Part shown: piece by piece, positions 1 to 64,000 of the stretch
How the letters are laid out: each line of letters begins with the position of its first letter
How positions within the stretch are numbered: position 1 is the first letter of the stretch
Origin: Deuterostichococcus epilithicus
Lineage: Eukaryota > Chlorophyta > Trebouxiophyceae > Prasiolales > Stichococcaceae
Assembly (NCBI GenBank): GCA_033439295.1
Contig: JAVTLE010000017.1
Location: 124,001-188,000, forward strand
Reading direction: 5' to 3'
DNA: 64,000 nucleotides
Made by a program: the position numbers and the translations under genes
Notes under the pieces: generated by a model
The model's database searches: none
What the model saw: only the letters and a program-made list of their open reading frames with translations
What the model was told of the DNA's origin: nothing

Positions 1-3000
1 CGCGCACCCTCCGTCCTGCTGCCCGCCGCTGCTGGCTGCGCTGCCGCTGCTGTGCCCACAGTACGCGTNTGCCGGCCAAATGCAGANGGGCCACCCTGCT
101 CAGCAGCCGCCCGAGGCGCTGGCAACGGCGGCAGTAGCGGCCCGCCTGCCGCTGCTGCCGCTGCATCAGGCAGCTGTTGCGGGCCGCCCAAGCTGGGCAG
201 CCGGGCCGACGGCAACCGCTGCGCGGCCGGGGGCGGCGCCGCGGGCAGCTGTCGCGCAAGCGCCGCCGCCTGCACCTCCATCATGTCGCGGCACTGGGCT
301 CGCAGGTCCTCCTGCCGGGCCGCCCGCTCCGCCGCAGAGAGCGCCGCCGGACGTACCCACTGTTGCCGCGGAGGCGACTGCCCGCCCATGGGAATGAGCG
401 CCAGCGACGGCACAAGACGTGGCGGCCCCGCAGAGTTCACGCCCGCTGGCAACACCGCCATAGCCAGGCGCGGAGTCGCTGCTGCAGCAGGAATTCGATG
501 CGGCGGCGCTGCCAGCGGGCTGGCGCTGCACTCTGGCGAACCAGTGGCCTGCAGCATTGGTCGACATTGAGGGTCGGCTGGTGTGCTGGCTCGAGTACAC
601 ACAAGGTCGCCTCGGTGGTCATGTGCACAGCCTCAATCGTAAGCAAGATTTGAAAGGCATGGTGGGGACTGTCAGGGTGCTGGAACTTGCCGAGAAGCTA
701 CTTGCTGAAGCTTTCGAGAAGCACCTGTCGGTGGCTGCCCTTTCCCGGCGGTGACGGGGTCAGCTGCAGCGCCAGCGTCGGCGGTGGCAGCAGCGGCGCT
801 GCCATCGGTTCCCAGTGAGTGCCGCCCGGCGCCGCGTGCTGCTCCTCTGGGCTGCGCTGCAGCATCGGACCTTGCAAGCGCGGCGAAAGGGGCAGCCACG
901 ATGGCGACAAAGCTGCCGCGGCGCCGGCCTCGCCGCCGCGGCCGCCACGGGCGCCGCCGCTTGCTGCCGGCGGCTGGGCCAGACTGCCGCAGTCCGGACC
1001 CGAGCTGCCGCTTGGCTCACCGCTCGTCAGGCCCACTTCCTGCGCCGCCGGCGTTGCCGGCGCGGGTGTGCACGGTGGCGCCGGCGCCGGCATCTCTGCA
1101 GAGGGCTGAGCCACCGCAGTAGATCCCTGGACCAGCGTCGCCGGCTTGCTGGAGGCTGCCACAGCCTCGGGCAGGTATGCTGGGTCAGGGGCTGCCGCTG
1201 AGGGAGGCGCTAGCTCAGCCGCCGTCGGCATCAGTGGCGTTGGCGGCGGCCGCTCAGCTAGTGTGCTCACGGGAATGACAGCAGCGGTTGGCCACAGCAT
1301 TGGCGCCCTCCTTGGCTGGCCCGCGGCCGCTCCCGCAGTGGGCTGTCCCTGCGCCGCCACCGCCGGTCGAGGCACCCCCTCGCCGCCGCTCCGTCGCTGC
1401 TGGCACTGCCACCTCCCCTGCTGTGGCTGCAGCTGCCGCTGCTGTGCCTGCCACCGTTCAGCGCTCGGGCGGCCCCACGGGCTGCCTGCCGCTGCTGGTG
1501 CATTTGATGCTGCGGCTGCTGGCGAGCTGCACCCGGTGGGCGCATCCCCCGGCGGCTGCTCTCCCATCGCCGCCGCAGCCACCGGCTCCTGCTTCGCAGT
1601 AGCATATGCTGCTGCGGCAGCCGCTGCCTGGCTGTCGGGCGCTGATGCAGCCGCTGCAGGAATGGCGCCCACCGCCGCCGCCGCTGACGGCTCCAGCTTG
1701 ACAATGGCAAATGTATTGGTGGCCGCAGTCTGCTGCGGCGCTGCTTGGGACGGCCCCTCTGAGTGAGCTCCATGCTGTGAGAGGCCAGTCGCCACAGCAT
1801 TGCCCCCGACCCCAGCGGCTGCTGCTCGCTTCTGCCGCCATCGCTGTCGCCGCGCCCGCACAGCAGCCCCGATCCCCTGCATACGGGCCATGCTCGATAC
1901 TCAATTTCCATCAGCTGATCGGCGATCTGTGGCGATTGTGATTCGAGACAATTTTGAAACTTCTGCTGGCTCTCAATGGTGGCGATCCGTGGCATGACCA
2001 CCTCTGGTAACGTCTAGTTCATTGAAAGACAGCCTCACAGCCGCCAGCACGGTGCGGTTGGGCCAGACATTGCTCAGAAGCGAGGAGCATGATTGGTGCC
2101 ACTCGGGGTAGCAGCGGCTGAGAACAATTCCCTAAGATGCATGATCGGCAGCGGTTTTTGTGCTTGACTTTTCGTCATGGCATTGCCCTCCCCTACCTGC
2201 ACTGCTGCGGCATGCATCGCCAGCGTTGACTCCGACGCTTGAGATTCTCCGTCTGACTCCAGCGTCGGATCCCAGCTGTCCATGTCCGAGCCTGACTCTG
2301 CCGACGCGTCGCTCGGGTTGTCGAGCCACTCGCGGTAGGTTGGCACCGGCGTCTGCCCCCGGACCACGCGGCTCTGCTGGTACCCCTGCATCATGCTGGT
2401 GGGATCTTAGACCAGAAGACATCGATCCAATGCAACGAGAATCGATGAGTAGTCGGACCGCGCTGCAATCCGGAACCCGTGCACGGTGCCGCATGTGCCT
2501 GCATCAGGCCGACGACTCGGTTTTCGAAGGCTTCTCGTCCTGTGCTATGGTAATCCGCAGCCTTGCAATTGGACACTCGCGAGCTGCTCACCTCCTCTGC
2601 GGCGGCGATGCGCCGAGTCTCCGCTGCGTCCGCCGCCCAAAGCGCAGCGGCCAGCCGCTCCTGCACCTACCGCTGAGCCTTCTGCTGGCACGCGGTTGCC
2701 TCGCGCAGCTGTGCCTGCGACGCAGATTTACAGGCAGAATGTCCAGGCTGTCTCAAGCTGTTGCGCAGAGGTCGCGACACTTCTCCATGTGCTGGCTACC
2801 GCCAACTCGCAGGAGTGTCGCAAGCACATGACCTTTCCGAGACACAGTGCAAGCGGGAAGCTCGTGCCAGGCATAACAGACATCCCTGACCGGTGCTGTC
2901 GTTCTAGAGGTGTACCCGACATGCAGTGCGAGTGCATGGTCCCCCGCATCCACAGCGCCTCGTGTGTCACACCTTCAGCTCTCGCATTGCAGCGGAGCCG

Positions 3001-3723
3001 GTGCCGGGAGCCGCCTTGCTTGCCGCCAGGTGCTCCAGCAGGGCGGCGTGAATCTGATCGTCCAGCCGCGCCTGTTCCTGCAGCTCTTCCACGGAATCCA
3101 GCGCCGTCGTTTCCGCCTCCAGCGCTGCCTTGTGCCTGATCAGACAGGGCGCCAAGATTTAGATGACAGTGGGTAAAAGGTACGAGAGGAGGTCTACAGA
3201 CCTGGCTCCTAGGAGGCTCCACCTGGTGGCAAACCTGCAATGCGTGTGTCCTGACTTGTGGCAGCGAGCCCTCCCGCCGGATAGAGTCGTACTATAGCAA
3301 CATCCTGCTGCAGCATCCTGGCTGCATCGGCGGCCTCATGTTTGCAGCTCCAAATTTGGCAAGCGGCAGCCTTGGCGAGTCACAGCCACAGCTCGATGGT
3401 CCAAGAAGAGACCCAACAGTGCTCGGGAAAATCGGCTCGTACCGATCCTGAGCCTGCTGCAGAGCCGGCCGCAGCAGTCCGGCAGAAGCCGGCGGGGCAC
3501 GCCCGGCGCGGCTTTTGTTCTCCCAGATTTTCAGGCCGCGGTGATAGGAGACCCGCGCCGCTTCGCGTGCCGCATCCCGCCGTGCCTCTGTCGCCCGCAG
3601 CGCCGCCGCCTGGTGCGCCCTGTCGTCCGCAAGAGCAGTCGCTGCCGCAGCCGCAGCCGCAGCCGCTGCCATGGTGGGTGCGGCGGCTTTTGGCACCAGC
3701 TGCGCCACCGCGCGGCTCGCCAT
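1..3723 (-). CDS. Large Ala/Gln/Pro-rich coiled-coil protein, 3' end outside window
   Basis: No family is recognised. Exon-like open blocks on the minus strand are: about 3723-3450 (begins MASRAVAQLV, then an Ala-rich helix with many Arg/Glu); about 3128-2973 (acidic helix ending RELK before a GTGTGA donor); about 2710-2596 (helix around QERLAAALWAADAAE, GTGAGC donor); 2385-2197 (acidic Ser/Asp-rich linker with PVPTYREWLDNPSDAS); about 1900-706 (nearly 400 residues of Ala/Gln/Pro-rich sequence); and about 362 to the window edge (helix with RQEDLRAQCRDMMEVQAAAL). The long exon holds VKLEP and AKQEP, which fit the psi-K-x-E sumoylation pattern; that hints at a nuclear protein but is inference. 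The third helix is preceded in frame by more helix and a TAG, so TAG is either a 3' splice site or a broken codon. Exon joins are only partly resolved. Confidence 0.5.
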
Positions 3724-4265
3724 GGCTGTATCAACGAATGGCTGCCGCAGCTGCTGGCGGAGCGATGTGCACAGGTGCTTCCCAGCACGAATTCCGCCGA
3801 TTCACCTGCTTGTGAATCCTGGCACACCAATACACTGGTGATGGAGCCTGACGCGCGATGGCAGTCTACCTGGGTGCATCGGCGGCGTTCAGGACCCTGA
3901 AAGTCGCAACTTCACGCTTTCGGTCACATGGCAGTGGCTGTGTTGTATTGTCGAAAAGAACATGTCCAGATCAGGTCTCTGGACTGAGGCGACGAGCAGG
4001 GACGCTGAGTCCGCCAAGCGCCACCGACCGTGGAAGATTGACAGTTTGACGCGGTCTGCACCTCAAGAGAGCAAACACTGCCCTTACTGCAAGGATGGAC
4101 GCATCAGGGACATTTCGATTTCGTTTGAATTTCCCGCGAGCTGGATCGTTGAAAATTCGTACGGGAAGATCCGGCCTGGACTCACCTTACTGAGCACGGA
4201 GAGGACATCATGCGATTCGCGCATGACACTGCTTCGACCGCATTGCGACAAGCAGAAACCTCTCG
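3724..4265. promoter_or_regulatory. Shared upstream region of two divergent genes
   Basis: About 540 bases separate the putative start of the minus-strand coiled-coil gene from the start of the FkbM gene. No open block with splice signals or helix-like composition is seen. The region is less GC-rich than the flanking exons. It probably holds both promoters; no TATA box or known motif could be assigned. Confidence 0.4.
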
Positions 4266-7200
4266 ATGCGAACTTGGCGCTGGTGTCTGATTGCAGTCCT
4301 GCTTCCGGGCGCCATCTCAGCCGCTTGCGGTGCAGGTACAAAAGGCAGTATTCCATCGGCCAGTCACGGCTCCATGCGCCGCGGCGCCCCCAGGTCCCTG
4401 CTGCAGCCACCTGATGACGCAGCGCAAATGACACAGCCGGTAGACCCGCTGGCCGGCCTCGACCTCAGCTCGCAGCTGGGCCAGGATAAATTTGTGCTGA
4501 CACAACACCCTGACCCGGGAACCTACCTGGAGATTGGTGCGCACAAGGGCAAGACCCTTTCCAACACCTACATCCTGGACGTCCTGGGCTGGCAAGGTGA
4601 GCTCGCTGCTGCAAACAGAGGACACCTGCGACACTCTGGCGCTTCGCCTGTGGCGCTGCCATGGCGAGGTCTTTGCTGCAGCCTGGCACGTACTGTGTTT
4701 GCGACACAGCCTCGTGTATGAGCTGAACAAACATCACTATGAGGCGCTGATACACCAGCATTCGCCGCCAGGCTTGCGGACACTCGCAAAGCGTGGCTAT
4801 TCAATGAGACTGTACTGGCTGTCATACACAGCCGCCGGTGAATATTTGCGTCGCTGACTGCTCGCCGGAGATCTGCCGGACGCGCTTGCAGTGCTGGAGT
4901 CGCCGTCACATGGCATCTCCACACCGGCACCGACCTGCATGCAGTTGCACCTAGCGGCTTCTAGCAAGAAGTTCCATTTGAGGAATGTTCATGGCGTGGT
5001 GATCTCCTACCACATCCCCTGTTGCTCACTGCAGGCACCTGCGTGGAGCCGTTTCCCCTGGAGTTTGCGGAGAACAACCGCACCTGCAACCTGGTGGAGG
5101 CGGTGGTGTCTGGCGCTAGCGGCCAGGACGTGGTGTTCCTGAAACCCACCGAGCTCAGCCTGGGCGGCATCAACGCCACGCTGTCGGGACGGGACCAGGT
5201 CGAAGGCGCGTACGACAGCGAGTACGTCAGGCTCACCACGGTGGGCCGCCCTCAAGGCCTCTCATGGCTCCGAGCCGCCCAACAGCGTTGCCGTGTGCAC
5301 AACCTCACGTTCACTCGTTCGGATGAGGGGTGAGGAGGGGTGTAGGGGCGGCGGCTGCAGCGGCAGCAGCAGCGGCGGCAGCAGCGGCTGCAGGGTAGCA
5401 GCGGGAGCAGCGGCGGTGAGGGCAGCAGGTGCGGCAGCAAGCGCCGTGGCGGTGGCGGTGGTGAGGGCAGCAGTGGCGGCAGCAAGCGCAGTGGTGGCGA
5501 CGGCACCAGAGGCTACAGCGGCAGCAGCAGTTGTTGTGCGGGGCTGAACCGCGTCTGCTCTGGCGCGCTGGCTGTCCTGCTGTTTGTTTGTGCTCGTTGA
5601 ACCTGGCGCGCACATGAGCAGCCGCAGGCGCATCACGGACTCCAAGGCAGCATTACGCTATGCGCACATTCTGAATGCACAGTGGGAATCCTCCATCATC
5701 CTCCGCCCTCACAGCCCAAATGCAGGTCGGCACCGGGGACCTCCCGGGGCAGCAGCACTTGTGCCTGAGTTTCCGTTCTTTCGTTTTCATCTCTGGCTTT
5801 TGCGTCTCCATGCTGCAGCTACCGCAGTGTGGTGGGCATCGGGGAGCTGCCGGAGCAGCAGTATGTGTTTGAAGGCACTTGATGACAGGACGAATTCGAT
5901 GGATTCGATCACATGAGGTGGGCGTGAGGGCCTGCTGGAGAAGCCGCACGTGTGTTGACCGTGGACCATTGATCTCACGTTCGTCGATACTCGTCTTGGG
6001 GTCTTTTCCATCCTTTCGTGCATCGTCTGATGCTCCAAATCGCAGGTGGGCATCCGGGACCTGCTCGAGCAGCAGGATGTGCCGGCGCATGTCGACTACT
6101 TCAGCCTGGACGCTGAGGGGCAGGCGCGCTCTCAGGGTTTAGAATTTAGGGTCATCATCTCAAGCGGCGACGCTGCGAGGCTCCTGCATCAGAGGACTCG
6201 GGCGAGCCGGCGCTCGCCCCAGGCCGAGCGCCCTGCAGCCCTGTGACCCGGCCCGGCCACAGCGGTGGGGCTTCCCTGTACAAGTCGAACATGTCGCAGC
6301 CGGCCCACGCCTTGTCGTTCTGCAGCTGGTTGGCGCCGGACCGCCGCGGCGGTGAGCGAAGGCGGCTGGCTGCAGTCCGAGTGCTTTGCGCTGCTGCAGC
6401 ACGCTTTCGTCAAGCAGAGGCGCTGGAGCTCCCGCGCCTTTGCCTGCTGACAGTCGAGCACGAGCTGGTGGAGCCGGGTGAACGATCTCACGTCGGCACC
6501 TGTTCAGATGTCAAACTGCTGCAGATCCCCCCATCACAAAGGTCGGCCCCCATACCCTGGTTGGACCACTGTTGCTCACTATCGGCCTGTCACCTGCCCT
6601 TCAGGAGTACACCATCCTGAAGCACTGGCCCTGGTGCTGCCACTCCTTCGGGCTCTTAACGGTCGAGCACAACCTGGTGGAGCCGGAACGGTCGTACATC
6701 CGGGATCTGCTGGAGGCGCATGGCTACGTGTTCCACTCCACCGCCGCCGTCGACGACTGGTGCGCCGCCGCCTCCGGACTCTCCTTCAGAACGGACCTTT
6801 GGCCGAGCCTGGGAGCCGGAAGCGCATGGCGACCGTGAGGACCGCGAGCGCAGTCGATGCTGCTGTGGCTTTCATTCACTGGAGGGAGGAAGCATGCTTT
6901 GAGTCGATTTAAGCGATGCTGGTTGTGCAGCAGCAGGCACGAGGTGCTGGTTACCTGCATCGCACATGCCCCCTGCAGGTACGTGGCTGGGAATGCCACC
7001 ACCGGCTGGGAGCGGGCCGGCGGCGCGGCAGCCGCTCGCTTCAGCAGCAGCTTCAAGGGCGGGCTGGCAGGCGGTCGTTTATGGGGAGTCGCGGCGGTCG
7101 CTGTGGCAACGGTGGTGATCGCAGTGGCGTGGCTGCTGCGCGCACTGCGGGGGTGGCGCGACGGCGGCACCAGTCCACCATCGGCTGGTGGGCAGTATCA

Positions 7201-7279
7201 GAGCCGGACTTCTCACGGGGTCTCAACAACAGCTCAGCCAGCTGCGAAGTGGCTGCCAGAGGTGGCACTGTGCTCATGA
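4266..7279 (+). CDS. FkbM-family methyltransferase, secreted and membrane-anchored
   Basis: Five exons with matching phases give about 356 residues: 4266-4596, 5035-5240, 6046-6123, 6605-6759, 6979-7279 (stop TGA). The start at 4266 gives a hydrophobic signal peptide (MRTWRWCLIAVLLPGAIS). The SAM-binding fold follows: SQLGQDKFVL, GTYLEIGAHKGKTLSNTYIL, CVEPFP, then HVDYFSLDAEG, ILKHWPW, LLTVEHN and DDWYV, all typical of FkbM proteins. The C-terminus has one membrane segment (VAAVAVATVVIAVAWLL) and a short tail, so the catalytic domain should face the secretory lumen. FkbM enzymes methylate hydroxyl groups of sugars and other small molecules; the substrate here is unknown. Exon 3 ends at a CAG|GC donor rather than GT. 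The introns hold decayed copies of exons 3 and 4. Confidence 0.85.
5341..5545. repeat. GGC/GCA-rich simple sequence in FkbM intron 2
   Basis: The stretch is dominated by interrupted GGCAGC, GCGGCA and GTGGCGG units. It stays open in several frames only because of its composition. It lies between exon 2 and exon 3 of the FkbM gene and is best read as low-complexity intron sequence. Confidence 0.6.
5714..5875 (+). repeat. Two decayed copies of the start of FkbM exon 3
   Basis: Exon 3 begins CAG|GTGGGCATCCGGGACCTG at 6043. A copy with the same order (GTCGGCACCGGGGACCTC, then a CAGCAGCA run) starts at about 5714. Another (GTGGGCATCGGGGAGCTG, then GAGCAGCAG) starts at about 5830. The first copy keeps the preceding CAG acceptor. 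Both lose the reading frame soon after the similarity ends, so they are not expected to be used as exons. Confidence 0.7.
6393..6492 (+). repeat. Decayed copy of FkbM exon 4
   Basis: About 97 bases align by eye with exon 4 (from 6605) at the same internal spacing. They include the block encoding LLTVEHNLVEP, which appears here as LLTVEHELVEP. The copy lies about 210 bases upstream of the real exon inside the same intron. The reading is interrupted and no good donor follows. Confidence 0.7.
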
Positions 7280-8182
7280 GATTGCAGTACGGCTGGAGAC
7301 CAACCCTTCCTGGATCGGCTTTGCAGGTGCAGGCTGGCTGGGCAAGGTGTCTCTCTGACGGCGGCTGCCGCAGCCTGCCGCAGCGCTGGCAGCCACAGTG
7401 TAGATGTTTGACTCCGGGTGCGCCTACCTTGCTGCATTCTCCTCCTCATCACTTTGCCATTGGCACGGCTGGTCCATCTCGTCCGTGTCCGGCATCGACA
7501 GCTCTGGCTGCTGTTTTACAGCGAACGGCTCCAGCGAGTGACAGCTGCTCTTTGCCGGGGCTGCAGGGGCCAGGATGTCGCATTCGGCGGCGATTGACAC
7601 CTGCTGCCAAAGATGTGGCAATAAGACGAAGGCACCAGTTTCGTGTGTAGAAGTCGTAAAAACTGCCGTGGTGCGGAGTTGGAAGGTCGCAGCCACGACG
7701 ACACACCTACAGAGAATAGTCAGCATCAACTCTGCATCGTGGTTTCAGTACTGATATTTCATGGTCGAGCCTGCCAGCATCGCAACCGAGCATGTATGTG
7801 TGTGCAAGACGTGTGTGCCAATTGGTGCCGGGTTGTTCGGAACCCTGTTTCTTGGTGTGCGGCGCTGACACTTTCACTGGCTTCAATACCTAGATGGCCT
7901 CCAAACCCAGACGCCACCAAGTGTTCTTACCGCATGAGGAGTGACTTTTGCTGTAAGGCCGACTGTCGCATTTCGGCATGCTGCTCAATGCGCCAGCGTC
8001 ATTGTGCTGCTGTCAGGTCATCACTACAGATAGGCAGCGATTGCTGCTAGCTTTATCCGGAACTATCTTAGCTACGCATGCCAGGGGCGGCACAGCCCTA
8101 ACAGAGTACTGCACTAGTGCCCGCAGTGCTGTGCTAGCAACCGCCCTGTGTGCAGCAGCACGTCCTTGTGTCTTAGAACAAC
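7280..8182. other. Convergent intergenic region
   Basis: This holds the 3' flanks of the FkbM gene (+) and the GT61 gene (-). Open stretches here are short, in shifting frames, and lack splice signals or recognisable motifs. No gene is called. Confidence 0.5.
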
Positions 8183-11100
8183 CTAAAACTTCGTGCTGGT
8201 TTCGGTGAGGTCGTCCTGCACAGCTGCGCCGCCAGGCGCCGCCGGCGCGCCGCTGGCAGCAGTCCTCAGAGCATGGTGGCGCGCCACCTCGTCCATGACG
8301 CTCTTCAGCTCGCGGGTGACCGCGTCAACGTTGAGTTTCCCTGCATCCAGCTGTGCTGCCTGCGGGCAGCCGTCAGCTTGGCGGTCACAGGTCATCCACC
8401 GTCACATCAGAGCAGCCCGCCAGGCGCAGCCGTAATGATGCGTTTTTCGGCAACCCAGACTCAACAGTCGCGATCTGAGAGCCCAGCACTAGACGGTACA
8501 GCAGCCGCCATGGGCAGCCGAGCGCTGGTGGCACAAACACTTATGTAGGTGGGCCTGGGTGGTTCACATTTTACGAATTCTTACAAAAAATTTCAAGAAA
8601 CGATCCCTCGAGGCGGGTGCTCACCACGAGTCGGTACAGCAGCCCGCCGTGCGCCGCCAGGCGCTGGTAGTGGTGGTTGCCCGCGTAGCCGGGCACCTGC
8701 ACCTCCAGCAGCGCGCCGCCGCCCGGGGGTAGCGCGCCCACATGCGTCAGCCCCGCGCCGTGCACGCCCGCCAGCACCGTCGCAGACGCCGCCGCCGCCA
8801 GCTGCTCTCTGCAGGGGCAGTAGGCAGGTGCAGGTGAAAAACAGAGGGACAGCCCGAGGTCCGTGCTGTCATGTCGTCGGCCAAAGGCCTTGTGCGCTCT
8901 CGGCAGGCAGCCACGCCGCACACCCGCCGGCACCAGGGAGCATGGTTCTGCACACTGCTGGCTCTAGCGCTGAGGAGAAACCGAGCATCGGCCGTCACAA
9001 TTCTGAGGTGAGGCCCGATGCACGTGCAACCTGCCACGCGCAGGTACGCAGCCATTCGCAAGTCCGCTGCGGCACAAGCACGGGCGTAGGCTTTTCAGGG
9101 GCGAGCAGAGGAAGGTGCATGCACGTGTCAGGTGATACGAAAGCCGTCGACCAATGAAACAACACCTCAGGGCCACCGTGCTGAGCTCCATGGTGCGCAG
9201 CCGGAACAGCAGCCGCCCGGGACGACAGCTTCCCGCTCCCTGCTGCCCGCCGGCGGCGGCGGCCTGGCGCTTGCCGGTGAGAGGCTCGACGCGAGCCTCC
9301 AGGCTGGCGGCTGCCTCCGCCGACAGGAAAGCCTCGTCGTCACCGACGGCGGTGCCATTGTTGGCGGTGTCTGGCGGCAACGGCTCGGTGCCGTGTTTCT
9401 GCAGCAGCCGCCGCCACCGCCTCCGCTGCCGCCATGCTTCCGGAGTGGCCTGCCGCCGCGACTGCTGCCACCGCTGCTGCTGCCGCTGCCGCCAGCTTGC
9501 TGGCCTGTGCAACTGCACTGTCGACCGCGCAGGCTGCCGCCCGCTGGCGGCGCTGNGCACCCGCGCAAGCGCCCGCGCCAGCAGCCGGCGCCCTCCTGCT
9601 GCGCCGCCCTCATCCGCCAGCCGCAGCACGTTCTGTTTCGACAGGACGCAGCTCCGCGCGTTCCACTCCTGCGGCGCTCGTGGCGTGGTTCAGTGTCAGC
9701 GCTGGTCTGAGAGAGGTAAGCGAGTGTTCCGCCTCATGGAGACCGGCCTTTCCCGGCTGACGTGTCGGGTATGTGGTCAGTGGCATGTGAGCGCACTTCG
9801 CTCACTTCGCTCATGGTGTTCACCCTCGGCCGCTGCTGCCGTGGTATGCGAGCGCACTTCACTCACGACGTTTGCACTTGGTCGCAGCTGCCGTCAAGCA
9901 AGCAATCGTGAGATGTTGCTGGCTGTTAGTTCCGGCTCACTCAAGCTGCACTCGCCTCGTTTGCCACCGGTGACGCCTCCAGTGCAGCATCGTGCTTGCT
10001 TCATTTGCCAAGGTATCCATCGCCCATCGTGACGATCAAGGGACTGATACCCATATGAATGTCCCGAGACCCACGTCCACCGCCGCGTATGTGATCGCTA
10101 TCCATATGAATGAGCGGTGTACTGCTGTTGCTCAGCAACTTGTTTGCTACTCTGCAAGTCAAGTGACTGCTGCGCCCACCTGAACGGCTACCATCAAGCC
10201 CGCCTCCAGTGCCGCGTGGTTGTGCACCACACGCCCCGCCTGCCAGCCCGTCAGCGCCGACGGCCGCAGGTGCTCAAACACCGCCCGGCTGATCCACAGC
10301 ACAGTCGCCTCCTCCACCTGTGTGTCGGCGCGCATTGCCGCATTGAGGTTAGGCACCATCGCGCTGAGGGAAGACATGCGAAATGCAGTGCAGCTGCAGA
10401 TGCTCTGACACACAGCGCGGCAGAATCACAGCGGCGCCGCCTCCTCGACCTGCGCGCCCAAGTCCATTGCGCACTTGGTAGTCCCGGGAGAAAACCATGA
10501 TCGAATGTGTAGAGCAGTGCAGCCACATGTGCCGGGAACGTGGCTTGGCTGGTCCAAGGCACGGCTGTTCCCCCCACTTGGATTATGTGAACAAACAAAT
10601 TTGCATCAGGCAGACTGGGCAGCAGTCTTCCTCTTGTGGCAATGCGTCGTCTTCACTGCTGGCTCTATTCAGGGGCGCCCATATCAGTCGCTGTCACGGT
10701 GCTGGTGCACTGCGAAGTCCGAACATCACCTGCTGACATTCAAAGAGTCGTGAGCGCACAGAAGCTTGGGAGAACTACTGCTGAGGCAGGGCCCGGCGAT
10801 AGCCCGGGCAATAAGTGGCGGCTCACCTCCCCATTATCCATGACAGCACCGCCAGAGGTGATGCCGGCGGCGTCCAGAGCCAGCACGTTATCGACTCCTG
10901 GCGGCGGCTGCGGCGGTCCGAACGCAGCGCGCAGCCACAGAGTCAGGGCCTGCACGGATACGTCAGCGGTTTTGGGAGCCGGGATCGACGAGCGTACATC
11001 ATGCAGATGTGTTTATGAAAGGACACCGGCAATGCAGTCTGCAGCTGCTTCGAGGTCAGTGGTTTGACCATGCAGCAGGTCAGCCCGTATGGGTCAGCAT

Positions 11101-13393
11101 GCGACGGGTAGTCAATGGGCAGTCCCATCCACGTACTGTGGAAACAGTGTGGAAGCACGCTCATCGGAGCCTTGCACCACTTCCAAGGAGGGGGTGAGCA
11201 CCTGCCTGCTGCGCCAGAGACTGGCAGTCGGTGGGCAGCCCGATCCACACATACGTCAGCAGCGACCGCATGCTGGCGTGCTGCCCAAAAGCCGCCCGCC
11301 GCAGGCAGGTCCCGTGCGGGAAAGGGTCCTGTATGTAGGCACCAAACTCGAGGCCTTAATGCTAATTGTCTTGTGTCTGTTGCAGGGTGATGGCACACGC
11401 ACCCGTGTTGGGATGCGGCTGGGCACCGAGGCATGATATCTGCCTGAGGCAGCCGCGGCACGGTGAGCAACAGTGAGTATCCTGAGCCCTGACTCCGGGT
11501 GTGGTTCACTTTTGCGTATGGTTCAAAGCCACAGAATGCGCACGCGCGCCAGGAAGCGGACGGGCGCTGCTGGGAACAGCGCCGCCCAGGCGTCCAGGAA
11601 GGGGCCCGGATTTGCCGGCGGCGCGTCGGCAATGGCCAGCTCAGCGGCCTCCCAGCCGCCGCTGGGGTCGCCGCGCTGCAGCAGGTGCAGCGCCACGAAG
11701 GCGTTCGCCAGGTCCTCCGTGAAGTGGTACAGGTTCGTGACGTCCCACCTGTACGAAATTGAATCAAGGTGGTGGTTTCCTCGTTTGGCATGTTTGCAGC
11801 GAGTGCCATGCCAAGCGTTCCGGGTCCTCTGTGGAGGGAGAGGTCATGTTACCTGTATACAGGTAGTTTCTGATGTGATGCCTGCGCCAAGCAGGTGCTA
11901 CGACCAGTGGGTGTCATGCAAGGCAGCAGCGCAAACCTGGATCTGCAGCTGCACTAACCCAGCAGCGGCGGCTAGTGCAGACACTGCTCGACTGCAATGA
12001 TCTCACCCGGCCTTCAGGAGCCAGCATCAGCTGCAATCCAGCTTTCAGAATCCATGAATTCGGCAACCCACCTGGTCAGGAAGAACACTGGGTGATGAAC
12101 GGACGCCGGCGCACCGGTGCATGCATCTGCCGCACCCTGCCTGCCCTCGTCAAACTCCGCCCGCCGGAGTAGGAACTCGTTGAGCGTCTCGTGCTTGGTC
12201 ATGCGCGCCGCCAGCTGGCCTGCAGCCTTGCCGCCGTTGCGCCGGCAGCCCAGCCGCAGCCGCGGCAGGTGCTGCAGGGTGGCCACTGCAGTGGCGTTGC
12301 TGCCTGGATCTCCAGGCAGCAGCAGCATCGGGCCAGCCGCCTGGCACAGCACCCACCACTCCTCGTCGTGGGCAGGCCTGCAGGCAGCGTCAGGTAACTG
12401 CACCGGGGTCGGCATGCCGTGCAGCTGCTTCAGCCGGCTTACCTGGTCTGCATGTCAATCACGACGCGGCCAGGCAGCAGCCTGCAGAGCTCACCTCAAA
12501 ATTCCAGCGGCCGAAGGCTCGAACGTTCACATCTGTCAGTCATAGATCTCAGGCCGCTGGTGCGCACCTTTGGAGACACTGGACTGTGGTGCCGTCTCCG
12601 CTCTGCGGGGTGCAGAACAGCTGCGTGTGCTGCTCCCACTCCCGCAGGAAGCCGCCGCCATACTGCAGCAGTACCAGCAATATCAAAGACTACGACTCCA
12701 GCCGGAGCCCATCAAGNNAGANTGTAATGGCCTCGCCCCCCCCCCCCTCCCCTCCTGTCTGTGACGGGTTTTGCATGAATGGGGACCATGCGATGGTCTT
12801 CCTGACAGCCCTGGATGCGCTGCCTGGTGGGTGGCAACACGATGGCTGCACAAGCCCCGATCAGCGAATGAGATCTGTAAAAGGCGGTAGAAGTCCGCTG
12901 ACATGTGTGTCGCAGTCGGCGCTGACATGCCCGCGGCGCGCCATGCCAGCGGCCGCAGCATCCAGCCAGTGCTGCACCGGCGGCGGCAACAGCGCATTGC
13001 CGCCGGCATTTACCGCACCTGCACGCATGCGACGGTAGCGTGGGCGACCTCGTCGTGTCAAGGCGTTGTGGAATGTCACGACTATAAAGCAGCTTGGCAC
13101 TACTGCAGGGATGCAATGAAAGGTCATGTTGTGCACAGCGTGCAGCGGCATCCGGCTGAGTGCTTGGAGAAGCTGATGCCACGAAGGCAGACAAGTCTTC
13201 ACTCACCAGAGGCTGCTGCTTGCAGATCTCTCACAGGGGCCTGCAGCTGCTGCGCGTGCAATGGCTGCACGCCGCCGCGGCATAGTGGCTGGAGGTGCCC
13301 GCCCGCCCAGAGTAGCACCGGCACGGCCAGGCCCGCCAGCAGGACTATTATCAGGCTTCTGTAGCGCAGCGATAAAGTTTTGCAGCTGGACAT
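8183..13393 (-). CDS. GT61-family glycosyltransferase, type II membrane protein
   Basis: Twelve exons are proposed: 13393-13207, 13018 to about 12900, 12662-12568, 12481-12443, 12377-12072, 11748-11544, 11328 to about 11265, 10949-10827, 10317-10180, 9632-9166, 8808-8625, 8359-8183. Most phases match. The N-terminus has a short cytoplasmic stretch and one anchor (LIIVLLAGLAVPVLLW), as in Golgi glycosyltransferases. Family motifs appear in order: HPVFFLTR joined across an intron to WDVTNLYHFTEDLANAF, VLWISR, then MELSTVALREQL and VLAGVHGAGLTHVGALPPGG, the GT61 signature block. GT61 enzymes (plant xylosyl/arabinosyltransferases, animal EOGT) add pentoses or GlcNAc to glycans or proteins; the donor here is unknown. 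An unusually long Gln/Arg-rich insert sits in exon 10. The stop is TAG. Exon 2 and exon 7 ends are uncertain. Confidence 0.85.
9785..9900. repeat. Imperfect tandem repeat in a GT61 intron
   Basis: Two units of roughly 60 bases each begin GAGCGCACTTC(G/A)CTCAC and end in CGC(T/A)GCTGCCGT. They lie in the intron between GT61 exons 9 and 10 and are not obviously similar to a neighbouring exon. Confidence 0.55.
11085..11160 (-). repeat. Decayed copy beside GT61 exon 7
   Basis: On the minus strand the block at about 11290-11232 (reads VWIGLPTDC) and the block at about 11150-11090 (reads TWMGLPIDY) align without large gaps. They are about 145 bases apart. The copy lies on the 3' side of the exon, beyond its likely donor. 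Confidence 0.55.
12717..12748. repeat. Ambiguous bases and C homopolymer in GT61 intron
   Basis: Three Ns at 12717-12722 are followed by a run of C interrupted only by T. This is a likely sequencing trouble spot rather than a biological element. It falls between GT61 exons 2 and 3 and should not alter the protein. Confidence 0.6.
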
Positions 13394-14221
13394 GGAGGAC
13401 GCGCTGGTGTACAACTGCCAGCCACAGCTGGCTTGTCCAACCGTGTAGCTGCTGCTCGTTGGCACCCTTAGTCACTGCCAAACAGACACCCCAAACGCAT
13501 GCAATCTCTCAGAACCCGATTGTGCGGAGCCCATTGCCCCAGGTACATAGCGTGTCGACGTGCGCCGGCTGCCTCGTACGAGGTTGCGCGATCTGATGCC
13601 TCGAAGTATCACGAGCTCTACGTTCGAGCGCTCGCGTGGCACAGAGCTCGCCACCATAGGTTTTATCTTGTGCAAACGGGGCAACCTAAGAGTATTGCTC
13701 GAGGGGGTTGGTCCAAGCGTTGATGGGTGTTTGGTCCAAGAACAGGGGAAGGTCACAAAGCAACGAGGGACATTCGACAAATCCAAGTCAGCAGCCAGCA
13801 GCTGGGCAATGATTGCTTCGTCCACGCGTCACAAACCTTGGTGGATGCACAATGCACTGGATTCGTTCATTCTCCGCATATGCGCCGCCGCGGCACAGGC
13901 GCCCTTGGAACATATATGGATGATTGCTTACGTGCGTATGCACGCAGCCAAATTTGGATCTCATCACGCACCTACTAAGTACCAGGCAGATGGAGCTGTT
14001 CATTGCAACTAGACTCCAGCACTGAGCCATACTATCTGCAGCGGGCTTGCATGGATGAGTTGTGCGAGGCAACACACAGTCAAGAAGAATCCAAACCATC
14101 CATGCCAAGCGTGCGCATCAAATGTGGTTCGGCTTTACTGCCGCTGCAGTGAATGTCTGCGATCGTGTGGAGGACCGGCATCAGACAAGCCGGCAGTCTC
14201 CGCACGATGACACATGACATG

Positions 14222-14245
14222 ACACACACACACACACACACACAC
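14222..14245. repeat. (AC)12 microsatellite
   Basis: There are twelve uninterrupted AC units, preceded by TGACATGACAC. A reading of this stretch as protein gives only alternating His/Thr and is not coding evidence. Confidence 0.9.
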
Positions 14246-14750
14246 CCACCGGGGTGGCCACCGGCCCCCTATCCTGCGGTCCTGGCAGCGTCCGCTGCAC
14301 CGTCCAGGGCGGTAGCAGCACTTGCCCCGCCGTCCAGGGCGCTAGCGGCAGGCAGCAGCCACCGCCGCCTTGCCGCTGTCGCCGCGCAGCGCTGCAGTCC
14401 GCGGCACGCAGCCAGAGCCGCACGAGCGCGTGCCAGGCCACTAAGGGCAACATGTCCACGGTCGGCGGGGCCAGGAGGTGATGCACCTGAGGGGGAAGAC
14501 AAGTTGATATCTGAGAAAAGGTCTATTCAAACTGCGCAGAGCGCTTCAACGTGTTGGTGGAAGCAAGTGCCTGCCAGCACTCGCCGGGCGGCAGGGCCAC
14601 TCAGTGCAAGGACAGAACGTCCCATGTTTGCTTGGACAATTCCGACATGCGGGCCGTGCGGCAGTGGCAGAGCAGCATGCGGCAGTGGTATGGCAGGGCC
14701 AGGCAGGCGCTGCCACATACATGCGCAGCATAGGGGTGTTTCATGTGTCT

Positions 14751-14802
14751 TGTGTAAACACGTTTCATGCCATAAATGTGTAGACACATCTCATGCCATA
14801 AA
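14751..14802. repeat. Two tandem 26-bp units
   Basis: TGTGTAAACACGTTTCATGC plus CATAAA is followed directly by a second copy with three substitutions. It is intergenic and has no known function. Confidence 0.8.
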
Positions 14803-15319
14803 CTTAGCAGCAATCGTCACTGCAGCGAGCGCAAGAAGGTGCACCGCGCTGCTCACCCGCCACGGCGGCAGCATGACCTTGGTGTTGGCTGCGCAACCCA
14901 GGGTACCTGAAGTAGGCCGGCGCCGCCGCCTGCAGCGGCCTCCCACCCCCTTCGTCCGCCGGCGTGCCCATGCGCCTGGGCACCGGCAGCACACAGCATA
15001 CCTTTTGACTTGCAAGGCGCACCTGATCACATTGGTGATCAGCAGTCTCCTGCCGCTGCCGCCGCGCCTGGCCCCTCGCCCATGTTCCTTGGCATGCCCA
15101 TGCGCCGCAGCAGGCTGTCGAATGTGTCACTGACATCACGAGGAGCTAAATTGGCGTATCCCAGGGTAAGGAGCGCGTGACCGATCAGACCAGGCTGTGA
15201 ACCACCCAGACCGGAGCCTTATGCTCGCACTGGTGGCTGCACTGGTAGGCACGTGCGCTTGCCGGCTGAGAAAACAGCTCCACACGGCAGGAGTTTGCGT
15301 GATGGTCCGTCATGCTCAC

Positions 15320-16400
15320 ACACCTTGGAGTTGTCGTCACACGGATGCCGTCGTCGGTGCTCAGACGCCCATTCCCGCCCTTCTGGCGTCAACCGCCAGG
15401 TCGCCACCCACTGCTCATACTCCGCCTCCGTGCAGCCACGCAGTGTGCAGAACCGGGGCTGTGCAAACCGTCAAGTAGGCCAGGCTTGGGCTGAGCCGCC
15501 GGCCGCGCGCCCGCATGAAGTAGGTGCGCGGCGCGATGCGGTTCGGCAGCGAGTAGTTGGACGTATAGCGGAGACTGCGCAAGGGCTGCTGCCGGCTGCC
15601 CGACTACTGTCTGCAGAAAGTTCAGCTGGCGCTGCATCTTGGGCGTCGTCAAGTTGATGGCCAGCAGCGTCGGCTGTCTGCGGCACAGAGCAGCGGCTTG
15701 TTGCTGGGTCAGGCTGCCATCCGTCATCAGCCGACCAGGATTGGTCTGCAGTGTCGTTACCCTGTTGCCTACGATGTCCGGCCGTTGGGACACAGCCTTG
15801 GCGATGTCCTCTGACGTCCATACGAGACCACGACGCCATTCCCGCAGCACGGCTGTGCGCTGCTTGATGCCGCTTGCGGTGAGTGTCAGCAGCTGTGGCG
15901 CCTTCCCAAACACAGGCGCCAGCTCGGCGTCGCTCAGGCCCAGGCTGTTCTGCAGCGCCGCGCGCCGTTGCCGCAGGACCGCCACCTCTGAGCCCAGCAC
16001 CTCTGGGTACATGCGTAGCAGAGTTTCGGCCTTGGCGAAGGTCCAGCCTAGCTCTTGCCGCAGGAAGAATGTGATACTCTTCGGTTGTGCCGGATCGCAG
16101 GCCAGGTAGCGTGGCCATTTGCACAGCAGCGCCGCCATGCTCGCCTGCGTGCCGAGGTCAATGCTACGGAATAAACCAGCACCCTCGCCGCGCAGATGAC
16201 TGTTGACGACGCCGCATTGTCTGACGGCTCCTTGGCTGCTGCCAGCTCGCGCGGTTGTGGGCGGCCTTGTCGAGCCAGCCAGCGGCCTCTGCCATGCTGA
16301 CGCCAAGCTCATGCGACAGCATGTCTGCGCAGGCGGGCTCCCACCAGCCGTGGAGTGCGGCTTTGATTGACAGCCATAGAGTCAACACAAGGTGCGAACG
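15320..16400 (-). pseudogene. mTERF-family (organelle transcription factor) gene with broken frame
   Basis: The mTERF helical repeats are clear: LSHELGVSMAEAAGWL, then WPRYLACD, FFLRQELGWTFAKAETLL, YPEVLGSEVAVL, NSLGLSDAELAPVFGKAP and FLQTVVGQPAAALAQSPLY. The typical C-terminal part follows in other frames: NYSLPNRIAPRTYFMRARG, then FCTLRGCTEAEYEQWVATW, ending at a GTGTGT donor near 15325. The frame changes at about 15559 (one extra base in a GG pair would explain it) and again near 15435. The N-terminal helix is also out of frame with the rest. mTERF proteins bind nucleic acid in chloroplasts or mitochondria. Either the draft sequence has indels or the gene is decaying; the sequence alone cannot decide. 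Confidence 0.65.
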
Positions 16401-17172
16401 AGCAAATAGACGGCTGTACGCTGCGCTGTGGGCAAGACGGATCCGTCAGCGCCCCTGCTGGCTCAATGTCGGGGGAGCGTGCATGAGGCCACCCTGTGGC
16501 CCATTGGTGGCCCTTGCCTGCACTCGACAACCAATGTCAGAATTTGTAGCAGCTTGCAGAAACGTCGGACCACCTGGCCGCAGACGCATATGTCCTGATG
16601 ATTGCTGCTGGTGCTTGGCCGTCGATCCGAAAGTACCGTTGCTTGATCACATAAATGACAACCCTGATCCACAGTGCACAGACACGTTGACGTGGTGTCG
16701 AATGCCAGCTGTCAATCCAACTATGTAGAAAGTAACTGCAGCTCAATTACTCATATGCGCCACGAGTGCAGCCGGGGTACACAGGATCGGGAGGACCTCA
16801 ACTGTGAGAAAACTAGTGATTGGAGCACCGCACGTCGCCTTGCGCGAAAACAACCTGTACGTCTGCAAAAGCCTTCCCTGGCGTGCCATGTCCGGTGCGC
16901 ACCTGCAAGTCCTGCGCGGCAAGTACCGCTGCTTGCCGCTCCCGCAGTCTGACCGCAGTCTGACCGCAGTCTGATTTGGTGATATGGGGGACGCCACAGG
17001 CAGGAGTTTCATGCGGCATCTGATGACACTCGCTGGTTCTCACAGGGACTGACACCAGGCTGCACAATAACCGCTGTCACTGTTTACTTCACGGTCAGCT
17101 TGACGTCGCAGTCAGCCTTGATTGCTAGTGCACGACCAGATCAGACAGACAGACGACGCTGCTTTCCCGCAG
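16401..17172. other. Region upstream of the GATA gene
   Basis: This AT-richer stretch has no recognisable exon. The first exon and start codon of the GATA gene are probably here, because the first clear exon at 17173 begins at an acceptor. GACCGCAGTCT is repeated two to three times near 16943-16972. Confidence 0.35.
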
Positions 17173-19000
17173 ACGATGCCAGCGTGGTGGCGGCGCCGCC
17201 GCGAACGCAGCCATCCGACGGCCAGGATACGGTAGGTGGCAGCGCAGCATTGCAGCAGCAGAGTGCTGGCAACGCAGCGGGCTTGCCAGGCGCAACGGTA
17301 GGGAGCGCGGCCGCCCTAGCAACATTCACGACTGCGGGCGGGGTGCCAGCCTCGCAGTGGCTGCAGTCGGCTCAGCAGCTGGCTCGGCAGCCGGAGCAGC
17401 AGCGGCAGGGCCGAGCGGCAGCCAAAAACGGCGGAACCAGCCCCAAAGCGCATGGCGGCGGCATGATCCGGCCGACGTCGTCGGCGGCAGCCGAGGAGGC
17501 CTCGCAGCAGCGGGAATGCAGAGCGGCGCCCCGGCCTTTGCGGGAGGCCTTCGAGTCAAAACCGGAAGGTGGGTGCTACTGGTGATTCGGGTCTCAGTGT
17601 AGCTAACGGTAGAGGCATATCCATGTTCTGATGTGCACATGGTGGGGGCTGCGGTTTGCATGTGTTTGAATTTGCCACAGTTTGCAGACTCCGTCATTGC
17701 TGCGATTGCAATGTGCACCCCGTTGGCGGCGACAGCTGCATGCTTGTCAGACAGCTCCCTTGCCTCAGGCGCCCGCGTGCCCCGCAAAACAGGCAGCGCT
17801 GCGCGGCAGGCGCCAATTGCAAAGGCGCCGGACTCCACGCCAACTGCTGCCGCCCAGCCTGGGCGTCCCACAGTCGCAGCAGCGGCAGCGCGGCTGGATC
17901 CAGCTGCGCAAGGGGCCAGCTCCTTTGCTGCAGCGTCTGCTGCCAGCCGGTCAGAGGGAGGTGATGGGCCGATACATGACGGGCCCCCCGTTGTCAACGG
18001 GCACGCGCCCCAGCCGCGGCAGCGGGGCCTGTCCCCAGCGGCGCTGTCCAGCCTGAGGGGCCCGCCGCAGGCGCGCCGCCTTTCCTTCCTCTGTCTCTGC
18101 CTTGCAATATGTCAGAATCCTGATACCTTGTGTCAGGATCCTAATACTTGTGTCAGCATCTTGGTTGTTGCTGTTCCGACACTGTCCGGTTTACAGGACA
18201 ACAATTCAGGCAAGAAAGGAGCTCAGGCATGCGCACCACGGCCTTGTTGGTGTGGCCACCCATATTGCCTGTTTCCGCAGGTTGAGTGCGCATCATGCCA
18301 CACGCACACGACGCCGCTCTGGCGGCCGATCGCGGGCGTGCTCTACTGTAACGCCTGCGGCGTGAGGCGGAAGCGTGCGGCCGGGGACCATGCGGCGCCC
18401 GCCGGCGGCGGCGGCGCCGGCGGCGGCGGCGACGGCGGCGGAAGTGGCTCGGCGTTGCCGCGGCAGCGGCGGCGTCTGGAGCTGCAGCTGCAGCCGTGGA
18501 CTGGCGGGCAGCGCCCAGCCGGCGGCAGTGGCAGGGATCCGGCCCATGCCACCGCGGGGCGGCCTCAGAAGCAAGGCCCGAGTGGCAGAGGCGTTCAGCG
18601 GAGGACTTCGGAGCCCACCGCCGCTGAGCCGTTTAGTGGCATGGTGCCTGCCGGCGCCGGGGCAGCGCCAGGCGGGCAGCTCCCGCCCAGCCGAGCGCTG
18701 CCAATCAAGCGTGGCGGCGGCGGGTTCACCTCGGTCCAAGGCAGCCCGCGGCAATGGCAACAGCACTTCTCAAGCGGCAACGGCGGCGAGCAGGGCGCAT
18801 CGTCGCCCCGCGCCACCCGACCGCCCAGCGGGCTGCCGGCTGCCGGTGNCACTGCGACACCCTCGCAGCCGGGGGCTGGCGCAGCGTCACGCGCCGGTGC
18901 TCGTGCAGCCGCGCCGCGTGATCAGCTGGCGGCGCTGGCGGCGGCAGCGGAGCGCGTCAGCTCGTCTGTCAGCCCTGAAGCGGAGCGGTCATTGAAGTGA
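17173..19000 (+). CDS. GATA-type zinc-finger protein (5' end unresolved)
   Basis: Exons 17173-17568, 17769-18070 and 18281-19000 have matching phases; the last ends in TGA. Exon 3 opens directly with the finger: CASCHTHTTPLWRP, then CNACGVRRKR, i.e. C-X2-C-X16-C-X2-C with the conserved TPLWR and CNACG. GATA fingers bind (A/T)GATA(A/G); in plants and algae they act in nitrogen, light and carbon responses. The loop is one residue shorter than the 17 or 18 usual in the family. Flanks are Ala/Gly/Ser/Gln-rich and presumably disordered. Exon 2 ends CAG|GCGCGC, so intron 2 would be a GC-AG intron. An N at 18848 leaves one residue unknown. The start lies upstream of 17173. Confidence 0.8.
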
Positions 19001-20949
19001 CACGGCGCCTTGCCCTTCGTGTGAGGTCGGCGGTGGCGAGCCACGGTGGTTACGTCGCTCCGTCACTGCTCAACAGGTGAGCCCTGTTTGGGCGGCCCCA
19101 CAAAAACAAGCCAGAGCCTGCGCACAGCGGACAATGAGCACACTGGCCGCTCCGTGCGGCGGCGTGTTCCGGAGACCGGCGGAGCTTTATGGGCGCTGCC
19201 CCACAGCGGCGGCTGCCAGTGACGCAGCTGGCGGCTGCAGATCCGCAGTGCGCGCACCACACAAAGCTGCAGGTGCTGGCGCCCTTACTACAGTGCACCG
19301 GCTGAGCAAGCTGCTTTGCTTCTGTCAGCGCAGCCTGCAAGCGGGGCGGCTGGCGCCAGCGGCTATGTGACCAGCGGCTGTGTGCAGCAGCTGCAGGCAG
19401 CAGCGGTGTTGCAGCTATGCACATCTGCAACCTCGCTGCAGGCGCGGGCACAGGTGTGCTGCCGTCCTCACGATGCTGTGATAATGACGCAGCATAGTTT
19501 CCCTCTGCTGCCAGCGGCTGGCGAGCAATTTCCCGAATCGGAACATTAACACCTCATTACTGGCAGATCGAACATGTAAGTACAGGCCTTCGGGACGGTC
19601 GACGCCTCCTGCTGTTCAAATGCAGGCCACGCTGGAGGCGGTTATTGCCGCTTTTGCCGGGTGCGATGCGGCAGCGCGCCAGCAGCACGGTGCGAACGTC
19701 ACAGCGGCGGTGCTGTGGACGCAGTAGACAGATGAGAAGCGGCTTCGGGGAGCGGCGGAGGCCAGGTGATGCGACAAGGGCGGCAGGCATGGCGATTGAG
19801 CTGATGCGCATGCTGCGGGAGGTACTGCGTTGACCTGTGGTGCTGTCAGCATGCTGATAGCGCAATTGCATCAACTAAGCTTGCTTGCATTACGATCTGA
19901 CTGCGACCGCGAAGGGGTTGCGTACTGTTGTGGCTAGTGGCATCATCAGGGTCCATTACGTACTTGTCTCGGATATCGGATTGCGCGCGTTGAAAGCTGT
20001 GCTATTATTGGTCAGATTTCATGCACCGATTGTAACAGATCCCGGCGTATGTTTCCACGCGCACAGCATCCTGCTTCTCCCGTGTGCAAGGGGCGCACCG
20101 TCCCAAATAATTAAATGGACCGCGACGGATTGGGCGCTTCAGTTCGCTCATAGCAACACAGGAAGGAATAACGTCTTGAAGCTCTGAAGTCTGACGAGAT
20201 ATTTCCTGATGTCTGCGCCTTCGCTCCGACAATAATGCGCTCTCTGACAATAAGCTGTCGGCAAACGAACAGCTCGCAGCACGGGCAGCAGCACCAGCTG
20301 GCCGCTTGGCGTGCTGATTCCATGATTTCGAATGTCGCACCAACATACGATCAGACAACAGAGTTCGAGGAGGAATCCGGCAGCTTGGAGGTGCTCTGTT
20401 TGCCCGAATATCTCTTGTGTGTCGCATCGCAGCGGAACAGGCCGCCGCGTCACGACACCTTACACCTTTCTGAAGCACTCAATAAGATTGTCATGCTTGA
20501 TTTCCAGCCCAGAGAGTTGTTTGTGCTGGGCGGCCATGCGTATCTGCATGCGTCCCGGGTGCACATGCCGCAGCATCAGAGGGGAACCATGTCGCCAACC
20601 GATGGTCGGAAGGCTCTGGTCGGGCTCAATAGAGTCCTTGATGGTCTGCAGGCTGCCGACACGATGCTTGCGGCACACGCGCCCTTGCGGGCTGCTGCCA
20701 CGGCTTCATGCAAGGTCGAATGTTTACCTGACAGAGCGCGCGCTGGCTGCCCGACGGTCAGCGGTGAGCCACGCACTCATCGCCTGCCAGTAGCAGGCGC
20801 GACCAGAAATCGCTCCAAGTGGCTCGAGAGTGACAACTCCTGGTTATTCTCCGTATTGCTACACCTTGTTGCCTGAAGAACGTGCATGCTGCAGCACCGC
20901 AATTTTCACAGCTCACAGCGTCGCTGTGTGCACGGCTGCAGCCGTAGCT
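19001..20949. other. Mostly unassigned region with one helix-like fragment
   Basis: The segment 19620-19770 (+) reads ATLEAVIAAFAGCDAAARQQ..LWTQ, then TAG, then TDEKRLRGAAEA before a GTGATG donor-like site. This is helix-like coding sequence either broken by TAG or joined at a TAG acceptor. Sequence from 19860 to 20890 is AT-richer and shows no recognisable exon. Promoter elements of the next gene may lie here. Confidence 0.35.
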
Positions 20950-23900
20950 GCTGCGGCAATGTTACTCGGAGGCGCGATGAATCCCGCAGCAGTGCAGCCA
21001 CCACCGCCGCCGCGGGTGGCGCCGAACGCGGTTCAGATTGCACACGACGGCGCCACCGCAGCGGCGGCACCTGAACCTGGTACAAGCGTTGAGGTGACGG
21101 CGGCAACATGGACAGGCAGTACCCACAAGTTGCAGCGCCTGGGTCAGGACGTGTACGAGTCTCCGGCGTTGCCGCCTGCCAAGCGGGGTCGCTGCCGTGC
21201 CGTGCAGCCTGCATGCTCTTCGATGCATCAGGCACGCCCAGCGCTGACGGCTGGCCGCGCAGCGGCGGCACCTCGATCGTCGAGGAGAGCGCTACCGGCG
21301 GGTCGGTCAGCTCTAGCGACGCGCAGCCGGCGGACGCCAGCGGCGCTGACATAGTCCCACTGGTCGTGGGCGCGGCGCCAGGTGGCGCGCGGCGCAGCTG
21401 CTTTGGCGCTGCCGAGAATCCCGCGGCAGCGCAGCCGCAGCCCCCACAACAAGGCGCCTGCGCTGGCATGGGACGCGCCGCTGATGCAACCGCCAGCGAC
21501 CCCGGCTTGATGTGTCAGTTAGTGCGCTCCGCCGCGCTGGGCCTGCGGCCCGTTGCCCATCCTGCATCCCACTTTCATCACTGCCGAAGCACCTCGGTGA
21601 GCATGCGGTCACAAAATCGTTCTGAGCTTGCTGGTAGACCCTGCACTTCTCTCTGCTCATCCTGCTCAATGGCCTTAAGGCCTGTTGCATGTCTGTCGGT
21701 GGGAGTTGACAGTGGCGCAAAGCACTTAGCAGAATACCAGGTACTTGGCTGGATCTCTTGCTCGTAAGGTTATGATACCCCCTCGCTCACGCAGCAATGC
21801 ACACGATACGTAGAGTGTCAAAACCGTGCATGGCAACAGGGTGCCAGCAATGGAGCGGTGGTAGCGTCCCGACAGCAGCAGCAGGACGCATCGCGAGCTG
21901 GCGACGACGAAGCCAGGCCGTGCTGGTGCGTTGCGCCAGCTGCCGGGCGGGCGGTTGCGGTGGCAGCGGCGGCGGCGGCGGCGGCGGCGGNGGCACCAAG
22001 TCCGCATCCGGCAGTAGCTGCGCCAGCACCAGCCCGGTTGTCGGGTGCGGAAGCCGCCGCCGCGACAGGGTCCGTGTCAGCCGCCCGGTGGACTGCAGGG
22101 GGCATTGCAGCTATGGAGGTGCCTGTGGTTGTCGACCGACCGCCAGCGCAACAGGCGCCAGCAGCAGGCAAAGCAGTTGCCCTGGAGAAGCCCATGCACG
22201 TGCTGCGCGGGAGCTTGGTGCTGCCATGCGGCCGTGAAGTCGACGTGCGCTGCCTGGCAGGGAACCCAAACCAGGCGCCGGCTGTCGTGCTGCTCAAGTT
22301 TGCGGTGAGTCCCTGGTGCTGCCTGTTGAGATAATCATCAGTTTGGATGCCGCAGGAACACATGACAATCACCACTGAGTATGGCGCCAGGCACAAAATA
22401 GGCAGGGGAACTACGATCTGTTTGGGCACATTGCACTTTTCAGTGGGAAATGCCAAGCGCCATCATGCAAATGAACAACTCACTAAGACACTGTCATGGC
22501 ATGGCATGCCTCGACAGGATTACATCTGTCCATGGACACTGGACACCTGTCTGCATGGCAAGCTTTGCCGGGCTTCGACCTGGACTCGAGTGGCAATGGT
22601 TGTTCGTGCAGATGGCTGTGCTGGGCCGGCCAGTGCTTGCGTCTGAGTGGAAACAGGCCACGAATGCCGCCAAAAAGACCCGCAGCAGCATACAGCTGGC
22701 AACGCAAAAGGAGGCGCAGTTGCTGCGGAGATACGGCGCCCTGACTGGACCAGGTCAGCAGCTCGTCATCGGCTGCTATACGCTACCCTGTGCCCAGATT
22801 GTTGCACTCCTATATTGCATCATTCGCATACTTCCTGCTAGCGCTTTCAAACATATGCCTCACAAAGCTTGGCAAGTGCTAGCTACACTGACTGCGAGGC
22901 GTCATCATCCTGATGGACAGTGCACACTCGGGCCTGATGAAGGCACATGCGTGGATACCAGCTCTGCAGCTGTGGCGCCTGTAGGTGGCAGGCATTCGGT
23001 GGGCTCCCTCGAGACAGCCGCACAGCTGCTGGGAGGACTCGGCGCGGACGCCGCCACCTGCATTGCGGTCCGGCGCCTTGCCAGTGCATCGTTGGTGTGG
23101 CCCGTTGCGACGACGCCCTCGCTAGCGCCCGCGCCCGCGGCATCACGCTCTGCCGCAGGGATCATGGCTGCAGGGACGGCGGCGGCAGCGGCCCGCCCGT
23201 CGTCTGCGCTGGGTTCACGGACCCCATCGTGCCATGCACACCAAGCGCGCATGCTCGGCGAGGTGCAGGCAACTGAGCAGCCAGCGGGGCGGCGCATCAA
23301 GCGGCGGCCCAATGCTGCGGAGTGGGCGCAGCGGCAGCGGGCGCAGCTGCAGGCCCAGCTGGTCCAGCCGCAGCTGAAGAGCTCCAGGTCCAGCCCTGTG
23401 CCACAGCGGCGCGACCGCCCGCCAGGATCCAAGAATGACCGCCCAGTTGAAGATGAGCCGCAGCGAGTGCTGCTTTCCCAAAGCCCCAGCAGCAGCGGCC
23501 AGGGCGAGCGGCTGGCGCCCGCCGGAAGCCTACAGCAGCAGCCTGACCAGCAGGCGGCGGCGGAATTGTGCATGCTGCTGGCAAAAAAGCTGCAGACCCC
23601 GAGGCGGCAGCAGAGCCTCAGGCGGCGCCGCTGCCGGAGGCTCCAGCAGCCTGGGCGCCGGTAGAGCGGCCACGACCTGCTTTCCCAGCCGCTGCAGAGC
23701 CGCCCGCAGTTGCTTGTTTGGCAGCAGCGACAACGCAGAAGGGCCAAGCGAGCGTGGCGGCTCAAGGAGCTGAGCCGTGCTCGGAGCCAGCACCTGCGGC
23801 ATTGCCGGCGCCGCCGGCGCCACCGGCGGCCGAGAGCCCAGCCCGAAGGCTGCCACTGGCGCACAGCCCTCAGCAAGCTGCCCTGACGGTAGCGATGACA

Positions 23901-24707
23901 CCCCGCCAGGGCGCGGAGCCCGCGACGCCAGCTGCCCTGGCCGCGGCGGCGGCNGNGGCATCGCATGCCGGCGGCCGGTGGGCGACTGCAGCCGCGGCCG
24001 CTGCCGCCACCGGCACAGCTGCTGCCGGCGCAACAGGCGGCAGCGTGGGCGACCCAGAGCTGGCGGTCTGGCAGCTGGCGGATGCCCTGGAGCAGCGGCT
24101 TGGGCCTGGCGCCCGCCACGCAGACCTGCAGCGCCTGGCATTGCAGGTGGAACGGAAACTCCGTGTGCTTGCCGCTGCTGCGTGTGGTGACACACCTGCA
24201 GCAGCGGCCGGCACCACTGGTCTGCGCTTCAAGGTTGCAGATTTCAGGTTGCTCTGGGCAGCAGCCATGCAGGCGGACCCGCAGCGTGCGATATGCTGTG
24301 CACGCTTCCAGTTCATCGGCAGCTGCATTCTAGGACATCGTGCTTTAGCAAGCATCAGCTGCTTGATGAAATGCCAATGGTGTCCTGCGGAAGCGTCACA
24401 AACACACCTACTGCATCAGGTGAGGGCCGCACTTGCGGCGGCGCTCGCGGCCGCTGCGGCGCGGGAGCAGGCGGCTTCAAAAGCGGCGCAGCAGGCGGCG
24501 CGCGCGCAGCAACGGGCAGTACGGGCGGAGCGCTTCGCCTGGCAGGCGCTCGGCGCCGCCGAGGCCCGCAATGGTGACCTGGCTGCAGCGCTCGGCGCTG
24601 CGCAGGCTGCAACGGAGGGCATGGCGGTACGACTGGACCGAGCTGGTGGGGATGCGCGGGCCGCGCAGGCACGGCTGGACGCCGCACGAGCGGCGCTGCT
24701 GGCTTGA
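20950..24707 (+). CDS. Unrecognised Ala/Gln-rich protein with C-terminal coiled coil
   Basis: No family is recognised. Open blocks with splice signals are: about 20950-21520 (Ala/Pro, then a Ser/Asp-rich linker with IVEESATGGSVSSS); about 22000-22302 (MHVLRGSLVLPCGREVDVRC, ending before GTGAGT); about 22930-24240 (basic helix with KRRPNAAEWAQRQRAQLQAQ, then Ala/Pro linker and DPELAVWQLADALEQRL); and about 24420-24707 (long Ala/Arg/Gln coiled coil, TGA stop). The third block needs one extra base at the A6 run 23583-23588 to stay in one frame. Ns occur at 21991 and near 23954. The start and exact joins are not established. Confidence 0.45.
21961..21992. repeat. (GGC)n tract with an N
   Basis: About ten GGC units, one containing an N. 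It lies in a coding-like block and would give a poly-Gly or poly-Ala run depending on frame. Length polymorphism or sequencing error is likely here. Confidence 0.75.
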
Positions 24708-25185
24708 TGCATCAAGCAGGGCTGCTTCACGTGGCAGGTCGGTGCGGGCGTTCCAGCAGGTCAGACAGTAAGGCCGGGGCCTTTCATTGCAAAGCGACGC
24801 CAAACATGACTGGCACGCAGAGGAAAACAACATATCGGAGCCACGAAGCAGTGGATAAGGATGATTGGTGACAGTTGATGATTAATTGGACGGCCTGGCA
24901 CGCCGCCGCACCAGGCCGCACGGCGCTCCAGGCCGCAACATGTGGCTACTGGGTGACCAGCACAACTGAGAGCTTGCATTGATGTGGGCAAGCTGTCAAG
25001 ATGGACAAGCGTGTGGCGTTCTGCATCGGCAACAATGCGGAGTTCAGCTTGCAAAGTTTTGACAGCTCGCAACAAATTTTGCACCAGCAGCAGCAGCGCG
25101 TCAAGCTGACTACTGGCGAAAAGCACATTAAAGGCGCTGCCAGTAGCATGGCAGCAATGGTGCATGGATGGATATTCGCCACATG
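24708..25185. other. Convergent intergenic region
   Basis: This lies between the TGA of the plus-strand gene and the TGA of the minus-strand coiled-coil gene. It has lower GC and no exon-like block. It should contain both 3' untranslated regions. Confidence 0.45.
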
Positions 25186-25915
25186 TCAGACGGTGGCAGC
25201 CGCCTCCGCCGCGCCTGCAGCCGCCGGCATCTGCTGCTTGATGACGCGGTACAACTCGACGGCCTCTCCAGCCTCTGCAGCTACAAACTCTGCCTCCTTG
25301 CGCCGCTGTTCCTCGCGAGTCAGCTGCTCCTGGAGGCTTGCTGCTCTCGCCTGCGCCGCTTTCTGCTTCTCCCGCTGCCGCGGCTGCTGCCTGGACGCCT
25401 CTGCTGCCTTCAGATCCGCCGCCTGTTGTGCCCAATCTGTCCGATCCAGCTTGTTCGCAAGGTTGGCCGTCCGATGTCTGCCGCTTCCTGCTGCCGCTGT
25501 TTGTCAGCCACCTGCGCCATAAGCCGCACCATAGCGGCATGCGCTGCTTTCCGCTGCCGCTGTTGGTCGCCGAGCTGGGATGCGACCTCCGCCACCTACG
25601 CCTCAGCTGCATGCCGCTGCTGTACTGCCTCGCCGAGCTGCGCCGCAGCCTCCGCTGGCCGTGTGTCCGCCGCTTTCCGCAGGCGCTGCTTCAGGCGCAG
25701 CAGCTCCACGCATCGCGACCGCGCCGCTTCCGCTGACGCCCGCTGCCCCTCCGCCGTTCCTGCTGCGCCAGGAGCCCCCGCTGCCTTGGCCTCTGCCGTG
25801 CGCTGGCGCTATACTGCCTCACCGCGCTGCCGCACAGCGTCACTGCACTCGGCGGCTGCGCGGGCGGCCGCCGAGGTGGCGACTGCCAAGGCCTCAACGA
25901 CCTCTTGACCTGTGC
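25186..25915 (-). CDS. Coiled-coil protein fragment with two in-frame TAG codons
   Basis: About 240 codons on the minus strand read as one continuous Ala/Gln/Arg/Glu helix ending VIKQQMPAAAGAAEAAATV and TGA (stop at 25188-25186). It includes LGEAVQQRHAAEA, VAEVASQLGDQQRQRKAA and LTREEQRRKEAEFV. The reading changes frame once near 25440, probably at a junction. Two TAG codons fall at about 25809 and 25600. At the first, GEAV-TAG-RQRTAEAK parallels GEAVQQRHAAEA, so TAG stands where the parallel segment has CAG. Either the TAGs are 3' splice sites between short exons or this gene is decaying. No start is seen. It may belong to the same family as the other helical proteins in the window. Confidence 0.4.
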
Positions 25916-26149
25916 AGGGTGGACAGGCCCTCACCTGTCAAGTGGCGCGATCTCCTGAGCCTGGCGACGCGGCCGCGCAGCCGTCCCGGGTCAGCCACAC
26001 ATACAGGACGCACCTGGCATCCTGCAACGCAAGGGGCACGAGGACCAGCGGGGCACATGCAGACGCGGCGCGGACCTGCTGGGAGGGAGTGGAGCTCACG
26101 GTGCGCGGCAGCTCACCCGGGTGCGGACCCTGACGCTGCAGTTGTGCAG

Positions 26150-26337
26150 GACTGAAGGAGCGGGTCGACGCGGAGCGGCGGGTCCGGCTGGCGGCGGAGG
26201 AGAAGCTGGAACAGGCGGAGGATGCAGCGCGGCTGCTGCGAGTGGTGTCGGATGCCATCACCGGGCACCGGCGGCGGCGGCGGCGGCGTGTCGCCCGCAA
26301 CTTGCTGGTCCTGGTGGACGCATCGCATGGCGACTGA
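26150..26337 (+). CDS. Terminal exon of a plus-strand coiled-coil gene
   Basis: After a GTTGTGCAG acceptor the frame reads LKERVDAERRVRLAAEEKL, then EQAEDAARLLRVVSDAITG, a poly-Arg run encoded by CGG repeats and a hydrophobic stretch (ARNLLVLVDASHGD) before TGA. The helix composition is clearly protein-like. Its upstream exons are not found; they would have to lie within or before the minus-strand block at 25.2-25.9 kb, so overlap or a nested arrangement is possible. Confidence 0.4.
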
Positions 26338-27125
26338 CAGAGGCACGCAATCGCAACGCCTCAAATACACAACCGCAGCCGGCGGTGATCTGCGCACGCA
26401 GAGCTGCCCATGTTGAGCTGCAGAACAGACGCTCGGAGGGATGTTACGGCTGGATCGCAGCAGCAAATAAAGCTCTTGCTGCCAGTACCTCGCGTGATAG
26501 TGTTGATAGTGGTGTCGCCTGCAACTGATGCCGCGGTGCCGCAATGGCGTTATGCAGAAAGCAAGCGAGATGGCAGGCAAGAGAAACGGCAGATAGATCT
26601 GCCAAGGTTTGTGGACGGCATGTTGTCGTGCAGCACTATTGTTGGCCAGTTGTTTGGTACCGCCGTACTGGCCCTCAGAGGACTTCGATTCGTGTTCTGG
26701 CCCGTCCAACTGGAACTGGAATCTCGGAACGATTATGTACAACAGGAGTTCGCCAGTTTGTGGCGAACGGCGGTCATACGGCATTGTTCGGCGGGGGTCA
26801 ACGAACTGCTCTTGATCGTGGCGATGCGCAACATCCTCGGATTTCAACTCATCTCTGAAGATGCTGAACAGCCCTTTCTGAATGCCTGTCTGTTTCTGAG
26901 ACCTCCATCAGCAATGGCGGAAAACTTGGCAGGCCAGCTGCTTTAACAGGCCGCGGGACTTGCGGCGGCGTTGCCCTCGCCCGGAGCGGATCATTGTGTC
27001 GACTCAGCATTCAATGACACTGATGAACACCAAACCGCTGCGTTCATTCGCTGCTGCCAGGGAAGTTGACCTCAGGGTTGCCACCTGCTGCGACAGTCAA
27101 CAATCCGGCGGCTCAGCAATCAAGG
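26338..27125. other. Unassigned region with overlapping long open frames
   Basis: A 178-codon frame (+, 26410-26946) and a 244-codon frame (-, 26847-26113) overlap here in AT-richer sequence. Neither has recognisable motifs, splice context or codon bias like the neighbours. They are recorded but not called as genes. The promoter of the C2HC gene is expected in the right part. Confidence 0.35.
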
Positions 27126-28946
27126 ATGCGCCTGAAAAGAGGCTTCATGGTTGACTCCGATGCGAAGAGCTGGAGCAGGACCTGCCCGGACTGCCTGACA
27201 GCGTTGAACAGCACCGTGTCAAACGCAAAGCTGCAGGAGACGTACCGGCGCCACCGCAACAGCCAGCTGTGCCTGGCGTCCAGAGGGGCTGGTGCGACCG
27301 GCAGCAGCTTACCCGCCAAGAAGCACTGCCGCAGAGCTTCTGCAGGCTTCCAGGAGCGGCGGCCGACGGGCGGCGCGCCTGGTGGCGCAGCCATGGAGCA
27401 GGCGCCCAAGTGGCGCCACGAGTGCGAGAACTGCGGCAAGCTGATTGGCAGCAACACCTCGGCGCGACGCATGCGGGAGAACGTGCACAAGCACGAGGCG
27501 CGGTGCATCGCACTGCGGCTGGCGGGAGTTGCTGACCATCCCAGCGGCTCTGACGAGGGCTCAGATCCGGAGGATGCCGCGAGTCCAGCAGACGCCAAAC
27601 AGCCAACGTCTTTGGCACCGCCGCCTGCCTCCGCCGCCCCCGCCAATGGCCTAGAGCAGGGGACCAACCGTCACGACCAGGACGCTGTGTCACTGCAGCC
27701 TGGTGCGCCTGCGGCGCAGCTTGACGGCGGCCGCTGCGGCATCTGGAGCCTCATCTGTGAGGGCTGCGGCCACGAGATCAGCAGCCGGCGGTCGGAGACC
27801 AAGCTGCGCGGCAACTACCGGCAGCACTTGCGGCGCCACTGCACCAGCAGCCTTCGGGCAGCGCCGCCCCCGCTGAAAACAGCTGCTGACCGAGCTCCCA
27901 GCGGCATGTCAGGCAGCCGTAGAGCCGCCAGGGGCAGGGATGGCGGTGCAGCAGGAGCAGCAGGTGCTTCGCTCCCACTGCCTGTAGACGGCGAGCCAGC
28001 TCAGGACGGCCCCAGCAGCTTGCGCTGCTCGGGCAGCGACACAGCAGACGAGTGTGCACCAGCGGCAGTTTTGCAGGATGCGCTGGGGCGTGCGCAAGAG
28101 CGCAGTTGCCCTTTTCCGCCGCCTGATCAACCCAGCAGGCTGCTCCGCAGCGGCAGTCGCCCGGCAGAGGTTGCACCGCTGCGTCTGCATTCACAGGGTG
28201 CTGGCTCGCTGGTGAGTGTCAAGTCTGGCATTGCATCGCTGCTGGCATTGCATTGTTCGGTGGTCCTCACCTGCTGCAGACAGCTATGAACCATACACCA
28301 AAGCATCACTGTTGTCCACCTGCTAGATAAATTGCGCCGTAATAATATTGTCTCGTAAAAAATAACAGCCGTGAAGAGACGGTGTAGTAAGGGCGGTAAA
28401 TGTGCCAAGCGTAAGCGTTTCACAATGCAGGGCCGATGGCTCTCCTTTGACAAGCCGGACAGCGGCATTGGTACCCTGCCCAGCAGCCCGCCCGCTGCCA
28501 AGCCGGCAGCCGGCGGCACATATTCCGTCGCCACTGCCGTCACCTACCCCAATACCATGGCTGTGCCGGAAGCTTTGGAGCCAGCTGCTGCCATCCAGCC
28601 TCAAAGCCATTCCCTGGAGGCAGCTCGTGCGATGGGGGTGCACCCTGAGCCGGCTTCCGCCGCCGCGGCCACCAGGCAGATCACGGCTCGCACTGCTGCC
28701 GCGGCAGTGCTCATGGTCTCCACCCTTGGTGCAGCCGCTGCAGCATGCAGCACAACATCTTCCTGCAACCCGGACAGGCAGCAAGACGACACAGCAGCGA
28801 GGTCAGAGCAGGAGGCACTGCCGGCAGGTGCTGCAATGACGGGGCCATCGCATACGGCTCTGGTGGCCCGTGCAGCCCTCACGATGGCGGCGGCGCTCGC
28901 CGCGACACACGTCGCTGGAGGTGTGCACTCTGGCGGAAGAGATTGA
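27126..28946 (+). CDS. Unrecognised protein with three C2HC modules
   Basis: Two exons, 27126-28211 and 28431-28946 (GTGAGT donor, CAATGCAG acceptor, phase 0), give about 533 residues from the first in-frame ATG to TGA. Exon 1 holds three modules, each with exactly 19 residues between the second Cys and the His: CPDC..YRRH..C near residues 20-49, CENCGKLI..VHKHEARC near 100-126, and CEGCGHEI..YRQHLRRHC near 217-244. Each has basic helix-like residues before the His (LQETYRRH, MRENVHKH, LRGNYRQH), as in DNA-binding zinc fingers. Linkers are Ala/Pro/Ser-rich. The C-terminal exon has two hydrophobic Ala-rich stretches that could be weak membrane segments or simply low complexity. Zinc binding and nuclear function are inference; no family name can be given. 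Confidence 0.7.
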
Positions 28947-29869
28947 CAGCCAGACACCATGAAGACCTCAGGTGGGTCACGAGCTCATCTGGCCAGCGGG
29001 GCGTGAATCGGTCTTATGGTCATGTGTCTCACAACCTGCGGCAGTGCATCGGTCTGGTGTCTCGCGAGTGGATTGGTCTGGCTAGTAATCCTGATTTGCC
29101 ATGATTTGAGCTTTGCGTGGTGCTTGGCGGTCCGTAGGTAGGTGTGCAGCTGCGTGAGGCTGGACCACATGTGTAATCGCTCGACCTGCATTATTGCAGG
29201 GGTGGGCCACGCACCAAGGCTGTTGTATCACCACCTCGTGGTATCCCAATGAGTTGCTATACGTCAGGGTTACCTGGTCAGTCAAGTTATGCCTGAAGTT
29301 GTTGGTTTGAGGCGGGTGGTGGGACGATTGAAAGCCACTCATACACCATCGCAGGCGTCTGCATGACAGATGAAGAAACATGCCTTGTGAGATACCTTGA
29401 CTCGAACGTATGATGTATGATCTTTCACATATGAACATCGGCAGCCCGCCTCGCCTGCATAATTTATATATAAGTGAAACAACAACTTGAGCTGCTTGCA
29501 ACCTTTATTGCGCTGCCACCAATATCGATTGCCGCCAATTTTAATCTAAATGAACCACATTGTGTTGCACATTATTGAAGCACTCCTGTCATGCTGCCGG
29601 AACACCTTTCCAAATTCGAACTGACGAGCAAGCAGCTGCTCAATGGTGGAATGTGAGCTGGCTTTTCGTGCATTGCCATACTCATACAATGGTTGATGAC
29701 GTCAAAATCACAGCTGCGGGCGGCAGTTGTAGTCTCTAATAATATTGTGTGTCAGGGTTGGTTTTGGATCCGTCTTGGAGTGGCAGTCATTTGTGTTCCC
29801 CTGTGAAAGCAGTCAGTATGCATATCTGGACTTCCGGTAAGTGCCGTGACCATTCCTGTGGCCGCGTGT
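28947..29869. other. AT-rich intergenic region
   Basis: GC falls clearly here and stops occur in all frames. AATTTATATATAAGTG near 29460 resembles a TATA-like element, but no start site can be tied to it. No gene is called. Confidence 0.45.
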
Positions 29870-30999
29870 GCTATTTCAGGCAGCTGCGGCGGCGGATGCT
29901 GCACTGCCGGCTGCAGCGTCTGTGGCTGCTGCTGCTGCCTTTCTTGCGGCGGCAGCAGAGCGCGATCCCGAGGCTGCGGCTGCGGCAGCAGATGCACAGC
30001 TGGCCGCTGCAGGCCGTGTAGCTCTGGCGGCAGCGGCTCGGCGGTAGCCTGCAGCAGCGTTTGCGGCCGTCTCTGCGTCTGCAGGAGTGTCGTTGCTTGC
30101 GGCTGCAGCCCCTGCTGCGGCTGCGGAAAAGGAACTGGGGCTGGGTTCCTGCAGCTCTGGCGGCTGGAAAGCTTGCCATCGCCTTCTAGCTTGTCAATGC
30201 CCTCGAGGCCGTTGACAGTGTGGCAGGACAGGTCGAGGCAGGCATGCCGCGTGTGCCTTCTCGAAGGCCAACAAAAGAAGCTCGGACAGTGCAGCATGCA
30301 CGCTAAGGCCCGTCTCCAGACCTTGGAACCATCCCTAGACTAGAACCCATCGGCCACCAACCGAGCTGGAGCACGCATCAGAGTCCCCAGGGAACACACA
30401 TTACGCAGATGAGAAGGTGGGCAATGGTCGTCCATACCTCAGACTGGAAGCCGGCACTGGCAGCAGCGGGATCGCTCCACTGCACGGCGCTGTATGGGGG
30501 GTGTCCTGCAACTGTTGCTGCCGCTGCCTAGCCAGGTGCTGCCAGACGAGTGGCATTGTTCTGTTGAAGCCAGCCGAGCTGCAGGCGTTGTCAGGAGCTG
30601 CCACCGCCGCCATTGCTGCCGCGTCAGGCTGCTGCTGACTGCCGTGCCGGATGCCTAGAGGCTGCAGGCCCCAGATTGGACTCCGTCAGCTGGCGCTGCA
30701 GGGTGGCGATGCCGTGACGCTCTGCCGTCAGCTCTTGTCCTGCCGCCTCAGACGAGCCGGCTGCTGGTAGCGGCATGCTTGGGTCGTTGCGCGCCGCGGG
30801 TAAAATCTGAAATTCCCAAACTCTTATGAGACCAGCTGGATGCTGCAACTCCCGCTCTTGCAATCGCCGGCAGGACATCCGTGGCCCGCCCTCCGGCGGC
30901 CACACGGCTGGTGACCGAACAGTAGGCGGACCCATGGCCGGTGCATCGGGACAGCACTCAACCTGGCTAGCTTTGCGGCCAATCGCTGGTTTTGAGGCC
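29870..30999 (-). CDS. Possible minus-strand gene, Gln/Pro-rich with a short coiled coil
   Basis: Two composition-biased blocks are open on the minus strand. About 30830-30640 reads an amphipathic helix (AAGQELTAERHGIATLQRQL). About 30180-29870 reads either Gln/Pro-rich or Ala-rich depending on frame. Splice sites and order are unclear, and low complexity alone can keep frames open. Confidence is low. Confidence 0.25.
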
Positions 31000-31784
31000 A
31001 CTTGCAGCTCCTGGCAAAAGTGCCATCTGATCGGCTGTTTGCAGAGTCGTGATGACAGGATGGTCTCGCCCGTGCTTGTTCTGGCGAGGGTGCTGCCTGG
31101 CGACGCAGAATTTGTCAGCTTCATCAAGCAAAGCATCACTACAGCCGCAAAGTGGCGTTTGATTGGTGCAGGTAACATTAAGCATGGACTGCATTCGCAG
31201 CGTAGAGGTGACAGCCGTGGATCGTAGGTTTCCAGGCTAGCACCTAAACGGCGAAGCTCTTCGTCAAATAATCGAGAGCTTGACGAGTGGCAGTGAGGAC
31301 GCCAGTGCACTGCTGTGGCGCCGTGCACGAGGCATTTCCCGTGTGGGGCCGTGGATCTGCGCCTTGCAGAGTTAGCGCACATCTGTGAAGGCCTATTGAC
31401 GGTGCTACAAACCATCTCGGCAATTGCACTTTGCTAGTGCGCAGCACGTGCGCATGAGACAGGAAATGACAGGTCAATACAGGTCATCAATATCAAATTC
31501 CTGATGTGAATGTTAAAGCTTGAGGACGGCAGTTTGTCAATTGCATCTGCATCTGCATCGACTTGAGTGCGTTTGCAAGCTTCCCGTCCACAGCTCTGGT
31601 TCAAGGTCCAACTTGCACAATGTTGTGAGCTTTGCGGTTTATTAGAGCAAATAGAGGACTTGCACTGTCGAACAGCAGCCGTCTGATGCAGGCTGCCACA
31701 AGCAGAAGCTGAAGCAAAAGATCGACTGCAGTAGCTTCTAAAGCAGGCGCACATGCATACGGACACCAGTGCCTAGTCGATGCC
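31000..31784. other. Upstream region of the AE7-like gene
   Basis: Mixed composition, falling in GC from about 31430 to 31740. No exon is recognised. It is expected to contain the promoter of the AE7-like gene. Confidence 0.4.
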
Positions 31785-33463
31785 ATGCCGGACCTCATCA
31801 ATCCTACGCCTGTGGTCTATGACCGCAAGGCCACGCCCGGCAGACCGGTGAGTGGGCCTTGCACATATCTCCTGAACTCACAGCACATTCATAAGCCTCC
31901 AGTGGCAGTCTGGCCTCAGCAGATGCTCTTCTTGCGGCGTATGTATGCAGGCGGATCACCGTCAGCAACACCACAGCCTGCTGTTGCTTTTTCCCCGTTC
32001 ATACCGCATCCAGCAGCTCCGATATCATCGGGCATGCAAGCATAAAGCGCGTTGCGCAGCCTCTCAGTGCCGCACCCTGCGACGCGGGTGTCCACCTGCT
32101 GCGCCTCGCAGGCACGCGCAGAGTGCACGGATGAGGACGCCCGGGAGTCGATCGATGCGTTGGAGATCTTCGAGGTGAGCCGCCGCAGTCGCGGCCAGCT
32201 GTCATCTGCACGCTCCTGTGGGTTCGAGCCGCCAGGGTGCGAGCGCGTTGTAGCGCTCGACAGCGGCAGGATGGGGGCCGGGGCCCCGACACCGCAGCGG
32301 CCTCTGCCTGAGCTGTGCACTCGAGAAGCTCTAGAGATGCCGGTGACCTCAATGGCAGATGTATGTCTGCCAGTTCTTGCAATGTCTATGTTCCGTGGAG
32401 GCCGCTCCTGCCACAACCTGGTTCCGTCAGACACCGCCGGCAGCCCGCAGTGCAGCCAGCACCAGCGGCAGCTCGTTGTCGCCACTAGGCTCCGACAGGA
32501 GCTTGCTGCACCCCCATTCAGAGGGCGCAACAACTTATTGCCCCATCCTGCATCGTGCGAGGTCGAAGCACATGCACACCCTGGTGACGGCAGCGGCACA
32601 TCCTGGAGCCCGTGCGTGACGTTCTACCCTAACAAACAGATGTGAAACTGTGCAGCACATACGCGACATCCAGGATCCGGAGCATCCGTACACCCTGGAG
32701 CAGCTCAACGTGGTGACCGCCGACCTGGTGTCCGTGCAGGATACATCCGGCGGCGTGCAGTGCGTTTCTCGACTCCCTGTTGCAGTCCTGTTGAATGCAC
32801 AGGGGCTGCAGCAGCCTCTGCGTCAGGACTAACCCTCAACCCCGTCTCGGCATGTTGGCCGCTCTGATTGCAGCCCAGTTCACCCCAGCGGCGGTCGGAG
32901 CGGGTGCCAGCAGCTTGGTGCATATTGCCCGTGGCTTCCAGCCGCAGGTGCCCCGGTCAAGAGTTGCAGGCAGTAGCAAGGGTTTCTGGCCTCGAAGCAG
33001 GGGTCCAACAGCAGGGTGAAGCCGCTACATGATGTGATCAAATGCTGCGACTTGCGGACGTGCGGTGCGTGCAGGGTACAGTTCACTCCAACGGTGCAGC
33101 ACTGCAGCATGGCGACGCTCATAGGGCTGTGCATCCGCGTCAAGCTCCTGCGGACGCTGCCGCCGCGCTTCAAGGTGAGCCCTCCGCTCTGCCTGCAGGG
33201 AGCAGTTGCCGTCAGCCTGGGGACCATATCAGCAGCACGGCTCCCATCCAGACTTAGAGCAAGCCCACATGCAATCATTGGTTCCACCAAATCGTCTGCT
33301 GCCCCTGCAGGTGGACATCGCGGTCAGCCCGGGCGGCCACGCCAGCGAGGCGGCCGTCAACAAGCAGCTGAACGACAAGGAGCGCGTCGCAGCGGCACTG
33401 GAGAACCCTAACCTGGCGGGCATGGTGGACCGCTGCCTGGCGGGCACCGCGTCGCCCATGTGA
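31785..33463 (+). CDS. AE7: MIP18-family cytosolic Fe-S cluster assembly protein (AE7/CIAO2B type)
   Basis: Five exons with exact phase agreement, 31785-31847, 32112-32174, 32656-32759, 33075-33174 and 33311-33463, give 160 residues, the normal family length. Family blocks are in order: [62 protein letters not shown] with the conserved reactive Cys, [14 protein letters not shown], and [20 protein letters not shown] near the end. This protein acts in the CIA targeting complex with MMS19 and CIAO1, delivering Fe-S clusters to cytosolic and nuclear enzymes such as DNA polymerases and helicases. All donors are GT and acceptors CAG. Introns 3 and 4 and the 3' flank hold decayed copies of exon 4 and exon 5 edges. 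The gene looks intact. Confidence 0.95.
32862..33240 (+). repeat. Decayed copies of AE7-like exon 4 and exon 5 starts
   Basis: Near 32870 the intron has TGCAGCCCAGTTCACCCCAG, matching the start of exon 4 at 33071 (TGCAGGGTACAGTTCACTCC). Near 33193 CTGCAGGGAGCAGTTGCCG, followed by TCAGCC, matches the start of exon 5 at 33305. Both copies include the CAG acceptor and lie 110-200 bases upstream of the real exon. Confidence 0.6.
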
Positions 33464-33500
33464 TTGGGGCGGGACGTCGATGGCGGCAGGGAGGCGCAGC

Positions 33501-33569
33501 AGCGCTGAAATGCAAAACCCTGACCTGGTGGGCATGGCGGACTGCTGGCTGGCCTGCACCGCATTGCCC
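33501..33569 (+). repeat. Decayed copy of the end of the last AE7-like exon, in the 3' flank
   Basis: This aligns with 33391-33458, 110 bases upstream. Over 54 ungapped bases starting at AACCCT there are 9 differences, three at each codon position, so the copy has drifted as noncoding DNA. It still reads QNPDLVGMADCWLACTALPG beside the real [20 protein letters not shown]. Confidence 0.8.
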
Positions 33570-34305
33570 GGCTTTGACGGAACCTGCAGCTATGTTTGAC
33601 GGCAGCGGTGACGGGCCGCTCATGACACCGGTCTGAGATGTCTGCTATTCGTAGTGTGGCGCAGCAACACGTTTTTGCCAGCGAGGCGATCAGACTGGGG
33701 TCGAGCAGATTGGGGTCCTTCTCATCATGACGCACTGGAAGTTGCACAGGACCTTTCTCGAAATTCTGCATCGGCGCTCCTTTTCAGTTCTCATGGGCGC
33801 GTGGCTGATGATGCGATGTGACTGGGCGGGCGCGGCTGCATGAAGCTGCGGCTTCATGGCAACATCTGGCGGTTGTAGAGCTTCGAGAAGGCGAGTCACA
33901 CTGCTCGTAATGGAAGAACAGCGCTACCTAGGGGATCGACGCAACTGAAAGATCAGCGACCATCTATGAGAAACAAAACATTGCTGCACAAAGTGTCTTC
34001 ACATTTCCTTTGAACAAAGCTCCCCACTCCAAAACACTCCGCCATCACGGTTGCCCTCCATTGTCCTTCCACTTCACTCACGGCCCCATCATGCCAGCGT
34101 TCGCTATCGAGCGCTGTGCCTTGAGTTGCAATGAACTGCTCTGCCAAGTGCAAGGCAGCAGGGAAATATGAGCGGACACTTGCCGCCCTCAAACCGACTG
34201 TTCAGGCCCGTTCGGCGGCTCTTGCTGCGCTGCAGTGCCGCAGGCGCCCTCCTTGCATGAGATCCAGATAGTCGTCCGCTCTGCAGCATAGATGGTAAAT
34301 GAAAT
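33570..34305. other. Convergent intergenic region
   Basis: This lies between the AE7-like gene (+) and the methyltransferase gene (-). It is AT-richer with frequent stops in all frames. No exon is seen. Confidence 0.45.
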
Positions 34306-34873
34306 TCACATCGACTGATCGCGGCGGACATCCCACATCGGCATGTACGGCTGCATACTGCAGCTGCACAGCCAGGCTGGTGCAAAGCCTGTAAGCATGC
34401 TAGAATTTGACATGTGCAGCAACACCATCGTGGGCAGTGTAAGCATGGCGTGAACCGTGCTGCAGCACAGTGCTACGATGGGGACATGATGATGTACATG
34501 AAGCATGAACAATGGAGGCCGCGCGGTCACCCCCAGTGGTCTGCATGGAGTCGTCGAACCGCGGCCAGTGCCCTGGAACAATCTTGAACGCCCTGGTGTA
34601 GCGCTTGCGCTCTGCGTAGCTAGCGGTATATGCTTGATCAGCGCACGCAGCGGACAAGCCTCTGGCAGGCGGTGCAGGCTCACATGCGTGATGGCTGCTG
34701 ATGCAGAGGGACACTCAGTCAGGCCGGGGGTCCATGCATGCACACCTGAGTTGTCCAACACCAAGATGCCCCCCTGCACCAATGAGTTTGAATTGAACCA
34801 CCTCGTGTGCATTTGCTTGGTTTCGAACCAAGCGGGATTTGCATTGATTCTCATGTCTTCCCTGTCGTCATCA

Positions 34874-34904
<31 letters not shown>

Positions 34905-37011
34905 ACGATGCGCAGGCAGACCAGTCTGCCAGAGTGATGACGTCTCAAAGTGCAGTCAACCCTGACCGTCTCAGCCAGCTCCCCCAATGTGCATGCTGCT
35001 GCTGCTCCGGCGAGCAACCCACCTCGGGCTTCAGCAGCGACAGGGCACGTTCGACGCAGGCCACGCGCGACCTGCCGTCGACAACAACGTAGTCGAACGC
35101 GCCCTCCTTACCCGAAAGAAAGTCGGCTGCCACATACTCCCTGCGTGGTAAGGGTGACAGGGGCGTGATGCGAAATCGGGGCAAACCCTCAGCACCATTA
35201 GGAATCTGCCCTGGGCAGTGGAGTCAGAGGCAGCCCGCTCCGCCCGGCAGAGAACTCGACCGCCACACTCCCCGCGCGACAAGCGCTCCGCCTGCCAGGC
35301 CCGCCTGCGAGCCGGTTCGCAGCCGGCTGCGGCGCTGCATGACGAAGCTCGGTGCCTGGCTGCTGCGCTGCGACCTGCTCACTGCCTGAGTCCTGCGAGG
35401 TTCCTCTGGTGCAGGGCTGTCGGAAGCGGCGGCGGCCAGACGTCGAGAGGCATCAGCAGCAGCAGTCCCCCTTGATGGCCTCTCTTGTTTTCCTGTTCCG
35501 CACCCGAAGCTGCCGGGGTCGTTGTGCTCGTTGACGCCCCCCGCCGGCGGCCCGCGGGGCACCGCATGTGGCTCCCAGTGCCGCTGCAAATAGTCTGCCC
35601 CGAACATCTTCTCCAAGGACGACCGCACCTGCAGCGGGAAGCGGCACACCTATAAATGATGCAGCAGCAGGTTTGAATGTGCAGATGCTGGACAGGTGCG
35701 GAGGAGCTCGGGTCCCGGGCACCACCGCAGAGGCGCTGGAGCGGGGCCCGGTCGCATGCAGAGCGGCACTCGGCAAGCGTCGAGCGCAGCGGTGCGGAGA
35801 CGAAGGTGCAGCGACAAGAGGGCCGGCGCAGCATGCAGCCGATGCATTGTTGGGATGGGATTGCGAGTCGCACTCGATTGAATGAAGCCTGCATGATTTC
35901 GTATGAAGGTCACCGTTCACAACCCTGTGGCGAAACGTACCTCTGGCACCCAGCCGCCGTCGTGCTCGATCGACGTCAGCCGCCCCACGCGCATCAGGTT
36001 CCACTGGGAAGAGGAGCCGGATCCCCACTCCAGGGCCTCCATGCCTGCGGCGCACGGGATGTTGCATCGTGGCGGGCACACGCATCGCGATGTGCAGGCG
36101 GTGCGCTGCGGGTGCGCATCAGGGAACGCGTGCAAGCAGAAGCCGCACTGAAAGAGGCTTCGAACCTCACACTGCTCGCCAACAGGAACAGCGGCACGTT
36201 GGCACCGGCTTGTGGGTAAAGGTGCAGAGACACAAACCCTTGCGCAGATCCACTTGCTCACCGGTGTCCAGCAGCTGGTCCAACATGATGATGGCGTAGC
36301 GCGACATCCACGGCTCGCAGGTGTTGCCCACGTGCACGGGAACGCCCTGTTGTTGCGGGCGCTGCCCAATGCCGCGTGCCGATGGGCATCGGGTCATTGT
36401 GAACACCTGCAGCGCGCAGGCTTGAGGTGATTGACCTTTTGCCAGGACGGCAACTCAAGCGTGCTGCATGCAGCCTGCCGCTGGACCCTTGTTCGGCTGG
36501 GACATGGTTGCAGCAGATTCAAAGACAACAGCGGGCGGCTGGCACCCACATGCAAATGAGGAAGGCAAGGGAAGCAGGACCAGCGGAGGGGGCACCAGCG
36601 GCATCGGCGCACCTCGTTCGCACCGAACTCCCGCAGGCGGGCCACATGCTCCTCGGCCCACCGGAAGCGATCAAACATGTCCGCAGCGCCAGCGGCTGCT
36701 TTGGTGTCTGTGGTGGTGGCCGCCGGTGTGCTTGCGGGCGCATCGGCTGCACGAGAGGGATGCGGTTGGCAGCCAGGTCAACAGAGGGTCCGAATGGGTA
36801 GCAGGCGTCTGCAGCTGTGTCTGACAGCAGTCTGCACCTAAATCCTCCTGGCCTTGCGGCAGGCCGGCGCCCCTTTCCAATGCTGCCAAGCGCGCTTCAT
36901 GCCGGGAGTTGGTGATGCTGCCTGCAAATAGCAGCACGACCGCGACGGCCACGAATGGTATGGCCTTTGATAGGAGCTCCAGCCTGCAGATACGATTACA
37001 ATGCTCAGTCA
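34306..37011 (-). CDS. Class I SAM-dependent methyltransferase with N-terminal membrane anchor
   Basis: Exons recognised on the minus strand are: about 37011-36845 (anchor AIPFVAVAVVLLFAGSI); about 36690-36613 (FDRFRWAEEHVARLREFG); about 36360-36262 (NTCEPWMSRYAIIMLDQLL); 36044-35941 (ALEWGSGSSSQWN, LTSIEHDGGW, the SAM-binding motif I region); 35628 to about 35520 (MFGADYLQRHWEP); 35140-35023 (FDYVVVDGRSRVACVERAL); 34773-34746 (a 28-nt exon, GGILVLDNS); about 34622-34545 (ERKRYTRAFKIVPGHWPRF); and a last exon ending MWDVRRDQSM, TGA at 34308-34306. The motif set (WGSG..S, SxEH, D-x-VDGR, GG.L.LDN) fits a class I fold acting on small molecules or glycans; the substrate is unknown. The anchor suggests an endomembrane location. 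The start at 37011 is the best ATG before the anchor but is not certain. Confidence 0.7.
34875..34904. repeat. (TGC)10 trinucleotide repeat in an intron
   Basis: There are ten perfect TGC units, in the intron between the VDGR exon and the 28-nt exon of the methyltransferase gene, close to a second short TGCTGC run at 34993-35006. Confidence 0.9.
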
Positions 37012-38019
37012 TGAAGGGACGGTGAACACCAAGTTCCTCGTGTAACTCCTGGAAGAGGCAGCTGAGTGCCGCAAGTATGCCCAGATCGCCTGTCCAGCAC
37101 AAATTCCACATCTCTTACTGGACTGCAACACGCCTGAACAAGCACTCGAAGAAGCGGTTGCCAGGACTAGTTCCTGGGCACCGAAAGAACGTGTCCGCAA
37201 CATTGGTGGTTCGATGGCTTTTTGTAGAAGGCTCCAGCAAGGCTCACCAAGGAGTAAGAGGAGGCGGTTTCATGCGATCATCGACGAGCAATCAACAAGA
37301 TGACACAAAGCCCCCTCTTCTGCACCTCGCCCTTGAGTCGGATAGCGCCGGCTGGTCAGTCAGGTCCCTGCGATATGACAGTCTCCAGCACCAAGCAGCC
37401 AGCCAAACACAATCGCGTGTCCTCAGCGGCTGTCGTGACCTTGATGTGAGGGGGAAAAAGCCCGTACATCCGCGGTACCGTACATCCAAACTCAGGGTCG
37501 GGGGAAGTTCGAGATTCCGTTTGCTATGACACATGTCATTCACTCTTGCCGCTGCGCTGTTGCGGCCGCTGCGGCCGTCCGCGGCTCGGCTACTGTCCCC
37601 GCAACTAAGGAAACGAGAACCAAAGTGCGAGCGGGTGGAATGCACTCAGGCGGGGTCGGTCAAGCGTGTGCACAGTCGCGAAAAAGCACCTGACTTGAGG
37701 GGCTGGGCTGACCGGAGAGGCGCCAAGTGCGCGAAGGGCGACAGCTGCAGGAGGGCACTGTCAACAGGCGGGGCACACAGCGAACTGACTTCAGCAGGGC
37801 AGTATGCTATGCCTAACGGCCCCCTTAAAACTACACTTTTATGACTGTCAGGGCATACCTCCAGGCAGCGGGGGTGCAGGTACGTACGAGGCTGCAGGTT
37901 GCGGCTGGTCAAGCGAGGGCTGGAATGCAGCACGAAGGTAGTGCGGTAGCTGTGGACTGTCAAAGTTACCTGTATGACACCAGGCAACCACGGTCAGGGG
38001 CCCTCTAGAGGGCTAGGGG
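37012..38019. other. Intergenic region, no gene supported
   Basis: A plus-strand frame at 37533 begins MSFTLAAALLRPLRPSAARL, which resembles an organelle targeting peptide. It is followed by composition unlike the other proteins here and no splice partner was found. The upstream region of the methyltransferase gene is at the left. Confidence 0.35.
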
Positions 38020-38290
38020 GCACCCGACCGTGTCGCCAGACGCCGTACTTGAAGGCCGCCGCGACCGCCACGTGGAGTAGCGTCCGCGGCTCGGCCTCGA
38101 CGGTGGAGCCGTCCGCGGCTCGGCCTCGACGGTGGAGACCACCGCACGGGCAATGGTGCACTGCACGCCGCAGTGGTACTCGAATCCTGGACGGTTTCTC
38201 ACCTCGCCGCAAGCACACAACTCACCGAGCTGGGGCGGGCCTGGACCGGGCGGTCGGACGGTTGCCAGCGGCATTGGCGCTGATCACACG
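38020..38290 (-). CDS. Exon of an unrecognised protein, disrupted by a 29-bp tandem duplication
   Basis: On the minus strand the sequence reads YHCGVQCTIARAVVSTVEAE, then, past the duplicated 29 bases, LLHVAVAAAFKYGVW. With a single unit the two halves are in one frame and look like ordinary conserved protein. With both units the frame shifts. The family is not recognised and neighbouring exons were not identified. Confidence 0.4.
38082..38138. repeat. Near-perfect 29-bp tandem duplication
   Basis: GTCCGCGGCTCGGCCTCGAC plus GGTGGAGCC (38082-38110) is followed at once by the same 28 bases (38111-38138) with only the last position differing. The lack of divergence implies a recent event or an assembly artefact. 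Confidence 0.9.
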
Positions 38291-40181
38291 ATGCCGCCTG
38301 CCGCGGCCCCTGCCGCTGGCGCATCAGAATCCGGCTGATCTAGCTGGCTGCCGGGCAGTGCAGCAGCCCCCGCCGCAACAGTGCCGCCACCGTTTTGTGT
38401 CGCTGCCGCTGGCGGGACTATGGCTGCCGCTGGCTGGGCGCCGGTGCGCATCTGTCCCCCGGCCCACAAGACGCTGCAGGCCCGAGCGCGGGAGTAGCGA
38501 TTTGCTGCCGCTGCGCCGCGACCGGCATGGCTGCGACGCCGTCACTGGCGGCGCCTGAGGCAGGGCAGGAGCATGCTGCTGTGAAGCAGCTTCGCTTTTT
38601 CGCCGCTGGGCTGCCGCCGCGGTGTGCCGCCGCTCCGCCGTCGGCAGCCATTCCAGGACGAGGCGTCAAACGACCTCCTTGTCGTTGTGTTCGACTTTGA
38701 GTTGGTGCCACAGGTCATCCCACAGGTCAGCCAGCAGCTTTTGCATGGCAACCGCCGCTGCAGCGGCGCAGAAGCAGGCACAGCATCGTAAAAGTCGTCA
38801 AAATTCGACTCTGGCCTCTGCCGATAATTCACCGGCAGGATAACGAGGATGCTGAACAGCGACGTCAACAACGAGCGTCATCTGCCGCCGCCGCTGATCC
38901 TCTTTGCACAGCTCCTTCATTCAGACAAGTTGCTCCCACCCGCTTTGATCCTCGTACTCCTCTGCATCGTCCGAACTTGGGTGCGCAACCTCACAAAACC
39001 GGACTCTGGATGGATGATAGAAGGCCTCCAAGTAAGCGTCGTCTTTCAACATACATGGCGTTTCATTGGCGGGCAGCTGGGCGCCAGTCTAGACAAGAGG
39101 CCGCAGACGCGTTCTGGGACTGTTGCAGTTGCCGGTCGGGCGAGGAGTCAAAGTGTGATACTCCCGAAGTGCGATTGTCCACATGCCAGCGGCCCGCCAG
39201 CAAAGGCCAGTACTCTTCACTAGCACAGTGCACCATTGCTGCATCAGCAGGCGGCGGCGCTGGCTGAGCCAGGCTCCGGCTCGTCAATACACGCATACCC
39301 ACATAGCTGCTGCCTCACAGTGCAGTGGTGGGCTTGAGCGCAGAAATGCAAACATGGAGCCGATCACAGTCACTCAAAGCTGCCTCTAGTGTGTATTCAT
39401 AAAGCAGCATCAGAGAGGAGCAGAAGCCGAAACATGCCAAACGTGTTGTCTATACCCTGGACCACTGCGCTAACATCCAGTCGCACGGTGCAGCCGCTGT
39501 GAGGCCCAGGGCAGTCCTGTGCTCGATGCCGTTTCCTGATACAGGTCATGAGCAGTGTCATCCCTCTCCCTCCCAGACACATGACCGCAATTTCAAACAG
39601 GAGAAAAACGGAGAAAGGCCCCCACCCGAGCCCCACCAGAAAGCGGGCTCCCTGGCACAGTTTCTGCCGGCGGGGGCGGCGGCGCAGCCAGAATGGCGCC
39701 TGGCCAAAAGTGACGGCTGCTGACAAGCAGCCACAACTGTTTTGGGCGATGCTGCCCCAGAGGCACTGCTGAGCACCACGTTTCCACGTCCCGATCCCAC
39801 ATCACGAATCAACGCCTGCTGCTGGTTTACACCCGCTGTCGGGGGCTCGAGGGCAGCGCCACTCCACTCCCAGCCACTGGCTGCCCCCTGGGCGGCCATC
39901 TGCGGCTGGGTCGCGGGACCGCACCCCTGGAGGGCTGCAGCCGCCGCCACCACGCGCCTCGCGCGGCACCGGCGGGAACCGCGGTTGTCGCTGACCGCCG
40001 TAGCCGCCACCAGAGCCCGGGGGTCGGACACATTTCCCGTGTTTGGGCGCCACGGCCACCGCTCGCGGCGGCCTCACACACCGGGAGCATCGCGGCACGG
40101 CGGCGCCGGAGCCGACCTTGCAGCCTCGGCGGATCAGTCTGCTCAACTGACCAGTCGGTCCTCCCCTCATGCGCCCCGTAG
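38291..40181. other. Unassigned region with possible minus-strand exons
   Basis: Around 38750-38690 the minus strand reads MQKLLADLWDDLWHQLKVEH, a plausible helix, before the frame is lost. A minus-strand frame from 40031 begins MSDPRALVAATAVSDNRG and is open for 157 codons but without recognisable motifs. The 39.0-39.5 kb part is AT-richer. Possible genes cannot be resolved further. Confidence 0.3.
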
Positions 40182-42619
40182 TCAGCCTCCGCGGCTGCCG
40201 CCGACGCCGGCCTCGCGCAGCATCGCACGCAGCTCCGCGTTCTCGGCCGCCAGCGCCGCCAGCCGCGCCGCCTGACAGGTGGGCGCGCTGCCTGCGGTCG
40301 CGGCGCGCGCCGCGAGCGCCGCTTCCTTGCTCGCCAGCACCGCCTGCGGTGACAGGCGTGGTGACTCTCAAGCGACGAAGGTGCATCTGGGAGACATGGG
40401 ACACTAAGACCGGATGACTAGCAGATTGGCGTGGCAGGTGCTGAGCACAAAGGTGCAGGCCGCGGACTGCTTTGGGCGCCGCCTGCGCAGCTGTAGCTCC
40501 TCTCGTCGATCCTTGCACAGGACGCAGGGCGCGGCGGCGGCGGCGGCAGCCAGCATGACGTACACATGATTTCAGATACATCTTATGTATCAAAGCGTGC
40601 CTGCAGGTGGGGCGCAGGGTCGCCGCGTGCGGAAGCCGCCAGCAGTTGGTCCGCCTCGGCGCGCAGCCGCGCGATGTCAGCGTCCCGCCCCGCCACCGCC
40701 CCCGCAGCTCCCTGCAGACAGCAACATCAAGTATTCGACTGTTAATTGTTGAGCATCGAACCTCTGTCGCATGTAACATCACATTGTCCGGCTGCACAGC
40801 TTGGAGCCGAGCTGAGACACACGGGGCCGCCGGCCCGTGCACTGATTGTAGCGGCGCACTTCACACCAGGGGACTTGTGCCACGAGGGAAAGCTCAGCCA
40901 CCACAGGGAGAATGGGGGGAAGAGCGGCCAAAAAGCGACCATTTCACTGATACATTTTCAAACGGAGAGCGGCCAGAGGGGCGCGCACTCGTTCCGCGAC
41001 GCGAGTGCCGCCACCTCGGACCGCAGCGCAGCCAGCTGCCGCAGCTGGGCGTCCATCTGGGAGACGCGCGCCTCCAGCGCCGCGCCGCGCTCCCGCTTGC
41101 GCTCCCTGGACCGGGGCGGAGCAAGGGTTTGAGGTTTTGCAGTTTGAGCAGAGGGGTGCCACGCCTGTGTGTGGGGGAGTATGGTGATTTTTGGGGACCT
41201 CTGTACGGCGCACTGCCGCCAGCTGCCCCCAGCTGCTGCAGCTGTGCATGTCGCTTTGCGAGCACTCGCAGCCGCGAGCCTCCAGAGCCAGGCCTCCAGG
41301 CCCGGGCTCCAGAGCTTGCGCTCCGCCGACCAGGTCAAACCAGCAAGAAGCATTTTACACGGCGAAAGCCATGCGGGCGCTGCCGGCTGCCAGCTGCGGC
41401 AGCCGTGCGCCCGTCTGGCTCGAGCTGAGCGCCTGCGGTGCCGCGCTGCGCTCCCTGCCGCAGGAGCGCACCCCACGTCCGCTGACCAGCAACGACGGTC
41501 ATGCACCAGTGCAGTACGTCTGGCTTGCACGCCGCAGGACGGTACCTCAAGCCACCCTGGGAGGTAGAGGACAGAAATGAGCGGTGTCGGCCATGAAACC
41601 GTGCTGCCGTTGCTTTATGGGAGCCGAGAGGTGGAACAGCACGCAGGATCTCAGAAACTCAGAACCTCAGGTTTAGCACCGGTACCGCTTCTGAGCCTCC
41701 TCGTTGAGGCTCTGCTGCCGCTCAGAGAGGGAAATTGAAGAGAAAAGAAAAAGCCGATCTCACCGGTACCGCTTCTGAGCCTCCTCGTTGAGGCTCTGCT
41801 GCCGCTTGGAGCGGAAAACCAACGAAAAAAACAAAAAAAAGCCTAAACTGCGATCTCACCGGTACCGCTTCTGCGCCTCCTTGTTGAGGCTCTGCTGCCG
41901 CTTGGAGCGGCCGCGGTCTCGGCCGCCGCCGCCGGCGGACNCGCCGGAGCCGCCCGGCGGCGTCGTGTCGCCGTCGCCGTCGCCCTCCTCCTCGGACGCC
42001 TCGCCGCTTCCAGGCTGCAGGAAGCAGCAGGACAGCTGGATGTAAGGAACGAGCTCACACACAACAAGTGACGGTCTAGTTTTTTTCCCAGTCTCTGTCG
42101 CCGTCGCCGTCCTCCTCGGACGCGTCGCCCTGCCAGGCTGCAGGAAGTAGCAGGACAGCTGGTTGGGGCAGGTGAGCGTGTGTGCCCGGGTCAGACACAG
42201 CAAACTGTATAAAATTCTTGACCAGGTCTTTCGACCAGTTTCAGTCGCTGTCGCCATCCTCCTCACTCGATCCGCCGCTGCCGGGCTGCCAGGTACACAC
42301 ATTGGCGCAGGGCGGCGTCCCGGCCGACTCAGATATGCAGCATTTAAGCACAGCTTTCTGCGTCTTCGAGTCGCCATCTCCAATTCTCACAGGCGCCGCT
42401 GCTGCCGGGCTGCGCAGCTGGAATGCCCGGAAGCAGGCCGGCGCCCCCACTCGGCTTGTCTGCCGCTTCAGATCTTGCACGCTTCTTTGGGGCAGGTTCA
42501 CCTGACAGACGCGCAGCCGCACCTGCAAAAGGTTGACGCACATGCAGGTCTGTGGCGGAATGAATCAAACGATGCATCCCTACAATAGGATGAGCAGTGT
42601 CGGAGCGGACGAGGGCCAT
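40182..42619 (-). CDS. bZIP transcription factor with Yap/Pap1-like basic region
   Basis: Exons are: 42619 (ATG) to about 42398, with a basic nuclear-localisation-like stretch PAPKKRARSE; 42014-41860; 41105-40989; 40711-40601; 40343-40182 (TGA). The basic region spans a splice site: SLNKEAQKRYR in one exon and ERKRERGAALEARVSQMDAQ in the next, giving N-X7-R and the NxxAQxxYR arrangement close to the NxxAQxxFR signature of Pap1/Yap factors. A leucine-type heptad region follows, then more helix (ADIARLRAEADQLL, LAALAAENAELRAML). The acidic stretch before the basic region is EASEEEGDGDGD, followed by Gly/Ser-rich sequence with an N at 41941. Exon 40711-40601 ends CAG|GCACGC, a GC donor. One phase between 40989 and 40711 does not match, so a small exon may be missing. 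The gene could be the 3' part of the upstream MBD-like gene. Confidence 0.75.
41679..41814 (-). repeat. Two tandem copies of the 3' edge of the bZIP basic-region exon
   Basis: The exon edge at 41860-41913 is copied at 41761-41814 (2 mismatches in about 52 bases) and again at 41679-41730. The first copy keeps the donor (GTGAG on the minus strand) and the coding meaning QSLNEEAQKRYR. The two copies share changes with each other, so one was made from the other. Confidence 0.85.
42090..42425 (-). repeat. Three tandem copies of the 5' edge of the bZIP basic-region exon
   Basis: The real acceptor and exon start lie at about 42017. Copies start near 42150, 42290 and 42415, about 130 bases apart. 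All share CAGCC(T/C)GG and a GAGGA..GGCGAC core. Similarity to the real exon falls with distance: the nearest keeps GCGTCCGAGGAGGA exactly, the farthest keeps little beyond CAGCCCGGCAGC and GATGGCGAC. The farthest copy overlaps the end of the preceding exon-like block. Confidence 0.75.
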
Positions 42620-42736
42620 GGCGGATGACTAGTGTTTCTTGCCGCGTCCCTGGCATGGGCATCGGGGGTTTCCCCAAATGCAGGCCGGCAGCTGCGCAAT
42701 GGGTGCTCCTCCAGCGGCGGGTGCCGCCTAGCAGGA

Positions 42737-45700
42737 TCAGAAAGAGAGCCTGCGACAGCAGCCGCACCAACCGGCCGTGGCAGGGCAGCTCTGAGACGCA
42801 CGCACCGGCGACAGCGGCGAGACAGACATCGGCACGCGCGCCCCCAGGGTCGGCCAGCCGCCGAGTGTGGTGTTGTCGCCACCGCCCGGAAGAGCGCTCG
42901 ATGCTGGGAGGCTGCCTGGGGTCGGGTAGCCGCCGAAGCCGCCGCCACCGCCTGTGGGGAGGCCGGCGGAGAAGGCTCCAGCGCCAAGGGGCACCTGTGT
43001 GCTCGCCTGCAGGCACGCAGCTTCTGCTTTCAGAATGCAGTTGACTGAAAAACCTCCTGGACGAAGTACAATGGTGAAGCAGCAGCTGACGGCGAGCGCA
43101 CATTGCCGTGGGAAGCACCGGCAGCCGGCAGGCGCCGCAGGGGTGTGCCGTCCTGCAAGGCACGCTGCGCATGCCGGTTCAGGACTGAGCGACCCTAGGG
43201 CACAGGGCCACACATGCGCTGCAGCGTAACTCCGTGCAGGGGCAGGGAGACTTGCAAGGCGTGCACCTGCTGCTGTCCGCGCCCGCCGCGGCCGGAGCCG
43301 CCGCCGGCGGTGTTCCGCCCGGGCGGCAGCGCGGGCGGCGGCGCCGCGGCGGCGGGCGCGGCCTCGCTGGCCGATGGCATCCGTGGGATGCTAGCTGTGC
43401 GCCTGCAGCAGATGTGCATACGCAGGGTTCATATCCACAGCAGCACGATGCAGTGCAGCAAGTTCAGCACTGCACACGGAGATGCTGGTGTCGCGGTTGC
43501 CGTTGCCACCGAGCAAGGCAAACATGGTGGCGAAGCTTCAGAGGCATGACGGGGCTATGTCCCAGCGGAGGGCGTGGCGTCAGCCCCAGCGCATTGGCGG
43601 CCTTGCGGCGGCTGTCGCAGGCATCACTGCTGACACATTTCCTGAAACCCTCAACCTTTACACCCTGGAACAGAGGTCTGCCAAACCCTGGGAAACAGGC
43701 AGCAGAGCGTCCGCTCACGTGGTGTCGTCGGCGGCCATGAGATTGAGCGCAATGGCGACCTTGCGGCGGCTGTTGTAGGTCTCCCCCGCCGGCGACTGGT
43801 AGAAGGCGTCCTTCTGCTGCCGCTCTTTGCCGTGCAGCATGACCGTGCGCGTGCGCACACGCACGCTCCAGCCCGGCTCCAGCGCGCCGCCTGCAAGCAG
43901 GAGGAGTCGCGGAAACGGTCAGGGCCATTTCCAGGAGTGAAATGCGGCATGAGTTACCATGCGATCCAGCCCGGCTCCAGCGTGCCGCCTGCGAGCGGGA
44001 GGAGTTGGGAGACGGTCAGGGCCATTGTTCGGGAGTGGAATGCGGCTTCAGCAACCGTGCGTGCACAAGCGCGCGCTCTGGCCTGCCGCCGGCGCGCCGC
44101 CTGAGGAGGGGAAGATTTGCGAGACTGTCAGAGTTTTTTTGAAGCTGTATGCAAGAAAAGGGAAGGCTGATATGCAGCACCATCGTGCAGGTGTGCACGC
44201 TGCAGCCCAGCGCGAGCGAGTCGCCTGTGTACTGTGTCCGAATTCCATTCTGGAGGACTCCCATGATGACGCACAGCCTGGGAAACCTGCTGGGTTTCCT
44301 ATTGTGCCAACACGGACCCCGCCGGGGGAAAACCCATGACATTTGCTCCTCATTGCAGGACTGTGGCAGGATCCCACGCTTTCCAGGGTCAGACTGGATC
44401 AGAGGTCGACTTGCCCACGGTGTTCCTCAAGTGATTAGCACAGACCAGCAAGGCAACTCTGCTCGACGACGGTATCCAGTATAGCCAACACGAGCCGATT
44501 GTCAGCTCCAGGATCGTCTGCTTCTCACCCTTGTCCTCGACGAATTTGCACAGCTCGGCGAGGTAGTGCTGCTCGATGGCGGTCTGCTGCGGCCGCTGCT
44601 GCCCGCTGCTGCGCCTGCCGCCGACGGCGGCACCGCCGGCCGCAGTGTCACCGCTGCCGCCGCCGCGACGGCCACCGCCACCGCTGCGCGCATTGGTCAG
44701 CGCCTCCGGCGGCGTCCGCGCCTGCATGCAGGGATCACGTCCTGGTTGGAAACGAGACCCCCAGCCGTGATTGAGTCCTCACGATGCCACCCCGACCAGG
44801 CGCTTGCCCGCCCTGGGCCTGGACCTTGCAAAAGGGCCATGTGGCAACGAGTGCCCTGCAGCCGCAATAGGCTGCCGCTGCAGCTGCAGCTGTGGGCCGC
44901 AATCCGATCAGAAAACCTGGTCTGGCTGCGGGCTGATTGCCGCGGTGCATGCCTGGCATCAAGGACACCGACGTGTTCTGTGTCTACCTTTTTGGGCAGG
45001 CTGCCGCCCCAGGCGGCCTCTGGGCCGCCGCTGCCTTCGCCGGCGCTCACGCCGCCGCCGCCGAGCAGCAGCTGCCGTGCCGCTTGGGATGGCTGGCTGA
45101 CGCCCTGGCCGCCGTCGGTGCTCGCGCCGATGCCGCCGCCGAGCAGCAGCTGCCGTGCCGCCTCGGACGGCTGGCCGACGCTGGCGCTCGCGCCGCCGCC
45201 GCCGAGCAGCAGCTGCCGCGCCGCTTCGGAGGGCTGGCCCCCGCCGGCGCCGCCGGATGTGCTGCGCATCGGGTGCCTCGTCTGCTGCGCGTGCGCCTGC
45301 GTCGTTTGCAGCACGCATCGATTGGCCTCTCGTTGCCCACGGGCGCCGACTCCGTCATGTGCGGACGGCGAGCACCGAGTGGCAGGCTCCTGGGCGAGTG
45401 ATGCCCCTCGGGGCGTCGCAAGCTAAGTGGAGCCAGAAGGCTGGGAGGCTGACCGGCGGTGTGACCGGCTGTGCAGAGGCATCTGTGAGGCAGCTCGTGA
45501 ATGCGGCTGCTGACGACCACGGGACCATGCCTGCGGCTCATGATCTTGTCTCCGACTCCTTTGAACCCTGGACATACGATGGGTGTAAACTCTCACCAGC
45601 AGCAGGTGGTGGTGGTGCCTGAGTGCTCCGCTCACGCCAAAGCCGTCGCCACCGCCTGCAGCTCTGCCGCCGCCGATGCCCTTGGCCACAAAGGCGTCCT

Positions 45701-48700
45701 CGGGGTTTAAAGGGAAGCATGGCTGCGCGCCGGGCAGCATCTGCGGCCCCGCAGCTACCGCCGTCGCCGCCGCGCGCGCCTGGAAGTGCGCCGCCGGGTC
45801 CGACTGCGGCGGGAGTGCGCAGCTCAGACGCGCAATCTTGAGATCCGGACCAGATGGTGGTAGCTTGCATCACCAGGGCCAGCTGCTTTGCTCTGGTGAC
45901 CACACTTGACGCAAGATGCGCCATGTGTCAAGCGGACCAGTCAGAGGAGTTGGGAGCTGCCGATCCTACGTGCAGCGGTGGCCGACCATACGTGCAGCGG
46001 CGGCAGTGACACACGATATGCGTCTGCGACCGCCGCCCTTGCAGGCTGCGCTGACACACATGATGTGCTGTCGTGACTGTCGCCCTGGCGGCTCTCCCTG
46101 TGGTACACCCGTAAACCCTAAACCCCTACCTGCGCACGCAGGGACTCGTGGTGCTGGCTGAGCGCCGCTGCGTGCGCCGCCGCCTGCGAGGCGGCATCGG
46201 CGGCCTGCCGGACCCCCAGGGCCCGTGACGCCTTTGCCGCCCACACGTGATCCGGAACCTGCGCATGTGGTTGGGGTTGGGTCTTGGAAGACAAGACACA
46301 AACCACCTTCGGGAGGGCATTGAGAAACGCCTCCATTTCCGCCAGTCGCATGTCAGGGCGTGACCCTCACACACCGTCAGGCACCTGCGTCCATGGCAGC
46401 CGCATGCCCATCGTGCATTCCGGCCTCGAATTGCGAAAAACAAATGGAGAAAACCCAGGCACAGTGCCAAGCACAAACACTCGTGCACACGCAGCATCGT
46501 GGGCAGCATTCGGCCATCAGAAGGCATAACACAGTGACAGCCGCTGCTACATGATCAGCATGCGGGCGGTGCGGAAGTGGTTGGGCAGTGCGGACCCTGG
46601 CTGCCTGCCCAGGAGTGCAAGTTTCGGGTGGGACGACTGATGCGAGGCCGTCAGAAGCGGTACAAGAGTATCTGGCAGCCTCTGCAGGTTTCGAAACGGA
46701 ACAAAACAAAAACAAGCACGCACGCTAGAGGTGCGGATGCGGTTGGGCGCGTCCCCTGAGTGCTGGCCCGGGAACTGCGGCGGCGGGTGGCCAAAGTGCG
46801 GCAGCCCGCCGTCGCCGGTGCTGGGCGTGCGCCCGAGCAGCCGCTCCACCTGCACCGATGTCACAGCTTCTCTTCGAGCTGAGAATGCGATGTCGTGCGT
46901 GCAGCCATGACAGACCGCTTGCATGGGGGCCTACTTGTATGTGCATGTGGGCTGCGTATTCATGGCACGGACAGCTGGCTCCACCAGGCTTGCTTCCAAA
47001 GCCACGCAGACTGGGTCATCGTGGAACGGATGCATTAGGGTGTAAATTTTTTAAAACAACGCACCTCTTCAGAGTGCTGGCTGCGCCTTGCAAAGGGGTT
47101 GCCGTACGCGACGGCCGCCACGTCGACACCGACGCCGCGGAAGCCAGGCTGCGGCAGCGCGGCGCCCGTGTGCTGCGCCGCCGCCGCCGTCGTGCCGGTG
47201 AAGGGGCTGGAAGGGGCGCCCAGGTCGCGCGGCGGTGAGCCCTTCCCGCCGCCGCCGCCTGGGCGCAGCAGCGGGGAGGGGTTCGCGTGAGGCGCGGTCA
47301 CGCAGGGAAAGTGACGGTCGCCTTCATATCCTGCTAGTTCGCGTTTGTGCGGCCCAGAGGCAGGCCTGCAGACACATGCCTCTGCGGCGCACAGGTGCAC
47401 GTCTGGAACGGAGCAGAGCAGCTGCCTGTGTGCCGGCAACGGGATGGTTTGGCGTGCACAGTGCTGCCAGGTACCCAGCGCTTTCGCGGCCTGGGCTGCA
47501 GGCATTTGTCGCCCAGAATGGACAGCAAAGCAGTGGAGAGGCGGCCGACCTGCGCTGCCATTGGGGTCGCCGGAAGCGCCGCCCGAGGCGCCGGCGCCGT
47601 CGTCACTGCCTGGCGACGTGCCGGGCGCGGCCCAGCCCTGTAGACTCGCCATGCTGGTCAGGTTTGCTGCCGCGCTGTCTTGTGCCGCCTGCGACCACCA
47701 CAGAAGCTACATTCCTTGCAGATCCTTTCAAGAGCTGTGCTCTATGCTATGCCCCGCAGCAGTTGTGTGAGCGACATGCACTGGTTCCTGCAGCGCCGTC
47801 ACGCAGTTGGTGCACCACAACTCGTGGAGCAGGCTATGCGAAGAGTGCAGGCGGTGACGGCGGGCGGCGAGTGCCAGCGAGCAGCAGTCCGGGGGCCACG
47901 GCGGCAACGACCCACCCGGTTTGAGGCGGTGGCGGCGGCGGCGGCAAGCGCATCGGCAGAGCTGCCCATGCTGCCAGACGCCCGCGCGAGGCCGGGGCCC
48001 GGCGGCGCGCCGTGCGGCAGCGGCGGCGGGTGCTCCGACAGCGACGTGAAGGGGCTAAGGCCTGGCAGTAGGCGCAGCAGCTCCGCACGGATGTTGGATG
48101 CGCTGCCTAAGTTGAGCCCCGGGTGCTGCAGGTTGGGAAACGGGAGGTCGATAAGAGCGTTTGTGATTCCAGCTTCCAGCTCGGCGCAGTGCTGGTCGTG
48201 TTGCAGGGTGGATGGCAGCAATGCAGCTCATAAGATGCAGGGACAGCAGTGGGCAATGCTCAGCAGCAAGTGAGTCTGCCCCAGTTGACTCAGGTGCAGC
48301 AACAACCCAGTGCGAATGCAGAGTGGCACGTTTTGGCTGTGCCGGCACAGCGGTACCGACGACGCAGGGCAGTTGCAGCAGCAGCCAGCATGCAGCTGCT
48401 GCTGCGGCTGCAGCCACTGGCGGGCCTCCGCTGCCCATTGCCCCTCCGCTGCCCATTCGGCACCGCGCATCCACAGGCCCACGAGTGTCATGCGTGGCGA
48501 GCCCTGGACAACCCACCGCGAGCGAGGCGACCGGGGTGAATGCCGAGCGGGGGGACGACTGCAGGCTGCGCGCTGACTCGCTCTGGTTGGCACTGAGGTT
48601 GGCGCTCAGCAGCGGCGAGCCGCCGGGGGAGACGTCAATGCCGAAGATGCGCTGCAGAAGATGGAGATGGCATCGCGTGGGACATTCTGGTGCCGGCAGA

Positions 48701-51174
48701 GTGCTCTGTTGCAGGCGGTGGAGCGCGCTGTTGCATGCAGCAGAGCAGTACTTGTGTCCAGGTCCAGAACTGAGAGAGGTTGAGGCAGCCGAGGAGACAG
48801 GCTCCTCCCACAGGAAAGGACAGGGAGCTCACCTGAGACCCTTGCGTCAGCGAGCGCTGCAGCGACCCGCCGGCGGCGAGCAGGCCGAGGCTCGCGAGCG
48901 TCTGGCTGCTGTAGTCGTTGCTGTTGCTGCCGGTGCGCAGCCACACGGAGCCCGCGCTGAGCGGCGAGCCACCCTGCAGCAGCAAGGCGCCGTCGGGTCA
49001 CCACGGCGTGCCGGGGGGCGTGCATGGAAGGCGCCGCTGGGGAGCTGGCTGGGAGTCAGCATTCCGACCGTGAGAATGGCGCCCCGGGCGTTGGCCGCAG
49101 CTGCAGACGACGAACCGCGCGGCGGCGGCCACATTGTAGACCTCTGCTGCCTGGGCGGAGGCCAACCCCGCCACACAGTTTCGCTGTGCACAGGCGCCAG
49201 TCTGTACTTACTTGCGCCCCAGAGCCTCAGTGGCCGCCGCTTCAGGCTGCAGCCGCTCTCAGCATCCGAGCCATGCCAAGCAAACCCTGAAACGAGCAGA
49301 AGGCGGCCAGCAGCACCAAGATGCTGATCTTTGAGGCCCACCTCTGCAGTGGTCGCGTCGCGATGCGCAGACAGTTCCTCGATGACAGCCTTGGGTAGCA
49401 GCGGCTGCAGCGTCGTCGTCGCAATGCGAGGCAGCCCCGCGCCGAAGCCCTCGCCGATGCCCGGCACGGAGCCCTGCAAAGTGGTGTGCGTTTGTGTGGC
49501 GCAGTGAAGCTTCACAGGGTCACAGCGGCTCTGACACTGCGGTGCGCGGCAGCACTGCGCGCCGGCGTCCTCGCCAAAGTGCGGCGCAGAGGCCGGTAGA
49601 GGAACGCCCTTGCCGCCCCTCGCCACCTGGCGCCCTTCCGTAGCAATGCACGCGGCAGCAGCCCCAACCCCCTTCTGTGATGGCATGACTTCCGGCCACG
49701 CCACAGGCGCCGCGGTCTCAGTAGCCACAACCACACTCCGACGTCCGCTGGCAGCAGCCGCGCAGCCGGACAGGCCGGCGCACCAAGGCAAAAATAGCCC
49801 TGCACCGAGGCGGTCGGTGCTCGCAGACACAGAACGGTGGCAGTGCCCACCTGCGGCGAGAGGCGCCCGAACTCAAAGCTGGGGTCCCGCTCGTGCGCCT
49901 GGATCTTGCGCCGCGCGGCGCTGGGCGGCCGGGGCGTGCTGTCCACTGCCTGCGAGGTCGCCTGCAAGTCAGGCACCCGGACACCGACTGTCAGTGGTGG
50001 TGCTGTCACTGGGGATGTGGACGCTGCAGCGCAGCCCAGAGGGGGTGCACGCACAGGCCTGCCGAGGCGTCCCCGTCGGCGTGCGCCGCTCGTCGACGAG
50101 GCGGTCAGGCCGCGGCGACCGTGCAGCAGGGGTGCGCGGGGCCCGCCGCCGCGCGCAGTGTGTGCAGAGCCACTTATGCAGGGCCATTTGCTTCTGTCCC
50201 GCCCGCCCGGTGCTGCCTCACCCTGTGAGAGGCCGCAGTCGCGGCTGCAGAGGTGTGGCCGCTGGACGCCTGCGCCTCACCGCCCGAGTCCGCCCGCCCA
50301 GCCGGAGACTGTTGCGCTGCCGGCTGCTCTGGCGAGTCTCTCTGCCCTGCCGCTGGCGAGGCTAGCTGCCCTGCCGCTGGCGAGCCTACCTGCCCTGCCG
50401 CCGGCGACCGTTCCCGCTGCGCCGATGGCTCGGGCGACTCCGGCTGCTGCTGCTGCTGCTGCTGCGGCTGCTGCTGCTGCCAGGGAGCGCTCTCTGGCCG
50501 CCGGGGGAGGTGCTGCCCCGGCTGCTGCCGGTGCTGGCTCGGCGGCGCCGGCTCAGGCCGAGCCTGCTGCCGCTGCCCTGGTTGCTGCGGTGCAGAGGCA
50601 CCGTTTGAGCCGCCCACCTCGCGGCCAAGCCGCGGCTGGTCACTCGGCGAGTCGGGTGACAGTGCGGCTGCCACTGCCCCTTCTCTGGCAGTCGGCAGGT
50701 CCGGTCGTGGCTGCGGCGTGTTTGCCGCTGGCGGCGGCGGGGGCCGTCCCTGCTGCAGAGGCTGTGCAGGAGCTGGCAGCGCTGCTGCTGCGGCCTCTGC
50801 TTGCTGGTCCGGTGGCTCCTCGGCGCTGGCGCCACAGTCGACCTGTGCTCCGCGCGCTGCTGCTTCCGAGCCAGGCGCTGCAGCACTGCCACTGTTGTCG
50901 CCGGCTCCCGCCTGCATCCCATAGCAAAGTCACACTTGGCCAGCCTCGTCACAACAGCGTATCCCATGAGTGCGCTTCCGAAAGGGCGCAGCGACCCTTG
51001 GTGGGACCGACAATCGTGCCGTGGCTTGCTGCCGCCTACACGGCTGCCGCACAGGTGCCGCACCTGCTGGAAGTCGCTCTGCCGCTGCCCGCCCGTATCC
51101 TGGGTCCACGGACCTGCTGCGGACCGCTCCCCGCAGAGTTTCTTGACCTGCTCCCTCGTCAACTCCTGCCGCAT
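42737..51174 (-). CDS. Large Gln/Gly/Ser-rich protein with methyl-CpG-binding-like domain
   Basis: At least 15 exons, most in matching phase: 51174-51064 (starts MRQELTREQVKKLCG), 50911-50222 (Ala/Pro/Gln-rich with a poly-Gln run and three SPAAGQ units), about 49966-49851, 49480-49345, then Gly/Ser-rich exons near 49.1, 48.9, 48.6, 48.1 and 47.6 kb, 47258-47065, 46860-46730, 46262-46129, 45780-45640, 45290-44990, 44720-44529, 43890-43719, about 43395-43275 and 43010 to about 42737 (TGA). Exon 43890-43719 reads LEPGWSVRVRTRTV, KERQQKDAFYQSPAGETYNS, RRKVAIAL, matching the MBD fold (PGW, R, D-x-FY-x-SP-x-G, SR..V). MBD proteins read methylated CpG or bind chromatin. The exon at 45 kb has three QPSEAARQLLLGGG-type repeats. 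The exon before the MBD reads EQHYLAELCKFVEDKG. Some joins are unproven. The end at 42737 is one option; splicing on into the bZIP exons is the other. Confidence 0.6.
43583..44130 (-). repeat. Tandem copies of both edges of the MBD-like exon
   Basis: The exon's 5' edge with adjoining intron (about 43868-43960 on the plus strand) is repeated at about 43966-44065 with high similarity and again, more decayed, at about 44075-44135. The exon's 3' part (SRRKVAIALNL, 43735-43780) has a copy at 43583-43622 reading SRRKAANALGL, 148 bases further downstream in the gene's direction. Confidence 0.8.
44990..45250 (-). repeat. Three tandem peptide repeats within the MBD-like gene
   Basis: The coding frame repeats (G/S)QPS(E/Q)AARQLLLGGG three times, separated by variable Ser/Ala/Gly spacers. 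Units are about 66-75 bases and clearly homologous at DNA level. Unlike the intron copies, this expansion stays in frame inside one exon. Confidence 0.85.
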
Positions 51175-52858
51175 GCGAGACTCGTCAGCACACCGGTCGT
51201 TGCCAGAGCAGGCGGTCAACAGGCGAGCGCGCTCCCAGCAGCAGCCATGATGGAGTGTGCGTGAGCAAGAAAGCCATGCGAGCCACCCCGGCCTGCACGA
51301 TGGCGTTCGTGTGCCGGTAGCCGGTTTGGGATCAAGGAGGCAAATCGCAGATGTGAGGACGCCAGGCCCGCCGATCTGCCCAGCGGCTTGCAAGCAGGCT
51401 AGGCGAGCACGTCGTGTGGTGAGATCAGACTGCGAGTTACACAGCAGGCCCCAGCGTGGCAGCGGGGCTGTCGCTGGAGCTGGGTTGTCAGGGCATAAGA
51501 AGTGTGTGTACTGTGCGCCTCCTCAGCCGCCATGACGTGCCCCTTTGCATATCTGGCGACTGCCGCCCCTCAGATGCGGCTCTAGACCCGCTGGCGGCGC
51601 GCGTGTGGGCTGCAGGACCCGCCGATTCGTGGTACTTCAAAGCAGGACGGGCGGCGGGGGGCACAGCAAGGGATGCCCACCGTCGACGTGCTGCGCTTCT
51701 TCAGCGGCAGGGAGTCATCGGCAGGGTGCATGCTCCTTCCGCCGGCGGATGAGACAAGTAGGACTGCACCGGTGCTGACCTCCTGACCCCCGTTGCGGCC
51801 AGCGGTGCAAGCGGCCCCAAGGCCAGCGCGGCTGCGAGACTTGCGGGAGATGGACGTCGGTTCGGCCGTGCGTCCACGCCTGTGCCGACTTCGGTACGGC
51901 GCTGCCGAAGTGCCGGTCGAGCAGGACAGAAAAGTTTTCGGGCTGATGACAAAGGTTGAAGGGTTTTACGTTCTTGTGCGTTGTGCGCCACTGCAGCTGG
52001 TGAAAGTCCATCAGAGCAAGTTCATAGAGTCGGAAATCAGTTTCCGACTTCGTGAGCGTGAATCTTTGCGCCTCATATGCGCTCATATCTGGCCTCCGCA
52101 TGCACATGCCGTCGGCTGACGCCCCTTCCGTATATCTGAAAAGTGACTGCTATTTCCCCTGTCCTGTCCGTGACCTGCCGTAACCGAGGTCGTGCAGAGT
52201 CGGCAGGCTGGTCCTTTGGAACGGCAGTCTCGCAGCAAACACGCCGCATCCCTGAGGCGGTAGTGTCAAGGCCCCTCGTCGTACATTGCTCGAGGCGGCG
52301 ATCGGCGCTTACGCAGTGCTCTCTGGTCACGATACGAGCTGCAAACGAGTCAGGAAACGGACCTTTCTGCATTTTTGGTGGCTGGGGGGCGACATCGGCT
52401 TATTGGAGTCCTGCACGTGCGCGTGACACGAGTCATGCTGACCACTCTGATTGCTTGCTGAGGCACCTGCGTGCCGCCCGTGCATCTGACTGTTCGCAGA
52501 TCTGCACCTTCTGCAGCTTCGACGGTGGTGCTGGATGGACAATCAGCGTGGTCCTCCGGCGCCACACGTTCCTATGTCAAGCCAACAACCGATGACGGGT
52601 CTGGTGACCACCATTTATCAGCGTCCACCGTTCGCATGCATAAGAGGCAGGTCAAGCAATCTTGTGATCCTGCAATAGCGCCAGCTGGATTTCTGTCGTC
52701 AAGGATTGGGAGGCAACCCAATCACTCGTGCCCACCGCAGACCAATTTGAGCATGCCAAATCAAATCTCCCTGAGTCGAAGTGGCAAGAGTCTGCGCAGG
52801 CTCAATATTCAAATTCATAGGAAGTCACACGCCCACGCGCCTAGCAGAGGATGCCACA
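51175..52858. other. Intergenic region, no exon recognised
   Basis: The left part is the expected upstream region of the MBD-like gene and the right part the 3' flank of the methyltransferase gene. From about 51930 the composition is AT-richer with short random open frames. Nothing further can be supported. Confidence 0.45.
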
Positions 52859-55800
52859 TCAGACCGTCGCGGTGATGTAGGGGCACAGCCGGTCATGGTC
52901 GCCGCCGGCTGCCATCTCTGCTGAGAAAATCTCGGAAGGCCGCCCTGTGTCTGCCGCCATGCGCGCATACGATGTTATGTTCGGGCGCCCCCAGCCATTG
53001 GCACCAAAGAACTGCAGCGCAGAAGGGCCACAGATGAGCAGAACGAGTGAGGCAGGTATCCGTCACCCTGCACATGCATACCACTCGCGGGAAGGGCGAG
53101 GTTGCATCCAGGGAATCGTGACCTTCTCAGACGACAGGAATTAACCCACCATTCAGTGGATACAGTGCCGAGGAATCTGGCATGCAGCAAACAGTAGGAC
53201 CAGAGTTTCACAGGCGGACCGCCAGGTGCGTTGCCCCGGTGCGGGGTTGGGCTTGCAAAGCCAACGGCAGCTTCCGATGGAGGATTGCAGCGTCACGAGG
53301 CTGCGTGCTGTCGGTGCAGCGCCGCACATCAGTCAAAAGCCCAGGAAGCAGGAAGATTGTGTACCGGCACAGGGTCGGGCTCGCAAAACCATCGGAATGT
53401 GGACTGCAGCGCCGCAAAGCTGCCGGGCTTCGTAGGCCCATCGTCCCGCATCTGGTAGCCCCGCACGAAGGCCTGTGTCAGCAGCGTGCTGCCCGGGGCG
53501 CTTGCCTCTGCAGGGTCGAAAAGACGGCATCGGTCAGCAGGATAATGTGTGTGCAGCACTGAATGACCGGCAGCCGAACGACCGCTGTGAAGCGTGCAAG
53601 GGGCGCTCCCATAGCAGCACTGCAGCGGCGGCGTGGCAGCGGCGGTGGCGGCGTCATCGTCGGCAGAGGCGCAGTGAGGTGATGTGCGGCAGGTCGAGGC
53701 GATGGCCCCGTAGCAAGAGCCATATGCGAGAGCCAGATGCACCCCCCAGAGCAGCCGTGGAGCTCGCTGGCCCAGCCACAGCTTTTGCAGTTGACATGTT
53801 CCAGAGTCCACACCCACCTGAGGTCTCCTGCAGCAGGCCTGCCACCTCGCCCTCGTCCAGGTACATCAACAGCCCCTCCGCAATCCAGACTGTGGGCGCC
53901 TACGGAGGCAGAACGGCATGTCAGAGCGCAACAATTACAAGGGGTGATCTCCCTTCCGGAGGCAATCCTGCACTTGTTCTTTGGCAGCCGTTGAGTGCGC
54001 GGCAACACAGCGGCTCCCTGACCGGCCATCATGACCACCCGCTGGCACACGCGATGCGGCTTCCCAGATGAACAGGTTCAGACCCGGATGGGATGGGTGC
54101 GCCGGCCGACAGGGACACCGAGATGTGCCTCGGTGCCTGGCAACTGGCGCAGCGGCAGCAACGTGCCAAATGGGTGAGCAGTCCAAGGAAGTGGAGAGAC
54201 ACACAGCGTCCAGGCAGAGCTCAAAAACCCGCCTGCGAGTTGAAGCCGGCAGCTTGCAGTTTGGGCAGCCAGCCGCGAGCGCCCAGGTCTACCTCAAGCG
54301 TCGCCCTGCTACCCACTTTGAGCGGGTATCTGCGTGAAAGTCCACAGGCTGCTGAGGCTAGTCTTTGTGACAGCTCATTGGATCGCATCATTGGCACGCA
54401 GCTTGCCAATGGCCACCCAAGTGGACTTCCAGTGGCACGCCATTGGCCGCCGTCTGCACATTGCAACGTCGCGAGTGCATTTCCTCCGTTTGAGGCTGTC
54501 CAAAAGCTGGCGAAGCGCACAGAATCGCAGCAGGGACGAGGTAAAAGACACAGGGCTCCAAGAACGCACGGGCAGGCGCTAGCGCCGTCCGCTTCAGTCT
54601 GCGCGCCCGCGCGCGCCAACGCACGGTGTTTGGCGGCCAGCACATCCGCCTGGTCGATCTCGAACCAGGACACCCCTGCGGATTGGGCGGCAGCGTGCAG
54701 CGATGTTTGGGCATGTGCTGGGTGATGGGTGCTGCAGCATTCATCGCCTCGCCACGCCACAGAGCGGTCTTTGGCTGCCAGCTCGTCCGCCCTGTTGATC
54801 TTGAACCAGGGAATCAAAAACCAGAAATCATGAGCATGTGATCTGCTTGCTTGCTGTGTGCCAGAAAGCTTCTACGGCAACTCTATGCAGCCTGCCATGT
54901 GCGGTCTGTCGTCGTCACCTTTCAGGAAGTCGAGGCGCCAAGCGCGGGTATCCATGCCGGCGCCCAGCAGCACCACCTGCCGCTTCCCGCTTCCGTCGCT
55001 AGGATGCAGCGCGGCAGCCCGCTCCAGGGCCTCCTCCAGCTGGCGGTCGAACCACCAGGTGCGCACCGCCAGACGCCCCGCCAGGTGCTTCCGGTTGTAC
55101 TTCCGTGCCAGCTTCGCCGGCAGCGCGGGCGCTGCTGCGGCCGGCGGCCTGCCGTCTTCTGCCTTGCCATTCTCTTTTGGTGGCTTGCCGTCACCGCCGG
55201 CCGCGGAGGCGGCATGTTGCCCGGCGCGCCCCACGCCCCACATCTGCAGCAGGGTCTAGGGTTCAGGGCACCATACCTGCCGCTCGAGCAGCAGCTCGTG
55301 GGCGGCCATCGTCGGTCCTACGAGCAGCTCCAGCCCACAGCCGGCAGCCTGACAATGTGCACCGCCACGAGCCCAGCAAGCCCTGCATGGCGAGGCAGGC
55401 TGCGCCGCTGCCTAGCCCCGGAGTGCCGGACCCCTCTCGATCGCTCTGAGCATCATCTTGGAGCGCCCAGCCGTCTCAGCAGAGGCAGGCCTTGGCAGAA
55501 TGCTACCTTGGCATACTCGTTGGCCTGGCGCAAAGCATCGGGCCCCGCCAGATGTGCCGCCAGGGGGTCGTCAAACAGGCTGCCCTCCTCCTGCACCTCG
55601 ATCGCCCGCAGCGCTGCGCCCAGGATTAACGATGGTTTCGAAAGGCAACCAAGCACACGCTGATGTGCCGCCCGGTAGCTCGATGATGGCGTGGCAGAGA
55701 TGATGTGAAGCACGGGATGGATGCGCGGATGTCACCGGCGCTGTCATGCCAGAGGCTGGATCGCAGGTACATCCTTCAGAGCAGCGCAGGGTTTGCAAAG

Positions 55801-56396
55801 CCTGAACATTCACCTGCCACCAGGCGCGAGGAAAAAGACACAGCGCCTGCGGCAGCAGTGAAAAGCACGCCGGGCCTTGAATGCTGTAGCCGTCAAGATG
55901 GGCTCGTCTCGTCGCTGGACAATGGATCAAAACTCGATGCATCCTGGAGTTGCGGAATCTACGACCGAAAGCACAAGTGGCGAACTGTAATCTAATGAGA
56001 TGCCCGCAGAAGCTGCCACATGGCATTGGACATGTTCTGAGCGTGACTGTCCCAAGGCTTCAGGTGTGGGTGCTCTGCATGCCATTCGTGCCCAGCAGTG
56101 CAGCGAGCTGCAGGGAATCTTACGCCAGAATGTAGGGCAGTCACAATAACACATTCCTCGGGTGTGGCTGCATAGGCATTATGAATAGGGTGACACTCAC
56201 CGTCTAGGTCGCCATACTCGGGAGTGCGCTTCGAAAAGCGCCGGTGCACCTGCCAAGAAAGGGCCAGCAGGGACGCAGCTCCGATTGCGAGCAGCGTGTT
56301 CTGCTGCGTGTCGCCCCGCATTACAACTGATTTCGATTTGAAGGCTCTGCTCAATTGCACCCAAGTCGGTTGTGTGCTAGAGCTGCTGCGCTTCAA
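52859..56396 (-). CDS. SAM-dependent methyltransferase, leucine-carboxyl-methyltransferase type (PF04072/TIGR00027-like)
   Basis: Eight exons in exact phase: 56396-56201, 55613-55507, 55243-54919, 54675-54570, 54329-54233, 53899-53818, 53507 to about 53365, 53011-52859 (TGA); about 402 residues. The N-terminus carries one hydrophobic segment (TLLAIGAASLLALSW), suggesting an anchor or organelle signal. Family motifs follow in order: ALRAIE..LFDDPLA, RTWWFD, QVVLLGAGMDTRAWRLD (SAM motif I), WFEIDQADVLAAKHRAL, LEVDLGARGWLPKLQAAGF, APTVWIAEGLLMYL, APGSTLL, and GWGRPNITSYARMAADTGRP near the end. These enzymes methylate carboxyl or other groups on proteins or polyketides; the substrate here is unknown. 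Intron 5 has a CAG|GC donor and a TAG acceptor. A second ATG at 56321 lies closer to the anchor. Three exon edges have decayed copies nearby. Confidence 0.85.
53240..53300 (-). repeat. Decayed copy of the 3' edge of methyltransferase exon 7
   Basis: GGGTTGGGCTTGCAAAGCCA here matches GGGTCGGGCTCGCAAAACCA at about 53372 on the plus strand, and both continue into a CCGATGG..TGCAGCG-like stretch. The spacing is about 125 bases, downstream in the gene's direction. Confidence 0.6.
54405..54815 (-). repeat. Decayed copies of methyltransferase exons 4 and 5
   Basis: At about 54815-54750 the minus strand reads PWFKINRADELAAKDRSVA, a copy of exon 4 (SWFEIDQADVLAAKHRALA, from 54675), about 140 bases upstream of it. 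At about 54460-54405 it reads VPLEVHLGGHWQAACQ, resembling ATLEVDLGARGWLPKLQ of exon 5 (54329-54233). Each copy lies in the intron before the exon it resembles. Confidence 0.7.
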
Positions 56397-56967
56397 GCGT
56401 CGCGGTCGTGACGGTATGACTGATGACTAAGGGGGTGGGACTCTACGGTCCCGACAGAATGGGAACGGAACAAAAGTAGAAACATGCAGCAGCTTCACGT
56501 TGCCTGCGCTTTGCAACAGACGCACTCCTGATGCAGTTTGTTCGTCAGGTCGCCTTTTGCTGACATCTCGCCCCCGGATTCGAGCGGGCACATTCTTTTC
56601 GAAGTGTGACATACTGCACAGCCTGCTGCGCGCTTGTACGGAAGCGTTGATCAGACGTTACATCGGCCGCACGTGCCTACGACAACCCGATCTACCTCTG
56701 AGGCGCCTACTTCCATTCATAGCGCGTGCCAGTGTCCCGGTCATCCCTGTGATCTTGCTCAAGGGATCGGTGACCTCGGGCAACCTGGGCTAGATCGTTG
56801 GCTGCACCAGGACAGCGCATCGCAGACCTGCCGTGCGCACGCTGGCAGATCAGCCTGCCAGCCCGGCTGCGCCCGGCAGCAACTGCGCCTGAGCGTACAG
56901 ACTCGCCCACACCCCAGCGGACCTGAACGCCCCGGCATGTGACGGCGCATGGCGGCGGCGCCGCGCC
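56397..56967. promoter_or_regulatory. Shared upstream region of two divergent genes
   Basis: About 570 bases separate the PF04072-type methyltransferase start (-) from the zDHHC start (+). No exon-like block is present. It probably holds both promoters. No specific motif could be assigned. Confidence 0.45.
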
Positions 56968-59900
56968 ATGGCAGCCTGGGAGCGCATCAACGGCGTCGTG
57001 TATGGAGTCATCGGCCTGCACCTGTTCATCTACTTTGCCACAGTCTCCTGCGTGGTGCGGCAGTTTGTCATGCTAATGTACGGCCGGCACCACACCTGCA
57101 TCATGCTCTGCGCCTGCGCCGCCGCGCATGCGGCCAAGCTGAGGCAGTGGGCGGACTTCAAGACAGCCTTGTGCCATGACCGGCTGAAGCGTCAGGCGTT
57201 GCCCATCAAGTCAGTGATGTCATTGTCACCACCATCGTTCCATTGTTCCCTCCACGTGCAGATCATTCCGTGGCTCAGCTACTCGGTGCCAGGCCTGGGC
57301 CACCTGCTGGCGCTGTCGGGCACAGTGGCCGCCAGCCTGGCGTGCCTCATCACTGCGGTGGTTTCGGACCCCGGCAGGTGAGCATCATTTTCACTTTTTT
57401 ATGCACCTCTGGCAGTCGCTCACCGCAGCCTGGCGTGCCTCATCACCGCGGCGGTGTGATTCGATCCCGACATGTTTGCATCGGTTTCCACTTGCGGTTG
57501 CTAGTCTTGCAGCGGCTTGCTGCTGCCTAGCATACAGCATGCACGGTGTTGGTGGTCGGCCCCTTCCGGGTTCCACACTGCACGTTCTCGCTGCAAGGCG
57601 TGACGCAGCAAGCCGGCTGTTGGCCCGCCGGCCTCACGGGGGCATATGCACGTTCAGCCTCAAGGATTTTGTGTTTCCCTCGTGAGAAAATCAAGAGTTC
57701 CCAAAGACCAAGACCAGAAAACACCCCCCCAGGAGAGCAGTATCAATTCGAAAGCGCTACCTCGTGCATGGCTAAAACGGTCTTCAATCGTGCCCCAGTG
57801 TGCCGGAAGGTTACACGCCGCGGAGCTGGAGGCGCAGCACTCTGTGGAACATAATCAAGTTTTGGAAGGGCTGTCTCTTGGACGGCCAAGTTGATCGTCA
57901 TATTTCTGCAGTGTGCCGGAGGATTACACGCCGGAGCTGGAGGCGCAGCACTGTGTGGTGGAGGTCAAAAGGAAGGTGCGTCACCAAAGGGTTTAGAGTC
58001 GATTAGGGTGCCCTGCAGAGCCATGAAGCCCACCTCCCACCTGTGCAACTGCGCAGAGAAGCTACTGCATGCTGGTGGGGCCTGCTTCGGCGCTGATGCT
58101 GCTGACATCACCGTGCATGCGCGCTGCAGCGCTCTGGTGACTGGCGCTTTACATGTAGCTACGCCGGCGCCTGTACCTGCGATTCTGTAGAGCGGCAGCC
58201 TGAAGGCTTTTTTTGCGCTTGGCCCTCTCTGTAGAGCGGCGGCGTGAGGGTCTGCCAGAAGTGCGGGCACGGCAAGCCGCCGCGGGCGCACCACTGCCGC
58301 GTCTGCCGCCGCTGCATCCTGCGCATGGTGCGCAAATTCAGAAAGATCAACAGATAAATACAACAACAAAATCCCAGGACTTCTCGCAACAGCACACAGC
58401 TGCTTTGGAACAATTCTAACGCTCTATCCTGTGATGGTCACTACCCAGAACGCTGTTGGGCATCTGCCCGTGGACAACAGGCGCCGTGGCTGAAGCCGCG
58501 TCGGGCATCTAGGCTGTGCGAAGCACTGTCACACCGCTGCTGGCACCCAGTGCGCTCTGGGCGGCAGCACCCCAGTCTTGACGGCCCGCCTGTGGCAGCG
58601 CACTGCGGGCAACATGGCAGTGGCCGGGCGTGCTGTACACAAGTCCTCACCGTTTTCTCGCTGCCGCTGAACTGTCCCCACTGCCCGCGACTCAACGACT
58701 GCGCGAGCCATAGAATTTTGTGTGGAAACTACCTCGCTCACCTTTGAAATTTCGCCTTGTAAGAATACCCAACCACACGCTGTGCTCTCTCATCCACAGG
58801 ACCACCACTGCCCGTGGCTCAATAATTGCGTGGGGCACGGCAACTACCGCGCCTTCCTCCAATTCCTCGCCTACTCGACCGCGGCAACCTGCCACGCGCT
58901 GGGGTTGCTGGCTGCGCATGCGGTGCACGCTGTCGGCGCCGCAACATCGCACCACGTGCTGCGCACCGGCCCGCAGGCCAAGGTGGGACGCCCGCAAACT
59001 GTCCTCCCGACGCCGAGACTCGGAAAGCGGGGAAGTGAGGTCAGTGAGCCAGGATGCCAAGCATTATCGGGGCCTGCTGGCAGCGCACACGCCGCACGCG
59101 TGCAGCGTACCGGCCGGCGGGACGGGGGCAGATTGCCGAGATGCTCAGGGTTTAGGCTTTGAGGTTTCCTCGCAGCCCACAGTTGTTTGCGCCATCTGCG
59201 TCGCAAAAGCCTAATCACATCCTGGCCAGGCTGGTCACTCTCTCCTGGCCACAAGCAGAGAGCTCCAGTGCGGGGCTCCAGCCAACAGTGGGACATGGCA
59301 TGCGCCGATGGTGGGAGGACATGCACAGCTACTGTGCATTCATGCCAAGCTGGTGTCATCAATACACAGTGCTGATGTAGGAAATCGGAACACGTCTGGT
59401 TGAGGCGTGGCCCCTTACGCAGCAGCTTACGCAGATAAGCGCGTTGTGAGTGCAGGCAGCGAGCAGCACTTGCACTTCGCTTGCGCGTCGGCTCGTCAGC
59501 GTGACGATGTTGCTGTGAGGGTCGCCTGCGCATGCACCTGAGCTCAATCGTTGTTGCCTTGAGCTGTCGATGTGAGGGTCGTTCTGCGCTAGGCCGGCGG
59601 CGGCAGCGTCACGTTGGGATGTTGTGCGTATTTGTTTGGTCCTGCTGCTGAACTTGCACAGTATCTCAGCTTGCTGGACGTGTCGACTCACGAGCATTAC
59701 TGAGGCCTCAATCCTCTCCAACTCTCAAATGCTCCAAAATTCATGGGGTTAGCGGGCAATTCGCCAGACACAGCGCTTGCCGGCTGTCTCACTTTCAATG
59801 CGATCGATCAAAGCTGATCTTTGTGTCTCTTTCAGATCAACGGTCAGAGGTGGGCTGCCATGCATGTGCAGTGGGATCAGCGGCACACTCGCCGGGCGCA

Positions 59901-61405
59901 TCTTCCGGCGCTGCACGCCAGAGTTTCGAGGTCCACGCCGGTCGAAAGATCACAACAGTCATCTGGTCACAGGCGGCGGGGTCGGCGGCAACCTCGCCGG
60001 GCGCGGCGCGCCAGGGGGCCATTCCCCAAGCTTGCAAGCCGTTATATCTAAGCCCGCCAGCAGACTTGAAAACCCCCTGCAGACCTGAACAACCGGGCGA
60101 CCCCGGTCCCCGCAGGCGGTGGGGCTGGCGGCCGACTCCCCCGGCGCGGCGCCCGCGGGCTACAGCATCAGCTGGGCGGCGCTGCAGGTCTGTGCGACCG
60201 CGACGGCGCTGCCGCTCGCGATGGCGCTGTGCGGCCTGCTGGCATGGAACGGCTGGCTGCTGAGCCGCAACCTCAGCACCATCGAGTACCATGAGGTAGG
60301 AGCACCTGACAGTGGAACCATGCTGCTTGGGCAGCAAGGTGTGTCACCCATCAGCCTGCCGCCTGCTTCCTGCGCATCGACGCGGGCGAGTCGCACTCTG
60401 GCGCCGGCCGCTGCGGAGCGCCGGCCGCTGCGTGGCGCGCTGCATGGCGTTGCAGCTTGGCGCTAACGCGACGTGCAGCGCCGACACACCGTCGAAAGAC
60501 GTCCATCGCCACGTCCTTTGCCGCTCTGGTCATGAACCAGTGCAGTTGCCTGGCAACCCGCCTGCCTGGCTTCTCCGCAGCGCATCACGGCACAGATCCG
60601 CGCGGCAGCGAGCGGGCGGGCGGACACCAGCGACAAGGTTCTGAACGCAGGCCACACGTGATGTTGCTGCTGCAGTCCCCCAGCCAGCTTTGATCACAGC
60701 AAGGCTGCGGCAAGGCTGCGAAGTATTGTTTCCGCTTCTGCCGCAGGGCGTCACGCAACGGTAGAGATTTGGACGGCGCGCGCCTGCGCCGCTGCAAAGC
60801 GGCACCCCTCAAACGAACATTGTCCCCTCGCCAATGCCGCCGCTCATGGGCCTTGGAATCAGAAGAACTTATGCCTGCCCACTTCTGCCGCAGGGCATCA
60901 CAGCGGAGATTCGGGCGGCACGGGCCGGCGCGGCCGCGGGGCGGCACCCCTACCATCTTGGCCCCCTGGCCAACGTTGCCGCCGTGTGCGGCCCGCTGGG
61001 ACCCGCCTGGTGCCTGCCGCTGGTGCGCACAGAGTTGATCTCCCAAACTCCAATTTACCGGAACAGGAAAGCAAAGACGCCCTTTGCGATCCTTGGCGTC
61101 AACTGCTCCTGGGCAGTGGCGATTGGCGTCTACATAGGCCGGCCACCGCGCATCTGCGGAGCTGTTACCCATGCCACCAGCGCCGCTCGTGGCTCGTGCG
61201 CCGTGTGCGGCTGTCGCCTTGGTGCATGTGGCGCTGCCGCTGCTGCTACTCAGGCCTCGTACACCTGCTGCTGTCGCTGCAAGCTGACGCTCAGCCGCTT
61301 CCCGGGCTGCAGAGTGCCTCGGCGGACGGTCCCGGCACGGCTTTCCCAACCATCTGGGACGAGGACGGGCTGGTAGTGGGCGGCGCCGCCGGCAGACTGG
61401 GCTGA
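56968..61405 (+). CDS. zDHHC protein S-acyltransferase (palmitoyltransferase)
   Basis: Eight exons: 56968 to about 57054, 57262-57377, 57912-57975, 58235-58327, 58800-58982, 60116-60295, 60894-61022, 61313-61405 (TGA); about 314 residues. Two membrane segments come first ([38 protein letters not shown]), then [15 protein letters not shown] (the DPG motif). The cysteine-rich domain is [20 protein letters not shown], and a splice site then joins CILRM to [19 protein letters not shown] with the catalytic Cys. Two more membrane segments follow, then NLSTIEYHE (TTxE-like), [16 protein letters not shown], and a C-terminal [12 protein letters not shown] tail. The enzyme transfers palmitate from acyl-CoA to protein cysteines on Golgi, ER or plasma membrane. 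Exon 4 uses a TAG acceptor. Nearly every intron holds copies of the adjoining exon edge. The first exon's donor is uncertain by one codon. Confidence 0.9.
57426..57860 (+). repeat. Decayed copies of zDHHC exon 2 end and exon 3
   Basis: At 57426 CAGCCTGGCGTGCCTCATCA repeats the end of exon 2 (same 20 bases at 57333), 93 bases further on, with a ruined donor. At 57796 CAGTGTGCCGG, then TTACACGCC..GGAGCTGGAGGC, repeats exon 3 with its acceptor (real at 57909), 113 bases upstream, with a 2-base insertion that breaks the frame. Confidence 0.85.
58185..58742 (+). repeat. Decayed copies of the zDHHC exon 4 and exon 5 starts
   Basis: At 58185 CTGTAGAGCGGC repeats the exon 4 acceptor and start (58229), only 44 bases upstream. 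At 58676-58742 the sequence reads [13 protein letters not shown], then CGNYLAH, a copy of the DHHC exon start ([19 protein letters not shown] at 58800), about 126 bases upstream. The catalytic DHHC is not kept in the copy. Confidence 0.75.
59869..60020 (+). repeat. Two decayed copies of the zDHHC exon 6 start
   Basis: The real start is CAG|GCGGTGGGGCTGGCGGCC at 60113. Copies begin at 59970 (CAGGCGGCGGGGTCGGCGGC, then CTCGCCGGGCGCGGCGCG) and 59869 (CAGTGGGATCAGCGGCACAC, then TCGCCGGGCGCATC). Spacings are 143 and 101 bases. The nearer copy is the better match. Confidence 0.75.
60576..60800 (+). repeat. Two decayed copies of the zDHHC exon 7 start
   Basis: The real start is TTCTGCCGCAG|GGCATCACA at 60884-60902. 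Copies occur at 60744 (TTCTGCCGCAGGGCGTCACG) and 60576 (TTCTCCGCAGCGCATCACGG). Spacings are 148 and 168 bases. Each copy keeps the acceptor. Confidence 0.75.
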
Positions 61406-61468
61406 GGGAATGCCGATGCTGTTGCACAATGCGCTCGCAGATCGACTTTTGTTCTAGCCGGGTTGATC

Positions 61469-61473
61469 TGTAA
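61469..61473 (+). terminator. Possible TGTAA polyadenylation signal of the zDHHC gene
   Basis: TGTAA lies 64 bases after the stop codon. TGTAA is the usual poly(A) signal of green algae such as Chlamydomonas; its use here is inference. Confidence 0.4.
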
Positions 61474-61982
61474 CGGGACTAACATAGCAACATGTCATAA
61501 TCTTTCTGCTGCCTGCCAGCGCCGACACCGCCGCTCCATGGCTGCCGCACGCCGCCGCTGGCACCGCCGCGCTAGCTCATTCACCAGTCGCTGCCAAGCC
61601 CGACATTCGTCCTTAGAAGCTTTCACTGCCACGACACATGCATTGATCCTTTGCCTTGCTTGCATGTGCAGCAGCAGCAGCGAGCTGCCTCTACTTGTGC
61701 GTGCCGCTGAAGATGCCTCAAGACTGCTCTCGGGACGTCCCGGACCGGTCTCGGGACGTCCAAAGCAAATCCCAAGATCACTTGGAATAGGCGTGTGTTT
61801 TTTTAGGCTTGAGAAGCCAGAACGCAATTTCATATGCTTAGCACTTTCATCCTCCACCCTGCTCACATTTCAGGGCAGTGATATCATGTGCTGCAAGGGC
61901 AAACGAGCGAGCAGCTGACCGGAAGGCCGTGTGGGTGCATCTGCCAACTATCTGCAACATATCAAGTGACATATTTACAGCC
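61474..61982. other. Intergenic region before the Kelch gene
   Basis: No exon is recognised. CGGGACGTCC occurs twice at about 61732-61760 (TCTCGGGACGTCC repeated 21 bases apart). The Kelch gene promoter should lie here. Confidence 0.4.
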
Positions 61983-63400
61983 ATGCGCTATGAATGGCAG
62001 CAAGCGGTTTCCGAGGGAGACGTGCCCACCGCTCGGAGCAGCCACAGCGTCGTCGCCGTGAAGGTGCTAGCGGCTTTCATTTCAGCCGTGCAGTGATCTT
62101 GCGCCTTGAAGTTCACATCGCCTGGAATACGTCAGCCATCCAGCAAGGTCGTTGCGGCTCGCCCTGGCCAGAACGCTGATGCAGTCACGAGATCACAAGG
62201 GCATGCATGAGAATCGGTTTGGCTGCAAGCGCCTGCCGATAGCGTCTCCAAATTGTGCAGTTTGCGCCGCGGCAGGTTTCTTCTGGGAGCATGCGGTCAG
62301 CTATGGACAAGCGTGTAGCTCGTGGCGTACGCAACGCACTCTGTACAGCGCGTAGAGAACCTCGGCTAGGGGCCAATGCGCTGCTAGCTGGAAGGGCATT
62401 GGGCATGGATGTGCCCAGCAGCACGCGCACATACGTCCACCGCATGCGCACAGCTCCCGGGACGGCACTCTGCGTTACACGGCCACTCGAACAAGGCAAA
62501 GCTCATCCTTTCAAGGCGTCCTTGCGCCCGTGCAGGATACGATCCTCGTCTTCGGCGGCGAGCACGTGCCGCGCACGCCGCTGCCGAAGGACGTCTTCCG
62601 CTACGATTGCACCGCGCGCCGATGGGAAACGCTCGCGACGTCAGGGCCGGCGCCGTGCGGGCGCGTGGGCCACGCCGCCGCCGCGTCGGATCCGACATGT
62701 ACGTTGTTGGCGGACGTACGGGGAAGGACTTCGGCGACTCCAGCCTGAACGACCTGCACGTCCTGACACCTGCACAGGTCATCACTCCACGTTGACCTTT
62801 CAGAATTTCAGACTTTCGGAAGTTCAAAAGTGATCGATGACACGGAATGTTAGACAGAATGCTCTGCGGACTCCAGCCTCGACGACATGCTACATCCTGG
62901 ACGCGGCGCCAGGTGGGACGCATGGGTTTGCATACATTGGGCCTTCAGTCGTTGATGGGCAGTCTGGCACCCCCCTATCCAATTCCGGAGGGTCTCGGGC
63001 GTTAGGCAAACAGCCTGCGACATGCGGTGCCGGCAGGCTGCTGGTGCAGTGACTGCATTGATGCATGCACGGAAGGTGCCTGGGACGATGCGGAGCGGCC
63101 AGAAAAGCACGGCTTCTGTCCTGCAACTCGCATCGGCCACCCGGACAGCAGGCCACAACCCCTTATTGTGGACGGCTGGAAAGTCCACGACGATCCTCTG
63201 CTTTAGGCGCATGGAGGAAGCTGGAGGCAGCCGGCGACGTGCCGCAGGCGCGCAGCTACCATGCGGCCGCGGCCCTGGGCAGCAGCCTATACGTCTTTGG
63301 CGGCTGCGGCGCCGGCGGCCGCCTGAACGAGCTGCACCGCTACGATCCTGGCGCCAACACCTGGATACGACTGCCTTCCAGTGACAACGTGCCGGTGAAC
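61983..63400 (+). CDS. Kelch-repeat protein (nitrile-specifier/ACBP-like Kelch arrangement)
   Basis: Exons: 61983-62063 (YEWQQAVSEGDVPTARSSHS); 62536 to about 62780 (DTILVFGGEHVPRTPLPKDV, FRYDCTARRWETL, GPAPCGRVGHAAAA, then MYVVGGRTGKDFGDSSLNDL); about 63205-63395 (AWRKLEAAGDVPQARSYHAA, LGSSLYVFGGCGAGGRLNEL, HRYDPGANTW). Each unit has the Kelch GG, Y and W pattern with P-x-AR-S-x-H, so several beta-propeller blades are present. Plant nitrile-specifier proteins share this order, but their catalytic residues cannot be judged here and many Kelch proteins are scaffolds. The frame changes by one base near 62675, inside a run of GCC/GCG, between HAAAA and GSDMYVVGG. Further blades may follow beyond 63400 but are not seen before the window ends. 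Confidence 0.75.
62855..62905 (+). repeat. Decayed copy of the end of Kelch exon 2
   Basis: GCGGACTCCAGCCTCGACGA at about 62866 repeats GGCGACTCCAGCCTGAACGA at 62735, about 130 bases downstream of the real exon edge. The downstream similarity runs through CATCCTGGAC versus CACGTCCTGAC. Confidence 0.6.
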
Positions 63401-63813
63401 GAGAAATGCTTTTGGGCAGATGGCAGGTTGCAGGGGCATGATGCACTTCGCCGGGGTGCGGGTCACACGCAACTGCAACATTCTGGCTGCGACCCAGGCC
63501 GAATGGCGCCAGGCAGGGTCATGCCCTCTCAGAGGCAGTAGGTTCATGACACTGTCCATTTTTTTTGCCAAAAAGGCTGCAATTGTCAGTCAGCATCCTG
63601 CTGGGTGGGTTCAGCACACTCCGCCCCAGGCAAGTCTCCCTGATGCGCCGGGGCACTCCAGCGGCCGAGTGGCGGTGATCGTCGAACGAGCAGGACTGGC
63701 TGGTCGCCGGTAGCCGGTGCCATATCAGTGGCTGCGACGTTGCCCTGCACAGTTCCTGCGTGCGCTCTCTCGAATAAGCACTGTCGCCCCAAGGGGTGCC
63801 ATTGTGAACAAAC
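63401..63813. other. Unassigned region between convergent genes
   Basis: Mixed composition; no exon with both splice signals and protein-like content is seen. Confidence 0.35.
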
Positions 63814-64000
63814 CTTTGTTTTGGCGATGCCGGGGGCAGCGGGCGCAATGCCGTACCGCGGCGCGATGACATCGCGTGCATTCATGAGCCTTGCGCCGGT
63901 GTCACCATCACTGATCACGCCCTGCACGCAGATGACATGAGGCCCCAGCTCCGCTGTCATGACAGGCGCCTGTCGAGCGGGCTCCGCGGCAGCAGGAAGC
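63814..64000 (-). CDS. Partial exon of an unrecognised gene running off the right edge
   Basis: The minus strand is open from the window edge and reads LGPHVICVQGVISDGDTGAR, then LMNARDVIAPRYGIAPAAPG, ending IAKTK at an AAAG|GTTTGT donor. Composition and the lack of low complexity suggest a conserved protein, but no family is recognised from this short piece. It would be convergent with the Kelch gene. Confidence 0.45.

Follow-up and report, generated by a model that had tools for sequence, protein, structure and literature searches.

Intron gain by tandem genomic duplication is reportedly treated by Hellsten 2011 and by Gao and Lynch 2009, and small tandem duplications from the end-joining of breaks are said to have been found in rice (Vaughn and Bennetzen 2014). 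In tandem exon duplication and with mutually exclusive exons, a second exon-like segment lies in the adjacent intron; introners at different loci have one sequence in common. The AGGT model, as outlined in PMC3443670, shares with the exon-edge copies described here a local tandem duplication in genes that involves splice-site sequence. In that outline, however, a new intron is made from a duplicated piece of exon, and the lag equals the intron length, whereas the duplications seen here take in a junction of an intron already present and lengthen it. Lags equal to the intron length were found in 2 of 486 cases against 0.9 expected at a score of 10 and in 1 of 486 against 0.0 at a score of 12, and intron gain of this type was rejected; C1 35968 is a candidate. 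Inspected by eye for AG|GT at the duplicated boundary, many of the donor edges listed lacked AG and few of the acceptor edges started with GT, and on the same view of the listed exon ends and starts the idea that the duplicated unit is spliced recursively or within the same mRNA was discarded. Fillers were likewise rejected as mini-introns, their ends by eye mostly lacking AG and those after acceptor copies mostly lacking a GT start.

End-joining of breaks with long overhangs, in the account of PMC8355091, also yields local direct tandem duplications, there for short insertions (<100 bases) in human and for induced breaks, whereas here we find mostly old 75-175-base remnants that are read via conserved exon edges. 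Unlike the products of tandem exon duplication or mutually exclusive exons, the present copies are mostly partial exons, out of frame and without coding constraint. Introner elements (PMC9860276) have in common with them that insertions alter intron content; here, in contrast, each copy was detected by its resemblance to the exon next to it and was compared with own and shuffled exons.

Copies of exon edges beside their own exons

The scan sample comprised 264 kb, namely the window (the whole stretch of 64,000 nt) and 200 kb more of the same genome. Exons and splice sites are those predicted by a self-trained ab initio gene model run on the 264 kb, which contains errors, with fused genes and some copies called as exons. 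Among the window genes, Pfam scores were above the cut-off for LCM/PF04072, DHHC, Kelch and MBD and below it for GT61 and bZIP, and support was weak for FkbM and AE7 (FeS_assembly_P), with E values of 0.026 and 0.03, respectively.

Exon-edge sequences were compared with their own flanks, using non-adjacent flanks as controls and a score of at least 14. Own-flank matches were obtained for 30 of 423 acceptor edges (controls 5/4179) and 24 of 417 donor edges (controls 4/4131), a rate approximately 59-fold higher than for non-adjacent flanks. This alignment against shuffled pairings, which the preliminary description had proposed as a check, clearly demonstrated that the exon-edge echoes in this alga are real, and chance is excluded. 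The window contained 50 ungapped self-match segments at lags of 25-224, four distant controls giving 0-2 per 100 lags (scaled from 50 lags each). A gapped scan of the 264 kb (score >=20, lags 20-420) yielded 124 neighbouring copies on the same strand, whereas three controls with shifted lags gave 6, 4 and 0, an excess over chance that fits local tandem duplication. At scores of 12, 14 and 16, direct repeats numbered 284/86, 148/17 and 97/2 (near/far). The corresponding values for inverted repeats were 162/116, 22/23 and 12/2, so that direct repeats predominate and a small excess of inverted ones is present as well.

The claims that the copies lie on the same strand (148/17 direct against 22/23 inverted at score 14) and that local duplication is recurrent (18 of 33 gene models) were borne out. 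For seven of the eight genes named at the outset, copies were found again in the window (FkbM-like, GT61, AE7, bZIP, MBD, PF04072 methyltransferase and zDHHC; Table 1). For the eighth, the Kelch gene, no copy was found within the region first described at a score of at least 20; a copy at 63963-64016 matches the acceptor edge at 64113, just beyond the window end. Overall, approximately 8% of the sampled exon edges keep a detectable copy (68 excess copies, 807 edges, lags 75-175, score 10).

Table 1. Copies of exon edges in the window.
Position	Strand	Gene	Feature	Lag	Identity; score
5722..6081	+	FkbM-like	two upstream copies (5725-5755, 5831-5867) of start of exon 6046-6123	106, 214, 320	0.79-0.86
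6450..6686	+	FkbM-like	copy 6450-6477 of 6659-6686, within exon 6605-6759	209	0.89
8481..8668	-	GT61	donor-edge copy, exon 8625-8808	138.5	0.82-0.84
33404..33569	+	AE7-like	downstream copy, end of exon 33311-33459	112	54 bases at 0.83; 84 columns at 0.80
41677..41910	-	bZIP	two further donor-edge copies, exon 41860-42014, GTG after each	84, 96, 180	0.86-0.97
41994..42165	-	bZIP	acceptor-edge copy, exon 41860-42014	123.5	0.92
43588..43779	-	MBD	partial copy of exon 43719-43890; match ends 27 bases before donor	158	0.88
43864..44061	-	MBD region	98-base tandem duplication, acceptor side of exon 43719-43890
46558..46775	-		donor-edge copy, exon 46724-46849	160.5	0.76; score 23
53236..53455	-	PF04072 methyltransferase	weak donor-edge copy, exon 53365-53507	125	0.73; score 22
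54624..54810	-	PF04072 methyltransferase	acceptor-edge copy, exon 54570-54675; match ends 6 bases before acceptor	141	0.83
57333..57470	+	zDHHC	donor-edge copy, exon 57262-57377; ~43 intron bases also align	93-95.5
57735..57959	+	zDHHC	acceptor-edge copy, exon 57912-57975; ~56 intron bases also align	111.5-113	exon part 0.94
58184..58250	+	zDHHC	short-lag acceptor-edge copy, exon 58235-58327	44	0.87
59868..60005	+		weak copy upstream of acceptor, exon 59973-60005	105	0.81; score 20
60732..60984	+		acceptor-edge copy, exon 60894-61022	144.5	0.80; score 46

Anatomy, decay and age of the copies

At a score of at least 14, copies of acceptor edges lay mostly upstream (24/30) and those of donor edges mostly downstream (22/24), and 43 of the 54 matched edges had a copy at a distance of 83-170 bases. 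The lag was 83-170 in 52 of 74 exon-versus-intron alignments, 52-67 in three and 180-375 in 19. Lags set in sharply near 83-90 in pairs of exon and intron; repeats within noncoding DNA are found at 20-75 as well.

Gapped alignment of the clearest examples, among them 57378, 57912, C1 19595 and C5 14383, showed that homology extends to either side of the splice site: the exon part has been duplicated along with the intron part, the pattern of a tandem duplication that spans the site. Ungapped profiles had hinted that homology ends exactly at the splice site, which was rejected when gapped alignment found residual intron homology in some copies. Of 29 copies, 9 had an intron part exceeding random pairs (P<0.05) and 20 did not; in 11 of the 29, the intron part had diverged further than expected from the exon part. 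Homology covered at least 70% of the lag in 22 of 68 pairs and at least 50% in 39 of 68 (lag 80-180); decay could explain the remainder. The statements that copies include the CAG acceptor or the donor, and that decoy splice sites are left behind, hold for about half of the copies, AG being retained in 9 of 14 acceptor copies and GT in 7 of 15 donor copies (16/29 in total), and fail for the rest. Introns with a strong copy were longer (median 410, n=27, versus 252, n=460), in line with the proposed lengthening of introns.

The copies look dead. Differences between exon and copy were nearly even over the three codon positions (0.226/0.223/0.281; 67 duplications) and gap lengths, intron parts included, were a multiple of three in 35 of 186 cases; coding constraint was therefore dismissed. 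The remaining 151 gaps agree with the earlier view of partial exons that have lost frame, as does the acceptor-edge copy of zDHHC exon 57912-57975, in which a 2-base insertion breaks the frame. Since the median divergence is approximately 0.22 and only 8 of 55 copies lie below 0.10, most of the duplication events appear to be old. Edge matches were fitted best by an age of 0.20-0.25 substitutions per site and noncoding matches by 0.30. Gene conversion was considered as a cause of the low exon divergence; ascertainment is the simpler account.

General duplication or preference for splice sites

We suggest, with a probability of roughly 0.55, that the echoes go back to a general wave of short tandem duplications long ago, whose traces show mainly where one of the two copies is conserved as an exon. 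Such duplications, mostly of 75-175 bases, would have struck the genome largely in the past, hitting introns and exon-intron junctions alike and probably intergenic DNA as well. Where a splice site lay inside the duplicated segment, the cell would presumably go on splicing at the copy that leaves the original exon intact, upstream for a donor and downstream for an acceptor, while the second copy, a mixture of exon and intron sequence, would remain as dead intron DNA and make the intron longer. The duplications may have arisen from breaks with long staggered ends that were filled in and rejoined, a source of small tandem duplications described in the account of PMC8355091.

The general wave is consistent with the noncoding DNA. 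After masking of exons, direct repeats counted by lag showed an excess at lags of 75-175 (250 versus 169 in the control) and none at lags of 175-400 (341 versus 357). The interior, defined as bases at least 100 from exons, showed a weaker excess at lags of 75-175 (94 versus 69 at score 10, some 3 Poisson SD), which amounted to 34 versus 23.9 at score 11 and was gone at score 12 (10 versus 8.9); intergenic DNA alone gave 36 versus 27.7 in the exon-masked scan. The faintness of these two signals tells against the general wave. Of the original proposal of a process acting at or across splice sites, the crossing of splice sites by local duplications stands, but specificity for them is not established, as exon-masked noncoding DNA has its excess in the same lag range. 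In an exon-intron pair one partner stays fixed, and the likeness is therefore lost at about half the rate seen between two intron copies. Much of the preference for exon edges is thus probably due to the working exon, which preserves one copy and keeps an old duplication visible, and we infer that edges stand out mainly for this reason.

The alternative that survives best, although we regard it as unlikely, is a duplication process preferring exon-intron junctions, e.g. through breaks tied to splicing, R-loops or exon nucleosomes, in which some 40-50 exon and at least 45 intron bases are copied. Among 68 duplications with lags of 80-180, 62 either overlap splice sites or align exon with intron sequence, compared to about 34 under random placement, and strong duplications within introns or intergenic DNA at these lags were observed once each versus 20.7 and 7.9 expected. 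A simulation with ages spread evenly over 0-0.5 also predicted many visible intron-only duplications, and their scarcity tells against the general wave. No preference of this kind is visible among repeats with lags of 20-80, of which 9 are intron-only, 8 exon-only and 7 at edges. The units are skewed in that exon parts are short and intron parts long: exon parts exceeded 72 bases in 11 of 44 units, compared to 49% in the random-placement simulation. Against a preference for junctions, one conserved copy prolongs the visibility of edge events, exon-masked DNA has the same lag range, and densities match if the events are old. With an age of 0.30, the densities work out at 1.3-1.8 per kb for edges, 1.1-1.5 for all noncoding DNA and 0.6-1.0 for the interior, values that agree within about twofold. 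If the events are younger than about 0.3, edges are denser: the ratio of edges to all noncoding DNA becomes approximately 1.6-3 at 0.25 and 2.6-6 at 0.20, and is higher still relative to the interior, whose density equals that of edges only at an age of about 0.3. Slightly more doubtful again is the stricter proposal that junctions are hot spots of a specific process, copying the same exon and intron portions as a unit of approximately 85-170 bases, with introns lengthened by the seeded decoy splice sites.

It is improbable that tandem duplication was random and that selection on splicing tolerated only those junction duplications in which the copy forms a short pseudo-exon, separated from the true exon by some 45 bases or more. 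The intron part was seldom below 45 bases (7/44 units versus 40% simulated), and at score 12 only 6 edge copies had lags of 25-75, compared to 36 at lags of 100-150. Decoy sites nevertheless show no sign of selection against them, AG or GT being as often intact as given above, and such a filter alone cannot lift edges above the intron interior. We give very little credence to the copies as functional alternative exons or selected decoys: several were called exons by the gene model and their splice sites are often intact, but the even codon-position differences and mostly out-of-frame gaps speak against function. An assembly artefact, with two haplotypes or unmerged contig ends set in tandem, is equally hard to credit, for although lags of 90-150 resemble short-read lengths and a few N positions are present, allelic exon copies should remain in frame and differ mainly at third codon positions, which these do not, and the typical divergence is about 0.22.

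By keeping old tandem duplications countable, exon conservation offers a handle on intron lengthening, beside intron gain. That noncoding DNA shows no excess past a lag of 175, and that young copies are few, suggests a bounded, perhaps past, mutational process that could be dated and compared among algae. As the copies resemble exons with splice sites, a gene predictor may call them exons. This was the case here for the FkbM-like copies at 5725-5755, 5831-5867 and 6450-6477.

Copies of exon edges in neighbouring sequence

The analysed DNA amounted to 264 kb, consisting of the window within contig C15 and 200 kb more of the same genome (46.8 Mb in 21 contigs), with a GC content of 61-63%. A self-trained, ab initio hidden Markov gene model, RNA-unchecked, converged on 33 gene models and 487 introns with a median length of 256 bases, with some genes fused and several copies predicted as exons. 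Its consensus sites were ~GTGCGC/GTGAGC for donors and TGCAG|G for acceptors. Pfam matches of the predicted proteins were above the cut-off for LCM, DHHC, Kelch and MBD, below it for GT61 and bZIP, and weak for FkbM and FeS_assembly_P. Intron density was very high in this sample (487 introns per 80 kb of predicted coding sequence), and ~12% of predicted introns (54/469) start with GC instead of GT. The window also contains 11 isolated N bases, e.g. near 9556, which are probably assembly ambiguities.

Neighbouring copies of exon edges, the exon ends at acceptors or donors, exceed chance. Ungapped self-matches in the window numbered 33 at lags (distances between the two copies) of 25-124 and 17 at lags of 125-224, whereas the four distant controls gave 0, 2, 0 and 2 per 100 lags. 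After masking of simple repeats, gapped banded alignment of the 264 kb (score at least 20, lags 20-420) yielded 124 pairs versus 6, 4 and 0 in lag-shifted controls. The preliminary description had reported decayed same-strand copies beside exons of eight genes and proposed a check against shuffled exon-intron pairings, which clearly bore out the excess: at a score of at least 14, a match in the edge's own flank within 400 bases was detected for 30 of 423 acceptor edges (shuffled, 5 of 4179) and for 24 of 417 donor edges (shuffled, 4 of 4131), and at a score of at least 16 for 23 and 15 edges, respectively, versus 0 and 0. Seven of the eight genes carry copies within the window; the sole Kelch copy lies just outside. 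The same scan gave 19/900 for mid-exon queries (controls 2/2646), 24/900 for mid-intron queries (0/2662) and 2/805 for intergenic queries (0/2307). The excess is mainly direct (near/far matches 284/86, 148/17 and 97/2 at scores 12, 14 and 16), that of inverted matches being smaller and uneven (162/116, 22/23 and 12/2).

Tandem duplication across the junction in the clearest copies

Upstream copies were found for 24 and downstream copies for 7 of the 30 matched acceptor edges, and downstream copies for 22 and upstream copies for 4 of the 24 matched donor edges; a copy lay 83-170 bases away in 22 and 21 cases, respectively. The three bZIP copies are spaced 96 and 84 bases. In 59 of 74 exon-versus-intron alignments, no more than 12 bases separated the aligned stretch from the splice site, which fits a duplicated unit crossing the site. 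In the 29 same-intron copies, 17-66 exon bases were aligned (85 in one copy), and 28 were separated from the exon by a spacer of at least 45 bases.

In the clearest cases, gapped alignments showed homology on the intron side as well as on the exon side, and the intron part matched better than random pairs (P<0.05) in 9 of the 29, indicating that those copies are tandem duplications across the junction. In the remaining 20, the intron part did not exceed random pairs, which may be due to decay. Of 68 pairs of lag 80-180, 22 had an alignment covering 70% or more of the lag, and 39 had one covering 50% or more. The intron part was more diverged than a neutral simulation based on the exon part predicts in 11 of the 29 copies, and these are 11 of the 12 with the lowest exon divergence. 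The choice of copies with well-preserved exon parts would have this outcome if the copies are in truth older; alternatively, exon and copy may have undergone gene conversion.

Fill-in and joining of breaks with complementary overhangs can yield small tandem duplications (PMC8355091), and the junction copies might have arisen in the same way. Intron gain by tandem duplication (PMC3443670) differs, since lags equal to the intron length are rare in this alga. Among the matches listed, covering few subscription journals, no title or abstract opening described degraded duplications at exon-intron junctions as a feature of whole genomes.

Preference for splice sites or visibility

The raw counts favour a splice-site preference, as the preliminary description had proposed: the 68 duplications comprised 51 overlapping a splice site, 11 exon-intron pairs, 4 exon-only, 1 intron-only and 1 intergenic, versus 25.5, 8.4, 5.6, 20.7 and 7.9 on random placement. 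However, decay proceeds at about half the rate when one member of the pair lies in a conserved exon, and visibility may account for most of the edge bias. We favour, at a probability of roughly 0.55, an old, general wave of short tandem duplications seen chiefly at conserved exon edges.

Exon-masked noncoding DNA at score 10 contained 250 matches at lags 75-175 (169.2 expected) and 341 at lags 175-400 (356.6 expected); intergenic DNA alone gave 36 versus 27.7. For the interior (intronic and intergenic bases at least 100 from exons), 94, 34 and 10 matches were observed at lags 75-175 and scores 10, 11 and 12, with 68.7, 23.9 and 8.9 expected, a baseline that may be too high given the interior deficit at lags 175-400 (85 versus 109.1, score 10). 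Conversion of match counts with simulated detection rates gave event densities per kb for edges, all noncoding DNA and interior of 1.26-1.79, 1.09-1.51 and 0.63-1.02 when the age was set to 0.30 substitutions per site, 0.88-1.03, 0.32-0.61 and 0.22-0.42 at 0.25, and 0.68-0.80, 0.12-0.31 and 0.10-0.21 at 0.20. At 0.35, noncoding density exceeded edge density. The threshold spectrum was most self-consistent near 0.30 for noncoding and near 0.20-0.25 for edge matches, and edges may be genuinely enriched two- to sixfold.

Duplication acting preferentially at exon-intron junctions appears rather unlikely. Of the 44 near-edge cases with a lag of 75-200, 11 had an exon depth above 72 (49% in random-placement simulation; binomial P 0.0012) and 7 an intron part below 45 (40%; P 0.0004), a skew that random placement does not predict. 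Slightly more doubtful still is that junctions are hot spots at which ~40-50 exon and at least 45 intron bases are copied as a ~85-170-base unit, lengthening introns and seeding decoy splice sites.

State of the copies and other repeats

Median exon-copy divergence was 0.22, with values below 0.10 in 8 of 55, and is probably underestimated through detection bias. Codon-position differences (0.226, 0.223 and 0.281 at positions 1-3) and gap lengths modulo 3 (35/108/43 for 0/1/2, intron parts included) gave no sign of coding constraint in 67 duplications. Of 14 acceptor copies, 9 retained the splice dinucleotide, as did 7 of 15 donor copies. For exons no shorter than 40 bases, a copy is detectable at ~8% of edges (68 excess among 807; lags 75-175, score 10). 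Introns with a strong copy were longer (n=27, median 410, versus n=460, median 252; Mann-Whitney P 9e-6), although longer introns offer more room for copies anyway. Further repeats are listed below.

Other repeats in the 264-kb sample
Sequence	Coordinates	Observation	Assessment
Window	45038-45250	Tandem array, ~63-78 bases, 2-3 copies, within predicted coding exon	
Window	25292-25743	Long and degenerate repeat running through predicted gene 25186-26328, lags 125 and 190	Looks different in kind from junction copies
L010-L013 (contig C1:500001-540000)	35875-36022 (joined)	Lag 90, equal to predicted intron length	Candidate tandem-duplication-gained intron, or donor copy misread by gene model
L018-L021 (contig C10:500001-540000)	16133-16236 (joined)	Perfect tandem repeat of 52-base intronic segment	Very recent duplication, the repeat being perfect
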